Below are positions 1 through 64,000 of a stretch of DNA of 64,000 bases, in pieces (position 1 is the first letter of the stretch; every line of letters begins with the position of its first letter). The DNA is taken from positions 221,449 through 285,448 of the forward strand of contig NZ_LMEX01000003.1 in NCBI RefSeq assembly GCF_001426645.1, written 5' to 3'. A model generated the notes under the pieces. It was given only the letters and a program-made list of their open reading frames with translations, did no database searches and had not been told where the DNA came from. The translations under genes and the position numbers were made by a program. Source of the stretch: Rhodanobacter sp. Root480. Its GTDB lineage: Bacteria > Pseudomonadota > Gammaproteobacteria > Xanthomonadales > Rhodanobacteraceae.

Positions 1-2
1 AA

Positions 3-1913
3 GCCTTGCTGGCCTCGGCGCGGGCGGTGGCGCGCAGCCTGGCGGTCACCGGCGCGGTGCAGGCGCAAGGCGACGCGGGCTGGTACGTGCAGACCGCGGT
101 CAACCCGATCACCGTGGACGGTTACGCCGACGACTGGGCGCCGCTGACGCCGTGGCGTCAGCCGCTCAATCCGGGTCGCGGGACCGACGGCAGTCTGTTG
201 CTGGCGCGCGATGGTGACGGCTTGTACCTGTACGCGCAGGTCAGCGACACCCAACGCACGCGCGCCGACGCAGGCGACGCGAACGCGCTGGCCGCCGATC
301 ACCTGATCCTCGCGCTGGCCAACGACGCCGGGCAACAACGCTATCTGCTGGCCAGTGCGGCGCCGGGTGCCGTCGTGGCCCAACTGCTCGATCCGCCGGT
401 ACCCGGGTTGCCCGACCAGCTTGCGGCGCAATGGCAGGAGGACGGCAGCGGCTTCCGGGTGGAACTGCGCCTGCCGGCCACGCTGCCGTTGCGCGGCTTG
501 GGCGTGGGTGCCTACGTCGCCGCCACCGGTGGCGACCGCATGGCGGCCCCGGTGCGACCGTTGCTGGGCTACTCGGAGGCGCTGTCGGCCGAACTGGCGC
601 AGTTGGCGCCGGACCGCGTGCAGGCACGCGTGTTGGCACCGGGCGGCTGGTTGCTGGCACGCAGCGGTGGGCTGAATACCCGCCCCGGCGTGGATGCCCA
701 GCCCGGCTGGTTCGCCTCGCTGGTCTATCGCTCGCTGCTGGCAGCGCGGCTGGAAGATGCGGATCTGTGGTCGCAGGACGTGCCGCGGCTGGCAACCGGT
801 GAAGTGGCCACCGCGGCCTCGGGCCATCCCGCCAGCGTGTGGCGCGCCGGTGAGGAGCGCGGCAGCGTGGTGCTGTCGGCGGCCGTGCCGATCGTTCGCG
901 ATGGCCGGATCGACGGCGTGCTGCTGCTGGAACAGGCCAGCCGCGCGGTGCCGCTGCTGGCCAATCGCGCGCTGCTGGGCCTGCTGCTGACCAGTGTCGG
1001 CGTGCTGCTGCTGGCGGGCGCGATCCTGCTGGCCTTCGCCACCCGCCTCAGCGTGCGCCTGGCTCGCTTGCGCAATGCGGCCGAACGGGCGCAGTTGAAC
1101 GATGGACAGCTGGACGGCCAAACCCAGCGCATCACCTTCCCGATGAGCGACGCGCGCGACGAGATCGGCGACCTGGCCCGCAGCTTCGAGAAGCTGTTCG
1201 ACGTGGTGGGTGGCTACACCGATTACCTGCGCACGTTGGCGTCGAAGCTGTCGCACGAGTTGAACACGCCGCTGGCCATCGTGAAGTCCTCGCTGGACAA
1301 CCTCGAACATGCCCAGCTCCCCGCCGAGGCGCAGCCATACCTTGCCCGCGCCCGCGACGGTGCCGCCCGGCTGGGCGCGCTGGTGCGTGCGATGGGCGAG
1401 GCCAGCCGCATGGAACGCGCGATTACCGCCGCCGAGGCGGAGGATGTGGACCTGCGCGATGTAGTGCGCGGTTGCGCCGATGCCTACCGCGCGCTGGCCG
1501 GCACGCGCCGCCTCGACTGCGTGCTGCCGGAGGCACCGCTGCCCATGCACTGCGCGCCCGAGCTGATCGCCCAGGCACTGGACAAGCTGTTCGACAACGC
1601 GCTGTCGTTCACCCCGGAAGATGGCTGGTTGCGGCTCAGCCTGCGCCCGCTCGACGACGGCGCCGAGATCGAGCTGGCCAACCAGGGCGCGCCGTTGCCG
1701 GCGGCGATGCAGGGCCGTCTGTTCGACTCGCTGGTGAGCCTGCGCGACAAGGCCGTCCCCGGCGACGCGCCGCATCTCGGTCTGGGCCTGTACGTGGTGC
1801 GGCTGGTGGCCGAGCGCCACGGCGGCAGCGCCAGCGCGCGCAATCTCGACGACGGCAGCGGCGTGGCCTTCAGCCTGCGGCTGCGGCACATGCCGCGGCA
1901 GCGGCTGGCTTGA
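3..1913 (+). CDS. Sensor histidine kinase, dedicated-sortase-system type (5' end outside window)
   Basis: Membrane-bound sensor kinase of a two-component system, truncated at the window edge; the frame is open to the first base, so the true start lies upstream. About 635 residues are visible. The N-terminal half is extracytoplasmic with a CBM9-like stretch (VDGYADDW near residue 40), followed by a membrane helix around residues 322-348, a HAMP-like linker, the phospho-acceptor motif SHELNTPL (His417) and an ATPase domain with N-box Asn531 and a G box reading NQG instead of the usual D-x-G. From memory this layout and the NQG variant match the proteobacterial dedicated sortase system kinase family (TIGR03785). 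The response regulator and sortase expected for that family are not in the window and may lie upstream. The kinase call is secure; the subfamily is probable. Confidence 0.85.
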   Translation, partial: ALLASARAVARSLAVTGAVQAQGDAGWYVQTAVNPITVDGYADDWAPLTPWRQPLNPGRGTDGSLLLARDGDGLYLYAQVSDTQRTRADAGDANALAADHLILALANDAGQQRYLLASAAPGAVVAQLLDPPVPGLPDQLAAQWQEDGSGFRVELRLPATLPLRGLGVGAYVAATGGDRMAAPVRPLLGYSEALSAELAQLAPDRVQARVLAPGGWLLARSGGLNTRPGVDAQPGWFASLVYRSLLAARLEDADLWSQDVPRLATGEVATAASGHPASVWRAGEERGSVVLSAAVPIVRDGRIDGVLLLEQASRAVPLLANRALLGLLLTSVGVLLLAGAILLAFATRLSVRLARLRNAAERAQLNDGQLDGQTQRITFPMSDARDEIGDLARSFEKLFDVVGGYTDYLRTLASKLSHELNTPLAIVKSSLDNLEHAQLPAEAQPYLARARDGAARLGALVRAMGEASRMERAITAAEAEDVDLRDVVRGCADAYRALAGTRRLDCVLPEAPLPMHCAPELIAQALDKLFDNALSFTPEDGWLRLSLRPLDDGAEIELANQGAPLPAAMQGRLFDSLVSLRDKAVPGDAPHLGLGLYVVRLVAERHGGSASARNLDDGSGVAFSLRLRHMPRQRLA

Positions 1914-1923
1914 GATCGCTCTG

Positions 1924-2031
1924 CCCCTCCCCCTGTGCGCAGGGGGAGGTTGGGAGGGGGTGCTCGGGGCTGGCGAGAAGATCAAGAGCGAACCCCTCCC
2001 CAGCCCTCCCCTGCATTGCAGGGGAGGGGGC
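1924..2031. repeat. Inverted pair of REP-like palindromes between kinase gene and trpE
   Basis: Two GC-rich palindromic units in opposite orientation. The first has the stem CCTCCCCCTG / CAGGGGGAGG followed by TTGGGAGGGGGT. The second carries ACCCCTCCCCAGCCCTC before the stem CCCTCCCCTG / CAGGGGAGGG. A convergent pair like this is the arrangement of bacterial interspersed mosaic elements (BIME). It sits 11 bases after the kinase stop and could protect or end that transcript. Confidence 0.75.
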
Positions 2032-2107
2032 AAAGCGCCCGATTCGCGGGATGTTTGCGACTGCCCCTACAATGGCCGTTCCCCGTTTGGCCATCCGGAT
2101 CATCCAC

Positions 2108-3583
2108 GTGATTTCCCGAGACGAGTTCGACGCGCTGGCTGCCCAAGGGCATACGCGCATACCGCTGGTGCGCGAGGTGTTTTCCGACCTCGACACGCCG
2201 CTGTCGGTGTACCTGAAACTGGCCGACGGCCCGTACACCTTCCTGTTCGAATCGGTCGAGGGCGGCGCCACCTGGGGACGCTATTCGATCATCGGCCTGC
2301 CGGCGAAACGCGTGTACCGCCTGCGCGGCCACGAGCTGGAAGTGGAGGATTCGGGTGAGGTCACCGAACGCCGCCACCTCGATGACCCGCTGGGCGAGAT
2401 CGAGAAACTGCGCGCGCAGTACGACGTGCCGCGGCTGCCGCAGCTGCCCGCGTTCTCCGGTGGCCTGGTCGGCTATTTCGGCTTCGAGACGATCGGCTAC
2501 ATCGAGCCCCGGCTCGCCCGGTGGGACCGCGCCGACGAGCTGGGCACGCCCGACGTGCTGCTGATGCTGGCCGAGGAAGTGGCCGTGTTCGACAACCTCA
2601 AGGGCCGGCTGTACCTGATCGTGCACGCCGATCCATCGCAGCCGCAGGCCTATGCCGAGGCGCAGCGCCGGCTCGACGCGCTGGTCTACCGGCTGCGTCA
2701 GGGCGGCGCCTCGTACCCGCAGTTGGCGCAGTCGGTGGCGCTGGACGAGGGCGATTTCAAATCCTCGTTCACCCGCGAGGAGTTCGAGGCGATGGTGGAG
2801 AAGGCGAAGGAATACATCCGCGCCGGCGACATCTTCCAGGTGGTGCCGTCGCAGCGGCTCAGCATCGGTTTCAATGCGCGGCCGGTGGACGTCTATCGCG
2901 CGCTGCGTGCATTGAATCCCTCGCCGTACATGTATTTCGTGGACCTGGGCGCCACCCAGATCGTCGGCTCCTCGCCGGAGATCCTGGCCCGGCTGAAGGA
3001 CGGCAAGGTGCTGGTGCGCCCGCTGGCCGGCACGCGCAAGCGCGGCGCCACCGAGGAGGAGGACCAGGCGCTGGAAGCCGAGCTGCTGGCCGACCCGAAG
3101 GAGCGCGCCGAGCACGTGATGCTGATCGACCTGGGCCGCAACGACATCGGCCGCATCAGCGAAACCGGCAGCGTGGAAGTCAGCGACTCGTTCGCGATCG
3201 AGCGCTACTCGCACGTGATGCACATCGTGTCGCAGGTGCAGGGCACCGCGCGCGCCGGCCTCAGCTACATGGACGTGCTGAAAGCCACGTTCCCCGCCGG
3301 CACGCTCAGCGGCGCGCCGAAGATCCGCGCGCTGGAAATCATCCAGGAGCTGGAGCCGTACAAGCGCAACATCTACGCCGGCGCGATCGGCTGGATCGGC
3401 TGGTGGGGCGACGCCGACACCGCCATCGCCATCCGTACCGCGGTGATCCAGGATGGCCGCCTGCACGTGCAAGCCGGTGCCGGTATCGTCTACGACTCCG
3501 ACCCCGCCGCCGAGTGGGAGGAGACGATGAACAAGGGCCGCGCGCTGTTCCGCGCCGTGGCGCAGGCGGCCAAGGGTCTGTAA
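2108..3583 (+). CDS. trpE: Anthranilate synthase component I
   Basis: Converts chorismate to anthranilate in the first committed step of tryptophan synthesis, with TrpG supplying ammonia. The 491-residue product has the family's usual length. It carries an LFES motif near residue 40, matching the LLES tryptophan-feedback site, and a C-terminal chorismate-binding domain with GTRKRG, DLGRNDIGR and the TFPAGTLSGAPKIRA signature. The GTG at 2108 is preferred because the product then begins ISRDEFDALAAQGHTRIPLVRE, as Xanthomonas TrpE does; in-frame ATGs at 2051 and 2072 would add unmatched residues. A TACAAT box at 2068-2073 could be the -10 element but has no convincing -35. The glutaminase subunit gene trpG is 35 kb downstream, so the two subunits are encoded apart. 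Confidence 0.96.
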   Translation: MISRDEFDALAAQGHTRIPLVREVFSDLDTPLSVYLKLADGPYTFLFESVEGGATWGRYSIIGLPAKRVYRLRGHELEVEDSGEVTERRHLDDPLGEIEKLRAQYDVPRLPQLPAFSGGLVGYFGFETIGYIEPRLARWDRADELGTPDVLLMLAEEVAVFDNLKGRLYLIVHADPSQPQAYAEAQRRLDALVYRLRQGGASYPQLAQSVALDEGDFKSSFTREEFEAMVEKAKEYIRAGDIFQVVPSQRLSIGFNARPVDVYRALRALNPSPYMYFVDLGATQIVGSSPEILARLKDGKVLVRPLAGTRKRGATEEEDQALEAELLADPKERAEHVMLIDLGRNDIGRISETGSVEVSDSFAIERYSHVMHIVSQVQGTARAGLSYMDVLKATFPAGTLSGAPKIRALEIIQELEPYKRNIYAGAIGWIGWWGDADTAIAIRTAVIQDGRLHVQAGAGIVYDSDPAAEWEETMNKGRALFRAVAQAAKGL

Positions 3584-3648
3584 GGCCACATATCGAACGC
3601 GAAACATGGCAGTCACTGACTGCGGAAACCATCGAAGGGGAGCCAAGC

Positions 3649-6315
3649 ATGCGTATCTGGACAGGAATCTCGGCCGTCGTCGCATTGGCGGCACTGGCTC
3701 CACTCACGGTGGCGGCACAAGCGGCACCTGCCGCCAGCCAGACCGCCACCGACGCGGCCACCGCGAAGGCCGAGGCGCTGGTGGCGCGGATGACGCTGGC
3801 CGAAAAACTGCCGCAGCTGCTCAACGTGGCGCCGGCCATCCCGCGGCTGGGCATCCCGCGCTACAACTGGTGGACCGAATCGCTGCACGGCGCGCTGGGC
3901 ACGTTGCCCACCACCAACTTCCCCGAGCCGATCGGGCTGGGCGCCAGCTTCGATGCGCCGCTGGTCAAGCGCGTTGCCGCGGCGATCAGCACCGAAGTGC
4001 GCGGGCTGCACACGCTGGCGCGCCAGACGGGGCGACTGGGCCGCATCGGCACCGGGCTCGACACCTGGTCGCCCAACCTCAACATCTTCCGCGACCCCCG
4101 CTGGGGCCGCGGCCAGGAAACCTATGGCGAGGACCCGTTCCTCACCGCGCGCATGGGCGTCGCCTTCGTCGAAGGCATGCAGGGGCCCAATCCGGATCGG
4201 CCGGAGGTCATCGCCACGCCCAAGCATTTCGCCGTGCACAACGGGCCCGAGTCGACCCGCCACGAGGCCAACGTCTTCGTGTCGAAACACGACCTGGTCG
4301 ACACCTACCTGCCGGCCTTCCGCGCGGCGATCACCGAGGCCAAGGCCGGCTCGATCATGTGCGCCTACAACCGCATCGACGGCCAGCCCGCCTGCGCCAA
4401 CGACATGCTGTTGAAGCATTACCTGCGCGGCGCGTGGGGTTTCACCGGCTACGTGGTGTCCGACTGCGATGCGGTGAAGGACATCAGCGACCACCATCAT
4501 TACGCGCCCGATGGCGCCACCGCCGTCGCCGCCGCGGTGCGGGCGGGGGTCGACAACGAATGCAACGGCGCGACCTTGTCCGATACCGCGGGGCTGGAGG
4601 ATCGCTACAGCGAGGCGCTGCAGCGTGACCTGATCTCGGTGGCCGACATCGACCGCGCGCTGGTGCGCCTGTTCGCGGCGCGCTACCGCGTGGGCGACCT
4701 GGCCGGCCTGCCCGGCACGGCGCCGGCGGTGCCGCCGTCGGCCATCGGCAGCGCGGCGAACAGCCAGCTGGCGCTGGATGCCGCGCAAAAGACCCTGGTG
4801 CTGCTGAAGAACGACGGCGTGCTGCCGCTCAAGACCGGCGTGAAGGTGGCCGTGATCGGCCCGCTGGGCGACGCCACGCGCGTGCTGCGCGGCAACTATT
4901 CGTCGCCGCTCAGCGGCACGCCGATCTCGGTGCTGGACGGCCTGCGGCAGGTGCTGGCCGCGGGCCAGGTCACCCTGGTGCCGTTCGGGCCGTCGATCAC
5001 CGATGGTGACCGCGTGCCCACCGCCGTGCTGCAAACGCCCGATGGCAAGCCCGGGCTGCTGGCGCGCTACTACAACCCGGTGACGCCGCCGCCGGCCAAG
5101 TTCGACGCCGCCGACATGGCCAAGCAACTCGCCGCCATCCGTTACCAGGCCAAGCCGGTGGTCAGCCGCATCGAGCCCGACGTGGGCCAGCGCGATCTCG
5201 ACCTGGCCAAGGTCAACCACCATCACCGCACCGTGTGGACCGGCTTCCTGGTGCCCACGGAAAGCGGTACCTACCGGCTCGGCCTGTCCGGCTCACTCGG
5301 CACCATGACGTTCGACGGCGCGGCCTTCATCGATCGCACCAAGTCGCGCTGGAACGATCTGGCGACGATGAAGACGGTGACGCTGGAGCGCGGCCACCGT
5401 TATCCCGTCACCGTCGATGCGACTGGTGGCGTCGACCTGGCGTGGAAGCGCATCTCCACTACGCCGGAAGCCGATCTCGATCGCGCCGCGGCGCAGGCCG
5501 ACGTGCTGGTGGCCGTGGTCGGCCTCACCTCCGACCTCGAGGCCGAGGAAACCGGCGTCACCGTGCCCGGCTTCGCCGGCGGCGACAAGACCACGCTGGA
5601 CCTGCCGGCCGACCAGATCGCCATGCTCAAGCAGGCCAAGGCCACCGGCAAACCGTTGGTCGTGGTGGCCATGAACGGCAGCCCGATCGACCTGGCGTGG
5701 AGCAAGCAGAACGCCGCGGCGATTCTCGAAGCGTGGTATCCGGGCCAGTCCGGCGGCCTGGCCGTCGCCAACGTGCTCAGCGGCAAGACCGATCCGGGCG
5801 GGCGCCTGCCGCTGACCTTCTACCGCAGCGTGGCCGACTTGCCGCCGTTCGGCGATTACCGCATGGAAGGCCGTACCTACCGCTACTTCAAGGGCGAGCC
5901 GGTCTATCCGTTCGGCTTCGGCCTCAGCTACACCGAGTTCACCTACGGGCCACTCAACGTGACGCCAGCAGCCGGTGGCGCCGCCAACGGCCTGCACGTG
6001 TCCACCGTGGTGACCAACGCCGGCCAGCGCGAAGGTGGCGACGTGGCACAGCTCTACCTGCGTTTCCCGGCGATCCCGGGTGCGCCGCAGGTGGCGTTGC
6101 GCGGCTTCCAGCGCGTGGCGTTGAAACCCGGCGAAACGCGCACCGTCAGCTTCGACCTCTCGCCACGCGACCTCAGCGCGGTCACCGCCGACGGCCAGCG
6201 CGAGGTGATGCAGGGCGATTACACCGTCAGCGTGGGTTCGGGCCAGCCCGATACCGGCGTGGCGACGCGCGAGGCGCGTTTCTCGGTGGATCGGGCGATT
6301 GTGATGCCCGACTGA
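3649..6315 (+). CDS. Secreted GH3 beta-xylosidase/beta-glucosidase with PA14 insert
   Basis: Exo-acting glycoside hydrolase family 3 enzyme, 888 residues, probably releasing xylose or glucose from oligosaccharides in the periplasm or outside. A signal peptide covers about residues 1-24. The N-terminal TIM barrel contains the nucleophile motif VVSDCDA (Asp272). A PA14 domain, a carbohydrate-binding insert known in this family, spans roughly residues 465-600 inside the second domain (GLLARYYNP onward), and a fibronectin-III-like domain closes the protein. The ATG at 3649 has a good ribosome site (AAGGGGAG). It is the first gene of an operon with the GH51 enzyme 44 bases downstream, so xylan oligosaccharides are the likelier substrate; the sequence does not settle xylosidase against glucosidase. 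Confidence 0.9.
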   Translation: MRIWTGISAVVALAALAPLTVAAQAAPAASQTATDAATAKAEALVARMTLAEKLPQLLNVAPAIPRLGIPRYNWWTESLHGALGTLPTTNFPEPIGLGASFDAPLVKRVAAAISTEVRGLHTLARQTGRLGRIGTGLDTWSPNLNIFRDPRWGRGQETYGEDPFLTARMGVAFVEGMQGPNPDRPEVIATPKHFAVHNGPESTRHEANVFVSKHDLVDTYLPAFRAAITEAKAGSIMCAYNRIDGQPACANDMLLKHYLRGAWGFTGYVVSDCDAVKDISDHHHYAPDGATAVAAAVRAGVDNECNGATLSDTAGLEDRYSEALQRDLISVADIDRALVRLFAARYRVGDLAGLPGTAPAVPPSAIGSAANSQLALDAAQKTLVLLKNDGVLPLKTGVKVAVIGPLGDATRVLRGNYSSPLSGTPISVLDGLRQVLAAGQVTLVPFGPSITDGDRVPTAVLQTPDGKPGLLARYYNPVTPPPAKFDAADMAKQLAAIRYQAKPVVSRIEPDVGQRDLDLAKVNHHHRTVWTGFLVPTESGTYRLGLSGSLGTMTFDGAAFIDRTKSRWNDLATMKTVTLERGHRYPVTVDATGGVDLAWKRISTTPEADLDRAAAQADVLVAVVGLTSDLEAEETGVTVPGFAGGDKTTLDLPADQIAMLKQAKATGKPLVVVAMNGSPIDLAWSKQNAAAILEAWYPGQSGGLAVANVLSGKTDPGGRLPLTFYRSVADLPPFGDYRMEGRTYRYFKGEPVYPFGFGLSYTEFTYGPLNVTPAAGGAANGLHVSTVVTNAGQREGGDVAQLYLRFPAIPGAPQVALRGFQRVALKPGETRTVSFDLSPRDLSAVTADGQREVMQGDYTVSVGSGQPDTGVATREARFSVDRAIVMPD

Positions 6316-6359
6316 CAACGGCCGCGGCGCGGCGCTGACAAGACATCGAAGGGGAAGGG

Positions 6360-8450
6360 ATGATGCGGAAGTTTCGAATCGGGATGCTGTTTGCGGCCTG
6401 CGCGGTCGCCATGCTGCCACTCGGCGCCGCCGCTGCCGAGGCGGCGGCCGTGCAGGCACAGATCCATGTTGACCGGCAGCACCAGCCGGTGTCGCGCTAC
6501 GAATACGGCATGTTCATCGAGCCGATCGGCAGCCTGGTGGCGCGCTCCTTGTGGGCCGAAATGCTCGACGACCGCAAGTTCTATTTCCCCGTGGTGGATG
6601 CCGCGCACGATCCCGTGCAGCCGCCGAGACTCGATGGACCGCCGCTGCCGCCGCTGCGCAAGTGGCGGCCGATCGGCGACGTCGCGGCGGTGACGATGGC
6701 CAGCGACCATCCCTACGTCGGCGCGCAGGACGTGGTGGTGGCGCTGGATGGCTCGCACGTCCGCGGCATCGGCCAGGGCGGCCTCGGCGTGGCCAAGGGC
6801 AAGTCCTATGACGGCCACATCGTTTTCAGCGGCACGCCCGGCGCGGTCGTTTCGGTCACGCTGGCGTGGGGCGATGGCGCCCGCCAGCAGCAGACGGTGA
6901 AGCTGCCTGCGGCGACCTCGTCGTGGCAGACGGTGCCGCTGCATTACGTGGCCGGCCGCCGGACGGATGATGCGAAGTTCACCATCACCGGCACCGGTAC
7001 GGGCCACTTCCGCGTCGGCGTGGTGTCGCTGATGCCGGCGGACAACATCGACGGCTGGCGCGCCGATACGGTGGCGATCCTGAAGACGCTCAACTCCGGA
7101 TTCTGGCGGCTGCCCGGCGGCAATTTCCTGTCGAACTGGGACTGGCACGAGGCGATCGGTCCGCGCGACCTGCGCCCGCCGATGTACGACCGGGCCTGGA
7201 GCGCGATGCAGGCCAACGACTTCGGCATGGACGAGTGGATGACGCTCACCCGGCTGATCGGCGTCGAGCCCTACGTGACCGTCAACGCCGGGCTGGGCGA
7301 CGCCCATTCGGCAGCGGACGAGGTGGAATACCTCAATGGCCCGGCGAGCAGTGAATGGGGCGCCAAACGCGCCGCCCACGGCCACCCAGAACCCTACGGC
7401 GTGCGCTACTGGAACATCGGCAACGAGCCGTATGGCTGGTGGCAGATCGGCCGCACCACGCTCGACTACTTCATGCAGAAGCACAACCGCTTTGCGGCAG
7501 CGATGCGCGCAGTCGACCCGTCGATCATCCTGATCGGATCGGGCGCGATGCCCGACCAGCTGCATCCGCGCGAGGCCAAGGAGAACGCCTCGCTGGCCAG
7601 CATCCAGCACAAGTTCGGCACCGAGGAAGACTGGACCGGCGGCCTGCTGCGCGAGGCTTGGGGCAACTTCGACGGCATCAGCGAGCACTGGTACGACCGC
7701 GCCGAACAGCGCCCTGATGCACCGCCCGCCGACGAGCTGCTGGAGTTTGCCCGCGCGCCGTCCAACCAGGTGCGCATGAAGGCCGAGGAGTGGCGCATCT
7801 ACCAGCAGCGCTTCCCGAAGATGAAGTCGGCGAACACCTTCCTGTCGATCGACGAGTACGCGTACATCGGCGCCAAGCCGAACCTGAAGCTGTCGCTGGC
7901 CTACTCGATGGTGATGCAGGAAATGCTGCGCCATTCCGATTTCCTGCGCATGGCCGCGTTCACCACGGGCTCGTCCACGATGGACATCACGCCCACCGCG
8001 TCCACGCTCAACGCCACCGGCATGGTGTTCAAGCTTTATGGCGAGCACTTCGGCGAAGGCATGATCCCGCTCGATCTCAGTGGCAACGCGCCCCAGCCCG
8101 CTCCGAAGTATCCGGTGGGTTTCGACCACCCCAAGGTCAATGCGGGCAGCCCCACCTATCCGCTGGACATGGTCGCCGCGCTGACGCCCGACCGCCGCAC
8201 GCTGACCATCGCCGTGGTCAATGCCACGCACAAGCCGCAGCCGGTGTCGATCGCGATCGACGGCGCCCGCACCATCGGCAAGGGCACCCTGTGGCGCCTG
8301 AGCGGCGCCAGCCTGACCGCGGAAAACAAGGTCGGCGCGGCGCCCGGCGTGACGATCAAACAATCGAGCGTGCCCGCGCTGGGTACGAAGCTGGTGGTGC
8401 CGGCCATCTCCACCGCGATCTACGAATTTCCGCTGGAGGGTGACCGATGA
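6360..8450 (+). CDS. Secreted GH51 alpha-L-arabinofuranosidase
   Basis: Removes terminal alpha-L-arabinofuranosyl groups from arabinoxylan or arabinan. The 696-residue product has a signal peptide (about residues 1-26), a carbohydrate-binding-like region, the catalytic TIM barrel and the C-terminal beta domain of clan GH-A. The acid/base Glu356 lies in WNIGNEPYG and the nucleophile Glu499 in SIDEYAYIG. Many GH51 enzymes are cytoplasmic, so the signal peptide is notable. Two ATGs lie in tandem (6360 and 6363) behind AAGGGGAAGGG. Its stop overlaps the start of the esterase gene (ATGA), so the two are probably translationally coupled. Confidence 0.92.
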   Translation: MMRKFRIGMLFAACAVAMLPLGAAAAEAAAVQAQIHVDRQHQPVSRYEYGMFIEPIGSLVARSLWAEMLDDRKFYFPVVDAAHDPVQPPRLDGPPLPPLRKWRPIGDVAAVTMASDHPYVGAQDVVVALDGSHVRGIGQGGLGVAKGKSYDGHIVFSGTPGAVVSVTLAWGDGARQQQTVKLPAATSSWQTVPLHYVAGRRTDDAKFTITGTGTGHFRVGVVSLMPADNIDGWRADTVAILKTLNSGFWRLPGGNFLSNWDWHEAIGPRDLRPPMYDRAWSAMQANDFGMDEWMTLTRLIGVEPYVTVNAGLGDAHSAADEVEYLNGPASSEWGAKRAAHGHPEPYGVRYWNIGNEPYGWWQIGRTTLDYFMQKHNRFAAAMRAVDPSIILIGSGAMPDQLHPREAKENASLASIQHKFGTEEDWTGGLLREAWGNFDGISEHWYDRAEQRPDAPPADELLEFARAPSNQVRMKAEEWRIYQQRFPKMKSANTFLSIDEYAYIGAKPNLKLSLAYSMVMQEMLRHSDFLRMAAFTTGSSTMDITPTASTLNATGMVFKLYGEHFGEGMIPLDLSGNAPQPAPKYPVGFDHPKVNAGSPTYPLDMVAALTPDRRTLTIAVVNATHKPQPVSIAIDGARTIGKGTLWRLSGASLTAENKVGAAPGVTIKQSSVPALGTKLVVPAISTAIYEFPLEGDR

Positions 8451-9592
8451 TCGACCAAGCCATGAGCGAGACCCACTGCCGTGACCGGCACGCCGCGAGC
8501 GCGAGCCCATCCGGACGCATCAGGCGAGTGGTTGCCCTGGCCGGCGCGGCGCTGGTGTCGCTGGCGTTCTGGGGTGCACCGGTACAGGCGCAGGCACTGA
8601 ACAACAGCCCGCCGGCCGTGGCCGGGGCGAAGGCGGTGAAGGTCGAGCACATCAAGGTGCACGGCGCCTCGCTGGAGGGCAACCTGGAGCACGAGTCCGC
8701 CGACCGCGATGTGCTGGTGGTGCTGCCGCCCGGCTACGCCAGCCATCCGGATCGCCACTATCCGGTGGTCTATGCGCTGCACGGCTATTCGATCGGCGCC
8801 GAGCAGTGGACCAAGGAAATCCACGTTCCGCAGACCATCGAAAACGCGTTCGCCAAGGGCGCGCGTCCGATGATCGTGGTGCTGCCCGATTCGAAGACGG
8901 TCTTTGGCGGTTCGATGTATTCGGGCTCGCCCACCGTGGGTGATTTCGAGACCTTCATCCAGCATGACCTGGTCGCCTACATCGACGCCCACTACCGCAC
9001 GCTGCCCGATCGCCTGAGCCGCGGCCTGGTCGGCCATTCCATGGGCGGCTACGGCGCCACGCGCATCGGCATGAAGCACCCCGACGTGTTCGGCGCGCTG
9101 TACATCATGAGCCCGTGCTGCCTGTCGCCACGCACCGGCGACCAGCTCGACGCCAAGGCGCTGGCGTCGCTGGAATCGCTCAAATCCGCCGCCGACGCCA
9201 CCGACCTGCCGTTCATGGCGCGGGCCACGCTGGCCACCGCCGCGGCGTGGTCGCCCGACCCGGCCAAGCCGCCGTTCTATTTCGACCTGCCTACCAAAAA
9301 CGGGGAACTGCAGCCGGACGTGCTGGCTAAATGGACGGCCAATGCGCCGCTGGTTTTCATCGACCAGTACATCGGCAACCTGCGTCGCTATGGCGCGATC
9401 GCCATCGACGTGGGCGACCAGGACGGGCTGCGCTTCGACGCGCGCAAGCTGCACGAGGTGCTCGACAGCTACGGCATCAGCAACAGCTTCACGATCTATC
9501 CCGGCACCCACGTCAGCAACGTGGCCTTCCGCTTCCAGGACGAGGCGCTGCCGTTCTTCAGCAAGCATCTGAAGTTCGAGGCCACGCCGTAA
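8447..9592 (+). CDS. Secreted CE1-type esterase (feruloyl or acetyl-xylan esterase-like)
   Basis: Alpha/beta-hydrolase of the esterase D / CE1 family, 381 residues, with a long N-region and a hydrophobic signal segment around residues 27-45. The nucleophile elbow is GHSMGG with Ser198. A C-terminal GTH motif (residue about 350) supplies the probable catalytic His. The start overlaps the GH51 stop by four bases; a second ATG five codons later is possible. Sharing an operon with a beta-xylosidase and an arabinofuranosidase, it most likely removes ferulate or acetate from arabinoxylan. Members of this family also act on unrelated esters, so the substrate is inferred from context only. Confidence 0.8.
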   Translation: MIDQAMSETHCRDRHAASASPSGRIRRVVALAGAALVSLAFWGAPVQAQALNNSPPAVAGAKAVKVEHIKVHGASLEGNLEHESADRDVLVVLPPGYASHPDRHYPVVYALHGYSIGAEQWTKEIHVPQTIENAFAKGARPMIVVLPDSKTVFGGSMYSGSPTVGDFETFIQHDLVAYIDAHYRTLPDRLSRGLVGHSMGGYGATRIGMKHPDVFGALYIMSPCCLSPRTGDQLDAKALASLESLKSAADATDLPFMARATLATAAAWSPDPAKPPFYFDLPTKNGELQPDVLAKWTANAPLVFIDQYIGNLRRYGAIAIDVGDQDGLRFDARKLHEVLDSYGISNSFTIYPGTHVSNVAFRFQDEALPFFSKHLKFEATP

Positions 9593-9643
9593 CCGACCCG
9601 ACAGGCGGGCGTCATGCCCGCCGGAGGCGACGCCTGGTGAGGC

Positions 9644-10849
9644 TCAGCTGATCCAGGCCAGCACGTCGTAGCAGGCGCCCATGGTGTGGTAATCGGTCTT
9701 GCCGGCCGGACTCTTCTCGTCGCTGTACGACTGGTTGTCGCGGCTCAGGATGCGGTACCAGGCGCCGTAGCGGTGGTCGACCATGTGCTGCCAGCTGTAT
9801 TGCCACAGCTTCTGGTAGGCCTGCCAGTAGCGCTCCTCACCGGTGCGGGTGGCCAATACGGCCGCCGCCGCCAGCGATTCGGCCTGCACCCAGTAGTACT
9901 TGTCGGTGTCGTAGAACGCGCCGTCACGGTCGAGGCCGTAGACCATGCCGCCGTGTTCGTGATCCCAGGCTTGCGTGAGCGCGTAGTCGAAAAGCTGCTG
10001 CGCCTTGGGCAGGTACCACGGCTCGGGGGCGTAGCTCTCCAGGATCAGCAGCAGCTTGGCCCACTCGGTCTGGTGACCGGGCTGGAAACCCCACGGCTTG
10101 AAGATGTTGCTGCGGTCGTTGAAGTTGTATTCCCAATCCACCGACCAGTCGGGGCGGTAATGCTCCCACACCAGCCCGCCGGTCAACGCGGCCTGGCGAT
10201 TGACCATGTGCTCGGCCAGCAGCTTCGCACGCGCCAGGTAGCGTGGCTTGCCGGTGGCCGCATAGGCGGCCAGCCACGCTTCGCAGGCATGCATGTTGGC
10301 GTTTTGCCCGCGGTAGTCGCTGAGCTTCCACTCCGCGTCCGCCTCGTCGGCGTAGAGGCCGTGGTCGGCGTCCCAGAAGTGTTGCTCCATCAGCTCCCAG
10401 GTTTCGTCGAGCCAGTCCTCGGCCTCGATGACGCCGGCGTGGAACGCCTTGGCGTAGGCCAGCGCCACGAACGCCAGGCCATAGCAATGCTGACTGGCGT
10501 CGGTGACCACGCCATCGCGCAGCTCCCACGCATAGCCGCCGGTTTGCGGGTTGCGATGCGCCTGCCGCAGGTAATCCAGGCCGTGCTGCAACGCTTGCTG
10601 GTACGCCGGGTCGCCGAACGCCTTCCACGCCATGGCGTAGTCGTAGATGAAGCGCGTGCTGCTGACCAGGTGCCGCCCGCCGCGATCGTAGATGCTGCCG
10701 TCGTCGCGGAAGTAATGAAAAAAACCGCCCGCCGGATCGATACACCGCGGGTGATAGAAACGCATGATGCCAGCGGCATGCCCAAGCAGAAATTCGCGCG
10801 AGCGAAAATCGGGGAGCGCCTGACGGGCAGTGCTTTCGCTGAGTGTCAT
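9644..10849 (-). CDS. AGE-family sugar isomerase, mannose isomerase-like
   Basis: Cytoplasmic (alpha/alpha)6-barrel sugar isomerase/epimerase of 401 residues without a signal peptide. The motif SSTRFIYDYAMAW near residue 60 and the surrounding sequence resemble YihS and bacterial D-mannose isomerases rather than N-acylglucosamine 2-epimerases. These interconvert D-mannose and D-fructose. A strong ribosome site (GGGAAAG) precedes the ATG at 10849, and a LacI-like operator lies about 80 bases upstream. A fructokinase gene 5 kb away would complete a mannose to fructose to fructose 6-phosphate route. Cellobiose 2-epimerase activity is the main alternative for this fold. Confidence 0.82.
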   Translation of the reverse strand: MTLSESTARQALPDFRSREFLLGHAAGIMRFYHPRCIDPAGGFFHYFRDDGSIYDRGGRHLVSSTRFIYDYAMAWKAFGDPAYQQALQHGLDYLRQAHRNPQTGGYAWELRDGVVTDASQHCYGLAFVALAYAKAFHAGVIEAEDWLDETWELMEQHFWDADHGLYADEADAEWKLSDYRGQNANMHACEAWLAAYAATGKPRYLARAKLLAEHMVNRQAALTGGLVWEHYRPDWSVDWEYNFNDRSNIFKPWGFQPGHQTEWAKLLLILESYAPEPWYLPKAQQLFDYALTQAWDHEHGGMVYGLDRDGAFYDTDKYYWVQAESLAAAAVLATRTGEERYWQAYQKLWQYSWQHMVDHRYGAWYRILSRDNQSYSDEKSPAGKTDYHTMGACYDVLAWIS

Positions 10850-10923
10850 GTCTATCTTTCCCACAAACCGGACCGGTGGACGGGCACCGCGGCGCGCGAC
10901 TGAGGGTTCACGCGGCGATGTCG

Positions 10924-10937
10924 TGGTAAGGTTACCA
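10924..10937. promoter_or_regulatory. LacI-type operator candidate, site 1
   Basis: TGGTAAGGTTACCA: six-base arms TGGTAA and TTACCA around two central bases, in the 126-base divergent gap between the isomerase and carboxylesterase genes. A related site occurs at 14294 upstream of the sugar transporter. The LacI regulator encoded at 16748 is the natural candidate to bind both. Confidence 0.55.
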
Positions 10938-10975
10938 GAACATCGCCGCAAGGCGCACCGTTGCCGGAGAAACGC

Positions 10976-12523
10976 ATGCGGAACCCGTATTCCCATCGCG
11001 CATCGCGCGCCGTTGGCTCCAGGCCGCATCGCCTGCGAGGCCTGCTTTTCGGGCTGGTGCTGCTGACGTCGCTGTCGGCGCTGGCCGCGCCCGCGAAGGT
11101 CACCGTCTCCACCGATAACGGCAGGCTGGCCGGGCAGTCGGATGGCAAGGGCGGCGCAGTGTTTCTCGGCGTACCGTTCGCGGCTCCGCCCACCGGCGCA
11201 CTGCGCTGGCGGGCGCCGCAGGATGTCGCGGCGTGGTCCGGTGTGCGCGATGCCACCCATGCACCATCGGCCTGCGCGCAGAACGATTACGGCTGGAACA
11301 AGGCCGACGCCAAGCATTCCAGCGAGGACTGCCTCTACCTCAACCTCAATACGCCGAACCTGCACCCGTCGCAGCCGCTGCCGGTGCTGGTGTGGATCCA
11401 CGGTGGCTCGAACCGTGCCGGCTCGGCGGCGGACATCGATCGGATCAAGCTGGCGCACGCGGGCATCGTGGTGGTGTCGGTGCAATACCGGCTCGGCGTG
11501 CTCGGCTTCATTTCGCTGCCGGCGTTGTCGGCCGAGCAGGGCGGTCACTCGGGCAACTACGGCTTGATGGATCAGCTGGCGGCGCTGGAATGGGTGCAAC
11601 GCGAGATCGGTCGCTTCGGCGGCGATCCGCGGCGCGTCACCATCGCCGGTCAATCGGCCGGCGGCATGGACGTGGGCTTGCTGACGCTGGAAGCGCGCGA
11701 CCAGCACCTGTTCGCCGGCGCATGGGCCACCGGCGGTACGCCCGCTTTCGGCCAGAGTGTGCGCAGCCTTGCGCAGAACGCGGCGTTGGGCACGCAGCTC
11801 GAACAACGATTGCATGTGGACAACCTGCAGCAACTGCGCAACGCTCCGCTGAAGGCGCTGCTGGCGGCCGACCTGCAACTGCACACCGACGCCATCACCG
11901 ACGACAGCTATCTGTGGCTGCAGGCCGTGGTCGACGGAAAAGTCGTCACCGAGCCGCCGGCATCGAGTCTCGCCGACGTTCCAGCAACGGCGGTTCCCTA
12001 CGTGCTCTCGACCAACCGCATCGAACTGCAGGTGCCCGGCGGCAGCTCGAAGATCGAACGCCGGTTGCATCAGGTATTTGGCCAGCATTACGCCGCCGCC
12101 GCGCGACATTACGGTGTGGACGGGAACGCAGGCGCCGCTGCCGATGCGGCGAACCTGGGAACGCTGGCCGAGCGCATCGGCACCGATACCGATTTCCGCT
12201 GCGCGGGCAATCACGTGCTGGCGCGCTACGCGGCGCACGGCGCGCCGGCGTGGCGGGCGCAGTTCTCCTTCGAACCATCGCACCACAGCGCCGAGTTGCC
12301 CTACCTGTACGAGGGCACGCCATTGAACGCCGCGCGGCCGGCGGTGAGCCCGCAGGCCTACTTCATCAACTTCATCAGGACCGGCGATCCCAACGGCGCG
12401 GGGTTGCCGTCGTGGCCCCGCTTCACGCCAGACACCGGGGCCTATGTCGACATGAGCGCCGCTGGCGTGCACGCGGGCACCCATCTGGGCGGGTCGATCT
12501 GCGATCTGTTCGACGGTGTGTAA
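10976..12523 (+). CDS. Secreted type-B carboxylesterase
   Basis: Carboxylesterase/lipase of the cholinesterase-like family (type B), 515 residues from the ATG at 10976, which is favoured by GGAGA six bases upstream; a TTG five codons earlier is possible. A signal peptide runs to about residue 35. The family features seen are the oxyanion-hole HGGSN, the SEDCLYLN motif, and the nucleophile elbow GQSAGG with Ser227. The catalytic His and acid should lie in the C-terminal third but were not assigned. It is divergent from the sugar isomerase across a LacI-like operator. With the GDSL hydrolase that converges on it, a role in removing acetyl groups from a polysaccharide is plausible but unproven. 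Confidence 0.85.
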   Translation: MRNPYSHRASRAVGSRPHRLRGLLFGLVLLTSLSALAAPAKVTVSTDNGRLAGQSDGKGGAVFLGVPFAAPPTGALRWRAPQDVAAWSGVRDATHAPSACAQNDYGWNKADAKHSSEDCLYLNLNTPNLHPSQPLPVLVWIHGGSNRAGSAADIDRIKLAHAGIVVVSVQYRLGVLGFISLPALSAEQGGHSGNYGLMDQLAALEWVQREIGRFGGDPRRVTIAGQSAGGMDVGLLTLEARDQHLFAGAWATGGTPAFGQSVRSLAQNAALGTQLEQRLHVDNLQQLRNAPLKALLAADLQLHTDAITDDSYLWLQAVVDGKVVTEPPASSLADVPATAVPYVLSTNRIELQVPGGSSKIERRLHQVFGQHYAAAARHYGVDGNAGAAADAANLGTLAERIGTDTDFRCAGNHVLARYAAHGAPAWRAQFSFEPSHHSAELPYLYEGTPLNAARPAVSPQAYFINFIRTGDPNGAGLPSWPRFTPDTGAYVDMSAAGVHAGTHLGGSICDLFDGV

Positions 12524-12529
12524 CCTGCC

Positions 12530-13921
12530 TCAATGGCAGCGCGCGGCCGGCTGCTCCTGCGCATGGAACAACACGTTGTAGGCCAGCGTGCCCATCACCG
12601 CGTAACCGCGATCGTTCGGATGCAGGCCGGTATCGCCGGCGCACACCTGGGCCATGCCTTCCGGCAAGGTCGGCTGTTGCGCGGCCAGCGGCGATGGGTT
12701 GTACGCGCCGGCCAATGCCGGCGAGAAATCCACCACGCTGTCGAACGCGCCGGCGCTGCGAATCCATTGATTGACGCTCTGGCGCGTGGCTTCCGTGGCC
12801 GGTGAATACCAGCCGTCCCCGGTGAATCCGGCGAACGGCGGAATGGTGCCGCCGTGGATGCGCAGGTGATGCGCGTGGGCGGCATCGGCCAGCATGCGCA
12901 AGCTGTCGATGATGTCGTGGGCGGCCGCGCCGCGCGGCTGGCCGGCCGCATCGATGCCACGGTTGAGGTCGTTGGTACCCAGCAGCACGATCACGTCGGT
13001 CACCCCGGCGCGGTCGATCACATCGCGCTCGAAACGCTTCAGCGCGGCCGGGCCGAACGGCAGCCAGGTCTGGTCGCTGGTCAGTTCATTGCCGCCGATA
13101 CCGGTGTTGATGACGCCGGCGCCGGGTGACGTTGTCCGGTTTGCCAGCGTGGCCAGCACGCCCGGCCAGGTCTTGTCAGGCGCGGTGGCATAGGCACCGT
13201 CGGTGATCGAATCGCCGAACGCCACGATGACGCGGGTGGGCTGCGCCGCTTCGACTTCCACGCCTTCGAGCACATAGATATGGGACGCCGCATCCTTGTC
13301 GAGCGCCGCAAGCGGCGGCCGCGACGCCAGCGATGCTGCCCGCAGCGCGTTGCCCGCCACCACCGCCGTGGTGGTCGTGGTCTGGGCGGCGTGGTAATCG
13401 GCGATGGCGCTGTTGTCGTGGAAATAAAGGCTCACCACCAGGTTGGACAATGCCGGCACAGCCAGCGCGATCGGGTCGCTCAGCGCCGTGGCGCCAGCGG
13501 GAATGGTCAGCGTGGGCTTGCCGCCGAAACGCAGCGCGTGGCCATGCGCAGGTTCGATGGCGGTGTGATCGCCCGCCGCATCGGCGGCCGGCGCCACGCT
13601 GGCCGCGGTGATGGTCAACGGCGCCGAGCCGTACACATTCGACAACCGCACGCGCACCCGTTGGCCGCCCACGCTGACCCGCACGATTTGCCGAACAGTG
13701 GCATCGCGCAGATGCGGTGCGGCGTAAACGCCCTCGTGACCAGGCGAAGGCTGGACATGCGAAACCATCGCCTGGCCCCAGGTTTCCACCCATGTGCCGG
13801 CGGTGGGCGCCGCCAGCGCGGAGCCGGCGATACCCAGCAGCAACAGCGCAAGGGCGGCTGGAAGTCCGATCCAGGGTCGGCTTGATCGATGTGCTGCACG
13901 GCCAACGTGGGTGAGGTTCAT
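12530..13921 (-). CDS. Secreted SGNH/GDSL hydrolase
   Basis: SGNH-fold esterase of 463 residues with a signal peptide ending near residue 38 (LAAPTAGTW). The conserved blocks are present: block I FGDSITDG with the nucleophile Ser, block II with the Gly in GIGGNEL, block III LGTNDLN, and block V DTGLHPNDRGY with the catalytic Asp and His. An extra N-terminal beta-rich domain of about 200 residues precedes the catalytic part, as in rhamnogalacturonan acetylesterase-like and similar secreted SGNH proteins. It ends six bases from the stop of the convergent carboxylesterase. The substrate is unknown; acetylated polysaccharide is the contextual guess. Confidence 0.87.
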   Translation of the reverse strand: MNLTHVGRAAHRSSRPWIGLPAALALLLLGIAGSALAAPTAGTWVETWGQAMVSHVQPSPGHEGVYAAPHLRDATVRQIVRVSVGGQRVRVRLSNVYGSAPLTITAASVAPAADAAGDHTAIEPAHGHALRFGGKPTLTIPAGATALSDPIALAVPALSNLVVSLYFHDNSAIADYHAAQTTTTTAVVAGNALRAASLASRPPLAALDKDAASHIYVLEGVEVEAAQPTRVIVAFGDSITDGAYATAPDKTWPGVLATLANRTTSPGAGVINTGIGGNELTSDQTWLPFGPAALKRFERDVIDRAGVTDVIVLLGTNDLNRGIDAAGQPRGAAAHDIIDSLRMLADAAHAHHLRIHGGTIPPFAGFTGDGWYSPATEATRQSVNQWIRSAGAFDSVVDFSPALAGAYNPSPLAAQQPTLPEGMAQVCAGDTGLHPNDRGYAVMGTLAYNVLFHAQEQPAARCH

Positions 13922-13942
13922 GCGGGTTTCTCCGAGAGGGGC

Positions 13943-14236
13943 CTAGGGCAACGCTGATCAAGTATCACCGCCGTCACCCATTCTCTCTGTTCGCAGGCCA
14001 CAGGGCCGTCGGCGAAGGCAGACTGGCCGTCTGTCGAGGCGGCGGACCGAAGGCATGCGGACAGAGAGGATGGGCCTCAACGTGTTGAATCTGAAACGAC
14101 GAGGTGATGACTGGAAGGCTCGCAGGCGATGCCGCGCGGCTTGGCAAGACGGCCAGTCTTGCCGGCGCCACGCACCACCACCTGCGAGCCTTCCAGTCAT
14201 CATGACGGTGGCGATACTTGATCAGCGTTGCCCTAG
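13943..14236. mobile_element. MITE-like element with 32-bp terminal inverted repeats, flanked by CTAG
   Basis: A 286-base non-coding element (13947-14232) whose ends are inverted copies of a 32-base sequence, 28 of 32 matching, the first 20 perfectly (GGCAACGCTGATCAAGTATC). Both ends abut CTAG, as expected of a 4-bp target duplication of the YTAR kind made by IS5-family transposases (CTAG is itself palindromic, so this is weaker evidence). Inside are two further hairpins: 13978-13991 with 14061-14074, and 14105-14128 with 14179-14202, the latter enclosing a perfect 8-bp hairpin at 14143-14163. No transposase gene is present, so it would be mobilised only in trans. Confidence 0.65.
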
Positions 14237-14293
14237 ACGCAGACGACGGATTCGTGCCCATGTGGCGGCAGGCTTTTCCTGATCGCGATTTGC

Positions 14294-14307
14294 GGGTAAC
14301 GTTATCA
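14294..14307. promoter_or_regulatory. LacI-type operator candidate, site 2
   Basis: GGGTAACGTTATCA, centred on ACGT, resembles the site at 10924 with small differences. It lies about 160 bases before the sugar transporter start. The rest of 14237-14465 shows no gene and no clear terminator, so 13922-14465 holds only the MITE-like element and this promoter region. Confidence 0.5.
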
Positions 14308-14465
14308 CACGGGTCGGCGAGTGATTCGTCGGCAGCCGGGGGATCAGGCAACGTGGCGTCGTCAGCGTCACCGTGCTTGCCGCCCACGGCGCGGATGGCG
14401 GAAGCTCCGCGTGGTATCGACATCGATTCTGCCCACCCATCGTTTTTCACCAAGGTAGCCGCGCC

Positions 14466-15716
14466 ATGCCTCGTAGCAACGCCAGTACCCGTACCGCGCT
14501 GATCGTGATCAATGCCGTGTTCCTGATGTGGGGCTTGATGACGGTACTCAACGACATCCTGATCCCGCACCTCAAGGGCCTTTTCACGCTCAATTATTTC
14601 GAGGTGATGCTGGTGCAGTTCACCTTCTTCGGGGCGTATTTCATCATGTCGGTGCCGTGCAGCGCGCTGCTGGCGCGCATCGGCTACCGCGCCACCATCA
14701 TCACCGGCTTGCTGGTGACCGCGGTGGGCGCCGTGCTGTTTCTGCCGGCGGCCGCGGTGTCGTCGTATCCGCTGTTCCTGTTCGCGTTCTTCATCATGGC
14801 CAGCGGCATCACCGCGCTGCAGGTGGCGGCCAACCCGTACGTGAGCCTGCTGGGCGAGCCGCGGCTGGCGTCGAGCCGGCTGAACCTGGCGCAGATGTTC
14901 AACTCGGTGGGCACGGTGCTGGGGCCGTACATCATCGGGCCGCTGATCCTGTCCGGCGCCACGCTGGGGGCCGCCGCGCTGGCCGCGCTGCCGGAAGCCG
15001 AACAGGTCGCCTACCGGATGTCGCAGGCGCGGCTGGTGCAGGGGCCTTATCTGGTACTGACCGTCGTGCTGGTGCTGCTGGCGCTGGCAATCTGGCTGTT
15101 CCGGTTGCCGCCGCTGGCCACCAGTGAGGACGCCTCGGCGGCCAGCGAGCATCGCTTCATCGACGCCTTGCGCCATCCGCGCGTGGCGTTGGGCGTGGTG
15201 GCCATCTTTGTCTACGTGGGCGCGGAAGTGTCGATCGGCAGCTTCCTGATCAACTTCATCGCCCGGCCGGACATCGGCAACATCAGCGAAGCCGCCGCCG
15301 CCCATTACGTGGCGTTGTACTGGGGCGGCGCCGTGGTGGGCCGTGCGGTGGGCTGGTTGCTGATGAAGGTGCTCGACCCGCGCACCCTGCTGGGCGTGTT
15401 CGCGCTGATCGCCGGGCTGATGGTGATCGGCACCATGGCCTCGCACGGCAACGTGGCGGTGTGGGCGGTGGTGTCGATCGGCCTGTTCAACTCGATCATG
15501 TTCCCCACCATCTTCACCCTGGGCATCGACAACATGGGCCCGCTGACCGGTCGCGCCTCGGGGCTGATGATCATGGGCATCGTGGGTGGGGCCGTGCTGC
15601 CGATCGCGCAGGGCGCGCTGGCTGACCAGATCGGCATCCAGCATGCGTTCGTGATTCCGCTGCTGTGCTACGTCTACATCCTGTACTACGGCTTCAAGGG
15701 ATCGCGCCTGGCATGA
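14466..15716 (+). CDS. FucP-type sugar:H+ symporter (MFS)
   Basis: Inner-membrane major-facilitator transporter of 416 residues with about twelve hydrophobic segments, starting at the ATG at 14466 near FLMWGLMTVLNDILIPHLK. This motif and the QVAANPYVSLLG segment are typical of the fucose/glucose-galactose permease branch (FHS family). The stop overlaps the fructokinase start (ATGA), so it is co-transcribed and probably coupled with the kinase. Together with the mannose-isomerase-like enzyme it probably imports mannose or fructose; the sequence alone does not fix the sugar. Confidence 0.88.
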   Translation: MPRSNASTRTALIVINAVFLMWGLMTVLNDILIPHLKGLFTLNYFEVMLVQFTFFGAYFIMSVPCSALLARIGYRATIITGLLVTAVGAVLFLPAAAVSSYPLFLFAFFIMASGITALQVAANPYVSLLGEPRLASSRLNLAQMFNSVGTVLGPYIIGPLILSGATLGAAALAALPEAEQVAYRMSQARLVQGPYLVLTVVLVLLALAIWLFRLPPLATSEDASAASEHRFIDALRHPRVALGVVAIFVYVGAEVSIGSFLINFIARPDIGNISEAAAAHYVALYWGGAVVGRAVGWLLMKVLDPRTLLGVFALIAGLMVIGTMASHGNVAVWAVVSIGLFNSIMFPTIFTLGIDNMGPLTGRASGLMIMGIVGGAVLPIAQGALADQIGIQHAFVIPLLCYVYILYYGFKGSRLA

Positions 15717-16726
15717 AGAGCATCCTCTGTTTCGGCGAGGCGCTGATCGATTTCCACGCCCAGCCGCCCACCGATCCGTCGTCGCCGCCGGCCTACCTGC
15801 CGCATGCCGGCGGCGCGCCGGCGAACGTGGCGGTGGCGGTGGCGAAGCTGGGCGGACACGCGGCGTTCGCCGGCATGCTGGGTGCCGATGCGTTCGGTGA
15901 CCTGCTGCTGCGCAGCCTGGCCGATGCGGGCGTGGACATGCGTTACGTGCAGCGCACCGACAAGGCGAACACGGCGCTGGCGTTCGTGTCGCTCGATGCC
16001 AGCGGCGAGCGCAGTTTCAGTTTCTATCGACCGCCGTCGGCCGACCTGCTGTTTCGCAGCCGTCACTTCGACGAACGCGCCTTCGCCGACGCGGCGATCT
16101 TCCACGTGTGCTCGAACAGCCTCACCGAGGAGGCGATCGCGGCGGTGACACTGGAAGGCATGGTGCGGGCTCGCAAGGCGGGCGCGCTGGTGAGCTTCGA
16201 CATGAACCTGCGTCCGGCCTTGTGGCCGGCGGGCGAGAAGCCACATCCACGCTTGTGGGCAACGCTGGCCGCCGCCGACCTGGTCAAGCTGAGCGTGGAA
16301 GAGCTGGATTTCATGGCCGCCGAGGCGGGCAGCCGCGAGGCGGTATATCAACGCCTGTGGCAGGGCCACGCCCGCTGCCTCATCGTCACCGACGGCGCGG
16401 CCGCGATCCATTGGCTGACGCCCACCCAGGCGGGTCGTTTCCAACCGCATGCCGTAGCTGCCGTCGACACCACCGGCGCGGGCGATGCGTTCGTGGGCGG
16501 CTTGCTCTACAGCCTCGCCGAGCATCAGGCGCAGCCTAATTCACTGGCCGATCTGATGGTCGACGCGGACACGCGCGACGCGGTGTTGGGTTTCGCCGCC
16601 GCCTGCGGTGCGCTGGCGGTCGGTCGGCGCGGTTCGTTCTCTGCCATGCCGGACATGTCCGAGGTGCGCCGCTTCCTCGTCGGACACGTGGCCGCGGGTG
16701 CCGCCGTTTCGCCGCACGCCGGGTAA
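15713..16726 (+). CDS. PfkB-family sugar kinase, fructokinase-like
   Basis: Cytoplasmic ribokinase-family kinase, 337 residues. The N-terminal substrate motif (GGAPANVAVAVAKLG near residue 38) and the C-terminal ATP/anion-hole signature DTTGAGDAFVGGLL, whose Asp is the catalytic base, are intact. It probably phosphorylates fructose to fructose 6-phosphate. The start codon overlaps the transporter stop and the LacI gene follows 21 bases later, making a transporter-kinase-regulator operon. Other PfkB substrates, such as 2-keto-3-deoxygluconate, cannot be excluded. Confidence 0.86.
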   Translation: MKSILCFGEALIDFHAQPPTDPSSPPAYLPHAGGAPANVAVAVAKLGGHAAFAGMLGADAFGDLLLRSLADAGVDMRYVQRTDKANTALAFVSLDASGERSFSFYRPPSADLLFRSRHFDERAFADAAIFHVCSNSLTEEAIAAVTLEGMVRARKAGALVSFDMNLRPALWPAGEKPHPRLWATLAAADLVKLSVEELDFMAAEAGSREAVYQRLWQGHARCLIVTDGAAAIHWLTPTQAGRFQPHAVAAVDTTGAGDAFVGGLLYSLAEHQAQPNSLADLMVDADTRDAVLGFAAACGALAVGRRGSFSAMPDMSEVRRFLVGHVAAGAAVSPHAG

Positions 16727-16747
16727 ACTGGACGCTCAGGAGGCTTC

Positions 16748-17797
16748 ATGGCCAAGACCAAGCGTCGCACTTCGCAAACCGTCACCATCCTCGATGTCGC
16801 CAGCCGCGCCGGCGTTTCGCCGATGACCGCCTCGCGGGTGATGAACAACAACCCGCGCGTGGGCGAGGCGATGCGCGATCGCGTGCTGGCCGCCGCGGCA
16901 GAGCTCAACTACCGGCCCAATCTGGCGGGGCGTTCATTGCGTTCGTCCAACGCGGCGCGGATCGGCCTGCTCTACAGCAACCCCAGCGCGGCCTATCTGA
17001 ACCAGCTGATGATCGGCGTGCTGGAAGAGGGCAGCCTCAGCGGTGCGCAGATCCTGGTGGAAAAATGCAGCGGCATCCGCAGCCAGCGCGCAGCGATGCA
17101 GCGCCTGCTGGACACCGGCGTGGACGGCGTCATCCTGCCGCCGCCGCTGTGCGATTCGCGCCAGACCAAACGCGAGCTGGACCTGGCCAACATCACCGTG
17201 GTGGCGGTGGCCACCGGCGCACCGGTAGCGGACGTCAGTTCCGTGCGCATCGATGACTACCAGGGCGCCAGCGCGATGACCCAGCACCTGCTGGATCTGG
17301 GCCACACCGCGATCGCGCTGATCAAGGGCGACCCCAAGCACACGCCGGCGGTACTGCGCGCGCAGGGTTTCATCGACACCATGGCGCGTGCGGGTCTCAC
17401 GGTGCCGGCCGAGCACATCGTGCCGGGGCTGTTCACCTACCGCTCCGGCCTGGCGGCGGCCAGCACGCTGCTGAAGCTGAAAAACCGGCCCACCGCGATT
17501 CTTTCCAGCAACGACGACATGGCCGCGGCCGTGGTTGCAGTGGCCCATGGCATGGGCCTGCGCGTGCCCGGCGATCTGTCGGTCACCGGCTTCGACGACA
17601 CTCCTGTGGCCACCACCATCTGGCCCACGCTCACCACCATCCACCAGCCGGTAACGGCGATGGGCCGCACCGCCGTGCGCCTGATGCTGGAGGAAATCCG
17701 CTGCAAGCGCAGCGGCAAACCCAAAGCCGGCAATCACCAGGTGATGAAGTATTCGCTGGTCAAACGCGAGTCCTCGGCGCCGCCGCCGCGCGGCTGA
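16748..17797 (+). CDS. LacI-family transcriptional regulator
   Basis: 349-residue repressor. The N-terminal helix-turn-helix reads TILDVASRAGVSPMTASRVMN, followed by the hinge helix LNYRPNLAGRSLRS and a periplasmic-binding-protein-like sensor domain ending in TTIHQPVTAMG. An AGGAGG ribosome site lies just before the ATG. It is the last gene of the transporter-kinase operon, so it probably responds to the imported sugar or its phosphate. Two LacI-like palindromes, at 10924 and 14294, are its most likely targets. The sequence is closer to the gluconate/GntR-type branch than to LacI itself by eye. Confidence 0.92.
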   Translation: MAKTKRRTSQTVTILDVASRAGVSPMTASRVMNNNPRVGEAMRDRVLAAAAELNYRPNLAGRSLRSSNAARIGLLYSNPSAAYLNQLMIGVLEEGSLSGAQILVEKCSGIRSQRAAMQRLLDTGVDGVILPPPLCDSRQTKRELDLANITVVAVATGAPVADVSSVRIDDYQGASAMTQHLLDLGHTAIALIKGDPKHTPAVLRAQGFIDTMARAGLTVPAEHIVPGLFTYRSGLAAASTLLKLKNRPTAILSSNDDMAAAVVAVAHGMGLRVPGDLSVTGFDDTPVATTIWPTLTTIHQPVTAMGRTAVRLMLEEIRCKRSGKPKAGNHQVMKYSLVKRESSAPPPRG

Positions 17798-17830
17798 AAA
17801 CGCGCTTTCCCTTCCCTGCATGCGGGAGAA

Positions 17831-18370
17831 GTTCCTTCCCCCGTTTACGGGGGAAGGTGCCCGACAGGGCGGATGGGGGCGCTGTCCCTTCTCCCGCTTG
17901 CGGGAGAAGGTGCTCGACTGCGAAGGCAGGATGCCGAAGCGAACAGCGAAGCCGGCCCGAAGGGCGTGCCGCAGGAGCGGCACGTAAGGCGGAAGAGGGC
18001 GCTCTTGATTGGGGCTTTTACCGCGCGAACGAAAGGCCCCCTTCAGCCCTCCGGGCAGCTTCCCCCGCGAGCGGGGGAAGCAAGCTTGGGTGCTACTGCG
18101 CGAGATGTTCCTTCCCCCGTTTACGGGGGAAGGTGCCCGATAGGGCGGATGGGGGCGCTGTCCCTTCTCCCGCTTGCGGGAGAAGGTGCTCGACTGCGAA
18201 GGCAGGATGCCGAAGCGAACGGCGAAGCCGGCCCGAAGGGCGTGCCGCAGGAGCGGCACGTAAGGCGGAAGAGGGCGCTCTTGATTGGGCTTTTACCGCG
18301 CGAACGAAAGGCCCCCTTCAGCCCTCCGGGCAGCTTCTCCCGCAAGCGGGGGAAGCAAGCGGTTGGGCTT
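17831..18370. repeat. Tandem 276-bp REP cluster (two copies)
   Basis: A unit starting GTTCCTTCCCCCGTTTACGG at 17831 recurs nearly identically at 18107, an offset of 276 bases. Each copy holds the palindrome CTTCCCCCGTTTACGGGGG, a second palindrome CTTCTCCCGCTTGCGGGAG, a 65-base segment (17920-17984 and 18196-18260), and a closing REP palindrome in the opposite orientation. Differences between copies are few, for example GGGG against GGG near 18015/18290, so the duplication is recent or kept uniform. The 17798-18425 gap contains nothing else; apparent reading frames across it follow the repeat and are not genes. Confidence 0.85.
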
Positions 18371-18425
18371 TGCAGCGGCTTGGCAATACGCGCCGAAACG
18401 AAAAGCCACCCAACCGCGGCGGCCG

Positions 18426-19577
18426 TCAGAACTTCACCACCTCGACCCAGTTCGCATCCTGGCCGACGGGATAACGGCCGTTGAGTTTCAGCGCGCCGCT
18501 GGTGGGGTCGATGTCGAACACGGAGATGTGATCCGACTTCTCGCCCGAGCAGATCAGGTATTTGCCGTCGGGCGTGATGGCGAAGCCGCGCGGCTGCTTC
18601 TCGGTGGGGTAGGTGCCGACCAGGGTCAGCGCGCCGCTGGCCTTGTCGACCTTGAGCGCGCTCAGCACGCTGCTGGTGCGTTCGGAGGTGTAGAGGAACC
18701 TGCCGTCCGGCGTGACGTGGATATCGGCGGCCCAGATATCGTTGCTGGTGTCCGCGTGCGGCCGCTGCGCCGGCGTGGGGTTGCGCACGAAGCGCGGCGC
18801 GCCGGGTACCAGGGTGGTGTCGGCCGGCATCGCGCTGGTGACGGCCTGCTGGGTGAGCCGGCCGGTGGCGGGATCGAGCGCGTAGGTGATCACCTTGTCT
18901 TGCAGTTCGTCGAGCACGTAGACGTAGCGGTCGTCAGGTGAAAAGGCGATATGGCGTGCGCCCAGCCCGGTCGGCAACTGCAATGCGGGCGGATCATTCG
19001 CGGTGACCTTGCCGGTGTTCGCATCGAAGCGGTACTGGAACACCTTGGCACCGCCGAGGGTCTGCGCGAACAGGTAGCGGTTGCTGTTGTCGATGTGCAC
19101 CGAGTGGGTGTTGCGGTCGGTCTTCAGCGTCTGCGTGGGTTGGTCGGCCAGCTTGCCCGCGTGGATCGGCGTCACCGTCACCACGTCGTCGTCGTAGGAT
19201 GAGGCGAACAGGTAGTTGCCGGTCCGGTCCAGCGAGATATAGGCCATCGGATGCCACACCGGCGATTGCGAAACCTTGTCCAGGCCCCCGGTGGCGGGAT
19301 CGATGGTGAAGGTCTGCACCGCGTGGGTGGGCTTGTCCACGCTGGCGTACAGGTAGCGATGGTCGGGACTGACTGCCATCGGCATCACGTTGCCGCCCGC
19401 GGTCACGGTGGCGCCGGGGGTGAGCTTGCCGGTCTGCTCGGCCAGCTGGTACGTCGAGATGGTGCCGTCGGTGGCGTTGGAGACGTACACGTAGGTGGTG
19501 GCATGCAGCGTCGGCAAACCGAAGGCCAGCAGCAAGGCCGAGCCGCGCAGCAAGGTCGTGCGGATGATGGGTGTCAT
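18426..19577 (-). CDS. Secreted lactonase-family beta-propeller protein
   Basis: 383-residue protein with a signal peptide (MTPIIRTTLLRG... to about residue 26) and a seven-bladed propeller built of repeats such as YVYVSNATDGTISTYQ and HVTPDGRFLYTSER. The family is the 6-phosphogluconolactonase (Pgl/YbhE) type. Cytoplasmic members hydrolyse 6-phosphogluconolactone; an exported copy cannot easily meet that substrate, so its role is uncertain. It is the last gene of the minus-strand run from 24268, about 145 bases beyond the amidase stop. The ATG at 19577 has GGAGAGGA before it. Confidence 0.8.
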   Translation of the reverse strand: MTPIIRTTLLRGSALLLAFGLPTLHATTYVYVSNATDGTISTYQLAEQTGKLTPGATVTAGGNVMPMAVSPDHRYLYASVDKPTHAVQTFTIDPATGGLDKVSQSPVWHPMAYISLDRTGNYLFASSYDDDVVTVTPIHAGKLADQPTQTLKTDRNTHSVHIDNSNRYLFAQTLGGAKVFQYRFDANTGKVTANDPPALQLPTGLGARHIAFSPDDRYVYVLDELQDKVITYALDPATGRLTQQAVTSAMPADTTLVPGAPRFVRNPTPAQRPHADTSNDIWAADIHVTPDGRFLYTSERTSSVLSALKVDKASGALTLVGTYPTEKQPRGFAITPDGKYLICSGEKSDHISVFDIDPTSGALKLNGRYPVGQDANWVEVVKF

Positions 19578-19722
19578 GGCGTCCTCTCCAGGTAGGGTGA
19601 CTCGTCGTGTCGAACCAGCATGCGAGGGTAGCGCACGCGGTCCGCGCAGGTGTGCCTGCGCAACGCAATCGCCACAGGGTTGTGGATTCCCACGCCGATC
19701 CGGCTCGACGCCGTGGTGGGAG

Positions 19723-20493
19723 TCAGTGCGCGTCGTCGCCGCGTTCGATCGTCTGCACCAGGCTGTAGAGGACGCGCAGATCGGTCGCATCCAGCGTCTC
19801 GCCCTCGATGCCGCGATAGTGGTGGTGGAACGCGCGTACCGCGGCGGCGCGATCGTCCAGCGGGTAACCCACCAGCGCCAGCGCCATCCAGGGGTCGAAG
19901 CCGGCCGGCGGGTCGATCAGCGGCGCCCGCGGCCACAGCCCGTAACCGGCGGCGGCCAGTTGCTGCCAGGGAAACAGTGAGCCGGGATCGACCTTGCGGG
20001 TGGGCGCGAAATCCTCGTGCCCCACGATCTGCGTGGGCGGGATGTGCAGCCGTGTGGTGAGGTCGGCGAGCAGCCGCAGCAGGCCGGCGATCTGCGGCTG
20101 GGCGAACGGGGTGGCGCCATCGTTGTCCAGCTCGATGCCGATCGAGGCGGAGTTGATGTCGGTGATCGTGCCCCAGCGTCCCGGTCCGCCGTGCCAGGCG
20201 CGCAGCTGGTCGGACACCAACTGGTAGATGTGCCCGTCGGCGCCGATCAGGTAATGCGCGCTCACCGGACCGCCGCTGTTGGCGGTGCGCAACGTGTGCA
20301 GGCTCTGTTGCACCGAATCCTGGTCGGTGTAATGCAGCACGATCAGCACCGGCCGGCGGATGTCGTGGTTGGGCGAGGGCACCCAGGTGGCCAGCGGGTT
20401 GCGCGGCGGCGCATGGGCGCAGGCGGCCAGCAGCGCGATCAGGAGCAGCAGCGTGGCGCTACGCCAGCGTCGGGAATCGAAGGGCCTGGGCAT
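19723..20493 (-). CDS. N-acetylmuramoyl-L-alanine amidase, AmiD-like lipoprotein
   Basis: Zinc amidase (Amidase_2 / PGRP fold) that cuts between N-acetylmuramic acid and L-alanine of murein or anhydro-muropeptides. The 256-residue precursor has a lipobox LLAAC with Cys25, so it is predicted to be lipid-anchored in the envelope. Zinc ligands are visible in VLHYTD and in GHEDFAPTRKVDPG; AHYLIG and the C-terminal helical peptidoglycan-binding-like tail match E. coli AmiD. It lies 64 bases downstream of the VanX-like gene on the same strand. Release of free murein peptides fits the neighbouring dipeptidases. Confidence 0.87.
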   Translation of the reverse strand: MPRPFDSRRWRSATLLLLIALLAACAHAPPRNPLATWVPSPNHDIRRPVLIVLHYTDQDSVQQSLHTLRTANSGGPVSAHYLIGADGHIYQLVSDQLRAWHGGPGRWGTITDINSASIGIELDNDGATPFAQPQIAGLLRLLADLTTRLHIPPTQIVGHEDFAPTRKVDPGSLFPWQQLAAAGYGLWPRAPLIDPPAGFDPWMALALVGYPLDDRAAAVRAFHHHYRGIEGETLDATDLRVLYSLVQTIERGDDAH

Positions 20494-20557
20494 CGATGCA
20501 TCATCCCGTCGACGGCGCGGAAAGCGCGTGAATCGGCATGGCGATCTCATGCGGCGC

Positions 20558-21250
20558 TCATTGCACCGGTACGTCGTAGAGCGTGTGCGGCGTCGGCTCA
20601 GGTTGCAGCGTGTAATGCCACCATTCCAGCGGGTAGTTCCTGAAGCCTTCGCGTGCCATCGTATCGAGCAGCAGTTGACGGTTGGCGCGTTGTTTGGCGG
20701 TAACGTTGGCAGCGTCGGTATGCGCACGCGTGCCGAAGAAATCGAAATCCGTACCCATGTCCAGCGCCGCGCAAGCGTCGTCGGCGGTGCAACGCTGCAG
20801 CGTGAGATCGACGGTAGCACCACGGCTGTGCCCGGACACCGGCGCGATGTAATCGCCCAGCAGCTGCGATTTGTGCAGGTCGGGATAATGCTGCGGCTTG
20901 GTACGCAGGTCGTCCAGGCCGTGCGCCCAGCGCACGAAATGCGCCACGGCGCGGGCGGGGCGGTAGCAATCCCAGATCTTCAGACGCAGATGTCGGGAGC
21001 GCAGCTCATGCTCGACGCGTGCCAGCGCATCGGCCACCGGTTGCAGCAGCAGGCATTTGGGTGCGAGATAGCCGTCTATACGTGTACCCACGAAATTGTC
21101 GCGGCCGGCGTACTTGATGTCCTCGGCGATGTCGGGCACCCGCGTGCGGATATCGACCAGGCCGGCTTCGGCGGCGGTGCGGGCGGATGAGCGCGTGACT
21201 TGCGCGGCTGCATGGGCGCTCCCTATCAGCAGGCACGCCAACAGCGCCAT
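20558..21250 (-). CDS. VanX/DdpX-like D-alanyl-D-alanine dipeptidase, exported
   Basis: Zinc-dependent D-Ala-D-Ala dipeptidase (peptidase M15D) of 230 residues. The zinc and catalytic motifs are SGHSRGATVDLTL and EWWHYTL; WDCYRPARA also matches the family. A signal peptide (MALLACLLIGSAHAAAQ) sends it to the periplasm, as in DdpX-like enzymes of non-resistant Gram-negatives that use D-Ala-D-Ala as nutrient. The ATG at 21250 is preceded by GGGGAAGGAAGG, which is part of a REP palindrome, so the repeat supplies the ribosome site. No vanH/vanA partners are present, so glycopeptide resistance is unlikely. Confidence 0.87.
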   Translation of the reverse strand: MALLACLLIGSAHAAAQVTRSSARTAAEAGLVDIRTRVPDIAEDIKYAGRDNFVGTRIDGYLAPKCLLLQPVADALARVEHELRSRHLRLKIWDCYRPARAVAHFVRWAHGLDDLRTKPQHYPDLHKSQLLGDYIAPVSGHSRGATVDLTLQRCTADDACAALDMGTDFDFFGTRAHTDAANVTAKQRANRQLLLDTMAREGFRNYPLEWWHYTLQPEPTPHTLYDVPVQ

Positions 21251-21254
21251 CGCC

Positions 21255-21392
21255 TTCCTTCCCCCGCTTGCGGGGGAAGGTGCCAAAGGCGGATGGGGGC
21301 GCTTTTGTCGAAAGCCTCGAAGGTCAGAGGTTGCATGCTCCGGTTGGCCCCCATCCGCCCTCCGGGCACCTTCCCCCGCAAGCGGGGGAAGG
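21255..21392. repeat. BIME: two REP palindromes in inverted orientation
   Basis: CTTCCCCCGCTTGCGGGGG at the left and CTTCCCCCGCAAGCGGGGG at the right, each followed inward by GGTGCC...GGCGGATGGGGG and its complement, giving one long inverted repeat of about 45-base arms. It fills the space between the VanX-like and serine-hydrolase genes. Confidence 0.85.
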
Positions 21393-21405
21393 AAAAAGAA
21401 GTAGC

Positions 21406-22986
21406 TCATGGGCAATCTCCCACGCGTTCGAAGCGCAGGTCTTCATAGTCCGAACTGAAGTCGCCCTGCGGGTCGAGCTTGGCCATGCGCATCATGGTTG
21501 GCCCATCACCGGGGGTACGGAAGTCCATCCACGCATCGGGATCGACGCCATCATCGTCCCAGTGCACGAAATAGCGGGTACCCAGCCGCATCACCGTGCC
21601 GGCCAGACGCGGCGATTTCTTCGCGGTGAAACGCACCTGGCCGCCGCGTGGACACACGGCGGCCTCGCCCAGCCAGGGATCGCGATAGATGCCGGTGAAC
21701 GCCGCCAGTTCGGCCGGTCCGACGGGTTGGCGCGCCGAGGTGTCCGGCGCCGAAGCCGACGCCGGGCGTTGTTTCACCTGCTCGTCCAGCGCGTCCGCGT
21801 ACCACGCCACGCCGCGGCGTTCTTGCGGTGCGGTGAAGTGTTTCATCAGCACTTCGCCCAGCACCGTGCGCGCGTCCTCCGCCTCGCCATTGATCATGAA
21901 CACGAAACCGCTCTGCCGGTCGGGCAGCAGCGCCAGCATCGAATACATGCCGCCGAGCGTACCGGTATGCCACACGGCCCATGCGCCATCGATGTCGGCC
22001 ATGCGCCAGCCGTAGCCGTAGGCCATCACATGCGTGTTGTCCCACTGGCGACGCTGGGTGGATACGGGGATCAGCATGTGCGGCGCCTGCAGCGTGGTGC
22101 GCTGCGGCCACGACAGCCACTGCAATTGCGCCGGCGTGGGCACCAGCCAGTTGCGCGCCCAAACCAGCATGTCGGTGAGATCGCAGCGGATGCCGCCGGC
22201 CGGCGCCGAGGTGATCGCGGGAATGGTGGCGCCGTCCTCGTGCATGGGCACGTTGCGGCCGTCGTGGCGGTAATGCGGTTGCGCCACGTTGCCCACGCCG
22301 TCGCGATTCCAGCTGCCGACCTGGCAGCGGTCCAGCCCCAGCGGTTCGAACACCTCGCGCCGCATCAACGTCTCGTACGGCGCGCCGCCGGCCGCGGCGG
22401 CCACTTCGCCGGCCACCACGTAGAGCAGGTTGTCGTACTGGTATTGCGAGCGAAAGCTGTAACCCGGCTCGATATAGCGCAGCGCGTGGATGATGTCGGC
22501 GCGGGTGAATGTGTTCGGTTCCGGCCACAGCATCAGGTCGCCGCCGCCCTCGGGCAGGCCGCTGGAATGGGTGAGCAGGTCGGCCACGCGCATATTGGCG
22601 GTGACCCAGGCGTCGTGCATGCGGAACTGCGGCAGGTACCTCGTCACCGGATCGTCCCAGCGCAGCTTGCCCTGATCCACCAGCCGGCCCAGCAGGGCGG
22701 TGGTCATCGCCTTGCTGTTGGAGGCGATCTTGAACAGCGTTTGCGGGGTGATCTTTTCGCCCGACCCGGCCACGGTTTCGCCCGCGGTGCGGGTGTAGAC
22801 GACCTTGCCGTTTTCGATCACGCCGACGGCAATGCCGGGCAGGCGGTAGCGGGCGATCGCCGCATCGACGATGGGGTCGTAGGTGGCACGGGAACGCGCA
22901 GAGGAAACTTCGGCGTGTACCGGCACCAGCGCCGCGGCCAGCCCAAGAAGCGCGGCGGCGAGGAAGGCGCGGGAATATCGAAGCAT
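21406..22986 (-). CDS. Secreted class-C beta-lactamase-fold serine hydrolase
   Basis: Peptidase S12 family (DD-peptidase, D-aminopeptidase or esterase), 526 residues. A signal peptide covers about residues 1-25. The catalytic SxxK is S-N-S-K (Ser89, Lys92), the second motif is YDN in QYQYDNLLY, and the third is HTG in place of KTG. A C-terminal domain of about 130 residues follows. An ATG three codons upstream (22995) inside a palindromic repeat is an equally possible start. Its place between the VanX-like and M19 dipeptidase genes favours a D-amino-acid peptide substrate; antibiotic hydrolysis is not suggested by the context. Confidence 0.85.
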   Translation of the reverse strand: MLRYSRAFLAAALLGLAAALVPVHAEVSSARSRATYDPIVDAAIARYRLPGIAVGVIENGKVVYTRTAGETVAGSGEKITPQTLFKIASNSKAMTTALLGRLVDQGKLRWDDPVTRYLPQFRMHDAWVTANMRVADLLTHSSGLPEGGGDLMLWPEPNTFTRADIIHALRYIEPGYSFRSQYQYDNLLYVVAGEVAAAAGGAPYETLMRREVFEPLGLDRCQVGSWNRDGVGNVAQPHYRHDGRNVPMHEDGATIPAITSAPAGGIRCDLTDMLVWARNWLVPTPAQLQWLSWPQRTTLQAPHMLIPVSTQRRQWDNTHVMAYGYGWRMADIDGAWAVWHTGTLGGMYSMLALLPDRQSGFVFMINGEAEDARTVLGEVLMKHFTAPQERRGVAWYADALDEQVKQRPASASAPDTSARQPVGPAELAAFTGIYRDPWLGEAAVCPRGGQVRFTAKKSPRLAGTVMRLGTRYFVHWDDDGVDPDAWMDFRTPGDGPTMMRMAKLDPQGDFSSDYEDLRFERVGDCP

Positions 22987-22987
22987 T

Positions 22988-23019
22988 CCCGTCATCCCAG
23001 CTTTCGCTGGGATGACGGG
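22988..23019. repeat. Perfect 13-bp-arm palindromic repeat
   Basis: CCCGTCATCCCAG and CTGGGATGACGGG separated by CTTTCG, at the 5' end of the serine hydrolase gene. It is like the widespread GTCATCCC...GGGATGAC intergenic repeats and is unrelated to the other REP families of this window. Confidence 0.8.
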
Positions 23020-23065
23020 CGGGGGGCTTTCCGGGCGAGTGGTGGTTTGGCCCGCGGCCAGACCT

Positions 23066-24268
23066 TCAATGCTTTGCTGCATCGCGCTCCACCTCGCCCC
23101 ATACGCGCAACAGGTTGCCGCCCCACAGCTTGGCGATGTCGGCGTCGCTGAAACCGTGCCGGCGCATCGCGGTGGTGAGGTTGCGGGTTTCGCTGGCGTC
23201 GGCCCAGCCGGTGATGCCGCCACCGCCGTCGAAGTCCGACGCGATGCCGACATGGTCGATGCCAGCGACCTGCACCATGTGCCGGATCTGCTCCAGGTAC
23301 TCGTCCAGCGTGGGCAGCGGATGCTGCTGCTGGATCTGCGCCATGCCGACGGCCATCGCGGGCAGGTAGTCGTGTTTGTCGCTGTCGTACTTCGTGTCGC
23401 CGGCGGCTTTCGCCACGGCCTTCTGCAGTTTTTCCTCGGCGGCTTCGCGGGCCGGGTCGTGCTTCAGGAACTCCTTGTACGCCACCGCCTGGATCACGCC
23501 GCCCTTGGCGGCGATCGCGCGCAGCAGGTCGTCGGGCAGGTTGCGCGGGTGATCGAGCACGGCGCGCGCGCCGGAGTGCGAGGCGATGATCGGCGCCGTC
23601 GACACCTTCAAGGCGTCGCGCACGCAGGCGTCGGAAGCGTGCGATACGTCCACCATCATGCCCAGCTGGTTGGCCCGCTTCACCACGGCGCGGCCGAAGT
23701 CGCTCATGCCGGTATCGGCGGCGTCGTTCATCGCCGGCTCGCCGTGTCTGGTATCGGGCTGCGAACTGGTGCACAGGTCGTTGTCGCCGACATGCACCAG
23801 GCCTACCGAGCGCGCGCCGCGATCGAACGCGGCGTCCAGGCGATGGATGTCGTGGCCGAGCGAGTAGGCGTTTTCGATCGCGATGGTCGCCGAGAGCAGG
23901 CCGGCGTGATGGTTGTCCATCAACTGCTCGGGTGTGGTGGCCAGGCGGATGCGGTCGGGATACATCATCAGCATGCGGCCGATGCCGTCGTATTTCTGGC
24001 TGGCCTGTTTCACCGCCTGAGCGTAGCCGGCGGCGTCGAGCTTGTGTTGGGGCACCCAGACCACGAAGAACGCCGCGTCCAATCCGCCGCGCTCCATCTT
24101 GCCCAGGTCAACCAGCAGCGGCGTGGGCTTGCCCACGTCGAAGCGCGGCTCGCCCATGTAGTCGAACGGGATGTCGACGTGGCTGTCGATGGTGATCGGC
24201 GGGTCCTGCGCCTGGGCGGCGCCCGCAGCCAGTGCGGCGAGGATGGCGAGGCTTGCGATCGTCTTCAT
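23066..24268 (-). CDS. Secreted M19 (renal/membrane-type) dipeptidase
   Basis: Zinc dipeptidase of 400 residues with a signal peptide (MKTIASLAILAALAAGAAQA). The metal-binding HxD reads SHVD near residue 29; VDVSHAS and ASHSGARAVLDHPRN carry the other family ligands, and HVGIASDFDGG is the C-terminal signature. M19 enzymes cleave L-L and L-D dipeptides and tolerate a C-terminal D-residue, which suits the final cleavage of murein dipeptides. It is separated from the upstream TonB receptor by a strong terminator, so it probably has its own promoter in 24269-24350. Confidence 0.9.
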   Translation of the reverse strand: MKTIASLAILAALAAGAAQAQDPPITIDSHVDIPFDYMGEPRFDVGKPTPLLVDLGKMERGGLDAAFFVVWVPQHKLDAAGYAQAVKQASQKYDGIGRMLMMYPDRIRLATTPEQLMDNHHAGLLSATIAIENAYSLGHDIHRLDAAFDRGARSVGLVHVGDNDLCTSSQPDTRHGEPAMNDAADTGMSDFGRAVVKRANQLGMMVDVSHASDACVRDALKVSTAPIIASHSGARAVLDHPRNLPDDLLRAIAAKGGVIQAVAYKEFLKHDPAREAAEEKLQKAVAKAAGDTKYDSDKHDYLPAMAVGMAQIQQQHPLPTLDEYLEQIRHMVQVAGIDHVGIASDFDGGGGITGWADASETRNLTTAMRRHGFSDADIAKLWGGNLLRVWGEVERDAAKH

Positions 24269-24353
24269 GCGGTTTCCCGGTCACGGGCCGGCTTCGACCA
24301 TAGCCCCGATGGTGTTTGCAGTGTGTGTGGCCCTGGCATGGCCGCACCCTGAA

Positions 24354-24392
24354 AGAAAAAATGGCGACCCGCTGCAGCGCAGGCGGGTCGCC
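24354..24392 (-). terminator. Rho-independent terminator of the TonB-receptor transcript
   Basis: Read on the minus strand, a perfect 10-bp stem GGCGACCCGC / GCGGGTCGCC with a 10-base loop is followed by ATTTTTTC. It lies 15 bases past the receptor stop. Confidence 0.85.
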
Positions 24393-24406
24393 AAGGGGGA
24401 GATGCG

Positions 24407-27400
24407 TCAGAAATCCAGGCTCACCGTGAGCTGGGCGAAGCGCGGCGACTGGAAGCGGATACCTTCGCCGAAGGTGTCGCTGGTGCTGTCGGAAATGGAC
24501 GTCTGCAGGTCCTGGTTCACGCCCAGCGTGCGCTGCGAGTTGAGCAGGTTGTACACCGCGAACTTGGCCTTGATGCGGCCGTCGGTGCCGATCGGCTTCT
24601 GCCAGCTGATGCTTGCGCCCAAGTCGTAGTTCCATGGCGTGCGGCCGTACTTGCCGCGCGGCGAGCGTTCGTACACGCGCTGCTCGGACGGATACGGCAC
24701 CGGGTCGCCATCGGCGTCCACCTCGCCCGGGATGAAGCCGCAGTTCTGCACGCAGATGTAATAGCTGTGGTACGAGGTGGCGTCGTACGGATTGCCGCTG
24801 CCGAAGCCGGTGACCGGCGTGCCGGAGAGGATCTGCAGATCCGCGCCGAGTTGCCACTGCGGCGTGATGGCATAGGTGCCGCGCAGCTTGATCTGGTGGC
24901 GGCGGTCGTTGGGCAGGTAGCCATCGCCGCCGAAGTTGACCCACGGGTCGTCGAAGTTCTCGGTGCGGCCGGTGTCGTCGAAGTTGGTGTCCGAGTTGAC
25001 CGGGCCTTCCGCATTGCCGCGGCTCCACGATAGCGTGTACGACGCGTTGAACGCCCACTTGTCGTCCCACGCGCGGTCGATCTGGAATTCCATCGCGGTG
25101 TAGGTGCGCTTGGGCTTCACCCAGCCGCGCTCGCCCAGGTAGTTGCCGTCGCTGTCGTACATCGCCCAGCCGTGCTTGGCGGTGTCGATGTCCACGTAGC
25201 CGTCGGGCGTGCCGTCGCAGTTGGTGTCGCCCCAGATGGAGACCTTGGAGCCGGGGTTGGCCATCACCCACTGCGTGCTCGGGTCGCCATCACTGTCGAG
25301 CAGCGGGCCGCAGGGCGTCTGCGTGATGCCCATGTCGTCGATGGCGTTGTGCAGGCGGCGGTAGGTGCCGCTGACGCCCCACGACCATTTGTCGTTGAGC
25401 ATCTGCTGGAAGCCCAGGATCAACTCGTCCTGGTAGACCTGGTCCATGTCGTGGTCGACCTCCGAGCGCAGGTCGCCCACGCTGCCGTCGCCCTGCGACA
25501 CATCCACGCCGCCCAGTTGCGGGCCCAGGATCGGCATCGCGTAGGGCGAGCCGTTGCGGTCGCGCGTTTCCCAGCCGTCGAACGCGTAGTAGGTGCGCTC
25601 GTCCAGCAGGCCGCCGGCCTGCTTGATGTTGATCACGTTGGCCACCGGCAGGTAATAGCGACCCAGGTTGCCGAACAGCTTGGTGGTGCCGTCGCCGTGC
25701 ATGTCCCACGAAAAGCCCAGCCGTGGCGCGATCATGTTTTCCATCTTGATGTAGCTGTCGCCATCGCCGGTCTTGTTGTCGAAGCCGTCGCGGCGCAGGC
25801 CCAGGTTCAGCAGCACGTTGGGCGTGACCTGCCAGTTGTCCTCGATGTAATAGGCGGAGTTGGTGGTTTCGAACGTGCCGGAGATTTCGTAGCGCCGGGC
25901 GCGCACGTAGCCGGTGTAGCCGGCCGGCACCACGCCGCCGCTGGGGTTGGGGATCGAGGAGCCGGGCGCGGCCTGGTAGACGTTGTAGTAGATCGCGCCG
26001 GGGCCGGGGTAGTAGCGGTCGTAATCGGAGGTGTTCTTCTCGCTGTCGTAGCCGAAGCGCAGCAGGTGATCGCCCAGCGTCCATTCGAAGTCGGCGCGCG
26101 CCTGTTTGCGCACGTCATTGCGTTGGCTCACCGCGCTGTTGGTGGTGCAACCGAGGCCGATGCCCGGCAGCGGGATGTCGCCATCGGTGGCCACGCGGTT
26201 GCACTCCAGGTCGCTGAGGCCACGGTTGAACGATTCGCGGTTGTTGCGGCCGTACATCAGCTTCATCGACAAGTCGTTGGTGAGGTAGCTGGTCCAGGTG
26301 AGGGCCCAGTTCTTGCCGCCGGTGTCGGTATAGATCTCGTTGGTCTTGCTGCCGATCGTGTCGGTGGCGTAGTCGTAGTCGTAGACGTCGCCGATGTTCT
26401 TGTCCTTGTCGGAGAACGCCATGGCGCTCAGCAGGTTGCTGTCGTTGACGTGCCAGTCGATGGTGGCGCCCCAGAAGCCGGTGTCCGAGCCGTTGCTGGT
26501 GAGCACGGTGCCGTCGTCGTTGGTGTTGCGCGGGGTGGCACCGCGCGCCTCGTACATCGCGAAGAAGAACAGCTTGTCCTTGACGATCGGGCCGGACACG
26601 TAGCCGTTGAGCTTGACCAGCGAGTCGCGGTCCTTGCCGGCGGTGATGTAGCGGGTGCCGTCCGCGCGGTAGTGGTCGTCGGCGCGCGAGTGCCAGTTGC
26701 CCGGCTCCAGCGTCATCTCGGTGCCGAAGTGGAAGTCGTTGGTACCCGAGCGCGTCACCGCGTTGATCACGCCGCCGGTGGTGCGGCCGAACTCCACCGA
26801 GTAGCCGCCGGTCTTGACCTGGAACTCCTGGTAGAACGCGAACGGCGCCGAGGAGAAGCCGTTGCGGTTGTAGAAGTCGGTGACATTGAGGCCGTTGACG
26901 TAGAACGAGTTCTCCGCCACCGACGAGCCGCCGAAGGAGATGCCGCCGAAACCCGCCACGCCCCGATTCACGCCCGGCGCCAGGATCGCCACCGAGGTGA
27001 TGTTCTGGTCCACCGGGATGCGGCTCAACTGCTCGCGGGTGACATTGGTGGCTGATTCGGTGGAACTCACGTCCACGCCGGGCAGGATGGTGCCGCTGAC
27101 GCTGATCGCTTCCAGCGCCGTCGCGTTGTCCGCGGCGCCCACGTTGACGGTGGTGGCATTGCCCAGGCTGACGGTGACATTCACCGGGTGCCCCACCGGT
27201 GCGCCGTCCTTGCTGCTCTCCAGCGTATAGGTGCCCACCGGCAGGAACGGGAAGCGGTAGTTGCCCTTGGCGTCGGCGGTGACCGAGCGGGTGAAGCCGG
27301 TGGCGGTGTTGTTCACCGTGATCACGGCACCGGCGGCGGTATGGCCCACCACGGAACCGTCGTTGCTGCCGGCAAAGGCGGCCGGCACGGCCAGCGACGC

Positions 27401-27463
27401 CAGGCCAAGGCCCAGCGCCATGCACAGCACGGTCCTGCGTAGCTTGCGGTTGTTGCTGTTCAT
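24407..27463 (-). CDS. Oar-like TonB-dependent outer-membrane receptor
   Basis: 1018-residue outer-membrane transporter. A signal peptide (about residues 1-31) is followed by a carboxypeptidase-regulatory-like (CarboxypepD_reg) domain at about 33-110, a plug domain (GVDVSSTESATN... to about 280) and a 22-strand-type beta barrel ending in LTVSLDF with the terminal Phe typical of outer-membrane proteins. This is the Oar subgroup, which in Xanthomonadales imports varied large or rare nutrients. The gene follows the transglutaminase-like gene by 50 bases and is probably co-transcribed with it. The substrate is unknown; peptides or muropeptides are suggested by the surrounding hydrolases and epimerase. 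Confidence 0.9.
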   Translation of the reverse strand: MNSNNRKLRRTVLCMALGLGLASLAVPAAFAGSNDGSVVGHTAAGAVITVNNTATGFTRSVTADAKGNYRFPFLPVGTYTLESSKDGAPVGHPVNVTVSLGNATTVNVGAADNATALEAISVSGTILPGVDVSSTESATNVTREQLSRIPVDQNITSVAILAPGVNRGVAGFGGISFGGSSVAENSFYVNGLNVTDFYNRNGFSSAPFAFYQEFQVKTGGYSVEFGRTTGGVINAVTRSGTNDFHFGTEMTLEPGNWHSRADDHYRADGTRYITAGKDRDSLVKLNGYVSGPIVKDKLFFFAMYEARGATPRNTNDDGTVLTSNGSDTGFWGATIDWHVNDSNLLSAMAFSDKDKNIGDVYDYDYATDTIGSKTNEIYTDTGGKNWALTWTSYLTNDLSMKLMYGRNNRESFNRGLSDLECNRVATDGDIPLPGIGLGCTTNSAVSQRNDVRKQARADFEWTLGDHLLRFGYDSEKNTSDYDRYYPGPGAIYYNVYQAAPGSSIPNPSGGVVPAGYTGYVRARRYEISGTFETTNSAYYIEDNWQVTPNVLLNLGLRRDGFDNKTGDGDSYIKMENMIAPRLGFSWDMHGDGTTKLFGNLGRYYLPVANVINIKQAGGLLDERTYYAFDGWETRDRNGSPYAMPILGPQLGGVDVSQGDGSVGDLRSEVDHDMDQVYQDELILGFQQMLNDKWSWGVSGTYRRLHNAIDDMGITQTPCGPLLDSDGDPSTQWVMANPGSKVSIWGDTNCDGTPDGYVDIDTAKHGWAMYDSDGNYLGERGWVKPKRTYTAMEFQIDRAWDDKWAFNASYTLSWSRGNAEGPVNSDTNFDDTGRTENFDDPWVNFGGDGYLPNDRRHQIKLRGTYAITPQWQLGADLQILSGTPVTGFGSGNPYDATSYHSYYICVQNCGFIPGEVDADGDPVPYPSEQRVYERSPRGKYGRTPWNYDLGASISWQKPIGTDGRIKAKFAVYNLLNSQRTLGVNQDLQTSISDSTSDTFGEGIRFQSPRFAQLTVSLDF

Positions 27464-27513
27464 ACCCCTTCTCCCCATCGACGCCGTCGATGCCTCTTTA
27501 TGAAAGCTGCTGG

Positions 27514-29112
27514 TTAGTTGCTTTTGCGTCCCTGCGTCGCTGCCTGGATCTGCCAATCGAAGCCGTAATCCCACTGGTCGAAGTAGAGGTTGCCCCCGCG
27601 CCACTCCACTTCGCCGCGCTGCGAGTCCACGTTGTCGGACCGGAAATGCTGCTTCGGCGGCACGAACGTGCGGCCGTAGTCGTTGTTGAATGCGATGCGG
27701 TAGTTGTCGAGGCCGCCGAGGTAGAACCACGCCAGCGCCTGGTCGTCGCCGGCGCCGGGCTGCAGCCGGCCGGTGGTCACGTCCATCGGCACCCAGCCGT
27801 ACGGCGCCAGGTACAGATAGCCCCAGTCGTGGATGTTGCTGTAATCGGTGCCGTCGTCCGAAAACACCATCCCGGACTGCCAGCGCGTGGGGATGCCGTT
27901 GAGCCGCAGCAGGGTCATCAGCAGCAGGGCCTGCTGGCCGCAATCGGCGTGGCCGGCGTGCAGCGCGTAGTCGCTGATGTTGCTGATGGTGGAGTACTCG
28001 CGCGCGCCGGCCCAGGGAATCCTGTCGACCGCGGCGAACAGTTTCTGCGCGATGCGGTACGGGTTCTTCTCGTCGCCAACGACCTTGCGCGAGAACGCGC
28101 GCATCGCATCGGTGAACACGATGTGCGGCGGACGCTCGGCCAGGTACGGCGCCAGTTCGGCCTCCGCGTGGGCCGTGCCGTGGACGGGGAAGATGGAGCA
28201 GGGCGCTGCATCGTCGTGACCATCCCTGCACTGCACGGCTTCCGCGCTGGCGGCGGAGAGCGGTGTCACCCTGGCCGGGTCGATGGCGTGGTATTGGGCA
28301 AACAGGGTCAGCTCGTAGGTCACCGAGAATGCGGTCTTCTTTCCCGCCACCACGGGCTGCTCCAGGTACACCGTGCGCTGCAGGGCGGACGCGGGCGCGA
28401 TGCGATGCTGCGCCGGCATGCTGGCGATGTAGCGGATGTCCTGCTGCTGGCCCGGCACCGCCTGCGGGTAGGGAATCCACGCGCGCACGGTTTCACCGGC
28501 GGGCACGGCGTCGACATCCACGGTAAGCGTTTGCGTCATGCGCACGCGGCGCGGCAGCACGCTGCTGCGGTGTTCGGCCAGCGCAGCGTGGTAGATCGCG
28601 CGCTGCGCGTCGTTCAACGATTCCATCGGGCCGTCGGTGATCGGCGTCTGCACCGCGCGCCGCGCCACCGCCTCGGGGCTGAGCCGGAACAGGTTGCCCG
28701 GCGAGCGCTTGAAGTACAGCGTGCGGCCGTCGATGACCTGGTGTTCGAACAGGCCGGCCGCGTTCCATTTGGCGAACTCGGCGTCGGTGAGGTCGGGGAT
28801 CTGCTTGCGTACGCGCGCCTCGACGTCGTCGGCGTCGAGGGTGAAGTCGAGCAGGATGCGGCGCATGCGTTCGCGCTGGAACGCCAGCGCGTGCCGCCGC
28901 TCGGTGGAAAGCTGCGGCTGGGCCAGCGCGCGGTCGATCGCCGCCTGCGCCTCGTGGAAATGCCCGGCGTCGATCTGCGCGATGATGGGCGCCATTGCGC
29001 GGTTGTCATCCTGCGAGCTGGCCAGCAGCGGGCCGGCGAACAGCAGCGCGAGCAGCGCCAGCGCCAGACGCCGCCCACGTGGTTTCACTGCGACAGGTAA
29101 CCGTGAGTGCAT
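27514..29112 (-). CDS. Exported transglutaminase-like (papain-fold) protein
   Basis: 532 residues from the ATG at 29112, with a signal peptide (RRLALALLALLFAGPLLA). The first 300 residues show no family I recognise. A transglutaminase-core domain follows, with the likely triad Cys in HADCGQQALLL, His in NIHDWGYLYL and Asp in PMDVTTG. Such secreted domains act as cysteine peptidases or amidases at least as often as crosslinkers. It is transcribed first in an operon with the TonB receptor, so it may process the receptor's substrate in the periplasm or at the surface. A GTG at 29157 in frame is an alternative start. Confidence 0.8.
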   Translation of the reverse strand: MHSRLPVAVKPRGRRLALALLALLFAGPLLASSQDDNRAMAPIIAQIDAGHFHEAQAAIDRALAQPQLSTERRHALAFQRERMRRILLDFTLDADDVEARVRKQIPDLTDAEFAKWNAAGLFEHQVIDGRTLYFKRSPGNLFRLSPEAVARRAVQTPITDGPMESLNDAQRAIYHAALAEHRSSVLPRRVRMTQTLTVDVDAVPAGETVRAWIPYPQAVPGQQQDIRYIASMPAQHRIAPASALQRTVYLEQPVVAGKKTAFSVTYELTLFAQYHAIDPARVTPLSAASAEAVQCRDGHDDAAPCSIFPVHGTAHAEAELAPYLAERPPHIVFTDAMRAFSRKVVGDEKNPYRIAQKLFAAVDRIPWAGAREYSTISNISDYALHAGHADCGQQALLLMTLLRLNGIPTRWQSGMVFSDDGTDYSNIHDWGYLYLAPYGWVPMDVTTGRLQPGAGDDQALAWFYLGGLDNYRIAFNNDYGRTFVPPKQHFRSDNVDSQRGEVEWRGGNLYFDQWDYGFDWQIQAATQGRKSN

Positions 29113-29277
29113 CGCGCCATGCCCGCCTTGAAGACCCCAGATGCGGCTGTGTAACACGCTTGCAAATGCTGGTCAATAATTTATGCTTCGATTGAACTTG
29201 AAAAGAATCACCTATTCCTTGGCGGCGCAAACCGGCCCGTTGCCGCGCATCGGCGAACGGCCCACAAGGGGACGCAT
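29113..29277. promoter_or_regulatory. Divergent AT-rich promoter region
   Basis: The 29150-29215 stretch is clearly richer in A+T than its surroundings. It must drive the transglutaminase/TonB operon leftward and the DUF819 operon rightward. A candidate for the rightward promoter is TTGCAA (29160-29165), 16 bases, TATGCT (29182-29187). The repeat TTGAACTTGAA at about 29192 is a possible regulator site; no clear palindrome was seen. Confidence 0.45.
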
Positions 29278-30429
29278 GTGATCCAAACGGTCTGGCCCTA
29301 CCTGGCGGTGATGCTGTTGGCCGCCGGGCTGTTTCCGGCGGTCGAACGGCGTACCGGCTGGAAGCTGTTTTCGGTGTTGCCGCCGATCGTGCTGACCTAC
29401 CTGCTGGTCACCGCGTTGGCGGTGTCGGGGCTGTGGCAGGTCAACGCGGAGATCCATGCGGCGCAATCGATGCTGGTGTCGCATCTGGTGCCGGCGCTGC
29501 TGTTCCTGTTGATGATCAATTGCGACCTGCGCGCGATCTGGGCGCTGGGCCCTCGCGTGCTGGCCGTGTTTGCCTGCACGTCGGTGAGCCTGTTCGTGGC
29601 GTTCATCAGCACTTTCCTGATCTACCGTGGCTGGCTGCCGGGCGATACCTGGCAGCCGCTGGCGGCGCTGAGCGGCAGCTGGGTGGGCGGCACCGCCAAC
29701 ATGATCGCGGTGAAGCAGTCGATCGGCATGTCGGACGCGCTGCTGGCGATGTCGCTGCTGACCGATGCGCTGTGCTACTCGATGTGGGTGGTGGTGCTGT
29801 TTTCGGTGGCACGGCTGGCGCCGGCGTTCAACCGCTGGACTGGCGCGAAATCCAGTGGCGATCTGGAGGTGGCGGCGGCGAAACCGACCGGGCCCACCAC
29901 GCCGGAAAGCGTGCTGCTGTGGCTGGGCATGGCCTTGCTGGCGGCCGCGCTGGCCGGCTGGCTGGCAACGAAACTGCCCACCTCCAGCATGCTCAGCGCC
30001 ACCACCTGGACCATCCTGCTGGCCACCGGCGCGGGCCTGGTGGTGGCGCATACGCCATTGGCGCGCTACCCCGGTGCGGGCACGATTTCCGGTGCGCTGT
30101 TGATCAGCGTGGTGGCGGTGCTGGCCTCGCAAAGCAACTTCCATGGCATCGCCGCCGCGCCGCTGTACCTGCTGTGCGGTGTCACCGTCATCGCAATCCA
30201 CGCGGTGCTGCTGGTGGGTTTCGCCAAGCTGTTCCGCTTCGATCTGTTCCTGTGCGGCATCGCTTCGCTGGCGCATATCGGCGGCGTGGCGGCCACACCG
30301 ATCCTGGCGGCCAGTTACTCAAAATCGCTGGTGCCGGTGGGGATTCTGCTGGCTCTGCTGGGCTATATCCTCGGTACCGGCTTTGGCATTGTGGTGGCGC
30401 ATCTGATGTCGATGATGGCGCTCGGTTGA
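29278..30429 (+). CDS. DUF819 family integral membrane protein, candidate peptide permease
   Basis: 383-residue inner-membrane protein with about ten or eleven hydrophobic helices and no signal peptide. The conserved DUF819 (YjcL-like) motif SGSWVGGTANMIAVK lies near residue 140, and a related LASLAHIGGVAATPILAA segment near residue 330 suggests two inverted halves. The start is GTG at 29278 behind AAGGGG. No function is firmly assigned to the family. It is the first gene of an operon with an NlpC/P60 endopeptidase and L-Ala-D/L-Glu epimerase; because that epimerase is cytoplasmic, something must import its substrate, and this protein is the best candidate here. Confidence 0.85.
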   Translation: MIQTVWPYLAVMLLAAGLFPAVERRTGWKLFSVLPPIVLTYLLVTALAVSGLWQVNAEIHAAQSMLVSHLVPALLFLLMINCDLRAIWALGPRVLAVFACTSVSLFVAFISTFLIYRGWLPGDTWQPLAALSGSWVGGTANMIAVKQSIGMSDALLAMSLLTDALCYSMWVVVLFSVARLAPAFNRWTGAKSSGDLEVAAAKPTGPTTPESVLLWLGMALLAAALAGWLATKLPTSSMLSATTWTILLATGAGLVVAHTPLARYPGAGTISGALLISVVAVLASQSNFHGIAAAPLYLLCGVTVIAIHAVLLVGFAKLFRFDLFLCGIASLAHIGGVAATPILAASYSKSLVPVGILLALLGYILGTGFGIVVAHLMSMMALG

Positions 30430-30446
30430 ACTTCTACAGGACCCGG

Positions 30447-31850
30447 ATGATGCGATTGCCCTTACTCGTTTCCCTGCTGACGTTCGCCTTCGTTGCTACG
30501 CCGGTGCCGGCGCGTCAGGCACCATCCACCTTGACGGTGCCGCCCTCGGGCGTGCTGGGCGTGGGCGAGGCGCAATTGACGCCCGCGTTCTGGATCGGTC
30601 TGCAAGCCCAGCCGGACCGGGTGATCCTGGATAGCGCGGCGATCGCGGCGCAGAACGCGAAGCTGCTGCAGCGCGATCCGTCGATGCACGACCTGCGCGC
30701 CCTGCCGACCACACTGGATCGCGCGCGGGTGACGGGCTGGATCAAGCCGTTGTCCACGCTGCCCGCGCATCCGTTGTACGACGTCAATGGCAAGCCGGTA
30801 CCCGCCTCTGCGCTGCAGGCGATAGCTGCCAACGCGGCGCTGGACGCGATCCCCGCGCAACAGGAAACCCGCTATGGCCTGGTGGTGCACCGTGCCGCGC
30901 TGCGCGGCTTTCCCACCACGCTGCGGGTGTTCAGTTCCGACGACGACACCGACATCGACCGCTTCCAGGAGACTGCGGAATTCCCCGGCACTCCGGTGGT
31001 GATCGCGCACACCAGCGCCGACGGCAAGTGGCTGTTCGTGGTCAGCCCGCGCTACGCGGCGTGGACCGGGAAGGAGAACGTGGCCGAAGGCAGCGCGGCG
31101 CAAGTGTTCGGCTATGCCGACAAGAAACCGTATCGCGTGGTGACGGGCGCCAGCGTGCGCACCGTCTTCACCCGCGAGCAGCCGGCGCTGTCGCAGCTGC
31201 AACTGGACATGGGTACGCGCGTGCCGCTGCTGACCGGCCTGCCGCCGGACCAGCCGGTGAACGGGCAGACGCCATACACCTCGCACGTGCTGCAACTGCC
31301 GCTGCGCGGCGCCGACGGCAAACTGCAATTCGCTCCCGCGCTGCTGCAGAAAAACACCGACACCGCCGCCGACTACCTGCCGCTGACCCGCGCCAACCTG
31401 ATCCGCCAGGCGTTCAAGTTCCTGGGTGAACGCTACGGCTGGGGTCATGCCTACGACGGCCGCGACTGCAGCGGTTTCGTGTCGGACGTCTATCGCAGCA
31501 TGGGCGTGCAGATGCCGCGCAACACCAGCAAGCAGGCGATCAGCCCCGCGCTGGCGCATCGCGTGTTCACCGACAAGGACAGCCGCCAGGATCGCATCGC
31601 GGCGGCGTACGCGCTGCAGACGGGCGACCTCGTCTACATCCCCGGCCACGTGATGATGGTGCTGGGTCAGTTCAACGGCCAGCCGTACGTGATCCACGAC
31701 GTGGGCGGCATGAGTTACCGCAAGGCCGACGGCAGCCGGGCGCGGGTCAAGCTCAACGCGGTCTCGGTGACACCGCTGCTGCCGCTGCTGTTCAACGACA
31801 AGCAGACGTTTGTCGATCGCATGACCAGCATCGTGCGCATCCGCCCCTAG
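30447..31850 (+). CDS. Exported SH3-NlpC/P60 endopeptidase (gamma-D-Glu-diamino acid type)
   Basis: 467-residue cysteine peptidase with a signal peptide (MMRLPLLVSLLTFAFVATPVPA). Two SH3-like regions precede the C-terminal NlpC/P60 domain. The catalytic Cys341 is in YDGRDCSGFVSDVY and His401 in IPGHVMMVLG. The layout resembles YkfC-type enzymes that cut the gamma-D-glutamyl-diaminopimelate bond of murein peptides, releasing L-Ala-D-Glu. It lies 17 bases after the DUF819 gene and 50 before the epimerase gene, so product and next enzyme are encoded together. Tandem ATGs at 30447 and 30450 are both possible starts. Confidence 0.9.
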   Translation: MMRLPLLVSLLTFAFVATPVPARQAPSTLTVPPSGVLGVGEAQLTPAFWIGLQAQPDRVILDSAAIAAQNAKLLQRDPSMHDLRALPTTLDRARVTGWIKPLSTLPAHPLYDVNGKPVPASALQAIAANAALDAIPAQQETRYGLVVHRAALRGFPTTLRVFSSDDDTDIDRFQETAEFPGTPVVIAHTSADGKWLFVVSPRYAAWTGKENVAEGSAAQVFGYADKKPYRVVTGASVRTVFTREQPALSQLQLDMGTRVPLLTGLPPDQPVNGQTPYTSHVLQLPLRGADGKLQFAPALLQKNTDTAADYLPLTRANLIRQAFKFLGERYGWGHAYDGRDCSGFVSDVYRSMGVQMPRNTSKQAISPALAHRVFTDKDSRQDRIAAAYALQTGDLVYIPGHVMMVLGQFNGQPYVIHDVGGMSYRKADGSRARVKLNAVSVTPLLPLLFNDKQTFVDRMTSIVRIRP

Positions 31851-31900
31851 CCGCATCACGAAGAAAAGTTCGAGGACACGGATTCCATGAAGGCTTACGA

Positions 31901-32998
31901 ATGAAGATCACCGACATCAAGTTCGGCATGTTGCGGGTGCCGCTGAAAACGCCGTTCAAGACCGCGTTGCGCACCGTCAACATGGTCGAGGACATCGTGG
32001 TGATGGTGCACACCGACAGCGGCAACGTCGGCTACGGCGAGGCGCCGGCCACGGCCGTGATCACCGGCGACACGCACGGCTCGATCATCGACGCGATCCG
32101 CCATTACATCTCGCCGCGGCTGATCGGCCAGGACATCGCCGACCTCAACCACCTCACCCAGCTGATCCAGGGCGCGATGGAGAAGAACACCAGCGCCAAG
32201 GCGGCGGTGGAAATCGCCATCTACGACCTGTGGGGTCAGCTCTACGGCGCGCCGCTGTACAAGTTGCTGGGCGGCGGCGACCCGGTGATCACCACCGACA
32301 TCACCATCAGTGTCGACTACATCGACAAGATGGTGGCCGACTCGGTGGAGGCGGTGGAGCGCGGCTTCGAGTCGCTGAAAATCAAGGTGGGCAAGGACAT
32401 CGGCGTGGACATCGACCGGGTCAAGGCGATCTACGCGGCGGTGGAAGGGCGCGCGTTGTTGCGGCTGGATGCCAACCAGGGATGGACGGCCAAACAGGCG
32501 GTGTATGCGCTGCAGACGCTGGAGGATGCCGGCATCAAGCTGGAGCTGATCGAGCAGCCGGTGAAGGCGCGCGACCTGGCCGGCATGCGCTACGTCACCG
32601 AGCGCGTGCACACACCGGTGATGGCCGACGAAAGCGTGTTCGGCCCGATGGAGGTGATCGAGCTGATCCGCCTGCGCGCGGCCGACATCATCAACATCAA
32701 GCTGATGAAAACCGGCGGCATCTCCAACGCGGTGAAGATCGCCGACATCGCCGCGATGTACGGCGTGGAATGCATGATCGGCTGCATGCTGGAAAGCAGC
32801 ATCAGCGTGGCCGCCGCCGTGCACGTGGCGGTGGCCAAGTCCGGCGTGATCACCAAGATCGACCTGGACGGCCCGTCGCTGTCGCAATTCAACCCGGTCG
32901 ACGGTGGGGTAACCTTCAACGAATCGGAGATCTCGGTGACGGACGCGCCCGGTCTGGGCATTCGCGAGATCAGGGGATTGGAGGAGATCGAAGCCTGA
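31901..32998 (+). CDS. L-Ala-D/L-Glu (dipeptide) epimerase
   Basis: Cytoplasmic enolase-superfamily enzyme of 365 residues that interconverts L-Ala-D-Glu and L-Ala-L-Glu during murein peptide breakdown. The acid/base lysines are Lys162 of the KIK motif (Lys160/162) and Lys267 in NIKLMKTGG. Metal ligands are in LDANQGW, IEQP and MADES. The DxD motif (Asp321, Asp323 in KIDLDGP) that binds the dipeptide amino group in known L-Ala-D/L-Glu epimerases is present, which supports this specificity over muconate cycloisomerase. The stop overlaps the regulator start (TGATG). No signal peptide was seen, so the dipeptide must be imported. Confidence 0.93.
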   Translation: MKITDIKFGMLRVPLKTPFKTALRTVNMVEDIVVMVHTDSGNVGYGEAPATAVITGDTHGSIIDAIRHYISPRLIGQDIADLNHLTQLIQGAMEKNTSAKAAVEIAIYDLWGQLYGAPLYKLLGGGDPVITTDITISVDYIDKMVADSVEAVERGFESLKIKVGKDIGVDIDRVKAIYAAVEGRALLRLDANQGWTAKQAVYALQTLEDAGIKLELIEQPVKARDLAGMRYVTERVHTPVMADESVFGPMEVIELIRLRAADIINIKLMKTGGISNAVKIADIAAMYGVECMIGCMLESSISVAAAVHVAVAKSGVITKIDLDGPSLSQFNPVDGGVTFNESEISVTDAPGLGIREIRGLEEIEA

Positions 32999-33855
32999 TG
33001 TCGCCACTGGTCAAAATCCGTTCCGAGCGCGACCGGATGTCGGCGGTGGAGCGGCGCATCGCCGACTTCATCCTGGAAAACGCGCAACTGCTGCGCGACT
33101 ACTCCTCGCAGCAGCTGGCGAATGCCCTGGGCATCAGCCAGTCCAGCGTGGTGAAGTTCACCCAGAAGCTGGGCTACAAGGGCTATCCCGACCTGAAGTA
33201 TTCCGTGGGCGAGGCCAATGCCCGCGCCGACAACGGCGATGCGCCGGCACATGCCGCAGCACCCGATGGCGAATCGCCCGGCGTGTTTGCCGGCAACCTG
33301 TGGCGGCGCAAGTCGGAGGCGGAGGAGGCCACCCGCCTGATCAATCCGGCGGAAACCATCGAGGCCGTCGCCGCCGCCATCGGCCAGGCCGGCCAGAACG
33401 GCAAGGTGTTCATCATCGGCCTGGGCGAGGACGACATCTACGCCCGCGGCTTTGCGCTGAAGCTGTCGCTGCTGGGCATCCTCACCGTGCACAACTTCGA
33501 CACCGCGCGGATGACCGCCAACGTGTCCGCCGCCAGCGCGGGCGACGTGCTGCTGGTGTTTTCCGAGCACGGCAACCATCAGGCCTTGTGCAAGATCGCG
33601 CGCTATTTCCGCGAACGCCGTGGCCAGGTGATCACCGTGACGCGGCACACCGCCAACCCGCTGCGCACGCTGGCCGACATCGCGTTGGTGGTGTCGGCGC
33701 ATGACGAGCTGCCGTACATCCAGCCGCTGCTGTACCAATCGGCGTTGCAGCACCTGCTCGATGGCCTGTTCGTCCTGCTGTGCGAAGGCCATGACGATCG
33801 CCATGCCCAATTGCTGGCCAACCTCGACCGCATCCAGCTGATGCTGGAGCCTTGA
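32998..33855 (+). CDS. MurR/RpiR-family transcriptional regulator
   Basis: 285 residues: an N-terminal RpiR helix-turn-helix (about 1-75, with YSSQQLANALGISQSSVVKFTQKLGYKGYPDLK) and a C-terminal SIS sugar-phosphate-binding domain (about 110-270, KVFIIGLGEDD ... DVLLVFSEHG). Family members sense phosphosugars such as MurNAc 6-phosphate. The gene is coupled to the epimerase by a one-base TGATG overlap and ends the DUF819 operon, so it most likely controls this operon and perhaps the divergent TonB-receptor operon. The true ligand is unknown. Confidence 0.92.
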   Translation: MSPLVKIRSERDRMSAVERRIADFILENAQLLRDYSSQQLANALGISQSSVVKFTQKLGYKGYPDLKYSVGEANARADNGDAPAHAAAPDGESPGVFAGNLWRRKSEAEEATRLINPAETIEAVAAAIGQAGQNGKVFIIGLGEDDIYARGFALKLSLLGILTVHNFDTARMTANVSAASAGDVLLVFSEHGNHQALCKIARYFRERRGQVITVTRHTANPLRTLADIALVVSAHDELPYIQPLLYQSALQHLLDGLFVLLCEGHDDRHAQLLANLDRIQLMLEP

Positions 33856-33893
33856 TTTGGCCGTCCATGCCTCCCTGCTGACCCTCCGCTTGA

Positions 33894-34000
33894 GCCCCTC
33901 TCCCTCCGGGAGAGGGGTTGGGGTGAGGGTTCGGCAAGTCCGCACATTCCGCTCCGTCCGAACCCTCACCCCTGCCCCTCTCTCGAAGGGAGAGAGGTTC
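33894..34000. repeat. Inverted REP pair (third family)
   Basis: CCCCTCTCCCTCCGGGAGAGG then GGTTGGGGTGAGGGTTCGG on the left, and CCGAACCCTCACCCCTGCCCC then CTCTCTCGAAGGGAGAG on the right: a convergent pair of hairpins sharing about 35-base arms. It lies between the regulator and the L,D-transpeptidase gene. Confidence 0.8.
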
Positions 34001-34024
34001 CTTCAAGCGAGGTCGCCGTAGCCC

Positions 34025-34792
34025 ATGCGCCACTTTTCCCTGCCGGCCGTTCTTGCGTTCGCCCTCATCGGTGCGGGTCATGCCGGCACGTCGAGCGTCC
34101 CCTGGCACGACGCCCGCCAGATGATCGTGGTGACCACCGCCGACTGGAACGCCGACCACGGCATCCTGCGTACGTTCGAACGAAGGCACGGCCGTTGGCA
34201 GATGGCGAAAAGCGCCATGCCGGTGACGATCGGCAAGAACGGCGCGGGCTGGGGCCTGGGGTTGAACGCGGCGCAAAGTGGCGGGCCGGTGAAGCGCGAG
34301 GGCGATAACCGCAGTCCGGCCGGTGTGTTCCGCATCGGCGAGGCCTTCGGCTACGCGGCCCATGCCGACACCGCCATGCCGTATCGCGCGCTGAGCGCCA
34401 GCGACTGGTGCGTCGATGTCAGCACCTCGCCGCAATACAACCGCATCGTCGACGCCAAGGTGGTGGGCGCCGCGGCGGTGAAAGGCGCCAGCGAGCCGAT
34501 GCGGCGCGACCTGCATTTCAATGGCGACCAGCGTTATCGCCAGGGCTTCGTGATCGAACACAACCCCGACGCGAAACCACAGGCGGGTAGCTGCATTTTT
34601 GCCCACCTGTGGAAATCACCCACCGCGGCCACCGCCGGTTGCACCGCGATGACGCCGGCGGTAATGCAGTCGCTGCTGGCCTGGCTGAAGCCGCAGGATC
34701 ATCCGGTGTTCGTGTTGTTGCCGCAGGCCGAGTACCGGCGTCTGCGTTCCAGCTGGCAATTGCCGGCGCTTGCCGCCGGGGAGGCGCGGTGA
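34025..34792 (+). CDS. YkuD-type L,D-transpeptidase/carboxypeptidase-like protein
   Basis: 255 residues with a signal peptide (MRHFSLPAVLAFALIGAGHAG). The motif SPTAATAGCTAM holds the catalytic Cys206 and matches the YkuD S-x-G-C signature with the upstream His in FAHLWKSP. Enzymes of this fold form 3-3 murein crosslinks, attach proteins, or trim peptides. No LysM domain is present. Its stop overlaps the start of the symporter gene (GTGA), so the two are coupled. In this neighbourhood a peptide-trimming role is as likely as crosslinking. Confidence 0.82.
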   Translation: MRHFSLPAVLAFALIGAGHAGTSSVPWHDARQMIVVTTADWNADHGILRTFERRHGRWQMAKSAMPVTIGKNGAGWGLGLNAAQSGGPVKREGDNRSPAGVFRIGEAFGYAAHADTAMPYRALSASDWCVDVSTSPQYNRIVDAKVVGAAAVKGASEPMRRDLHFNGDQRYRQGFVIEHNPDAKPQAGSCIFAHLWKSPTAATAGCTAMTPAVMQSLLAWLKPQDHPVFVLLPQAEYRRLRSSWQLPALAAGEAR

Positions 34793-36045
34793 ATGCCACC
34801 GCCCGCGTCCTGATCGGCCTCGCCGCCGGCGCGGTGATCGGCCTGGTGCTCGCAGGCTGGCATCCGGCCGTGGCCATCCAGGTGGCCAATGTAGTGCAGC
34901 CGATCGGTAAGCTGTGGTTGAACGCGTTGCAGATGACAGTGGTGCCGCTGGTATTGGCGCTGGTGGTGCTGGGCGTGAACACGGCCAGCGACGCGGCCGC
35001 TTCGGGCCGCATCGCGCGGCGCGCCATCGTGGTGTTCATCGTGGTGCTGACTGGCGGCGCGCTGTTTGCCGCGTTCGCCGCGCCTTTCGTGTTTTCGCTG
35101 TTTGCGCACGACCCGGCGCTGACCGCCGCGCTGGGCCACGCGGCCTTGCCCACGGCGGCGCAGGCCGCGCCGGTCGACTGGGTGGATGCGCTCACCGCCA
35201 TCGTGCCGCACAACGCGATCATGGCCGCGGCGCAAAGTGCGATGCTGCCGCTGGTGGTGTTTGCGCTGTTCCTGGGTTTTGCCTTGACCCATGTGTCGGT
35301 GGAGCGCCGCGCGTTGCTGCTGGATTTCTTCCAGGCGATTGCCGACGCAATGATCGTGATCGTGCGCTGGGTGTTGTGGGCGGCGCCGCTGGGCGTGTTC
35401 GCGCTGATCCTGTCGGTGTGCGCGCGTTCGGGTCTGGGCATGCTCAGCGCGCTGGGCATGTACGTGCTGGTGGAGTGCCTGCTGTACCTGTCGGTTACCG
35501 TGATGATGCTGCCGCTGGCGGTGGGTTTCGGTGGCGAGCGCTGGCGCCGCTTCGCGCTGGCGCTGGTGCCGCCGCAGGTGGTGGCGATCAGCACGCAGTC
35601 GTCGCTGGCCTCGCTGCCGGCGATGCTGGAAAGCGCCGATCGCCGGCTGGGCTATCCCAAGGCGGTGGCCGGCCTGGTGCTGCCGATGGCGGTCACCCTG
35701 TTTCGCCTCACTAGCCCGGTGCAGTACATGACCTCCGCCGCGTTCATCGCCTGGGCCTACGGCGTGGACCTGTCCACCGCGCAACTCATCGCCGGTGCGC
35801 TGCTGGCGGTGGTGGTGAGCCTGGGTTCGGTGGGCCTGCCCGGCCAGGTCACCTTCATCGCCACCAACCTGCCCGTGGCGCAGGCAATGGGCCTGCCACT
35901 GAGCCCGCTGGGCCTGATGCTGGCAGTGGACACCATCCCTGATGCGCTGGCCACGCTGGGCAATGTCACCGGCGACCTGACCGCCACCAGCGTGGTGGCG
36001 CGGCAGTCGCGCAACGACACGGCGCCGGCGCCCGATCTGCTGTAA
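34789..36045 (+). CDS. Dicarboxylate/amino acid:cation symporter (DAACS family)
   Basis: 418-residue inner-membrane secondary transporter of the SLC1/GltP/DctA fold with eight helices and two hairpins. The first re-entrant hairpin reads STQSSLASLPAML, and LGSVGLPGQ and the DTIPDALATLGNVTGD segment near the end form the substrate and cation site. Substrates of the family are glutamate, aspartate, or C4-dicarboxylates. The start is GTG at 34789 (ATG at 34793 is out of frame), overlapping the preceding stop. Uptake of glutamate released from murein peptides would suit the context but is inference. Confidence 0.88.
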   Translation: MNATARVLIGLAAGAVIGLVLAGWHPAVAIQVANVVQPIGKLWLNALQMTVVPLVLALVVLGVNTASDAAASGRIARRAIVVFIVVLTGGALFAAFAAPFVFSLFAHDPALTAALGHAALPTAAQAAPVDWVDALTAIVPHNAIMAAAQSAMLPLVVFALFLGFALTHVSVERRALLLDFFQAIADAMIVIVRWVLWAAPLGVFALILSVCARSGLGMLSALGMYVLVECLLYLSVTVMMLPLAVGFGGERWRRFALALVPPQVVAISTQSSLASLPAMLESADRRLGYPKAVAGLVLPMAVTLFRLTSPVQYMTSAAFIAWAYGVDLSTAQLIAGALLAVVVSLGSVGLPGQVTFIATNLPVAQAMGLPLSPLGLMLAVDTIPDALATLGNVTGDLTATSVVARQSRNDTAPAPDLL

Positions 36046-36271
36046 GGCGCTGGATCGCGATCGCATCGTCAACTGTTGCGTGGAGTACGTACCCGACGGC
36101 GTGAGGGCGGGAGTTCACCCATTCGAAACGCAGGCCGGGCGCATCATCCTTATGACGTCCACTTCAGTTTTTGGGCCGCCGCCTAATCAACAGATCACCG
36201 CCATCCGTGGGCTCAGCGCCGTCAGCCGCCCATGATGCTTCCTCACGTTTCGCGCCAGGAGTGCCAACGCC

Positions 36272-37546
36272 ATGACCGACCACCCCGTCCCCTCCGACGA
36301 AACGCTGCAGGACCATCTCCGCGCGCTGCTGCCGCGGCTGGAGGCGCTGTACACCGATATCCACGCGCATCCGGAATTGTCGATGCAGGAAACCCGCACC
36401 GCGGGCCTGGCCGCCGAGCACCTGCGCGCGGCCGGCTATGAAGTCACCACCGGCGTCGGCAAGACCGGCGTGGTCGGCCTGTTGCGCAATGGCAACGGGC
36501 CGGTGGTGATGCTGCGCGCGGACATGGATGCGCTGCCGGTGCAGGAAGCCACCGACGCGCCGTACGCCAGCAAGGTCACGGCGGTCGATCACGAAGGCAA
36601 CACCGTGCCGGTGATGCACGCCTGCGGCCATGACATGCACGTCGCCTGGCTGGTCGGCGCCACCACCTTGATGGCGCAGCATCGCGACAGTTGGCAGGGC
36701 ACGCTGATGGCGGTGTTCCAGCCGGCGGAGGAAACCGCGCAAGGGGCGCAGGCGATGATCGACGACGGCCTGTTCCAGCGTTTCCCGAAACCCGACGTGG
36801 TGCTGGGCCAGCACGTGATGGTGGGCCCGGCGGGTGCCATCGGCGGGCGCAAGGGCGTGATCACCTCGGCCGCCGACAGCCTGCAGATCCGCCTGTTCGG
36901 GCGCGGCGCGCACGGCTCGATGCCGCAGGCCAGCATCGACCCGGTGGTGATGGCGGCATCGACGGTGCTGCGGCTGCAGACCATCGTGGCGCGCGAGCTG
37001 GCGCCGACCGAGGCGGCGGTGCTCACGATCGGCTCGCTGCAGGCCGGCACCAAGGAAAACGTGATCCCCGACGAGGCCATCATCAAGCTCAACGTGCGCA
37101 CCTTCGACGAAGGCGTGCGCAAGCGCGTGCTGGCCGCGATCACCCGCATCGTCAACGCCGAGGCGGCGGCCTCGGGTGCGCCGAAGCCGCCGGAAATCAC
37201 GCCGCTGGACAATTACTCGTTGGTGACCAACGACGACGACGCCACCACCAGGGTGGTCGATGCGTTCCGCAAGCACTTCCCGGCCGGGCGCATCCGCGAG
37301 ACCGGGCCCACCTCGGCCAGCGAGGATTTCGGCTCGTTCGGTGCCGCGTGGAAGGTGCCGTCGGTGTTCTGGTTCGTCGGCAGCACCGACCCGGACGTCT
37401 ACGCGAAGGCGAAGGTCGAGAACCGGCTCAACGAAATCCCGACCAACCACAACCCGCGCTTCCTGCCGGTACTCCACCCGACCCTGGAGGTCGGCGTGGA
37501 AACGCTGATGGTGGCCGCGCGGGCGTGGTTGTCGACAGCACGCTGA
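36272..37546 (+). CDS. M20 family amidohydrolase (hippurate/N-acyl-amino-acid type)
   Basis: Metal-dependent amidohydrolase, 424 residues, apparently cytoplasmic. Metal-site motifs are MLRADMDALP, HACGHDMH and FQPAEE; the dimerisation domain starts near GRGAHGSMPQ. It belongs with N-acyl-L-amino acid hydrolases such as hippurate hydrolase and AbgB. AGGAGTG precedes the ATG at 36272. The 226-base gap before it contains no feature I can name. The TRIC gene starts two bases after its stop, so the two form an operon. Confidence 0.88.
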   Translation: MTDHPVPSDETLQDHLRALLPRLEALYTDIHAHPELSMQETRTAGLAAEHLRAAGYEVTTGVGKTGVVGLLRNGNGPVVMLRADMDALPVQEATDAPYASKVTAVDHEGNTVPVMHACGHDMHVAWLVGATTLMAQHRDSWQGTLMAVFQPAEETAQGAQAMIDDGLFQRFPKPDVVLGQHVMVGPAGAIGGRKGVITSAADSLQIRLFGRGAHGSMPQASIDPVVMAASTVLRLQTIVARELAPTEAAVLTIGSLQAGTKENVIPDEAIIKLNVRTFDEGVRKRVLAAITRIVNAEAAASGAPKPPEITPLDNYSLVTNDDDATTRVVDAFRKHFPAGRIRETGPTSASEDFGSFGAAWKVPSVFWFVGSTDPDVYAKAKVENRLNEIPTNHNPRFLPVLHPTLEVGVETLMVAARAWLSTAR

Positions 37547-37548
37547 GC

Positions 37549-38238
37549 ATGGAACACGCGACGCTCGCCACCCAGGCCGTGCTGCCCATCCTGCTGCAGC
37601 TGCTGGATCTGGGCGGCACCTTCGTCTTCGCCATCAGCGGCGCGATGGTCGCGGTCAGGCATCGGCTCGACATCTTCGGCGTGCTGGTGCTGGCATTCGC
37701 GGCGGGCAATGCGGGCGGCATCACGCGCGACCTGATGATCGGCGCGGTGCCACCGGCGGCGATTGCCGACCTGAAGTATGCCGGCGTGTCCGCGCTGGCC
37801 GGGTTGATCACCTTCTTCTGGTATCCGATGACCAACCGCCTGCGCAATGACGTGTTGTGGCTGGATGCGGTCGGGCTGGCGTTCTTCGCCGTAGCCGGCG
37901 CGCAGAAGGCGCTGGCCCACGGCATCGATCCGGTGATGGCGGCGCTGCTGGGCATGGTGACCGGCATCGGCGGCGGCATGCTGCGCGACGTGCTGGTGTC
38001 CGGCATCCCCACCGTGTTGCGCGCCGACCTGTATGCGCTGGCGGCGCTGGCCGGCGCCAGCGTGGTGGTGAGCGCCCACCTGCTGCACCTCTCGCCGATG
38101 CTGGCCGCCGTGGCCGGCGGCGGCGTCTGTTTCGCGCTGCGTTTCATGGCGATCCGGCATGGCTGGCACCTGCCGACCTCACGGCCGGCGCCTGCATCGG
38201 ATGCGCCGCACCACCGGCACCACGATCAGGATCGCTGA
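37549..38238 (+). CDS. TRIC-type cation channel (UPF0126/YicG family)
   Basis: 229-residue inner-membrane protein with seven predicted helices in two repeats. Each repeat carries the family motif: GNAGGITRDLMIGAVPP near residue 55 and GIGGGMLRDVLVSGIP near residue 145. Bacterial members are trimeric potassium-permeable channels; some are implicated in glycine uptake. The last 20 residues are His/Asp-rich and probably cytoplasmic. Translation is probably coupled to the amidohydrolase two bases upstream. Confidence 0.88.
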   Translation: MEHATLATQAVLPILLQLLDLGGTFVFAISGAMVAVRHRLDIFGVLVLAFAAGNAGGITRDLMIGAVPPAAIADLKYAGVSALAGLITFFWYPMTNRLRNDVLWLDAVGLAFFAVAGAQKALAHGIDPVMAALLGMVTGIGGGMLRDVLVSGIPTVLRADLYALAALAGASVVVSAHLLHLSPMLAAVAGGGVCFALRFMAIRHGWHLPTSRPAPASDAPHHRHHDQDR

Positions 38239-38497
38239 AGGCGAAGCCCGAACTGGCTTGTGCCGATGCGCTGAAACATGAAATGAAACCGCGCTTCCCT
38301 GCGGCGCGCCATGAGGCATCAGCAAGCCGGCGGTGAGGGCCGGGGGAGTCCCGTGACTACGTTCAAGGCCGGATGCATGCGAAAATGGCCGTCTTGCACG
38401 GACTTTGCGATCAGCAGGCGCGCCGGTCCTGGCGGGATCGGCGGCTGCGGCGAGACCGTGGTAAAGATAGACAGGCAATCACTGGGACGCGCTCGAA

Positions 38498-39094
38498 ATG
38501 CTTCTGATGATCGACAACTACGACAGCTTTACCTACAACCTCGTGCAGTACCTGGGCGAGCTGGGGCAGGAGGTGAAGGTGGTGCGCAATGATGCGCTGG
38601 ACGTGGCCGGCATCCGTGCGCTGCGGCCCGAGCACATCATGATCTCGCCGGGGCCGGGCACGCCGGACGACGCCGGGGTGACGCTGGATCTGCTGCGCGG
38701 CCTGGCCGGCGAGATTCCGGTGTTCGGCGTGTGCCTGGGGCATCAGGCGATCGGACAGGCGTTCGGCGGCAAGGTGATTCGCGCCAAGCAGATCATGCAC
38801 GGCAAGATTTCGCCGGTGCGCCATCGCGGGCAGGGCGTGTTCGCGGGTCTTCCCGATCCGTTCGAGGCCACGCGTTACCACTCGCTGGTGGTGGAGCAGT
38901 CGTCGCTGCCCGATTGCCTGGACGTTACCGCGTGGACGGAAAATGCGGATGGCTCGATCGACGAGATCATGGGCCTGCGCCACAAGGCGCTGCCGATCGA
39001 AGGCGTGCAGTTCCATCCCGAGTCGATCCTGACCCAGCACGGCCACGACCTGCTGCGCAATTTCCTCGGCCTGCCGCTGAAGCTGGCGGCATGA
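38498..39094 (+). CDS. trpG: Anthranilate synthase component II (glutamine amidotransferase)
   Basis: 198-residue class-I glutaminase that feeds ammonia to TrpE. The triad is Cys in [13 protein letters not shown], and His and Glu in [11 protein letters not shown]; the oxyanion motif ISPGPGTP is present. It may also serve PabB. The gene opens the trpG-trpD-trpC operon; its stop lies 17 bases before the trpD start chosen here. The 259-base upstream gap holds the operon promoter, but no convincing attenuator or -35/-10 pair was found. Confidence 0.97.
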
Positions 39095-39111
39095 GCATGC
39101 CGGCCGAGGAC

Positions 39112-40155
39112 ATGGCGATCACGCCACGCGAAGCGCTGCAACGCACGATCGAACACCGCGAGATTTTCCACGACGAGATGATCTCGCTGATGCGCCAGAT
39201 CATGCGCGGCGAGGTGAGCGCGCTGATGACGGCGGCAATCATCACCGGCCTGCGGGTGAAGAAGGAAACTATCGGCGAGATCACCGGCGCGGCGCGGGTG
39301 ATGCGCGAGCTGTCGCTGAAAGTGCCGCTGGCAGGCACTGACGATCGCCACCTGCTGGACATCGTGGGCACCGGCGGCGACGGCGCGTCCAGCTTCAACA
39401 TCTCCACCGCCTCGATGTTCGTGGCGGCGGCGGCCGGCGCGCGGGTGGCCAAGCATGGCGGGCGCAGCGTGTCGTCGAAATCCGGCAGCGCCGACGTGCT
39501 GGAGGCGCTGGGTGCGGTGATCGACCTGAATCCCGCGCAGGTCGCCCAGTGCATGGCCGAGACCGACATCGGCTTCATGTTCGCGCCCAACCATCACCCG
39601 GCCATGAAGATCGTGGCACCGGTGCGCAAGGAAATGGGCGTGCGCACGCTGTTCAACATCCTGGGCCCGCTGACCAATCCGGCCGGCGCGCCGAACATCC
39701 TGATGGGCGTGTTCCATCCCGACCTGGTTGGCATCCAGATCCGCGTGCTGCAGGCGCTGGGCGCGCAGCAGGCGCTGGTGGTGTGGGGCCGCGACGGGAT
39801 GGACGAGATCTCGCTGGGCGCCTGCACGCTGGTGGGCGAACTGCGCGATGGCGTGGTGCGCGAGTATGAGGTGGAGCCGGAGGATTTCGGCCTGGCCATG
39901 GCCTCCAGCCGCAACCTCAAGGTGGAGGACGCGCAGGAATCGAAGGCGATGCTGCTGCAGGCGCTCGCCGGCGAGCCGGGCGTACCGCATGACATTGTCT
40001 GCCTCAATGCTGGCGCGGCGCTGTACGCCGCCGGCGTGGCCGACAGTATCGGCGCCGGCATCGAACAGGCCCGAGCCACGATTGCCAGTGGCGCCGCCCG
40101 TGCGAAAATGGACGCGTTCATCGCCACGACCCGCCGCCTTGCCGGTTTGTCCTAG
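39112..40155 (+). CDS. trpD: Anthranilate phosphoribosyltransferase
   Basis: Joins anthranilate to PRPP in the second step of tryptophan synthesis. The 347-residue product has the glycine loop [15 protein letters not shown], the [15 protein letters not shown] segment and the conserved [20 protein letters not shown] 39112 is chosen because Xanthomonas TrpD begins at the matching point ([15 protein letters not shown]) and GAGG lies three bases before it. An ATG at 39091 overlapping the trpG stop (ATGA) would add seven residues and is also plausible. Confidence 0.95.
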
Positions 40156-40181
40156 CGCCTTACCCGAATAGCGAGCACGCC

Positions 40182-40976
40182 ATGACCGATATCCTCAACC
40201 GGATTCTCGCCCGCAAGCAGGAAGAAATCGCCGAGCGCAGCGCCCAGCTGTCGGTGGCCGAGCTGACCGCGCGCATCGCGGATCTGCCTGCCACGCGCGG
40301 CTTTGCCGCGGCGATGGAGGCGAAGATCGATGCGGGCCTGCCGGCGGTGATCGCCGAGGTGAAAAAGGCCAGCCCCAGCAAGGGCGTGATCCGCGCCAAT
40401 TTCGATCCGGCCGCCATCGCACGCAGCTACGAGGCCGCCGGGGCCGCCTGCCTGTCCGTGCTTACCGACAAGGATTTCTTCCAGGGCAGCGAGGCGTTCC
40501 TGCAGCAGGCGCGTGCCAACTGCTCGCTGCCGCTGCTGCGCAAGGATTTCATCATCGACCCCTACCAGGTGCATGAGGCCCGCGCGATCGGCGCCGACTG
40601 CATCCTGCTGATCGTGTCCGCGCTGGATGACGACGTGCTGCTGGAACTTTCGCTGCTGGCGTCCGAGCTGGATCTGGACGTGTTGTGCGAAGTGCACGAC
40701 GAGGACGAACTGGAGCGCGCGCTGGCCTTGCCGGTGCCGCTGATCGGCGTCAACAACCGCAACCTGCGCACGTTCGAGACCTCGCTGGAAACCACGCTGT
40801 CATTGCAGGCGCTGATGGAATACGACCGCATCATGGTGGCCGAGTCGGGCATCCACACGCCGGATGACGTGGCGCGTTTGCGCGAGGGTGGCGTGCAGGC
40901 GTTCCTGGTTGGCGAAGCGTTCATGCGGGCGGAGAACCCCGGCAGCGAATTGCAGCGGCTGTTCGCCACCGCCTGA
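40182..40976 (+). CDS. trpC: Indole-3-glycerol-phosphate synthase
   Basis: TIM-barrel enzyme, 264 residues, closing the indole ring in the fourth step of tryptophan synthesis. The motifs [14 protein letters not shown] with the substrate Lys, [11 protein letters not shown] with the catalytic Lys, and [10 protein letters not shown] and [10 protein letters not shown] are intact. It is monofunctional, without the TrpF domain fused in enteric bacteria. It lies 26 bases after trpD; the HAD gene begins five bases after its stop. Confidence 0.97.
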
Positions 40977-40981
40977 TCGCC

Positions 40982-41677
40982 ATGTCCCCCGATGAAACCC
41001 AACCCCCGGCGGCATCGCCGGATACTGCCGCTGCGCGCGTGGTGTTGTTCGATTTCGACGGCGTGCTGATGCATGGCGATGCGTTCGCGCTGTTCGCGCG
41101 CGAACGCTATGCGCGCTCGCTGGGCTGCAAGCTGATGGCCCTGCTGTGCTCGCCGGTGCTGATCCTGCTGCTGCCGTTTTCGCGCAACTGGCCGATGCGC
41201 CTGCTGGCGCGGATTGCCCTGCTGGGCATGAGCGAGCGCACCTACCAGCGCAAGGCGGAAGCGTTCGCCGGCGTGCTGGTACGTCGCCCGCGCCAGTTCT
41301 GCCGCGACGGCGTGCGCGCGTTGCGGCAGCACCAGGCGGCCGGTGATCGGGTCATCGTGGTCACCGGCTGCGAGCACCACCTTGTCAACAGCATGCTGAG
41401 CGAGCTGGGTCTGACCGACATCGAGATCGTGGCCTCGCAGCTGCGTCCCAGCGCGATCGGCATGCGCCTGCTGCGCCACAACGTGGGCGCACGCAAGGTG
41501 AAGTCGCTTGCGCAATACGGCGTCAGCGCGTGGCAGCTGGCCTACAGCGATTCGCTGCAGGATGCGCCGATGCTGAAGCCGGCGGACGAAGCCGTGCTGG
41601 TCAACGGCACGCCGCGGCTGTGCAAGAAAGTGGAAAAGGCGCTGGGCCGCGCCGTGACCCGGGTGGCCTGGTACTGA
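40982..41677 (+). CDS. HAD-IB family phosphatase-like protein
   Basis: 231 residues with the HAD motif I VLFDFDGVLMHGD (nucleophile Asp about residue 24), motif II Thr in VIVVTGCEHH, a motif III Lys in GARKVKSL and motif IV YSDSLQDAPML. The subgroup is the SerB/phosphatidylglycerophosphatase-C-like IB class; a hydrophobic stretch (LMALLCSPVLILLLPF) suggests membrane association. It is the last gene of the trp operon. From memory, a HAD gene occupies this place in other Xanthomonadales. The substrate is unknown. Confidence 0.85.
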   Translation: MSPDETQPPAASPDTAAARVVLFDFDGVLMHGDAFALFARERYARSLGCKLMALLCSPVLILLLPFSRNWPMRLLARIALLGMSERTYQRKAEAFAGVLVRRPRQFCRDGVRALRQHQAAGDRVIVVTGCEHHLVNSMLSELGLTDIEIVASQLRPSAIGMRLLRHNVGARKVKSLAQYGVSAWQLAYSDSLQDAPMLKPADEAVLVNGTPRLCKKVEKALGRAVTRVAWY

Positions 41678-41686
41678 ACGACTGAA

Positions 41687-41761
41687 TGCAGGAGCGACTT
41701 CAGTCGCGATGCTTCTGCTGATGCCCGAAGAAAGAGCATCGCGGCTGAAGCCGCTCCTGCA
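41687..41761. repeat. REP-type inverted repeat, 27-bp arms
   Basis: Left arm 41687-41713 starts TGCAGGAGCGACTTCAG, right arm 41735-41761 is its complement with 25 of 27 matches. The unit belongs to the GGAGCGGCTTCAGCCGCGA class common in Pseudomonas and Stenotrophomonas. It separates the convergent HAD and clp genes and may act as a bidirectional terminator. Confidence 0.85.
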
Positions 41762-41797
41762 ATAAGCGCGCTCCGGTAGCCGTTCCGCGGGAGGGCC

Positions 41798-42493
41798 TCA
41801 GCGCGTACCGCGCACCACGATGGTCTTGCCGGACACGTCGATCATCCGCTGCTCTTCCAATTGCTTCAGTACGCGCCCCACCATCTCGCGCGAGCAACCC
41901 ACGATGCGGCTCACTTCCTGACGCGAGATGCGGATCTGGGTGCCGTCGGGATGGGTCATGGCATCCGGCTCCTGGCACAGGTCCAGCAGCGTGCGCGAGA
42001 TGCGGTTGTTGACGTCCATGAACGCCATGCGGCTGACCTGGCGCGAGGTACGCAGCAGCCGGTGGGTGAGTTGCGAGCCGATCGCGCAGAGGATCTTGGG
42101 GCATTCCTCGCGCAGCGGGCCTTCCATCAGCTGGAACAGCCGCTCGTAGCTGACCTCGGCCATCTCGCAGGGCGTGCGCGTGCGCACCACCGATTCGCGC
42201 GCCGCCTGTGCCACGAACAGCCCCATCTCGCCGATGAACTGGCCGCGGTTGATGTAGGCCAGGATCAGTTCACGCCCCTGCTCATCCTCGGTGCAGACGG
42301 CCAGCGATCCCTCGACGACGTAGTACAGCGTATTGGCCGGATCGCCGGGACGGATGATCGCCGTCTTGCCCGGGTAGCGGCGGCGATGGCACAGCGCCAG
42401 GAAGCGCTCCATCGAGGCCGGATCGGGTGCGAAACCTAGTGGCGCCTGCGAGCTTTCGAAAGCTTGCTGAAGTTGATATTTGAGCTGGGCCAA
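41798..42493 (-). CDS. clp: Clp-type CRP/FNR global regulator
   Basis: 231-residue CAP-like protein with an N-terminal cyclic-nucleotide-binding fold (about 30-150, [17 protein letters not shown]) and a C-terminal helix-turn-helix ([25 protein letters not shown]). It resembles Xanthomonas Clp, which binds c-di-GMP and controls virulence and extracellular enzymes. The start is TTG at 42493: an in-frame TAG four to five codons upstream excludes any earlier start and the next ATG would cut into the sensor domain. AGGGGAAAA precedes it. It is divergent from speD, and lies next to the trp operon as in Xanthomonas. Confidence 0.9.
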
Positions 42494-42743
42494 TTCAGTT
42501 TTCCCCTACTGGTAAATTCACGCATCTGTCGCGGTGCCGTTTCCGTCCCCTGCCGCCAGCTGAACATTATGGCAAACAAGAACGTCTTGCGGAGGTTCTG
42601 TTTTACTGCCGTTTGCCCCATACTTCGCGGTCTTTCGGCGGCGCTGAGCCTGTGCCCGCCGATTGCGAGGGTCGCGTCAGGTTTCAGCCTGCGCTTCAAT
42701 ACGATTCAGCGGGGACCCTTGTCGCTAACCCGCCTCTACAGCT

Positions 42744-42760
42744 GACCGAGCCTTTCGGTC
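42744..42760 (+). promoter_or_regulatory. Hairpin just before the speD ribosome site
   Basis: GACCGA / TCGGTC perfect six-base stem with loop GCCTT, ending two bases before the GGAG that serves the speD GTG start. There is no T-tract, so it is not a terminator. Its place suggests a possible effect on translation initiation. A 58-codon frame (42569-42745) without a good ribosome site ends inside it. Confidence 0.35.
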
Positions 42761-42774
42761 ATGGAGAGCCGCCC

Positions 42775-43560
42775 GTGGTCAAACCACTTCCCCGTCTGCG
42801 CCTGCAGGGTTTCAACAACCTGACCAAGGCGTTGAGCTTCAACATCTACGACATCTGCTACGCGGTGTCGGAGGAGCAGCGCGGCCGCTACATCGAGTAT
42901 ATCGATGAGCAGTACGATGCCGACCGCCTGACCCAGATCCTCACCGACGTGGCGGAGATCATCGGCGCCAACATCCTCAATATCGCACGCCAGGATTACG
43001 ATCCGCAGGGCGCTTCGGTGACGATGCTGATTTCCGAAGAGCCGGTGGTGGAGAAGCTGGGCCGCGACTCGATCGCGGGCGCCGTCGTGGCGCACATGGA
43101 CAAGAGCCACATCACTGTCCACACCTATCCGGAAACGCACCCGCACAACGGCATCGCCACCTTCCGCGCCGATATCGACGTGGCTACCTGCGGCGTGATT
43201 TCGCCGCTGAAGGCGCTGAACTACCTGATCGACAGCTTCGAGTCGGACATCGTGGTGTGCGACTACCGCGTGCGCGGCTTCACCCGCGACGTGAAGGGCA
43301 AGAAGCACTTCATCGACCACAAGATCAACTCGGTGCAGGACTACCTGGCCAAGCACATCCGCCAGAAATACGAGATGTTCGACGTCAACGTGTACCAGGA
43401 AAACATGTTCCACACGAAGATGCACATCAAGGACTTCGACCTGGACACCTATCTGTTCGAGTCGCACGCCGACGACCTGTCGTTCAAGGAGCGCCAGCGG
43501 ATCGAGTCGCTGGTCAGCCGCGAGATCGAGGAACTGTTCCACGGCCGCAACCTGATGTGA
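42775..43560 (+). CDS. speD: S-adenosylmethionine decarboxylase proenzyme
   Basis: Makes decarboxylated AdoMet for spermidine synthesis. The 261-residue proenzyme is close to E. coli SpeD throughout ([38 protein letters not shown]). Self-cleavage at DKSH turns Ser111 into the pyruvoyl cofactor. GTG 42775 is chosen because it has GGAGA at the right distance and gives the family's N-terminus. It is divergent from clp. A strong terminator follows at once. No speE is present in the window. Confidence 0.95.
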
Positions 43561-43562
43561 CG

Positions 43563-43591
43563 AAAAAACCCGCCGAAAGGCGGGTTTTTTT
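43563..43591. terminator. Bidirectional terminator between speD and the dehydratase gene
   Basis: AAAAAACCCGCC-GAAA-GGCGGGTTTTTTT: a six-base GC stem with a GAAA tetraloop and A/T tracts on both sides, so it serves both convergent genes. Confidence 0.92.
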
Positions 43592-43623
43592 CTGCGGCGT
43601 GGCGCGCTCGGCGCCAGGCCGGC

Positions 43624-45351
43624 TCAGTGCGAATCGCGCGGCACCTCGCTGCCGCTGCCGCCGACCAGGATGTCCAGGTCGGCACCGAGGTTGGCCTGCT
43701 GCACGTGGTCCACGTAGAGCTTGTACCAGCCGCGTTTCGGCACCTCGGGTGCTTTCCACAGCGCGCGCCGCCGTGCCAGTTCCTCGTCGGTCACATCCAG
43801 GTGGATGCGCCGCGCGGCCACGTCGAGCTCGATCATGTCGCCGTTCTGCACCAGCGCCAGCGGACCGCCGGCGGCGGCCTCGGGCGAGGTGTGCAGCACC
43901 ACGGTGCCGTAGGCGGTGCCGCTCATGCGGCCGTCGGAAATGCGCACCATGTCGGTGATGCCGCGCTTGAGCAGCTTGGGCGGCAGCGGCATGTTGCCCA
44001 CTTCGGCCATGCCGGGGTAGCCGCGCGGGCCGCAGTTCTTCAGCACCATCACGCAGTGCTCGTCGATATCCAGCGCGTCATCGTCGATGCGTGCATTCAG
44101 GTCCTCGATGTTCTCGAACACCACGGCGCGGCCGCGATGCTGCAGCAGATGCGTGGACGCCGCCGAGGGTTTGATCACCGCGCCATCCGGCGCCAGGTTG
44201 CCGCGCAGCACGGCGATGCCGGCATCGGGCTTGAACGGTTCGCTGGCGGTCGTGATGACGTCGCGATTCCAGCACGGCGCCGACGCCACGTTTTCACCCA
44301 ATGTCTTGCCGTTTACGGTCAGCGCATCCAGGTGCAGGTGAGGAGCCATTTCGCGCAGTACGGCAGGCAGGCCGCCGGCGTAGTAGTAGTCCTCCATCAG
44401 GTGTTCGCCGGAGGGCTGCAGGTTGACCAGGCACGGGAGCTTCGAGCCAAGGTCATCCCAGTCCTTTAGATTGAGTTCCACGCCGATGCGTCCGGCCATG
44501 GCCAACAGGTGGATGACCGCATTGGTCGATCCACCGATGGCCGCGTTGGCGACAATGGCATTCTCGAAGGCGTTGCGCGTCATGATCTTCGACATGCGCA
44601 TGTCCTCGTGCACCATCTGCACGATGCGCCGCCCGCTGAGTTGCGCCAGCCGATAGCGGCGCGAATCCACGGCGGGAATGGCGGCATTCTCGGGCAGCGA
44701 CATGCCCAGCGCCTCGACCATGTTGGCCATGGTGGAGGCGGTGCCCATCGTCATGCAGGTGCCGCCCTTGGAGCGGTGCATGCAGGACTCGGCCTCGACG
44801 AAATCCTCCTGCTCCATTTCGCCGGCGCGAACCATTTCCGACATTTTCCACACGCCGGTACCCGAGCCGATCTTCTGCCCGCGCCAGCGGCCGGTGAGCA
44901 TGGGGCCGCCGGACACGCCGATGGTCGGCAAGTCGCAGCTGGCCGCGCCCATCATCAGCGACGGCGTGGTCTTGTCGCAGCCCATCAACAGCACCACGCC
45001 GTCGATCGGATTGGCGCGGATGGATTCCTCGACATCCATGCTGGCCAGGTTGCGGAACAGCATCGCGGTGGGGCGCATCTGGGTCTCGCCCAGCGACATC
45101 ACCGGGAATTCGAGTGGGAAGCCGCCCGCCTCGTAGACACCGCGCTTGACGTACTCGGCCAGCTCGCGGAAATGCCCGTTGCACGGCGTCAGTTCCGACC
45201 AGGTGTTGCAGATGCCGATCACCGGCCGGCCATCGAAAAGATCGCTGGGATAGCCCTGGTTTTTCAGCCAGCTTCGGTAGAGGAAGCCGCTTTTGCCTTC
45301 GTGGCCGAACCAGGATTGGCTGCGTCTTTTCGTGTCTTTGGGAGAAGTCAT
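43624..45351 (-). CDS. IlvD-type sugar-acid dehydratase (L-arabinonate/D-xylonate dehydratase)
   Basis: Dehydrates a pentonate to its 2-keto-3-deoxy acid. The 575-residue sequence follows L-arabinonate dehydratase of Rhizobium leguminosarum closely from memory (WLKNQGYPSDLFDGRPVIGICNTW at the start, GCDKTTPSLMMGAASCDLP, C-terminal DMVRISDGRMSGTAYGTVVLH). The three [2Fe-2S] cysteines appear in ICNTW, GCDKTT and GGTCMTMG. It is divergent from the sugar dehydrogenase gene and faces speD. L-arabinonate against D-xylonate preference is not decidable by eye; the branched-chain enzyme IlvD is less likely because the sequence is of the sugar-acid subgroup. Confidence 0.9.
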   Translation of the reverse strand: MTSPKDTKRRSQSWFGHEGKSGFLYRSWLKNQGYPSDLFDGRPVIGICNTWSELTPCNGHFRELAEYVKRGVYEAGGFPLEFPVMSLGETQMRPTAMLFRNLASMDVEESIRANPIDGVVLLMGCDKTTPSLMMGAASCDLPTIGVSGGPMLTGRWRGQKIGSGTGVWKMSEMVRAGEMEQEDFVEAESCMHRSKGGTCMTMGTASTMANMVEALGMSLPENAAIPAVDSRRYRLAQLSGRRIVQMVHEDMRMSKIMTRNAFENAIVANAAIGGSTNAVIHLLAMAGRIGVELNLKDWDDLGSKLPCLVNLQPSGEHLMEDYYYAGGLPAVLREMAPHLHLDALTVNGKTLGENVASAPCWNRDVITTASEPFKPDAGIAVLRGNLAPDGAVIKPSAASTHLLQHRGRAVVFENIEDLNARIDDDALDIDEHCVMVLKNCGPRGYPGMAEVGNMPLPPKLLKRGITDMVRISDGRMSGTAYGTVVLHTSPEAAAGGPLALVQNGDMIELDVAARRIHLDVTDEELARRRALWKAPEVPKRGWYKLYVDHVQQANLGADLDILVGGSGSEVPRDSH

Positions 45352-45439
45352 GGGTTAGCGATGTCCTTTGCTGGGGGATCCGTGGATCCGCTGGCGCGCC
45401 TGTGAAAACTGGCTTTACAGGCGGCAGACTACAGGGCAT

Positions 45440-45494
45440 ATTGATACAAATAAAATAATATTTATAGCGTTATTGATACACGTAAACGTATCGA
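45440..45494. promoter_or_regulatory. Regulatory region with repeated ATTGATACA sites
   Basis: The divergent gap 45352-45517 holds an A+T-rich core. ATTGATACA occurs at 45440 and 45472, 32 bases apart, about three helical turns. The second copy is half of an inverted repeat TTGATAC-N8-GTATCGA (45473-45494). These are probable operators for the divergent dehydratase and dehydrogenase promoters. Confidence 0.55.
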
Positions 45495-45517
45495 AAGAAC
45501 GGTGGAGATCGTTACCC

Positions 45518-46327
45518 ATGCAGGCATCATCCGCTCGGCAGCAGGGCAGTGGCGCGGCCCTTGGCGACACGCTTTATCCGGACCTGCGCTCGCGGCGGGT
45601 GTTCATCACCGGTGGCGGCAGCGGCATCGGTGAAGCGCTGGTGGAAGCGTTCGTGCGCCAGGGTGCGCAGGTGGCGTTCGTCGACATCAATGCCGCGGTG
45701 AGCGAGGCCCTGGTCGAGCGGTTGCGCGCGCAGGGTCTCGGCCCCGCGCCGTGGTGGCGCCGTTGCGATGTCACCGATGTGCCGTCGCTGCAGCAGGCGA
45801 TCGTCGACGCGGCGCAGGCGCTGGGCACGTTCGATGTGCTGGTGAACAACGTGGGCAGCGACGATCGCCACGCGCTTGAGGATGTCACGCCCGACTATTG
45901 GGACCAGCGCATCGGCGTCAACCAGCGCGCGGCTTTTTTTGCGATCCAGTCGGTGGTGCCGGGCATGCGTGAGCAGGGGCGCGGTTCCATCATCAACCTG
46001 GGTTCGACCGGCTGGCAGACCAAGAACGCGGGCTACCCCTGCTATGCCACCGCCAAGTCGTCGATGAACGGCATGATGCGCGGCATGGCCAAGGCGCTGG
46101 GCGAGCATCGCATCCGCATCAACGTGCTCAGCCCCGGCTGGGTGATGACGGAACGCCAGATCACGCAGTGGCTGGATGCCGAGAGCGAGAAGGAGCTGAT
46201 GAAAAACCAGTGCCTTCCCGACAAGGTGATGCCCGAGGACATCGCCGCGATGGCGCTGTTTCTCGCCTCGGACGCGTCGCGCGCCTGCACCGCGCAGGAG
46301 TTCGTGGTCGACGCCGGCTGGACCTGA
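45518..46327 (+). CDS. SDR sugar dehydrogenase (D-xylose 1-dehydrogenase-like)
   Basis: NAD(P)-dependent short-chain dehydrogenase of 269 residues. The cofactor loop TGGGSGIG is at 31-38, and the catalytic residues are Ser in INLGSTGW, Tyr176 and Lys180 (YATAK). The sequence, including VNNVGSDDRHALEDVTPDYWDQRI, resembles Caulobacter XylB, which oxidises D-xylose to xylonolactone; L-arabinose or L-fucose dehydrogenases are close alternatives. The start at 45518 has GGTGGAG upstream. It is the first step of the pentose oxidation route encoded here, across a shared regulatory gap from the dehydratase. Confidence 0.87.
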   Translation: MQASSARQQGSGAALGDTLYPDLRSRRVFITGGGSGIGEALVEAFVRQGAQVAFVDINAAVSEALVERLRAQGLGPAPWWRRCDVTDVPSLQQAIVDAAQALGTFDVLVNNVGSDDRHALEDVTPDYWDQRIGVNQRAAFFAIQSVVPGMREQGRGSIINLGSTGWQTKNAGYPCYATAKSSMNGMMRGMAKALGEHRIRINVLSPGWVMTERQITQWLDAESEKELMKNQCLPDKVMPEDIAAMALFLASDASRACTAQEFVVDAGWT

Positions 46328-46340
46328 CCGGCCACGTCCG

Positions 46341-47306
46341 TCAATCGAGCCGTGGCAACCCGTAGACGTCGCTGGCGGCCTGCTTCAGCGCCGTCAGCAT
46401 GCATCGGGCCGCCGGTGACAGCAGCCAGTCCTTGCGCGTGATGATGCCGAAGTCGTCCATCTTGCAGGCCAGCTCCACCGGCACCTGCGCTATGACGCCG
46501 TGCGCCACGTAGTACTCGGCCGCATCGGTGGGGATCACGCTGATGTAATCCGTGCGCCGCAACATGTTGAGCACGAACACCAGCGCCGTCGATTCGATCA
46601 GCCGCTCGGGCAGGGCCAGCCCGGTATTGTGGAACAGCAGCTCGAACCGGTGCCGCAGCACGCTGCCGGGTGGCGGCACGATCCAGCCGTATCGCGCCAT
46701 GTCGGCCAGGGAGGGTTTCTTCAGAGCCAGGATCGGGTGGTCGGGGCTGACGATGGCGCAGATCTGTTCCTCGGCCAGCGCCTGGTAATGCAGCTGGCTC
46801 TTGTCGTGCCGGGCAAAGAGCCGGGCCACGAGGATGTCCAGCTTGCGTTGCGCCAGGCGCTCCATCAGCACGTCGCTGCTCTCCACCAGCATCGAGACGC
46901 GCAGCAGGGGGCGCTCCTGCAAGGCGCGCTTGATGGCTTCGGGAATCAGCGTGACCGCCGGCCCCTGGATGGCGCCCACGCGCACGGTGCCGGCGTAGCC
47001 TTCCTTCAGCGATTCGATCTCGTCGCCGGCTTCGCCGAGGCTGGCCAGCGCGATGCGCGCATGGCGGATCATCACCTCGCCGTACAAGGTGGCGCGCATG
47101 CCGCGCGGCATGCGTTCGAACAGCGGCACCTCCATCAGGTCTTCGAGGTCCTTGAGCAGTTTCGAGGCCGCCGGTTGCGACACGTCCAGCGACTCCGCCG
47201 CGCGGTGGATATTGCCCTGCTCATCGATGGCGACCAGCAGCAGCAACTGCCGCGTCTTCAGCCGCGCGCGCAGAAACCACGGTTTTTCCTGGGACACAAC
47301 GGGCAC
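46341..47306 (-). CDS. LysR-family regulator (GbpR-like) of the pentose locus
   Basis: 321 residues: winged helix-turn-helix at about 17-80 (IHRAAESLDVSQPAASKLLKDLE) and a LysR substrate-binding domain. GTG at 47306 is the start, behind AGGAGT. The sequence is of the GbpR type that regulates sugar-uptake genes in Rhizobiales and Burkholderiales. It is divergent from the araD1-like gene; an inverted repeat in that gap is its probable operator. It converges on the dehydrogenase gene with 13 bases between stops. Confidence 0.88.
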   Translation of the reverse strand: MPVVSQEKPWFLRARLKTRQLLLLVAIDEQGNIHRAAESLDVSQPAASKLLKDLEDLMEVPLFERMPRGMRATLYGEVMIRHARIALASLGEAGDEIESLKEGYAGTVRVGAIQGPAVTLIPEAIKRALQERPLLRVSMLVESSDVLMERLAQRKLDILVARLFARHDKSQLHYQALAEEQICAIVSPDHPILALKKPSLADMARYGWIVPPPGSVLRHRFELLFHNTGLALPERLIESTALVFVLNMLRRTDYISVIPTDAAEYYVAHGVIAQVPVELACKMDDFGIITRKDWLLSPAARCMLTALKQAASDVYGLPRLD

Positions 47307-47331
47307 TCCTGCACTAAAAACAACATACGCG

Positions 47332-47353
47332 TTTAGGTATCAGTTGACCTAAA
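47332..47353. promoter_or_regulatory. LysR operator candidate TTTAGGT-N8-ACCTAAA
   Basis: Perfect seven-base arms 8 bases apart in the 170-base divergent gap between the LysR and araD1-like genes. Outside it lie AACAACATA and TATTTGTTGT, a weaker second inverted repeat about the same centre. TTGACC at 47344 within the palindrome could be a -35 element, so binding would affect transcription directly. Confidence 0.6.
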
Positions 47354-47476
47354 AGCCATATTTGTTGTGTATACATGGCCCCGGCAGAATGGGCAATGAT
47401 CCGGGACAGCCAGGCTTGGCTTGCTCCCGCTGCCCGACCTTGGCCGGGCGCATTCCCCAGCTGTCAGGATGTTTGT

Positions 47477-48487
47477 ATGCGATTGATCCAGTTCGTCGAC
47501 GATGCCCGGACGCCCCGGGTGGGCGAGGTCGATGCCAGTGGCGCCACCGTGAAGGCATTGGCCGGTGCGCAGACCTTGTACGCCCTGGCGCAGGAGGCGC
47601 TGGCTTCGGGCCAGTCGCTGGCCGCGCTGATCGGCGCGCGGCCGCGCGACGAGTCGTTCGACTACGCCACCTTGCTCGCCAATGGCCGCGTGCTGCCACC
47701 GCTGCAGCACCCGGACCCGGCGCACTGCCTGGTGACCGGCACCGGTCTGACCCACACCGGCAGCGCCGCCACCCGCGACGCGATGCATCAGCAGGAAGCC
47801 AAGCCGAAGGTCGAAGAGGAAACGCTGACCGATTCGATGCGCATCTTCCGCTGGGGCCTGGAAGGCGGCCGCCCGACCGACGGTCGCCCCGGCGTGCAGC
47901 CGGAGTGGTTCTACAAGGGCAATGGCCACATCGTGGTGGGCACGGGCGCGGCGCTGTCGTCGCCCGGCTTCGCGCTGGACGGGGGCGAGGAGCCGGAGTT
48001 GGTCGGCATCTACCTCATCGACGACGCGGGTACGCCGCGGCGCCTGGGCTTCGCGCTGGGCAACGAATTTTCCGACCACGTGACCGAGCGTCAGAATTAT
48101 CTCTATCTGGCCCACTCGAAATTGCGCCAGTGCGCCGTGGGGCCGGAATTGTGGACCGGCGAACTGCCGGACGACCTGCGCGGGCAGAGCCGCATCCGCC
48201 GGCAGGGCAAGGTGATCTGGGAAAAGCCCTTCGTCACCGGCGAGTCGAACATGTGCCACACGCTCGACAACCTTGAATACCATCACTTCAAGTACGCCGC
48301 CCACCGCCGCCCGGGCGACGTCCATCTGCACTTCATGGGCACGGCGACGCTGAGCTTCGCCGACGGCATCCGGGTGGAGCCGGGCGACGAGTTCGAGATC
48401 GACCTGCCGGCGATGGGCGCGCCACTGCGCAATACGTTGCAGGTCGTCGAGGACGACTTTTCGATCGGTGGCGTGCAGCCACTGTAG
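47477..48487 (+). CDS. araD1: AraD1/GguC-family 2-keto-3-deoxy-L-arabonate dehydratase
   Basis: 336-residue protein of the fumarylacetoacetate-hydrolase fold. Its motifs (CLVTGTGLTHTGSAATRDAMH, PEWFYKGNGHIVVGTG, LGFALGNEFSDHVTERQNYLYLAHSKLR) are those of the AraD1/GguC family, whose members dehydrate 2-keto-3-deoxy-L-arabonate to 2,5-dioxopentanoate. MRLIQFVDD at 47477, with AGGAT upstream, is the family start; an ATG in frame further upstream is ignored. With the SDR and IlvD-type enzymes this makes a non-phosphorylating pentose route. The last enzyme, 2,5-dioxopentanoate dehydrogenase, is not in the window. Confidence 0.88.
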   Translation: MRLIQFVDDARTPRVGEVDASGATVKALAGAQTLYALAQEALASGQSLAALIGARPRDESFDYATLLANGRVLPPLQHPDPAHCLVTGTGLTHTGSAATRDAMHQQEAKPKVEEETLTDSMRIFRWGLEGGRPTDGRPGVQPEWFYKGNGHIVVGTGAALSSPGFALDGGEEPELVGIYLIDDAGTPRRLGFALGNEFSDHVTERQNYLYLAHSKLRQCAVGPELWTGELPDDLRGQSRIRRQGKVIWEKPFVTGESNMCHTLDNLEYHHFKYAAHRRPGDVHLHFMGTATLSFADGIRVEPGDEFEIDLPAMGAPLRNTLQVVEDDFSIGGVQPL

Positions 48488-48713
48488 GCTGTGACGACAG
48501 CCACGACGAAGACATGCCGGCGCCTCATGGCCGGCAAGGGATCGAGAGACGGCGCAAGGGACACGGACGGTACGCGGCGGAGTTCTACACGGCGGTGAAG
48601 GCGGCCTGCATGGCGACCTGATACCGCAGATCGGAGTTGCGTGTGCATCCCGCGGGGAGCGGGGCGGCACCTGTATCGACAGCACCACATAACCGGTTTC
48701 GAAGGGGAAGAGC

Positions 48714-50144
48714 ATGTATCAGTCCGACAGTGAGGCAACCGCCGTGACGCCTCTCGATGTACCCAAGGGGCAGCACAGGAAGCCCCTGCCCATCATCTAC
48801 ATCGTGGGGCCCATCGCCGCCCTTGCCGGCTTGCTGTTCGGCATGGACATCGGCGTGATCTCGGGCGCGTTGCCGCTGATCGCCGAAGCGTTCCACGCCT
48901 CCGACCTGGTCCAGGAAATGATCGTCGCCGCGATGATGGCCGGCGCGGCGGTGGGTGCGATCGGCGGCGGCTGGCTGTCGCACCGCTTCGGTCGCCGGGT
49001 CACGTTGCTGATCAGCGGCGTGATCTTCGTGGTGGGCGCGGTCGGTTGCGCCGTGGCGATGTCGTCGACCACGCTGATCGTCATGCGCGGCCTGCTGGGT
49101 ATCGCGGTGGGCATCTCGTCCTACATCGCGCCGATCTACCTGTCGGAGATGTCGCCTGAACGCAATCGCGGCGCGCTGATCGCCGGTTACCAGTTGTCGA
49201 TCATGATCGGCATCCTGCTCGCCTACCTGATCGGTGCGGGGCTCAGCTATTCCGGCAACTGGCGCCTGATGCTGGGGTCGATGGCACCGTTCGCGGCCAT
49301 CCTTGTGATCACGATGTTCTTCCTGCCGACCAGCCCGCGCTGGTTGATGTCCAAGAAGCGGGATGACGAGGCGCGCGCCGTCTTGCTGAAACTGAGGGAA
49401 AACGACCTCAGCGTCGCCGAGGCGGAAATGGCGGCCATCAGCGTGAGCCTGCAGGTGGAGGGCAACGGCTTCAAGTTGTTCCGCACGAATCCGAATTTCC
49501 GCCGCTCCACCTTCTTGGGCATGCTGCTGCAGTTCATGCAGCAATTCACCGGCGCCAACGTGATCCTGTATTACGCGCCGAAGATCCTGGGCCTGGCCGG
49601 TATCGCCACCGGGGCCAATCGCATGTGGGGCACGGTCGCCATCGGCGCGCTGATGGTGCTGGCCACCTTCATCGCCATCAACCAGGTCGATCGCCTGGGC
49701 CGCAAGCCGCTGCTGTACATCGGCTACTCCGTCATGGGGCTGTGCATGCTGGGCATGGCGGCACTGTTCCATGTGGGGCTGGGGTCCGGATATTCCGCCG
49801 CCATTGCCATCGCGCTGCTGGTCGCGTTCGTGATCGCCTACGCGATGTCCGCCGCGCCGGTGGTGTGGATCCTGTGCTCGGAGATCCAGCCGCTGAACGG
49901 TCGCGACTTCGGCGTGTCCTGCTCGACGGTGACCAACTGGGTGAGCAACTTCGTCGTCGGCGCCACCTTCCTGTCGCTGCTGACGGCGCTGGGTACCGGG
50001 CCCACGTTCGCCCTCTATGCGGTGCTCAACTTCCTGTTCATCGGCCTGGTCTGGCGACTGTTGCCGGAGACCAAGGGCGTGACCCTGGAGAACATCGAAC
50101 GCAAGCTGATGTCCGGTGTACGCCTGCGCGATATCGGCATCTGA
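48714..50144 (+). CDS. AraE/XylE-type pentose:H+ symporter (MFS)
   Basis: 476-residue sugar porter with twelve predicted helices. Signatures of the family are GLLFGMDIGVISGAL, GRR between helices 2 and 3, PTSPRWL after helix 6, QQFTGANVILYYAPKI in helix 7 and PETKGVTLE at the end. GAAGGGGAAG precedes the ATG. The close match of layout to GalP/AraE/XylE and its place in a pentose operon make L-arabinose or D-xylose the likely substrate. The 226-base gap after the araD1-like gene shows no operator I can support. Confidence 0.92.
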   Translation: MYQSDSEATAVTPLDVPKGQHRKPLPIIYIVGPIAALAGLLFGMDIGVISGALPLIAEAFHASDLVQEMIVAAMMAGAAVGAIGGGWLSHRFGRRVTLLISGVIFVVGAVGCAVAMSSTTLIVMRGLLGIAVGISSYIAPIYLSEMSPERNRGALIAGYQLSIMIGILLAYLIGAGLSYSGNWRLMLGSMAPFAAILVITMFFLPTSPRWLMSKKRDDEARAVLLKLRENDLSVAEAEMAAISVSLQVEGNGFKLFRTNPNFRRSTFLGMLLQFMQQFTGANVILYYAPKILGLAGIATGANRMWGTVAIGALMVLATFIAINQVDRLGRKPLLYIGYSVMGLCMLGMAALFHVGLGSGYSAAIAIALLVAFVIAYAMSAAPVVWILCSEIQPLNGRDFGVSCSTVTNWVSNFVVGATFLSLLTALGTGPTFALYAVLNFLFIGLVWRLLPETKGVTLENIERKLMSGVRLRDIGI

Positions 50145-50219
50145 CGGCGTGCGCCTCGCGGCCGGCTGGTTCGCGAGGCGCGCACGATGCCGTTCCATTC
50201 CACTGCGAGGAGCCTGTCC

Positions 50220-51368
50220 GTGAAGAATCCCCATCGCCACCTGATGTTGAGCCTCGCCTGCGCGCTGTTGCTGCCGAGCGCCGCGCTGGCCACGACCGCC
50301 ACGCGTTCCAGTTTTGGCTCGATGCCCGGCGGCAGCAAGGTCGAGGCGGTCAAGTTGCAGAACGGGCACGGCACCAGCGTCACGGTGATCGCGTACGGCG
50401 CGCGGGTGCAGTCGCTCATCACGCCCGACCGCAACGGGAAGCTGGCGGATGTGGCGCTGGGCTACAACACGATGGACGGCTATCTGTCCAAACGCCAGTT
50501 CTTCGGCGCCACCGTCGGCCGCTTCGCCAACCGCATCGACAAGGGCCAGTTCACGCTTGACGGCGTGCACCACCAGCTCACCCTCAACGACGGCCCCAAC
50601 TCCCTGCATGGGGGAATCGGCGGTCTCGACACGCGGTTGTGGAAAGTCACTTCCGTGAAGCAGGGCCCCACGGCCAGCGTCACGCTGAGCGACGTCAGCC
50701 CCGACGGCGACCAGGGTTATCCCGGCCGCCTGTCCCTCACGGTCACGTACTCGCTGGATGAAGACAATCAGCTGACCATCGATCACCGCGCTACCACGGA
50801 CAAGACGACCATCGTCAACCTGTCCAACCACACCTACTGGAACCTCAACGGCGAGGGCTCGGGCACGGCGATGGATCAACGGCTGATGATCCCGGCCGAC
50901 GAAATCACGCCGGTGGACGACACCCTGATCCCGACCGGCGCTTTCCTTGCGGTGGCCGGCACGCCCTACGATTTCCGCCAGGCCAAGGCGATCGGCAAGG
51001 ACGTCCGCGATGGCCATTCACACCAGTTGATGACCGGCAAGGGTTACGACATGAACTGGGTGATCAGCCACGCGAAGAGCGCCCAGCCGCGACTGGTGGC
51101 GCAGGTGGAATCGCCCGACAGCGGTCGCGTGCTGCGTCTGTATTCGGATCAGCCTGGCCTGCAGTTCTATTCCGGCAATTTCCTCGACGGCACCACGGTG
51201 GGCAAATCCGGGCACACGTATCGCCAGGGCGACGCGTTCGTGCTGGAGCCGCAGCTGTTCCCGGACACGCCCAACCATCCGGAGTTCGGCTCGGCCGTGT
51301 TGAAGCCGGGACAGGTGTATGAAAACCGCATGGTCTATCGCTTCTCGACCGACAAGGGCGGCAAGTGA
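50220..51368 (+). CDS. Exported aldose 1-epimerase (mutarotase)
   Basis: 382-residue mutarotase interconverting alpha and beta anomers of aldoses. The catalytic His is in NLSNHTYWNL and the Glu in VLEPQLFPDTPNH; GRFANRI and NDGPNSLHGG also match the family. GTG 50220 is chosen because GAGGAG lies seven bases upstream and a normal signal peptide (MLSLACALLLPSAALA) follows; ATG at 50187 would lengthen the N-region. It probably prepares periplasmic pentose for the transporter or dehydrogenase 75 bases upstream. Confidence 0.9.
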   Translation: MKNPHRHLMLSLACALLLPSAALATTATRSSFGSMPGGSKVEAVKLQNGHGTSVTVIAYGARVQSLITPDRNGKLADVALGYNTMDGYLSKRQFFGATVGRFANRIDKGQFTLDGVHHQLTLNDGPNSLHGGIGGLDTRLWKVTSVKQGPTASVTLSDVSPDGDQGYPGRLSLTVTYSLDEDNQLTIDHRATTDKTTIVNLSNHTYWNLNGEGSGTAMDQRLMIPADEITPVDDTLIPTGAFLAVAGTPYDFRQAKAIGKDVRDGHSHQLMTGKGYDMNWVISHAKSAQPRLVAQVESPDSGRVLRLYSDQPGLQFYSGNFLDGTTVGKSGHTYRQGDAFVLEPQLFPDTPNHPEFGSAVLKPGQVYENRMVYRFSTDKGGK

Positions 51369-51392
51369 TCCGCACTGTCCGCACGTTGTGAT

Positions 51393-51422
51393 GAAAAACC
51401 CCGCGAAAGCGGGGTTTTTTTG
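51393..51422. terminator. Terminator shared by mutarotase and LysR genes
   Basis: AAAAACCCCGC-GAAA-GCGGGGTTTTTTT: a seven-base stem with GAAA loop and A/T tracts on both sides, between convergent genes; same form as the one at 43563. Confidence 0.92.
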
Positions 51423-51424
51423 TG

Positions 51425-52324
51425 TCAGCCGTTCGCCTTGATGAAATCGATGAAGGCGCGCAGCGGTGCCGGCACCAGCCGCCGTCCGGGGTAATAAAGA
51501 AAGGGTCCGGGGAAGGACAGCCACCACGGCTCCAGCACCGCTTCCAGCGCGCCGCTGTCCAGCTGCGGGCGGATCCAGTCCTCGAACATCGCCACGATGC
51601 CGCAGCCGGCGACCGCTGCGTCGACGGCCAGGTCGGAGGCGCCGCCCATGCGCACCACCAGCGGCCCGGTCGGTTCCACCAGTACGGTTTCGCCGTCCCT
51701 CTCGAACTCCCAGGCGGGCATGTTGCCGCTGGCGAAGCGGCCGCGCAGGCAGGCGTGGGCGAGCAGGTCGCGCGGATGCTGCGGGCGGCCGTGAAGGTCC
51801 AGGTAGGCCGGCGACGCGGCCGTGGCGAAGCGCTGCACGCGGGGCCCGATCGGTACCGCGATCATGTCCTGCTCCAGCCGTTCGTCGTAGCGGATGCCCG
51901 CATCGCAGCCGGCGGCCAGCACGTCGACGAAGCTTTCGTCGGTGAGCACTTCCAGACGGATCTCGGGATAGGCCGCCAGGAACGGCGGCACGATGGCGGG
52001 CAACACCAGCCGCGAGGCGCTCATCGGTACGTTGAGCCGCAAGGTGCCCGCGGGGCGCTCGCGAAAGCGGTTGACCACGTCCAGCGCGCCTTCCACCTCG
52101 GCCAGGGCCGGGCGCAGCCGTTCCAGCAAGCCCATGCCGGCTTCGGTTGGCGCCACGCTGCGTGTGGTGCGATGGAGCAGGCGTACGCCCAGCTGCGTTT
52201 CGAGCCGGCGCACCGCCTCGCTGAGCATGGATGCGCTGCCGCCGCTGAGGCGCGCGCCTTCACGGAAACCGCCGGCGGTCGCCACGGTCACGAATGCGTT
52301 CAGATCGGCCAGGTTGGGTTTCAT
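51425..52324 (-). CDS. LysR-family regulator divergent from pdxI-like gene
   Basis: 299 residues from MKPNLADLNAF at 52324: helix-turn-helix at about 18-65 (GGFREGARLSGGSASMLSEAVRRLE) and a LysR/CrgA-type substrate-binding domain with RIRYDERLEQDMIAVPIG-like features. An earlier ATG at 52366 would add 14 residues without family support. LysR regulators of this CrgA type usually control the divergent gene, here the aldo/keto reductase 119 bases away. The effector is unknown. Confidence 0.9.
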   Translation of the reverse strand: MKPNLADLNAFVTVATAGGFREGARLSGGSASMLSEAVRRLETQLGVRLLHRTTRSVAPTEAGMGLLERLRPALAEVEGALDVVNRFRERPAGTLRLNVPMSASRLVLPAIVPPFLAAYPEIRLEVLTDESFVDVLAAGCDAGIRYDERLEQDMIAVPIGPRVQRFATAASPAYLDLHGRPQHPRDLLAHACLRGRFASGNMPAWEFERDGETVLVEPTGPLVVRMGGASDLAVDAAVAGCGIVAMFEDWIRPQLDSGALEAVLEPWWLSFPGPFLYYPGRRLVPAPLRAFIDFIKANG

Positions 52325-52443
52325 CGCTTTCTCCACCGGATCTCCATTGTGCGGAAAACGGTACAAGTCGTGCGGATTGTTACCGCTTATCGCGCTATCC
52401 GGCAGGTTCTACGCTTGGATTCCCCCCTGACAGGAGATTGACC

Positions 52444-53316
52444 ATGTCCCACATCACGAAGTCCGGCACCTTCCAGCTCGGCGACCGTCGCGTCCATCGG
52501 CTGGGTTACGGCGCGATGCAGTTGGCCGGCCCCGGCGTGTTCGGTCCGCCTCGCGATCGCAACGCGGCGCTGGCGGTGCTGCGTGCCGCGGTCGAAAGCG
52601 GTGTGGACCATATCGACACCAGCGATTTCTACGGCCCGCACGTCACCAACCGACTGATCCGCGACGCCCTGCATCCGTATCGGGACGATCTGGTCATCGT
52701 TACCAAGATCGGCGCGCGGCGCGATGACAAGGGCGGCTGGTTGCCCGCGTTTTCACGCGAGGAGCTGACGGCCGCCGTGCACGACAACCTGCGCAACCTG
52801 GGCCTGGAGGCGCTCGACGTGGTCAACCTGCGCATCATGTTCGACACGCATGGGCCGGCCGAAGGCTCGATCGCGGAGCCGCTCTCGGTGCTCGCCGACC
52901 TGCAACGACAGGGCCTGGTGCGCCATGTCGGCCTGAGCAACGTCACGCCCACGCAAATCGCGGAAGGGCGCGGCATCTGCAACATCGCCTGCGTGCAGAA
53001 CCAATACAATCTCGCGCATCGTGACGACGATGGTTTGATCGATGAGTTGGCCCGCGACGACATCGCCTACGTGCCATTTTTCCCGTTGGGCGGTTTCAGT
53101 CCGCTGCAATCGTCGACCCTGTCCGACGTGGCCGCGCGCCTCGGTGCCACACCGATGCAGGTGGCGCTGGCCTGGTTGCTGCAGCGCTCGCCCAACATCC
53201 TGCTGATCCCCGGTACGTCGTCGGTCGATCATTTGCACGAGAACCTGGCGGCGGCCGATCTGGTGTTGTCGGACGAGGTGCGGCGTGAACTGGACAGCGT
53301 GGCGAGCGCTGGCTGA
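52444..53316 (+). CDS. pdxI: Aldo/keto reductase, pyridoxal reductase (PdxI/YdbC)-like
   Basis: 290-residue NADPH-dependent reductase. From memory it matches E. coli YdbC over nearly its whole length (RLGYGAMQLAGPGVFGPPRDR; HIDTSDFYGPHVTN; IAYVPFFPLGGFSPLQSSTLSDVAARLGATPMQVALAWLLQRSPNILLIPGTSS). That protein is PdxI, which reduces pyridoxal to pyridoxine in vitamin B6 salvage. The usual catalytic Asp, Tyr and Lys are present (DTSDFY, VTKIG); the strand that normally supplies the His reads VVNLRIM, as in YdbC. GACAGGAG lies before the ATG. Its position divergent from a LysR gene suggests induced expression. Confidence 0.86.
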   Translation: MSHITKSGTFQLGDRRVHRLGYGAMQLAGPGVFGPPRDRNAALAVLRAAVESGVDHIDTSDFYGPHVTNRLIRDALHPYRDDLVIVTKIGARRDDKGGWLPAFSREELTAAVHDNLRNLGLEALDVVNLRIMFDTHGPAEGSIAEPLSVLADLQRQGLVRHVGLSNVTPTQIAEGRGICNIACVQNQYNLAHRDDDGLIDELARDDIAYVPFFPLGGFSPLQSSTLSDVAARLGATPMQVALAWLLQRSPNILLIPGTSSVDHLHENLAAADLVLSDEVRRELDSVASAG

Positions 53317-53373
53317 CGCGGGTATACGGACAGGCGGCGGATGCCTTCACGCCTGCCGCCCTAGGCTTTGGCC

Positions 53374-54087
53374 ATGCGTGCGTGGCTGCTCCTGCTACTT
53401 CTCGGTTCCCTCGCCGCCCTGGTCTGGGTTCGCGGCTGGCGTCCGCCGGATCGCTACAACCCCTGGGCGCCGCTGGATCTGCGCGCTGAACCGGACCGCT
53501 TCCTGCGTTACAAGATGCGCCGCCTCGCGGCCGATCCAGCGCGTTGCCTGGCGGCGTTGCGCCAGGCGGACGTGCGGTTTGCGCTGGTGCCCGATCGCAC
53601 GGGTCCAGGCGGTTGCGGCTGGCATGATGCGGTGCGCTTGCGCGGTACCGGCGTGGCCACGCTGTCCAGCCCGGCGGTGATGTCGTGCCCGTTGGCCGCC
53701 ACGCTGGTGCTGTTCGACCGCGATGCGTTGCAACCGGCGGCGCACGCGTCGTTTCATCAGCCGGTGGTGCGCATCGACCACGTGGGCAGCTATGCCTGCC
53801 GCAATGTCTATCACCGCAACGATGCGCCGCTGAGCCGGCATGCCCGCGCGCAGGCCATCGATATCACCGGGTTTCGGCTGGCCGATGGCCGGCGCGTCGA
53901 GATCGGCAAGGACTGGGACGATGCCGGGCCCGCGGGCCGGTTTCTGCGCCAGGTGCATGGTCGCGGCTGCGCGGTCGCCGGCATGCTGCTGGGGCCGGAT
54001 TACAACGCCGCCCACCGCACGCATTTCCACATCGAGGCCACGGGCTGGGGCTATTGCCCAGGAGGCGGCTCGGGTCAGATGCGGTAA
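53374..54087 (+). CDS. Extensin-like family protein, membrane-anchored
   Basis: 237 residues. An N-terminal helix ([19 protein letters not shown]) anchors or exports the protein. The remainder is the extensin-like C-terminal domain (DUF) known in Proteobacteria, with [24 protein letters not shown] and [15 protein letters not shown]; the last pattern (D-x-T and HxH) recalls the zinc site of LAS-fold D,D-peptidases, so murein hydrolysis is possible. Several cysteines suggest disulfides. It overlaps the convergent coq7 gene by 13 bases. Confidence 0.8.
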
Positions 54088-54716
54088 GCCACGGTTTTCA
54101 TCACCATCGAGCTGGCGTGCATCAGTTGCGGCAGCGGGAAGGGCAGGGCGATGCCGCCGCGTTGCTGTGCGGCGTCGGCGTGACGGACTTCGTCAACCTG
54201 CATCTGCGTCAGCACGGCGCGCGAGCGTTCGTCCGCGGCAGGCAGTTTTTCCAGATGCTCGGCCAGGTGCGCTTCCACCTGGTGCTCGGTTTCCACCACG
54301 AAGCCCAGGCTGACCGGATCGCCGACCAGAGCCGCCGCCGCGCCGATCGCGTAGCTGCCCGCATACCACAGCGGATTGAGCAGGCTGGGGCGGCTGTCCA
54401 GTTGTTGCAGGCGCTGCGCGCACCAGGCCAGGTGGTCCGTTTCCTCCGCCGCTGCGTGCAACAGATGGGCACGGTTGTCGGCGTCGCGGGCCAGCGCGGC
54501 CTGGCCGAAATACAGCGCCTGCGCGCAGACCTCGCCGGTGTGGTTGACGCGCATCAGCCCGGCGGCGTGGCGGCGCTCAGCATCGTCGAGATCGGCTTCG
54601 GCAATGCCACTGGCCGGCGACGGGCGCTCGGCCATGGGCATGCCGGCGATCGCTTCCAGCGCGCGCTCGCAGCGGTCAAGCAGGCGATCGAAGGGGCTCA
54701 GGGTGCGAACATTCAT
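54075..54716 (-). CDS. coq7: 2-polyprenyl-3-methyl-6-methoxy-1,4-benzoquinone monooxygenase
   Basis: 213-residue di-iron hydroxylase of ubiquinone synthesis (COQ7 family), the last hydroxylation step. Di-iron ligands appear as Glu in [24 protein letters not shown] and the second ExxH in [12 protein letters not shown] membrane-associated hydrophobic segment ([12 protein letters not shown]) links the two halves, as usual. Its start overlaps the end of the Fe-S protein gene by 41 bases, so the two are probably co-transcribed. Confidence 0.93.
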
Positions 54717-55959
54717 GGGAATGATTATCCGGGGTATCGGTAGCGGAATGATCGGTATCGAGTTGCTGCGCCAGCAGGGTCAGCGGATGTTGCGTCGGCC
54801 ACTGCCCGTCGGCTCCGGCGGCCAGGTGCAGGCGGCAACCGATATTGGATGACAGCAAAGCCTGTGGCTCCAGCAAGGCGACTTGCTCCAGCGTGTCGTC
54901 GCGCAACTTGGCGGCGCGGGCGGGGAACTCCAGCATGTGGCTGCCGGCCGCGCCGCAGCAGTACGGCGGGCGTGGCAGCGGCTGCACGTCGAGCAGCGGA
55001 ACCTGTCGCAGCAACGACAGCATCGCCGACTCGCTGCGCGCCACGTTGACCTGCGTGCATGGCAGGTGCACCGCGATCCGCCGTGCCAGCGGGCGAAACC
55101 GCAGCGTGTTGGCGCGCGTAGCCAGCAGCTCGAAGGGGTCGGTCACCGCCACGCCGGGCAATGCGCGACGCAAGCTGCCGAGGCAGCCGGGTGTCACCGA
55201 AACCAGCCCGCTGGCGCCGCTGGATTGCCATGCCTCGCGCACGCGCTGCGCCGCCTTTTCCGCGGATTGCGCCTCACCGCCATGCAGATCCATCGCACCA
55301 CAGCAGAACGCCGGCAGCACGCTCACCTGGAAGCCGGCCGCACGCAACAGGACTACGGCGGCGGCCTGCGCTTCGGCGTCCTCGACGCTGGCCACGCAGC
55401 CGGGGAACAGCGCCAGCGTCGGCGTTCCCGAACGGGTTTCGTCGATTTCCGTATCGATCGGTGCGGCGACCGCGCCGGTCGGCAAGGTGAGCAAGGCGGC
55501 GCGCGTGGTCGAATCGCGCGGCAGGCGTCGCGCCAGCCAGCCTTTCCAGCGATCCATCGCCAGCGCGTGGCCGAGGCGACGCAGCGCGCGCATCCATGCC
55601 GGGCGCTGCAGCAGCTTCAGCAACCAGCGCGGCCGCCGCGTGGAAGGCCCCAGCAGGGCGCGGGTCTCGATCAGCAACTCGTCGTATTGCACGTGGGCCG
55701 GACACACCTTTTCGCAATCGAGGCAGCCCAGGCAGTGATCCAGGTGCAGGCGCAACGCCGCCGTGGGCTCGACCTCGCCACGCGCCAGCGCGGCGGCGAT
55801 GGCGATGCGGCCGCGCGGGGATTCGGCCTCGTTGCGATCCATCTGGTAGGTGGGGCAAACCGGCAGGCAAAGGCCGCACTGCACGCACTGGTCGGCCAGT
55901 TCGACGATGCGCCTGGCCGAACCGGGAGTGGGGGACTTTTCAAGCGGCATGCCCATCAT
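54676..55959 (-). CDS. GlcF-like iron-sulfur subunit (glycolate oxidase/heterodisulfide reductase type)
   Basis: 427 residues with two [4Fe-4S] motifs at the N-terminus ([12 protein letters not shown] near residue 25, [12 protein letters not shown] near 75) and two cysteine-rich CCG domains (FCCGAMD near 220, YCCGAAG near 340). This is the layout of glycolate oxidase subunit GlcF and related LutA/GlpC proteins, which pass electrons from a flavoprotein to quinone. No GlcD/GlcE flavoprotein gene is adjacent, so the partner is unknown. The start region has several ATGs (55959, 55956, 55950). Confidence 0.85.
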
Positions 55960-56089
55960 GCTATCATTGCCAGCTCACAGCCCGCCGGTCGGTGGGCTTG
56001 CGCCACGAGTGATGGCTCCGCTATCATCTCGCGCCTTTGATCCACCGATGACGCGTACCGCCTCCATGGCGGCATACCAGGTATTTGAA

Positions 56090-56518
56090 ATGAAAACGTT
56101 TAGCGCCAATGCAGACAACGTCAAGCGCGACTGGTTCGTGGTTGATGCCGCGGGCAAGACGCTCGGTCGCCTGTCGACTGAAATCGCTCGTCGTCTGCGC
56201 GGCAAGCACAAGCCGGAATACACCCCGCATTGCGACACCGGCGATTATATCGTGGTGATCAACGCGCAGCAGGTGCACGTCACCGGTGCCAAGCTGGACG
56301 ACAAGAAGTACCACCGCTTCACCGGTTACGTCGGCAACCTGAAGACCACCAGCCTGAAAGACCTGCTGGCGACCTACCCGGAGCGCGTGATCGAGATCGC
56401 CGTCAAGGGCATGCTGCCGAAGAATCCGCTGGGCCGCGAGATGTATCGCAAGCTCAAGGTCTATGGCGGCGCCGAGCATCCGCATACCGCACAGCAGCCG
56501 CAGGCGCTGGAAATCTAA
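56090..56518 (+). CDS. rplM: 50S ribosomal protein L13
   Basis: 142 residues, the normal bacterial length, starting [20 protein letters not shown] at 56090. Family motifs [35 protein letters not shown]-like [11 protein letters not shown] and [10 protein letters not shown] are present. The gene lies nine bases before rpsI, the usual rplM-rpsI operon. The 130-base leader contains an imperfect hairpin AGCCC...GGGCT near 55978-55997, which may be part of an L13 autoregulatory leader but is weakly supported. Confidence 0.98.
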
Positions 56519-56527
56519 GGAATCGAT

Positions 56528-56920
56528 ATGGCAATCCAGCAGAATTACGGCACCGGCCGCCGCAAGACCTCCGCCGCCCGCGTGTTCCTGCGCAAGGGCA
56601 AGGGCGACATCGTCGTCAACGGCAAGGCGCTTGAGCAGTTCTTCGGTCGCGAAACCTCGTGCATGATCGTGCGCCAGCCGCTCGAACTGACCGAAAACAC
56701 CGGCAAGTTCGACATCACGGTCACCGTTGCCGGTGGCGGCATCACCGGCCAGGCCGGCGCGATCCGCCTGGGCATCGCCCGTGCCCTGATCGAGTACGAT
56801 GAAGCCTTGAAGTCGCCGCTGCGCAAAGCCGGTTTCGTGACCCGCGATGCCCGCGAAGTGGAACGCAAGAAGGTCGGCCTGCACAAAGCCCGCCGCGCCA
56901 CCCAGTTCTCGAAGCGCTAA
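56528..56920 (+). CDS. rpsI: 30S ribosomal protein S9
   Basis: 130 residues, the usual length, ending in the conserved [17 protein letters not shown] tail whose terminal Arg reaches the P-site t[22 protein letters not shown] and [22 protein letters not shown] are intact. It is the second gene of the rplM operon; AAGGAA lies before the ATG. A tRNA gene follows after 63 bases. Confidence 0.98.
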
Positions 56921-56983
56921 GCCGAAAGGCCCACGCTTCACGGTCCGGTGCCACCAGTCAGAGCCCACCGAACCGCGTGTTAT

Positions 56984-57057
56984 TGGGAGATCGTCTAACG
57001 GTAGGACAACAGCCTCTGACGCTGTCTATCTAGGTTCGAATCCTAGTCTCCCAGCCA
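56984..57057 (+). tRNA. tRNA-Gln (anticodon CUG)
   Basis: 74-base cloverleaf including an encoded 3' GCCA. Acceptor TGGGAGA pairs with TCTCCCA. The anticodon stem ACAGC/GCTGT holds loop CTCTGAC, giving anticodon CTG for codon CAG. The T arm is TAGG-TTCGAAT-CCTA. The T1-A72-type first pair is typical of glutamine tRNA. Confidence 0.97.
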
Positions 57058-57096
57058 AAACAAAAAGCCCCGCCCATGGCGGGGCTTTTTGTTTTG
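57057..57096 (+). terminator. Terminator after tRNA-Gln
   Basis: AAAACAAAAAGCCCCGC-CCAT-GGCGGGGCTTTTTGTTTT: long perfect stem extending into A/T tracts, directly after the tRNA 3' end, with a T-rich tail. Confidence 0.93.
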
Positions 57097-57123
57097 ACTG
57101 GGACACAGGAGGCAAACCACGTT

Positions 57124-57430
57124 CGACAATTTTGTCTGGAACTTGTTGGACAGCCGCAGGCTGGCCCCGCAAAGCGGGGTTTGGCCCATGGATGGGCCAA
57201 ACAATCCTAGGCCGCCACACAAACCAGGACTTTGTCCCCCGGTCGGCTTCTTGTTGCGAAACAGGGGACAACCACATTACTCGGCACGTCCCGTGCCTCG
57301 CCCTTCGGGCCACCTGCTGCGCCGATGTTCGCTTCAGCATCCTGCCTTCGCAACCGACAAATTTGTCTGGTACTTACAGGCCAACCGCAGCTGGCCCTGC
57401 GCAGCAAGGTTGCCCCATAGATGGCCCAAC
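57124..57430. repeat. Composite diverged repeat: direct copies flanking an inverted element
   Basis: An imperfect direct repeat of about 77 bases (57124-57201 and 57355-57430), each beginning CGACAA-TTTGTCTGG and ending near GGCCCATGGATGGGCC or its decayed form. Between them, 57283-57352 is the reverse complement of the 65-base segment found in the tandem REP cluster at 17920 and 18196 (GCGAAGGCAGGATGCC..GAAGCGAAC; GGCCCGAAGGGCG). The 57097-57575 gap otherwise holds the promoter of the CLC gene; short frames over the repeat are not genes. Confidence 0.7.
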
Positions 57431-57575
57431 GGCCGCTCCAATAGAGCCATCTCCACCATCATCCAGTCCATTTTTCGTACGTGTCATCCCTCCCGCGCCC
57501 GGCTCTGAAAGCCACTCCACCTTTGCTCCCCTTCCGTAACAAAGTAACATTCACTCCTTTGCCTCGCCGAAAACC

Positions 57576-59501
57576 ATGACCAACCCAGATACAAGCAAGC
57601 CACCGGGTCAAGCCGATGTACGTACTGTTGGCAGCACCGACGCACTGCCGGTGGCGCCGGCGCTGGGTTTGTCGCTGGATGCGGCGCAGATGCCGCGCAA
57701 GTCCACCCTGGTCACGCACCGCATCCTGTTGATCAGCGTGCTCGCCATCGCACTCGGTGCCCTGGCGGCCTGGGCGGCGCAGCTGCTGATGTTCATGATC
57801 AACGTGATTACCGATGTGGCGTTTTACGGGCGCGTGTCCGACGTGATCGGCCCCACGGCGCGCGAGGGCTCGTTCGTGCTGTCGCCGGCAGGCAACCAGT
57901 TGGGCGCCTGGGTGATCCTGATTCCGGCGATCGGCGGCTTGCTGGCGGGCATCATGGCGCGCTGGGGCTCGCGCGCGATCCAGGGCCATGGCATCCCCGA
58001 GGCGATGGAGCAGATCCTCACCAATGAGTCGAACATTCCCGCGCGGATGACCTGGTTGAAGCCGGTGTCGTCGGCGTTCGCGATCGGCACGGGTGGCCCG
58101 TTCGGCGCAGAGGGCCCGATCATTTCCACCGGCGGCGCGCTGGGTTCGCTGCTGGGTCAGCTGCTGCATGTGACCGCCAACGAGCGCAAGGTGCTGTTGG
58201 CCGCGGGTGCGGCCGCAGGTATGGCGGCGGTGTTCGGCGCGCCGGTGGCGTCGCTGGTGCTGGCGGTCGAACTGCTGTTGTTCGAGCTGCGCCCGCGTTC
58301 GCTGATCCCGGTGGCGCTGGCCACGGTCACCGCGGTCGGCATCCGCTACGCCACCTACGGTGCCGCTCCGGTGTTCCCGATGCCGAACGTGGCCGAGCCA
58401 GGCGGCATGGCGTTGATCAGCTTCGTGCTGATCGGTGCCGTGGTGGGTTTTGCCTCCGTATGGGTTACCAAAGCCGTCTACGGGGTCGAGGACCTGTTCG
58501 CCAAGCTGCCCATCCACTGGATGTGGTGGCCGGCGATCGGCGCGCTGATCGCCGGTTTCATCGGCTGGATCGAGCCGCGCACGCTCGGCGTGGGTTACGA
58601 CAACATCGATGCGCTGGTGCAAGGGCATTTCGGCCTCACCGTGCTGCTCAGCTTCGGCGCGTTGAAATTCATCTCGTGGGTGATCGCGCTGGGCAGCGGT
58701 ACGTCGGGCGGCACGCTGGCGCCGTTGTTCATGATCGGCGGCTCGCTCGGCGCCGTGGTCGGCATCGGCATCAATCACTGGTTGCCGGGGATCCATGTGA
58801 ACATGGGCATCGCCGCGCTGGTGGGCATGGCGGCGATCTTCGCCGGCTCGTCGCGGGCGCTGCTGACCGCCGTGGTGTTCGCGTTCGAAACCACGCGCCA
58901 GCCCGCGGCGCTGCTTCCGCTACTGGGCGGCTGCACGGCGGCTTACCTGATTTCGGCGGTGATGATGCGCAACACCATCATGACCGAGAAGATCGCCCGT
59001 CGCGGCGTGCGCGTGCCGTCGGAATACGCGGCCGATTACCTGGACCAGGTGACGGTGGGCACGGCGTGCGCCCGCGACGTGTTCTCCCTGCGCGCGGACC
59101 AGACCCTGGCTGAAGTGCGCCGCTGGCTGAGCGAGGGTGCGCCCGAGGCGCAGCACCAGGGTTTCCCGGTGGTGGATGCCAGCGGCAAGGTGTGTGGCGT
59201 GCTCACGCGCCGCTCGCTGCTCGACCCGCAATGGCACTACACGTTGACCGTGGGCGAGCTGGTCACGCGCCCGCCGGTGATGGTGAAAGAGAGCCATTCC
59301 CTGCGCGAAGCCGCCGACCACATGGTGGCCGAGCAGGTGGGTCGGCTGATCGTGGTGAGCCAGACGGCACCGCATCGGCTGGTGGGCATCCTCACCCGCG
59401 GCGACATCCTGTCCGCGCACGCGCGGCGGCTGCGCGAGGCGCGCCTGAAGGATCGCCACATCAAGCTCGGCAAACATCGCCACCCGGCGTCGCCGGCCTG
59501 A
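57576..59501 (+). CDS. CLC-family chloride channel/antiporter with C-terminal CBS pair
   Basis: 641 residues. A CLC membrane domain occupies about 45-470. The selectivity motif GTGGPFGAEGP carries the Glu that gates E. coli ClcA; GSGTSGGTLAPLF and the C-terminal RALLTAVVFAFE are also conserved. Two CBS domains follow (about 500-560 and 565-620), which usually bind adenine nucleotides and regulate transport; E. coli ClcA lacks them. It is probably a Cl-/H+ exchanger or chloride channel of the inner membrane. It converges on rpiA. Confidence 0.92.
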   Translation: MTNPDTSKPPGQADVRTVGSTDALPVAPALGLSLDAAQMPRKSTLVTHRILLISVLAIALGALAAWAAQLLMFMINVITDVAFYGRVSDVIGPTAREGSFVLSPAGNQLGAWVILIPAIGGLLAGIMARWGSRAIQGHGIPEAMEQILTNESNIPARMTWLKPVSSAFAIGTGGPFGAEGPIISTGGALGSLLGQLLHVTANERKVLLAAGAAAGMAAVFGAPVASLVLAVELLLFELRPRSLIPVALATVTAVGIRYATYGAAPVFPMPNVAEPGGMALISFVLIGAVVGFASVWVTKAVYGVEDLFAKLPIHWMWWPAIGALIAGFIGWIEPRTLGVGYDNIDALVQGHFGLTVLLSFGALKFISWVIALGSGTSGGTLAPLFMIGGSLGAVVGIGINHWLPGIHVNMGIAALVGMAAIFAGSSRALLTAVVFAFETTRQPAALLPLLGGCTAAYLISAVMMRNTIMTEKIARRGVRVPSEYAADYLDQVTVGTACARDVFSLRADQTLAEVRRWLSEGAPEAQHQGFPVVDASGKVCGVLTRRSLLDPQWHYTLTVGELVTRPPVMVKESHSLREAADHMVAEQVGRLIVVSQTAPHRLVGILTRGDILSAHARRLREARLKDRHIKLGKHRHPASPA

Positions 59502-59508
59502 GCGGCGG

Positions 59509-59536
59509 CCACCGGCGCGCCAACGCGCGCCGGTGG
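59509..59536. terminator. Hairpin between convergent CLC and rpiA genes
   Basis: Perfect 11-bp stem CCACCGGCGCG / CGCGCCGGTGG with a six-base loop. It has no T-tract, so termination efficiency is uncertain, but its place midway between two stops fits a shared terminator. Confidence 0.55.
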
Positions 59537-59554
59537 TGACGGGTTGGCGTCGCC

Positions 59555-60202
59555 TCAGATTTCCCGGTCGCCCACCAGCACCACGTCCGCCGGACGTCGT
59601 GCGAACAGCCCCACGGTAACCACGCCGGCCAGCTGGTTGAGCTTGCCCTCCAGCTCGACCGGGTCGGTGATGCGCCAGCCGTGCACGTCGATGATCCAGT
59701 TGCCGTTGTCCGTGACCACACCGTCGCGCCACACCGGCTGGCCGTCCAGCTTCACGATCTCGCGGCCGACCAGGCTGCGTGCCATCGGGATCACCTCGAT
59801 CGGCAGCGGGAACCGGCCCAGCAGGTCCACCTGCTTGCTGGAATCGATGATGCAGACGAACTTCTGCGCCGCCGCCGCGACGATCTTCTCGCGCGTCAAC
59901 GCGGCCCCGCCACCCTTGATCAACCGCTTGTGCGGGTCGCATTCGTCGGCACCGTCGACGTACAGCGACAACGGCCCGGCGGCGTTGAGGTCGAGCACGG
60001 GGATGCCCAGCTTCTTCAGGTGCGCCGTGGATTGTTCCGAGCTGGAGACGGCGCCCTGGATGCGGTCGCGCAGATCGGCCAGCGCCTCGATGAAAAACGC
60101 CACGGTGGAACCGGTACCCACGCCCACGATGGCGCCATCCTCCACGTAGCGAATGGCGGCCTCACCGGCCTGGCGCTTCTCGTTGGCGTTGCTCATGGGC
60201 AT
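59555..60202 (-). CDS. rpiA: Ribose-5-phosphate isomerase A
   Basis: 215 residues, the family's length. It interconverts ribose 5-phosphate and ribulose 5-phosphate in the pentose phosphate pathway. Motifs [37 protein letters not shown] with the catalytic Asp and Lys, and the catalytic Glu in [10 protein letters not shown] are intact. ATGs at 60202 and 60196 are both possible. It stands alone between the CLC gene and the EVE-domain gene. Confidence 0.96.
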
Positions 60203-60274
60203 GTCGTCTCGGCGAAAACCCCATTATGACGACGGTCCGGCGGCGCGGCGAGCTTCGCTGCACCCGCGGGCCTT

Positions 60275-60723
<449 letters not shown>

Positions 60724-60727
<4 letters not shown>

Positions 60728-61341
60728 GCGCTCACCTTGCTGTCGGGTTCGCCATTGCAGTCGATCAATTCGCGCTCGGTGGCGATGAAATCCAGTGCCA
60801 CGTCCCATGGCTCGGCGTCGATCGCGTCCAGCTCCTGGAACGCGTAGCCGATGCCGACCAGCAACGGCTCGGTGGGCCGGACCTGATCCTTGAGGAAAGC
60901 AAAGCTGCGATCGTAGTAACCACCGCCATAGCCGAGCCGGTGGCCGCGGCGGTCGAAGCCCAGCAGCGGTACCAGCACCAGGTCAAGCTGGAACGGCGCG
61001 AACCAGGTCGCCGGCGCCACCGGTTCGGGGATGCCGTGGCGGTTCGGTTGCACCGCGTCGCCCGCCTGCCACGGCGCGAATCGCAGTTGCTTGTCGGCGC
61101 CGATCACCGGCAGCAGGAATTGCTGCTCGCGCGCAGCCAGCGGCGGGATCACCACGTTCAGCGGCAGCTCGCCATTGCTGGCCCAGTAGCCGGCCACGCG
61201 GGCGTCGGTAAAGTATTCGGGCAGCTGTTCGAGCGTGCGCCGCAGGCCCTGCGCGGCGGTGATGCGCTCCAGCGGCGTGAGTGCGCGGCGGCGCTCGGCC
61301 AATTGCTGGCGAAGTTCGCGGCGTTGGGCGGGGGCGTCCAC
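60724..61341 (-). CDS. fau: 5-formyltetrahydrofolate cyclo-ligase
   Basis: 205 residues from GTG 61341. It converts 5-formyl-THF to 5,10-methenyl-THF using ATP. VPLLGFDRRGHRLGYGGGYYDRSFA is the family signature near the C-terminus, and the basic N-terminal RRELRQQLAERRRAL is usual. Earlier in-frame starts would place coding sequence inside the strong hairpin at 61366, so the GTG after CGGAGAC is preferred. As in many gammaproteobacteria the gene lies directly downstream of 6S RNA. Confidence 0.92.
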
Positions 61342-61365
61342 GGGTCGCGTGTCTCCGATCGAAAT

Positions 61366-61397
61366 GCGCCCCGTTCGTCGGTTGACGAACGGGGCGC
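61366..61397 (-). terminator. 14-bp perfect hairpin between 6S RNA and fau
   Basis: GCGCCCCGTTCGTC / GACGAACGGGGCGC with a four-base loop, followed on the minus strand by ATTTCG. The T-tract is weak. It may partly end the 6S transcript, act as a processing site, or allow read-through to fau. Confidence 0.6.
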
Positions 61398-61402
61398 GAA
61401 AG

Positions 61403-61595
61403 GGTGGCGTCAACCGCAATGCCGCTGCCCACCAAACGACCTTGATCCACGAGGATCAGGTGGGAGGGCTACATGGTCTCGAGGCTTTCCGCACGTGGCG
61501 GACATGCACAACAACCGATGTGAAGCCGACCCGGGGCCGTATTTAGGAACAAGGCAAATGTAAGAGTGTGCTGGCGCACATCACAGAAAACGCCG
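61403..61595 (-). ncRNA. ssrS: 6S RNA
   Basis: RNA that binds sigma70 RNA polymerase in stationary phase. Read on the minus strand, the stretch GCATGTCCGC-CACGTGCGGAAAGCCT and later GATCAAGG and GGGCAGCGGCATTGCGG match the conserved 3' half of gammaproteobacterial 6S RNA; TTGTTCCT lies in the 5' half. A closing stem of GGCGTT..CTGTGATGT with GCATTGCGG..GACGCC can form. TAGAAT (61602-61607) is well placed as the -10 box, putting the 5' end near 61595. The zapA-ssrS-fau order is the classic one. Ends are approximate. Confidence 0.88.
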
Positions 61596-61650
61596 GGGTT
61601 GATTCTAGAAGGCTGGTCGCCGGAAAGCGAGTGCGGCGCACGGCCGCGGT

Positions 61651-61965
61651 TCAGCGCTTGACCAGGTTTTCCTCGAACGCCGCATCGAGCTTGTGCCGTA
61701 GCGTGGCCAGGCCTTCGCTGAGGCGCTGTTCCTGCGTCTCATGCTGTTTGCGCAGGGCCATCAGCTCGTGGGTGACGCTGATGGCGGCCAGCACGGCCAG
61801 GCGCTCGAAGCTCGGCGCGCGCGCGTTGGCGCGCAGTTCGCGCATCTTGCGGTCCAGGAAAACCGCCGCGTCCAGCAGCCCCTCGCGCTCCTCTGGCGAG
61901 CAGGCGATCAGGAACTCACGATCGATCAGACGCAGTGCGACCGGATCACTGACAGGGGTGTTCAT
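61651..61965 (-). CDS. zapA: Cell division protein ZapA
   Basis: 104 residues. ZapA binds FtsZ and promotes bundling at the division ring. The N-terminal ALRLIDREFLIACSPEEREGLLDAAVFLDRKMRELR and the C-terminal coiled coil (HETQEQRLSEGLATLRHKLDAAFEE) match the family. The ATG overlaps the stop of the coiled-coil gene upstream (TGATG), so they are coupled. 6S RNA follows on the same strand. Confidence 0.93.
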   Translation of the reverse strand: MNTPVSDPVALRLIDREFLIACSPEEREGLLDAAVFLDRKMRELRANARAPSFERLAVLAAISVTHELMALRKQHETQEQRLSEGLATLRHKLDAAFEENLVKR

Positions 61966-62189
61966 CAACCGTTGCTCTCGAGGGATTTCAGTCGCTGGAT
62001 CATCGCCTCGACCCGGCTGCGGGCCAGTTCGTTGCGTGCCATCAGGCCCGCGCGTTCACCGGTCAGCTGTTCCTGGCTGTGGCGCAGGCTGCGGTTTTCC
62101 TCGGTCAGGCGCCGCACGGTTTCCAGCAGGCGATCGAGCTGCTCGGCCAGGGCGGCTATCTCATGCTGAACGGCATCAGGCGTATTCAT
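61965..62189 (-). CDS. ZapB-like small coiled-coil protein (TIGR02449 family)
   Basis: 74 residues, nearly all one coiled coil (ALAEQLDRLLETVRRLTEENRSL ... VEAMIQRLKSLE). From memory this is the TIGR02449 family encoded before zapA in Pseudomonas and Xanthomonas, proposed to be ZapB-like. Coupling to zapA by a one-base overlap supports a division role. It is divergent from ygfB across 110 bases holding both promoters. Confidence 0.88.
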   Translation of the reverse strand: MNTPDAVQHEIAALAEQLDRLLETVRRLTEENRSLRHSQEQLTGERAGLMARNELARSRVEAMIQRLKSLESNG

Positions 62190-62299
62190 GCGTGAAACTA
62201 TAGCAGTACGCCCAGCGAAGTCAGCGGGTCGCCGACACGAATGAAGCGGTCGCGGTGGGCTGCACTAAACTGGCCGCCAAATCTTCAGAGGAGTACGCC

Positions 62300-62863
62300 A
62301 TGGCAGACACCGAACTGGTCAGTCATGACCAACTGGACGCGGTGATCATGCGCCTGCAACTGGGCACCGATGCCAGCGAATTGCACGGCTCGTTGTGCGG
62401 CTACCTGGCCGGCGGCGGCTCGCTGCGCGGTACCTCGGTGCTGGCGGCGCTGCACCTGGATGCCGAGGTGGAGACACCGGAAGCGAACGACGTCGCCCTG
62501 CTGCGGCAACTGGCGCGGCAGAGCGAAACCGAGCTGGCCGATCCCGAGCTGGGCTTCGAGCCGCTGCTGCCCGAAGACGACCGCCCGCTGGTCGAACGCG
62601 CCGAGGCGCTGGTGGAATGGTGCCGTGGCTTCCTGGGCGGCTTCGGCCTCGCCGGCGCGCCGGCCCACGCCAAGCTGTCGGACGAGGCGCAGGAGATCCT
62701 GCGCGACCTGGGCACGATTGCCGGTTCCGCGTTCGACTTCCAGAACGAGGAGGAAGACGAGGATGCGCTGATCGAAGTGCAGGAATTCGTGCGTGTGGGC
62801 GCCTTGCTGCTGCACACCGAATGCACCGCCGGCAGCGATCCGGCCAGCGGCACGCTGCATTGA
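62300..62863 (+). CDS. ygfB: UPF0149 family protein (YgfB)
   Basis: 187 residues. The family pattern is visible: ELHGSLCGYLAGGG near residue 26, ALVEWCRGFLGGFGLAG near 110, and the acidic NEEEDEDALIEVQEFVRVGALLLHTE near the end. AGAGGAG precedes the ATG. The ygfB-pepP order is that of E. coli and Pseudomonas, where YgfB affects AmpR-dependent beta-lactamase expression in P. aeruginosa. The stop overlaps the TTG start proposed for pepP. Confidence 0.93.
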   Translation: MADTELVSHDQLDAVIMRLQLGTDASELHGSLCGYLAGGGSLRGTSVLAALHLDAEVETPEANDVALLRQLARQSETELADPELGFEPLLPEDDRPLVERAEALVEWCRGFLGGFGLAGAPAHAKLSDEAQEILRDLGTIAGSAFDFQNEEEDEDALIEVQEFVRVGALLLHTECTAGSDPASGTLH

Positions 62864-64000
62864 ATCACGCTTCATTGAATCCGGCGTCCACGGGTGGCAT
62901 CGCGAGCGGTCGCGATGGTTCGCTGGCGCTGAGCCCTGCCGAGTTTGCCGGGCGCCGCCGGCAGCTGATGGACATGGCCGGCGACGACGCGGTGCTGCTG
63001 CTGGCGGCCGCGCCCGAGCGCATGCGCAACGCCGACGCGGCCTGGCCGTACCGGCAGGATTCCGATTTCCATTATCTGTGCGGCTGGCCCGAACCCGCCG
63101 CGGTGCTGGCCCTGCTGCCGGGTCGCCAGCACGGCGAGGCGGTGATGTTCTGCCGCGAGCGCGATCCGGAGCATGAGCGTTGGCACGGCGAGTCGGTAGG
63201 CACCGAGCGTGCGGTCGCCGACTTCGGCATGGACGACGCGTTTCCGATCGAGGACATCGACGACATCCTGCCCGGCATGATCGAAGGGCGCGCGCGCGTC
63301 TATTGTCACTTCGGCCGCGAGCCGGAATTCGATGCGCAACTGATGGGCTGGATGCGCCGGCTGCGCCAATTGCGCGGCGGTGGCGTGGTACCCAAGGAAT
63401 TCGCGGCATTGGGTCATCTGCTGCACGACCTGCGCCTGTACAAGTCGCGCGGCGAACTGAAATTGATGCGCGCCGCCGCCGTTATCGCGGTCGAGGCGCA
63501 TCGCGCGGCCTGGCAGGTGGCGCGCGGCGGCACGCACGAATACGAGGTGGAGGCCGAGCTGCTGCGGACGATTCGCCGCCACGGCGCGGTCGCCTCGTTC
63601 GCTCCCACCGTGGCCGCCGGCGTCAACGCCTGCGTGATGCATTACCGCGCCAACCGCGCGCCGCTGCACGATGGCGATTTGTTGCTTATTGATGCGGGCG
63701 CCGAAATGGACGGCTATGCGTCCGATATCAGCCGCACGTTTCCGTTGAATGGCCGCTACAGCACCGCGCAACGCGCGCTCTACGACGTGGTGCTGGCGGC
63801 GCAGCAGGCGGCCATCGCCACCGTGCGGCCAGGTCAGCCGTTCAATGCGGCGCATGCGGCGGCGGTGCAGGTGTTGACCGAAGGCCTGTGCCGGCTGGGT
63901 CTGCTGAAAGGCGACGCCGACGCGGCGGTGGCCAGCGGCAGCTACCGGCGCTTTTTCCCGGCAAAAACCGGCCATTGGCTGGGGCTGGACGTGCACGACG
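62860..64000 (+). CDS. pepP: Xaa-Pro aminopeptidase P (3' end outside window)
   Basis: M24B metallopeptidase removing an N-terminal residue before proline; 380 residues visible, cut by the window end. The start is probably TTG 62860, overlapping the ygfB stop, or TTG 62875; no ATG gives the conserved SPAEFAGRRRQLMD N-region. The pita-bread domain shows the metal ligands in LLLIDAGAEMDG and YASDISRTFP and the His in GHWLGLDVHD. The segment FFPAKTGHWLG has Ala where E. coli PepP (FMHGLSHWLG) has the first His of its HxxxH pair. No other defect is seen. Confidence 0.92.
   Translation, partial: MNHASLNPASTGGIASGRDGSLALSPAEFAGRRRQLMDMAGDDAVLLLAAAPERMRNADAAWPYRQDSDFHYLCGWPEPAAVLALLPGRQHGEAVMFCRERDPEHERWHGESVGTERAVADFGMDDAFPIEDIDDILPGMIEGRARVYCHFGREPEFDAQLMGWMRRLRQLRGGGVVPKEFAALGHLLHDLRLYKSRGELKLMRAAAVIAVEAHRAAWQVARGGTHEYEVEAELLRTIRRHGAVASFAPTVAAGVNACVMHYRANRAPLHDGDLLLIDAGAEMDGYASDISRTFPLNGRYSTAQRALYDVVLAAQQAAIATVRPGQPFNAAHAAAVQVLTEGLCRLGLLKGDADAAVASGSYRRFFPAKTGHWLGLDVHD

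What the first reader, a model, noticed from the sequence alone, without database searches (positions are those of the whole stretch)
18426..38238. Candidate locus for scavenging murein peptides
Seen: within 20 kb there are an AmiD-like amidase lipoprotein, VanX-like D-Ala-D-Ala dipeptidase, S12 serine hydrolase, M19 dipeptidase, NlpC/P60 endopeptidase, YkuD enzyme, L-Ala-D/L-Glu epimerase, MurR/RpiR regulator, a large TonB receptor, an exported transglutaminase-like protein, DUF819 and DAACS membrane proteins. Known: the amidase, gamma-D-Glu-Dap endopeptidase, dipeptide epimerase and dipeptidase are successive steps of murein peptide breakdown. Inference: because most are exported and a TonB receptor is included, the locus may take up murein peptides from outside (dead cells or prey), not only recycle its own wall. 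I do not know of a described TonB-dependent system of this composition.
Basis: partly seen in the sequence, partly recalled or inferred. Interest (0 to 1): 0.82.

Follow-up and report, generated by a model that had tools for sequence, protein, structure and literature searches.

The report
TonB-linked cell-wall peptide feeding locus
A conserved, apparently jointly controlled set of genes in Rhodanobacter-like soil bacteria and their relatives looks built to take bacterial cell-wall peptides apart and use them as food, probably including fragments from other bacteria taken up through an outer-membrane pump.

Summary
They form two divergent units, TG-TBDT-M19-S12-VanX-(AmiD) and DUF819-NlpC-epimerase-RpiR-YkuD-SDF. 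The unit is real: among 151 order genomes, 27 of 30 with the exported transglutaminase-like gene (TG) have the NlpC gene within 1.5 kb on the opposite strand. In 80 named TG loci, NlpC, epimerase, RpiR and TBDT recur in 75, 74, 73 and 68; lactonase, M20 and glycine transporter in 1 each, so these do not belong. A 13-base element in the shared promoter gap occurs once per genome in 25 of those 27. Natural fusions (amidase-S12, TG-YkuD), a DAP decarboxylase in several loci without TBDT, and MurNAc-utilisation genes beside homologues in another family point to peptidoglycan. NlpC resembles whole-muropeptide lysins (DvLysin/PnpA), not the free-peptide enzyme YkfC; Mpl and an S66 carboxypeptidase lie elsewhere in the genome. 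DUF819 is predicted to have a CitS-type fold. Peptidoglycan-peptide catabolism is well supported. Uptake of foreign fragments by the receptor is likely but unproven: 21 of 46 NlpC regions of the order lack an orthologous receptor. Ten paper searches listed no account of this locus.

The parts
19723..20493 (-). AmiD-like N-acetylmuramoyl-L-alanine amidase, lipoprotein-like N-terminus (facultative member)
   Evidence: PF01510 109 bits; lipobox-like LAAC; present in 24 of 80 named TG loci; amidase fused to S12 in L164
20558..21250 (-). VanX-like D-Ala-D-Ala dipeptidase (M15), probably exported; start codon uncertain
   Evidence: PF01427 136 bits; NF033115 184 bits, below its 320 cut-off; 63 of 80 loci
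21406..22986 (-). S12 serine hydrolase with DUF3471, exported; AmpH-like DD-carboxypeptidase/endopeptidase or D-peptidase (inferred)
   Evidence: PF00144 214 bits; best NCBIfam AmpH 90.6 bits, cut-off 266; 67 of 80 loci at 40% identity or more
23066..24268 (-). M19 membrane-dipeptidase family, exported
   Evidence: PF01244 301 bits; PDB relative 3b40 6e-60; 42 of 80 loci
24407..27463 (-). TonB-dependent outer-membrane receptor (CarboxypepD_reg + Plug + OMP_b-brl_4 barrel; 'Oar-like' is recalled)
   Evidence: 68 of 80 loci at 40% identity or more
27514..29112 (-). exported transglutaminase-like cysteine enzyme (TG), triad C391-H428-D444
   Evidence: PF01841 55 bits; triad invariant in 27 of 27 and 108 of 108 aligned; AlphaFold model pLDDT 82, best PDB match 3isr E 9e-14
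29148..29217 (.). conserved divergent promoter/operator region: TGTGTAACACG (29148-29158), GTCAATAATTTAT (29172-29184), inverted repeat GAAT-N4-TATTC (29205-29217)
   Evidence: positions; GTCA-N5-TTAT in 99 of 100 intergenic regions; one exact 13-base copy per genome in 25 of 27 TG+NlpC genomes; of 92 distinct sequences chosen by the core, GTGTARC lies at -23 in 72 and -24 in 10, a degenerate inverted repeat in 51
29278..30429 (+). DUF819 inner-membrane transporter, predicted CitS-type sodium-symporter fold
   Evidence: PF05684 256 bits; AlphaFold pLDDT 84.8, best PDB match CitS 5a1s E 1e-5, query TM 0.54-0.67 over the 15 CitS chains; 52 of 80 loci
30447..31850 (+). [quoted passage not shown]
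   Evidence: PF12913 and PF00877; best PDB 3m1u 3e-37, 6sqx 2e-24, YkfC 3h41 7e-10; Asn359 at the YkfC Asp256 position; 75 of 80 loci
31901..32998 (+). cytoplasmic L-Ala-D/L-Glu epimerase, YkfB type
   Evidence: PDB 1jpm/1tkk 1e-103; residues R24, K160, K162, D321, D323 invariant in 143 of 143; 74 of 80 loci
32998..33855 (+). RpiR-type regulator (HTH_6 + SIS)
   Evidence: PF01418, PF01380; 73 of 80 loci
34025..34792 (+). exported YkuD-fold enzyme, likely L,D-carboxypeptidase or transpeptidase
   Evidence: PF03734 27.4 bits over cut-off 23.4; H194 in 111 of 111 and C206 in 110 of 111, the other a gap; YkuD fused to TG in L164; 67 of 80 loci
34789..36045 (+). SDF (DAACS) dicarboxylate/amino-acid symporter
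   Evidence: PF00375 269 bits; best NCBIfam GltP 142 bits, cut-off 638; 61 of 80 loci
18426..19577 (-). 7-bladed lactonase-like protein; NOT part of the locus
   Evidence: PF10282 261 bits; 1 of 80 loci
36272..38238 (+). M20 peptidase and glycine-transporter-family protein; NOT part of the locus
   Evidence: each 1 of 80 loci

Best explanation
This is a conserved, jointly regulated catabolic locus for peptidoglycan stem peptides. Exported enzymes (NlpC of the whole-muropeptide lysin type, S12, YkuD, TG, VanX, M19, in some species AmiD) cut muropeptides or sacculus fragments at the periplasm or outside: NlpC at the gamma-D-Glu-DAP bond; the amidase frees L-Ala-D-Glu from the sugar; S12, YkuD and VanX trim D-Ala and D-Ala-D-Ala; M19 splits dipeptides. 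The TonB receptor most likely brings fragments released from other or dead cells across the outer membrane; DUF819 (CitS-type fold) most likely carries the acidic dipeptide L-Ala-D-Glu inward, where the YkfB-type epimerase makes L-Ala-L-Glu for cleavage to amino acids; SDF takes up glutamate or other acidic amino acids. RpiR and a single shared promoter region control both operons. Shown here: families, catalytic residues, conservation, fusions, the promoter element, no NamZ match and no MurQ over cut-off, and Mpl and an S66 carboxypeptidase gene elsewhere in the genome. Inferred: every substrate, the direction of TonB transport, the RpiR ligand and site, joint regulation.
For: Pfam and PDB assignments. 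Co-occurrence in 151 order genomes: TG in 30, NlpC in 47, epimerase in 45; TG and NlpC together in 27, always within 1,485 bp and divergent. Named loci: counts of 80. Outside genes drop to 1 of 80. Diaminopimelate decarboxylase LysA (TIGR01048, 467 and 476 bits, cut-off 298, in L095 and L130; same Pfam pair in L103, L128, L038) sits where TBDT is missing. Fusions amidase+S12 and TG+YkuD in L164, from another family of the class. In that family's 37 NlpC regions, NamZ in 13, MurK-MurQ-like homologues in 14, alanine racemase in 5, DUF819 in 12, RpiR in 20. An f8 locus, L078, has an S66 L,D-carboxypeptidase and no YkuD hit. NlpC has Asn, not Asp, at the YkfC Asp256 position in 151 of 157, and its relative PnpA cuts GlcNAc-MurNAc-peptides (PMC7860986 passages). 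The own genome has Mpl (619 bits) and S66, so cytoplasmic recycling seems catered for separately. Shared promoter element.
Against: No substrate is shown for any protein. The receptor is optional: TBDT at 40% identity or more is found in 25 of 46 NlpC regions of the order and 68 of 80 named TG loci; seven of the 12 TG loci without it (L095, L103, L107, L109, L125, L128, L130) keep TG with NlpC and/or the epimerase. DUF819 is not found in 28 of 80. Most order genomes (104 of 151) gave no NlpC match. TBDTs are numerous in this group (recalled; PMC1790865 seen only in the listing), so the TBDT hits in 14 of 37 regions of the other family could partly be chance, and the receptor-like proteins of L078, L074 and L163 match CarboxypepD_reg but no plug or barrel model at E 1e-4. 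Oar, a TBDT, exports a protease (PMC11658791 passages). VanX, S12, epimerase and SDF stay below their NCBIfam cut-offs.
Confidence: 0.55

Rival explanations
1. Recycling or catabolism of the cell's own wall only: the exported enzymes clear turnover peptides in the periplasm and DUF819 returns L-Ala-D-Glu; the TonB receptor has an unrelated or helper role.
For: Enzymes look periplasmic or lipoprotein; small peptides can pass porins (recalled); 21 of 46 NlpC regions of the order have no orthologous TBDT and several of them still hold VanX, epimerase and YkuD; a LysA gene would use DAP from any source.
Against: Mpl and S66 are present elsewhere in the genome; NlpC lacks the free-L-Ala signature of recycling enzymes; where TG is present TBDT is there in 68 of 80 loci; NamZ and MurK-MurQ-like homologues beside the relatives in another family.
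Confidence: 0.28
2. The TBDT works outward: it secretes TG or another hydrolase of the locus, as Oar does with the protease PopC in Myxococcus, to attack neighbours' walls.
For: Same kind of domain make-up as recalled for Oar-like proteins (likeness to Oar itself not tested); TG lies next to TBDT in the maps; PopC secretion by Oar (PMC11658791, passages).
Against: No protein-export test; in L164 and the f8 loci the receptor-like gene lies beside the amidase rather than TG; most TBDTs import (recalled).
Confidence: 0.1
3. The receptor belongs to another substrate (siderophore, glycan, protein peptide) and only happens to be held in the same transcription unit.
For: Receptor is less tightly conserved than the enzymes: pairwise identity correlates with TG at r 0.52 versus 0.84 for TG-NlpC, and two receptor types (53 and 12 of 65) cut across genera.
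Against: Present in 68 of 80 TG loci across two orders; a receptor of the same domain make-up lies in the rearranged cluster of L164.
Confidence: 0.07

Closest known systems
Bacillus ykfABC / YkfB-YkfC murein-peptide pathway (PMC2954226, passages read)
   Same: gamma-D-Glu-DAP endopeptidase + L-Ala-D/L-Glu epimerase; in B. cereus the paper proposes an exported YkfC with dipeptide import to a cytoplasmic YkfB
   Different: NlpC here lacks the Asp256 signature and is nearer to lysins; Gram-negative, with TonB receptor, DUF819, TG, YkuD, VanX, S12, M19 and RpiR
DvLysin / PnpA / EcgA four-domain NlpC/P60 enzymes (PMC7860986, outline and passages read)
   Same: best sequence matches in PDB (3m1u, 6sqx); exported; PnpA cleaves gamma-D-Glu-mDAP in muropeptides and foreign sacculi
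   Different: not described there as part of a catabolic operon in the passages seen; whether the enzyme here leaves the cell is unknown
Tannerella forsythia muropeptide scavenging (AmpG operon ending in murQ; PMC5388701, passages read)
   Same: use of external peptidoglycan fragments; MurK/MurQ-like homologues occur beside relatives of this locus in another family
   Different: inner-membrane permease AmpG; no TonB, epimerase or dipeptide hit in that text
TonB carbohydrate-utilisation loci of Xanthomonas and Caulobacter GlcNAc receptors (PMC13046382 passages; PMC1790865 seen in listing only)
   Same: TBDT + regulator + enzymes + inner-membrane transporter in one locus
   Different: substrate there is sugar; here the enzymes are for peptide
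E. coli murein recycling (AmpG, LdcA, Mpl, MpaA, YcjG; recalled)
   Same: same peptide intermediates
   Different: cytoplasmic and aimed at reuse; this genome carries Mpl and an S66 gene apart from the locus

Membership tests
YkfC / dipeptidyl-peptidase VI (free N-terminal L-Ala enzymes) | Asp at BcYkfC position 256 | tested here: not met
   Asn359 aligned; Asn in 151 of 157, Asp in 6
YkfC / dipeptidyl-peptidase VI (free N-terminal L-Ala enzymes) | conserved SH3b tyrosine (Tyr118) | not tested
   SH3b region too divergent in the alignment obtained
DvLysin/PnpA-type lysins | SH3b domain plus C-terminal NlpC/P60 with Cys-His, closest to 3m1u/6sqx | tested here: met
   C341 and H401 in 157 of 157
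DvLysin/PnpA-type lysins | cleavage of sugar-linked muropeptides | not testable with these tools
   needs enzyme assay
L-Ala-D/L-Glu epimerase (YkfB) | catalytic lysines, metal acids and substrate residues R24, D321, D323 (roles recalled) | tested here: met
   (143 of 143) for R24, K160, K162, D321, D323; D190, E218, D243, K267 read in the window protein only
L-Ala-D/L-Glu epimerase (YkfB) | NCBIfam equivalog cut-off | tested here: not met
   NF041118 256 of 500, NF011708 107 of 343
D-Ala-D-Ala dipeptidase VanX | M15 domain over Pfam cut-off | tested here: met
   PF01427 135.9 over 27
D-Ala-D-Ala dipeptidase VanX | VanX equivalog cut-off | tested here: not met
   NF033115 184 of 320
TonB-dependent receptor | plug and beta-barrel domains | tested here: met
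   PF07715, PF00593, PF25183 over cut-off
TonB-dependent receptor | substrate is a murein peptide | not testable with these tools
   needs binding or uptake assay
MurR (MurNAc-6P regulator) | partner etherase MurQ in the genome | tested here: not met
   best hit 23.7 bits, cut-off 302
CitS-type symporter | fold (of a predicted model) | tested here: met
   query TM 0.54-0.67, 14-17% identity; transport not tested
YkuD enzymes | catalytic His and S/T-x-G-C | tested here: met
   H194 111/111, T203 111/111, G205 111/111, C206 110/111 with one gap

The most novel reading that the evidence does not exclude
A first described TonB-dependent peptidoglycan-peptide utilisation locus: a receptor that imports cell-wall fragments of dead or prey bacteria, feeding an exported peptide-dismantling kit that includes a transglutaminase-fold wall peptidase partnered (and in one genome fused) with a YkuD enzyme, and a DUF819 importer for L-Ala-D-Glu.
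Probability: 0.42. Interest if true: 0.8.

Novelty: new variant of a known kind. Interest (0 to 1): 0.62.

Why it matters
How Gram-negative bacteria take other bacteria's cell wall across the outer membrane as food is, as far as I recall, poorly known, and DUF819 is named in Pfam as of unknown function. This locus names a receptor, an inner-membrane carrier and an exported enzyme set that can be tested in harmless soil bacteria, proposes a role for DUF819 and for a transglutaminase-like family without a solved sequence relative, and offers a single promoter element through which the whole system could be measured.

Tried and rejected
Rejected: chance clustering; membership of the lactonase, M20 and glycine transporter; MurNAc-6P as the RpiR ligand via MurQ; YkfC-type specificity.

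Led nowhere: PDB sequence search for TG and YkuD gave no credible relative; paper search for DUF819 with peptidoglycan gave one unrelated paper; the promoter tool gave only weak sites; the Xanthomonas paper that names a dipeptide epimerase does so only in a table. Searches for a published account of such a locus; none listed one. The library lacks most subscription papers, so this is not proof that none exists.

Caveats on counts: the 46 order regions and the 80 named loci (the best 80 of 291 TG relatives) overlap in species; the named set was chosen by TG, so only one search tests co-occurrence without that bias; several contigs are truncated. One search's TBDT count of 72 includes four hits near 30% identity and its S12 count of 71 includes weak second S12 hits, so (40% identity, 80 bits) is used instead. 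One search scored at most four candidates per genome, so its 4 of 369 is a lower bound; a TG relative outside the order was later seen in L164. For one search, sequences of 0.7 times the query length or less, or 2 times or more, were dropped. For one search, TBDTs of 40% identity or less or outside 900-1100 aa were dropped. For one search, intergenic regions of 30 bases or less, or 500 or more, were dropped; its control shuffled single bases only. One search kept only sequences matching the core motif and removed identical ones, so conservation of the core there is by construction. One search's queries include genes taken from two of the 37 regions themselves (L163, L164), and no minimum identity was set.

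Full report
What is there. The window has 66.8% G+C and belongs to a Rhodanobacter-like genome: its TG protein is 94% identical (best segment) to that of Rhodanobacter fulvus Jip2 (lineage Lysobacterales, Rhodanobacteraceae). Gene calls by codon composition, Pfam and homology give, leftward from about 29.1 kb: TG, TBDT, M19, S12, VanX, AmiD, then a lactonase; and rightward from 29.3 kb: DUF819, NlpC, epimerase, RpiR, YkuD, SDF, then M20 and a glycine transporter. TG, TBDT, M19, S12, VanX, NlpC and YkuD have strongly hydrophobic N-termini, AmiD also a lipobox; epimerase and RpiR have no comparable one (a simple hydropathy measure).

Is it a unit? NlpC was found in 47 of 151 genomes of the order, TG in 30 and epimerase in 45. 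TG and NlpC coincide in 27, always on one contig within 1,485 bp on opposite strands; epimerase coincides with NlpC in 45 of 47, 43 of these 45 within 6 kb (Fisher p 4.5e-14 and 1.7e-36, without correction for kinship). Among the 80 best of 291 TG relatives in named genomes (Rhodanobacter, Dyella, Luteibacter, Frateuria, Lysobacter, Luteimonas, Pseudoxanthomonas and others, and Steroidobacter of another order), at 40% identity or more: NlpC 75, epimerase 74, RpiR 73, TBDT 68, S12 67, YkuD 67, VanX 63, SDF 61, DUF819 52, M19 42, AmiD 24; lactonase, M20 and glycine transporter 1 each. In the 46 order regions fetched around NlpC, epimerase 42, VanX 35, YkuD 32, TG 26, S12 26, TBDT 25, RpiR 25, SDF 20, DUF819 15, M19 14: NlpC with epimerase, YkuD or VanX often stands without TG, TBDT and RpiR, so these three look like a module that mostly comes and goes together. 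In a class-wide sample TG was found in 4 of 369 genomes, all in this order (at most four candidates scored per genome).

One promoter. The TG-DUF819/NlpC gap carries GTCAATAATTTAT; the spaced pair GTCA-N5-TTAT occurs in 99 of 100 gaps, against at most 6 for any such pair in five shuffles (gaps from overlapping species sets). In the window the 13-mer lies at 29172-29184 with no second copy even at one mismatch. Of the 27 genomes with TG and NlpC, 25 have exactly one exact copy, in this gap; 12 of the other 124 genomes have one or two, and the reversed control pattern rings in 13 genomes (counted by hand from its table). In the 46 order regions an exact copy is present in 24 of 26 with TG and 0 of 20 without; 13 of 80 named loci have no exact copy. 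Around it, in 92 distinct sequences chosen by the core, GTGTARC stands at -23 in 72, at -24 in 10 and is not found in 10; a degenerate inverted repeat 32-33 bases downstream is found in 51 of 92. Read on the minus strand, the core gives TTGACC and the upstream box TACACA 17 bp on, a plausible promoter towards TG; this and RpiR binding are inference.

What the enzymes do. The epimerase is nearest to B. subtilis YkfB with its key residues (roles recalled). NlpC is nearest to DvLysin and PnpA. YkfC uses Asp256 for the free L-Ala amine (PMC2954226, passages); here that place is Asn in 151 of 157 sequences. PnpA cuts the gamma-D-Glu-mDAP bond of sugar-linked muropeptides, is secreted, and attacks sacculi of two Vibrio species but not those of several other bacteria (PMC7860986, outline and passages). 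That DvLysin itself is a lysin is taken from there and from memory; the original 2015 paper was not held. TG has an invariant Cys-His-Asp triad and its model (pLDDT 82) is nearest to a putative cysteine protease 3isr, with a weak match to pseudomurein endoisopeptidase 8z4f, E 0.04. DUF819 models as a CitS-type symporter, which suits an acidic substrate; its exact substrate is inference.

Independent support for peptidoglycan as substrate. (b) In L164, from another family of the class, amidase and S12 are one protein, TG and YkuD another, in a cluster with TBDT, RpiR, epimerase, NlpC, VanX, NamZ, a kinase-SIS protein that I read as MurK-MurQ-like, and an SSF transporter. (c) In that family NlpC was found in 37 of 147 genomes; in the 37 regions read, epimerase 28, RpiR 20, SSF 15, TBDT 14, MurK-MurQ-like homologue 14, NamZ 13, YkuD 13, DUF819 12, AmiD 12, VanX 10, S66 9, alanine racemase 5, TG 1 (E 1e-12, within 20 kb, some contigs short). 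(d) In f8 loci a distant receptor-like gene (24-30% identity in 6 of 8 loci; CarboxypepD_reg but no plug or barrel model in L078 and L074) lies beside amidase, NlpC and epimerase, with an S66 L,D-carboxypeptidase in L078 and an alanine racemase in L074.

Own wall or others'? The own genome has Mpl (619 bits, cut-off 389) and an S66 protein, so cytoplasmic recycling seems served separately; it has no NamZ match and no MurQ over cut-off, so here the peptide, not MurNAc, would be the food. The exported lysin-like NlpC and the receptor favour external fragments. Against this, 21 of 46 order regions and 12 of 80 TG loci have no orthologous receptor, seven of these 12 while keeping TG with NlpC and/or the epimerase, and Oar, another TonB-dependent protein, exports a protease (PMC11658791, passages). 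I put peptidoglycan-peptide catabolism at about 0.9 and import of foreign fragments by the receptor at about 0.55; the whole statement is scored 0.55.

Novelty. Ten paper searches listed no account of such a locus. The passages shown of a review of TonB transporters (12 of 16, no hit for muropeptide) and of a Caulobacter recycling paper mention no murein-peptide receptor. Its pieces are known kinds; the combination, the conservation across two orders and the shared promoter appear new, hence a new variant of a known kind.

Noticed in passing
window 29148-29217; same gap in most TG loci of L034-L064 and L080-L158: Strongly conserved divergent promoter element, one exact core copy per genome in 25 of 27 TG+NlpC genomes; candidate RpiR operator and promoter pair.
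   Followed up: yes
L095:11548-12834, L103:11271-12800, L128:11241-12737, L130:3186-4454, L038:9866-11338: Orn/DAP decarboxylase-family gene (LysA by TIGR01048 in L095 and L130) takes the place of TBDT in loci without the receptor; no signal peptide evident in L095 and L130.
   Followed up: partly
L164:3556-6015 and L164:7073-9199: Natural fusions: amidase + peptidoglycan-binding + S12 (819 aa), and transglutaminase-like + YkuD (708 aa).
   Followed up: partly
TBDT genes of L085, L099, L100, L108, L111, L112, L115, L129, L132, L146, L152, L157: A second receptor type (about 47-50% identical to the window's) occurs in otherwise similar loci across genera, as if receptors are swapped.
   Followed up: partly
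L142, L147, L151, L159: TG outside the NlpC/epimerase locus: beside an M61 glycyl-aminopeptidase (scanned in L142 and L151), with YkuD and SDF in L151 and L159 and a distant TBDT in L147, L151 and L159.
   Followed up: partly
L169, L171, L174, L176, L183, L184, L189, L190: NlpC, with epimerase or DUF819, beside SSF, MurK-MurQ-like and NamZ homologues: likely fuller peptidoglycan-feeding clusters in another gammaproteobacterial family.
   Followed up: partly
window 17857-18474 and upstream of 21250: Repeated stretches reading SPACGRR / LAPSPASGG lie between lacI and lactonase and just before vanX; they look like a dispersed short repeat and make the vanX start uncertain.
   Followed up: no
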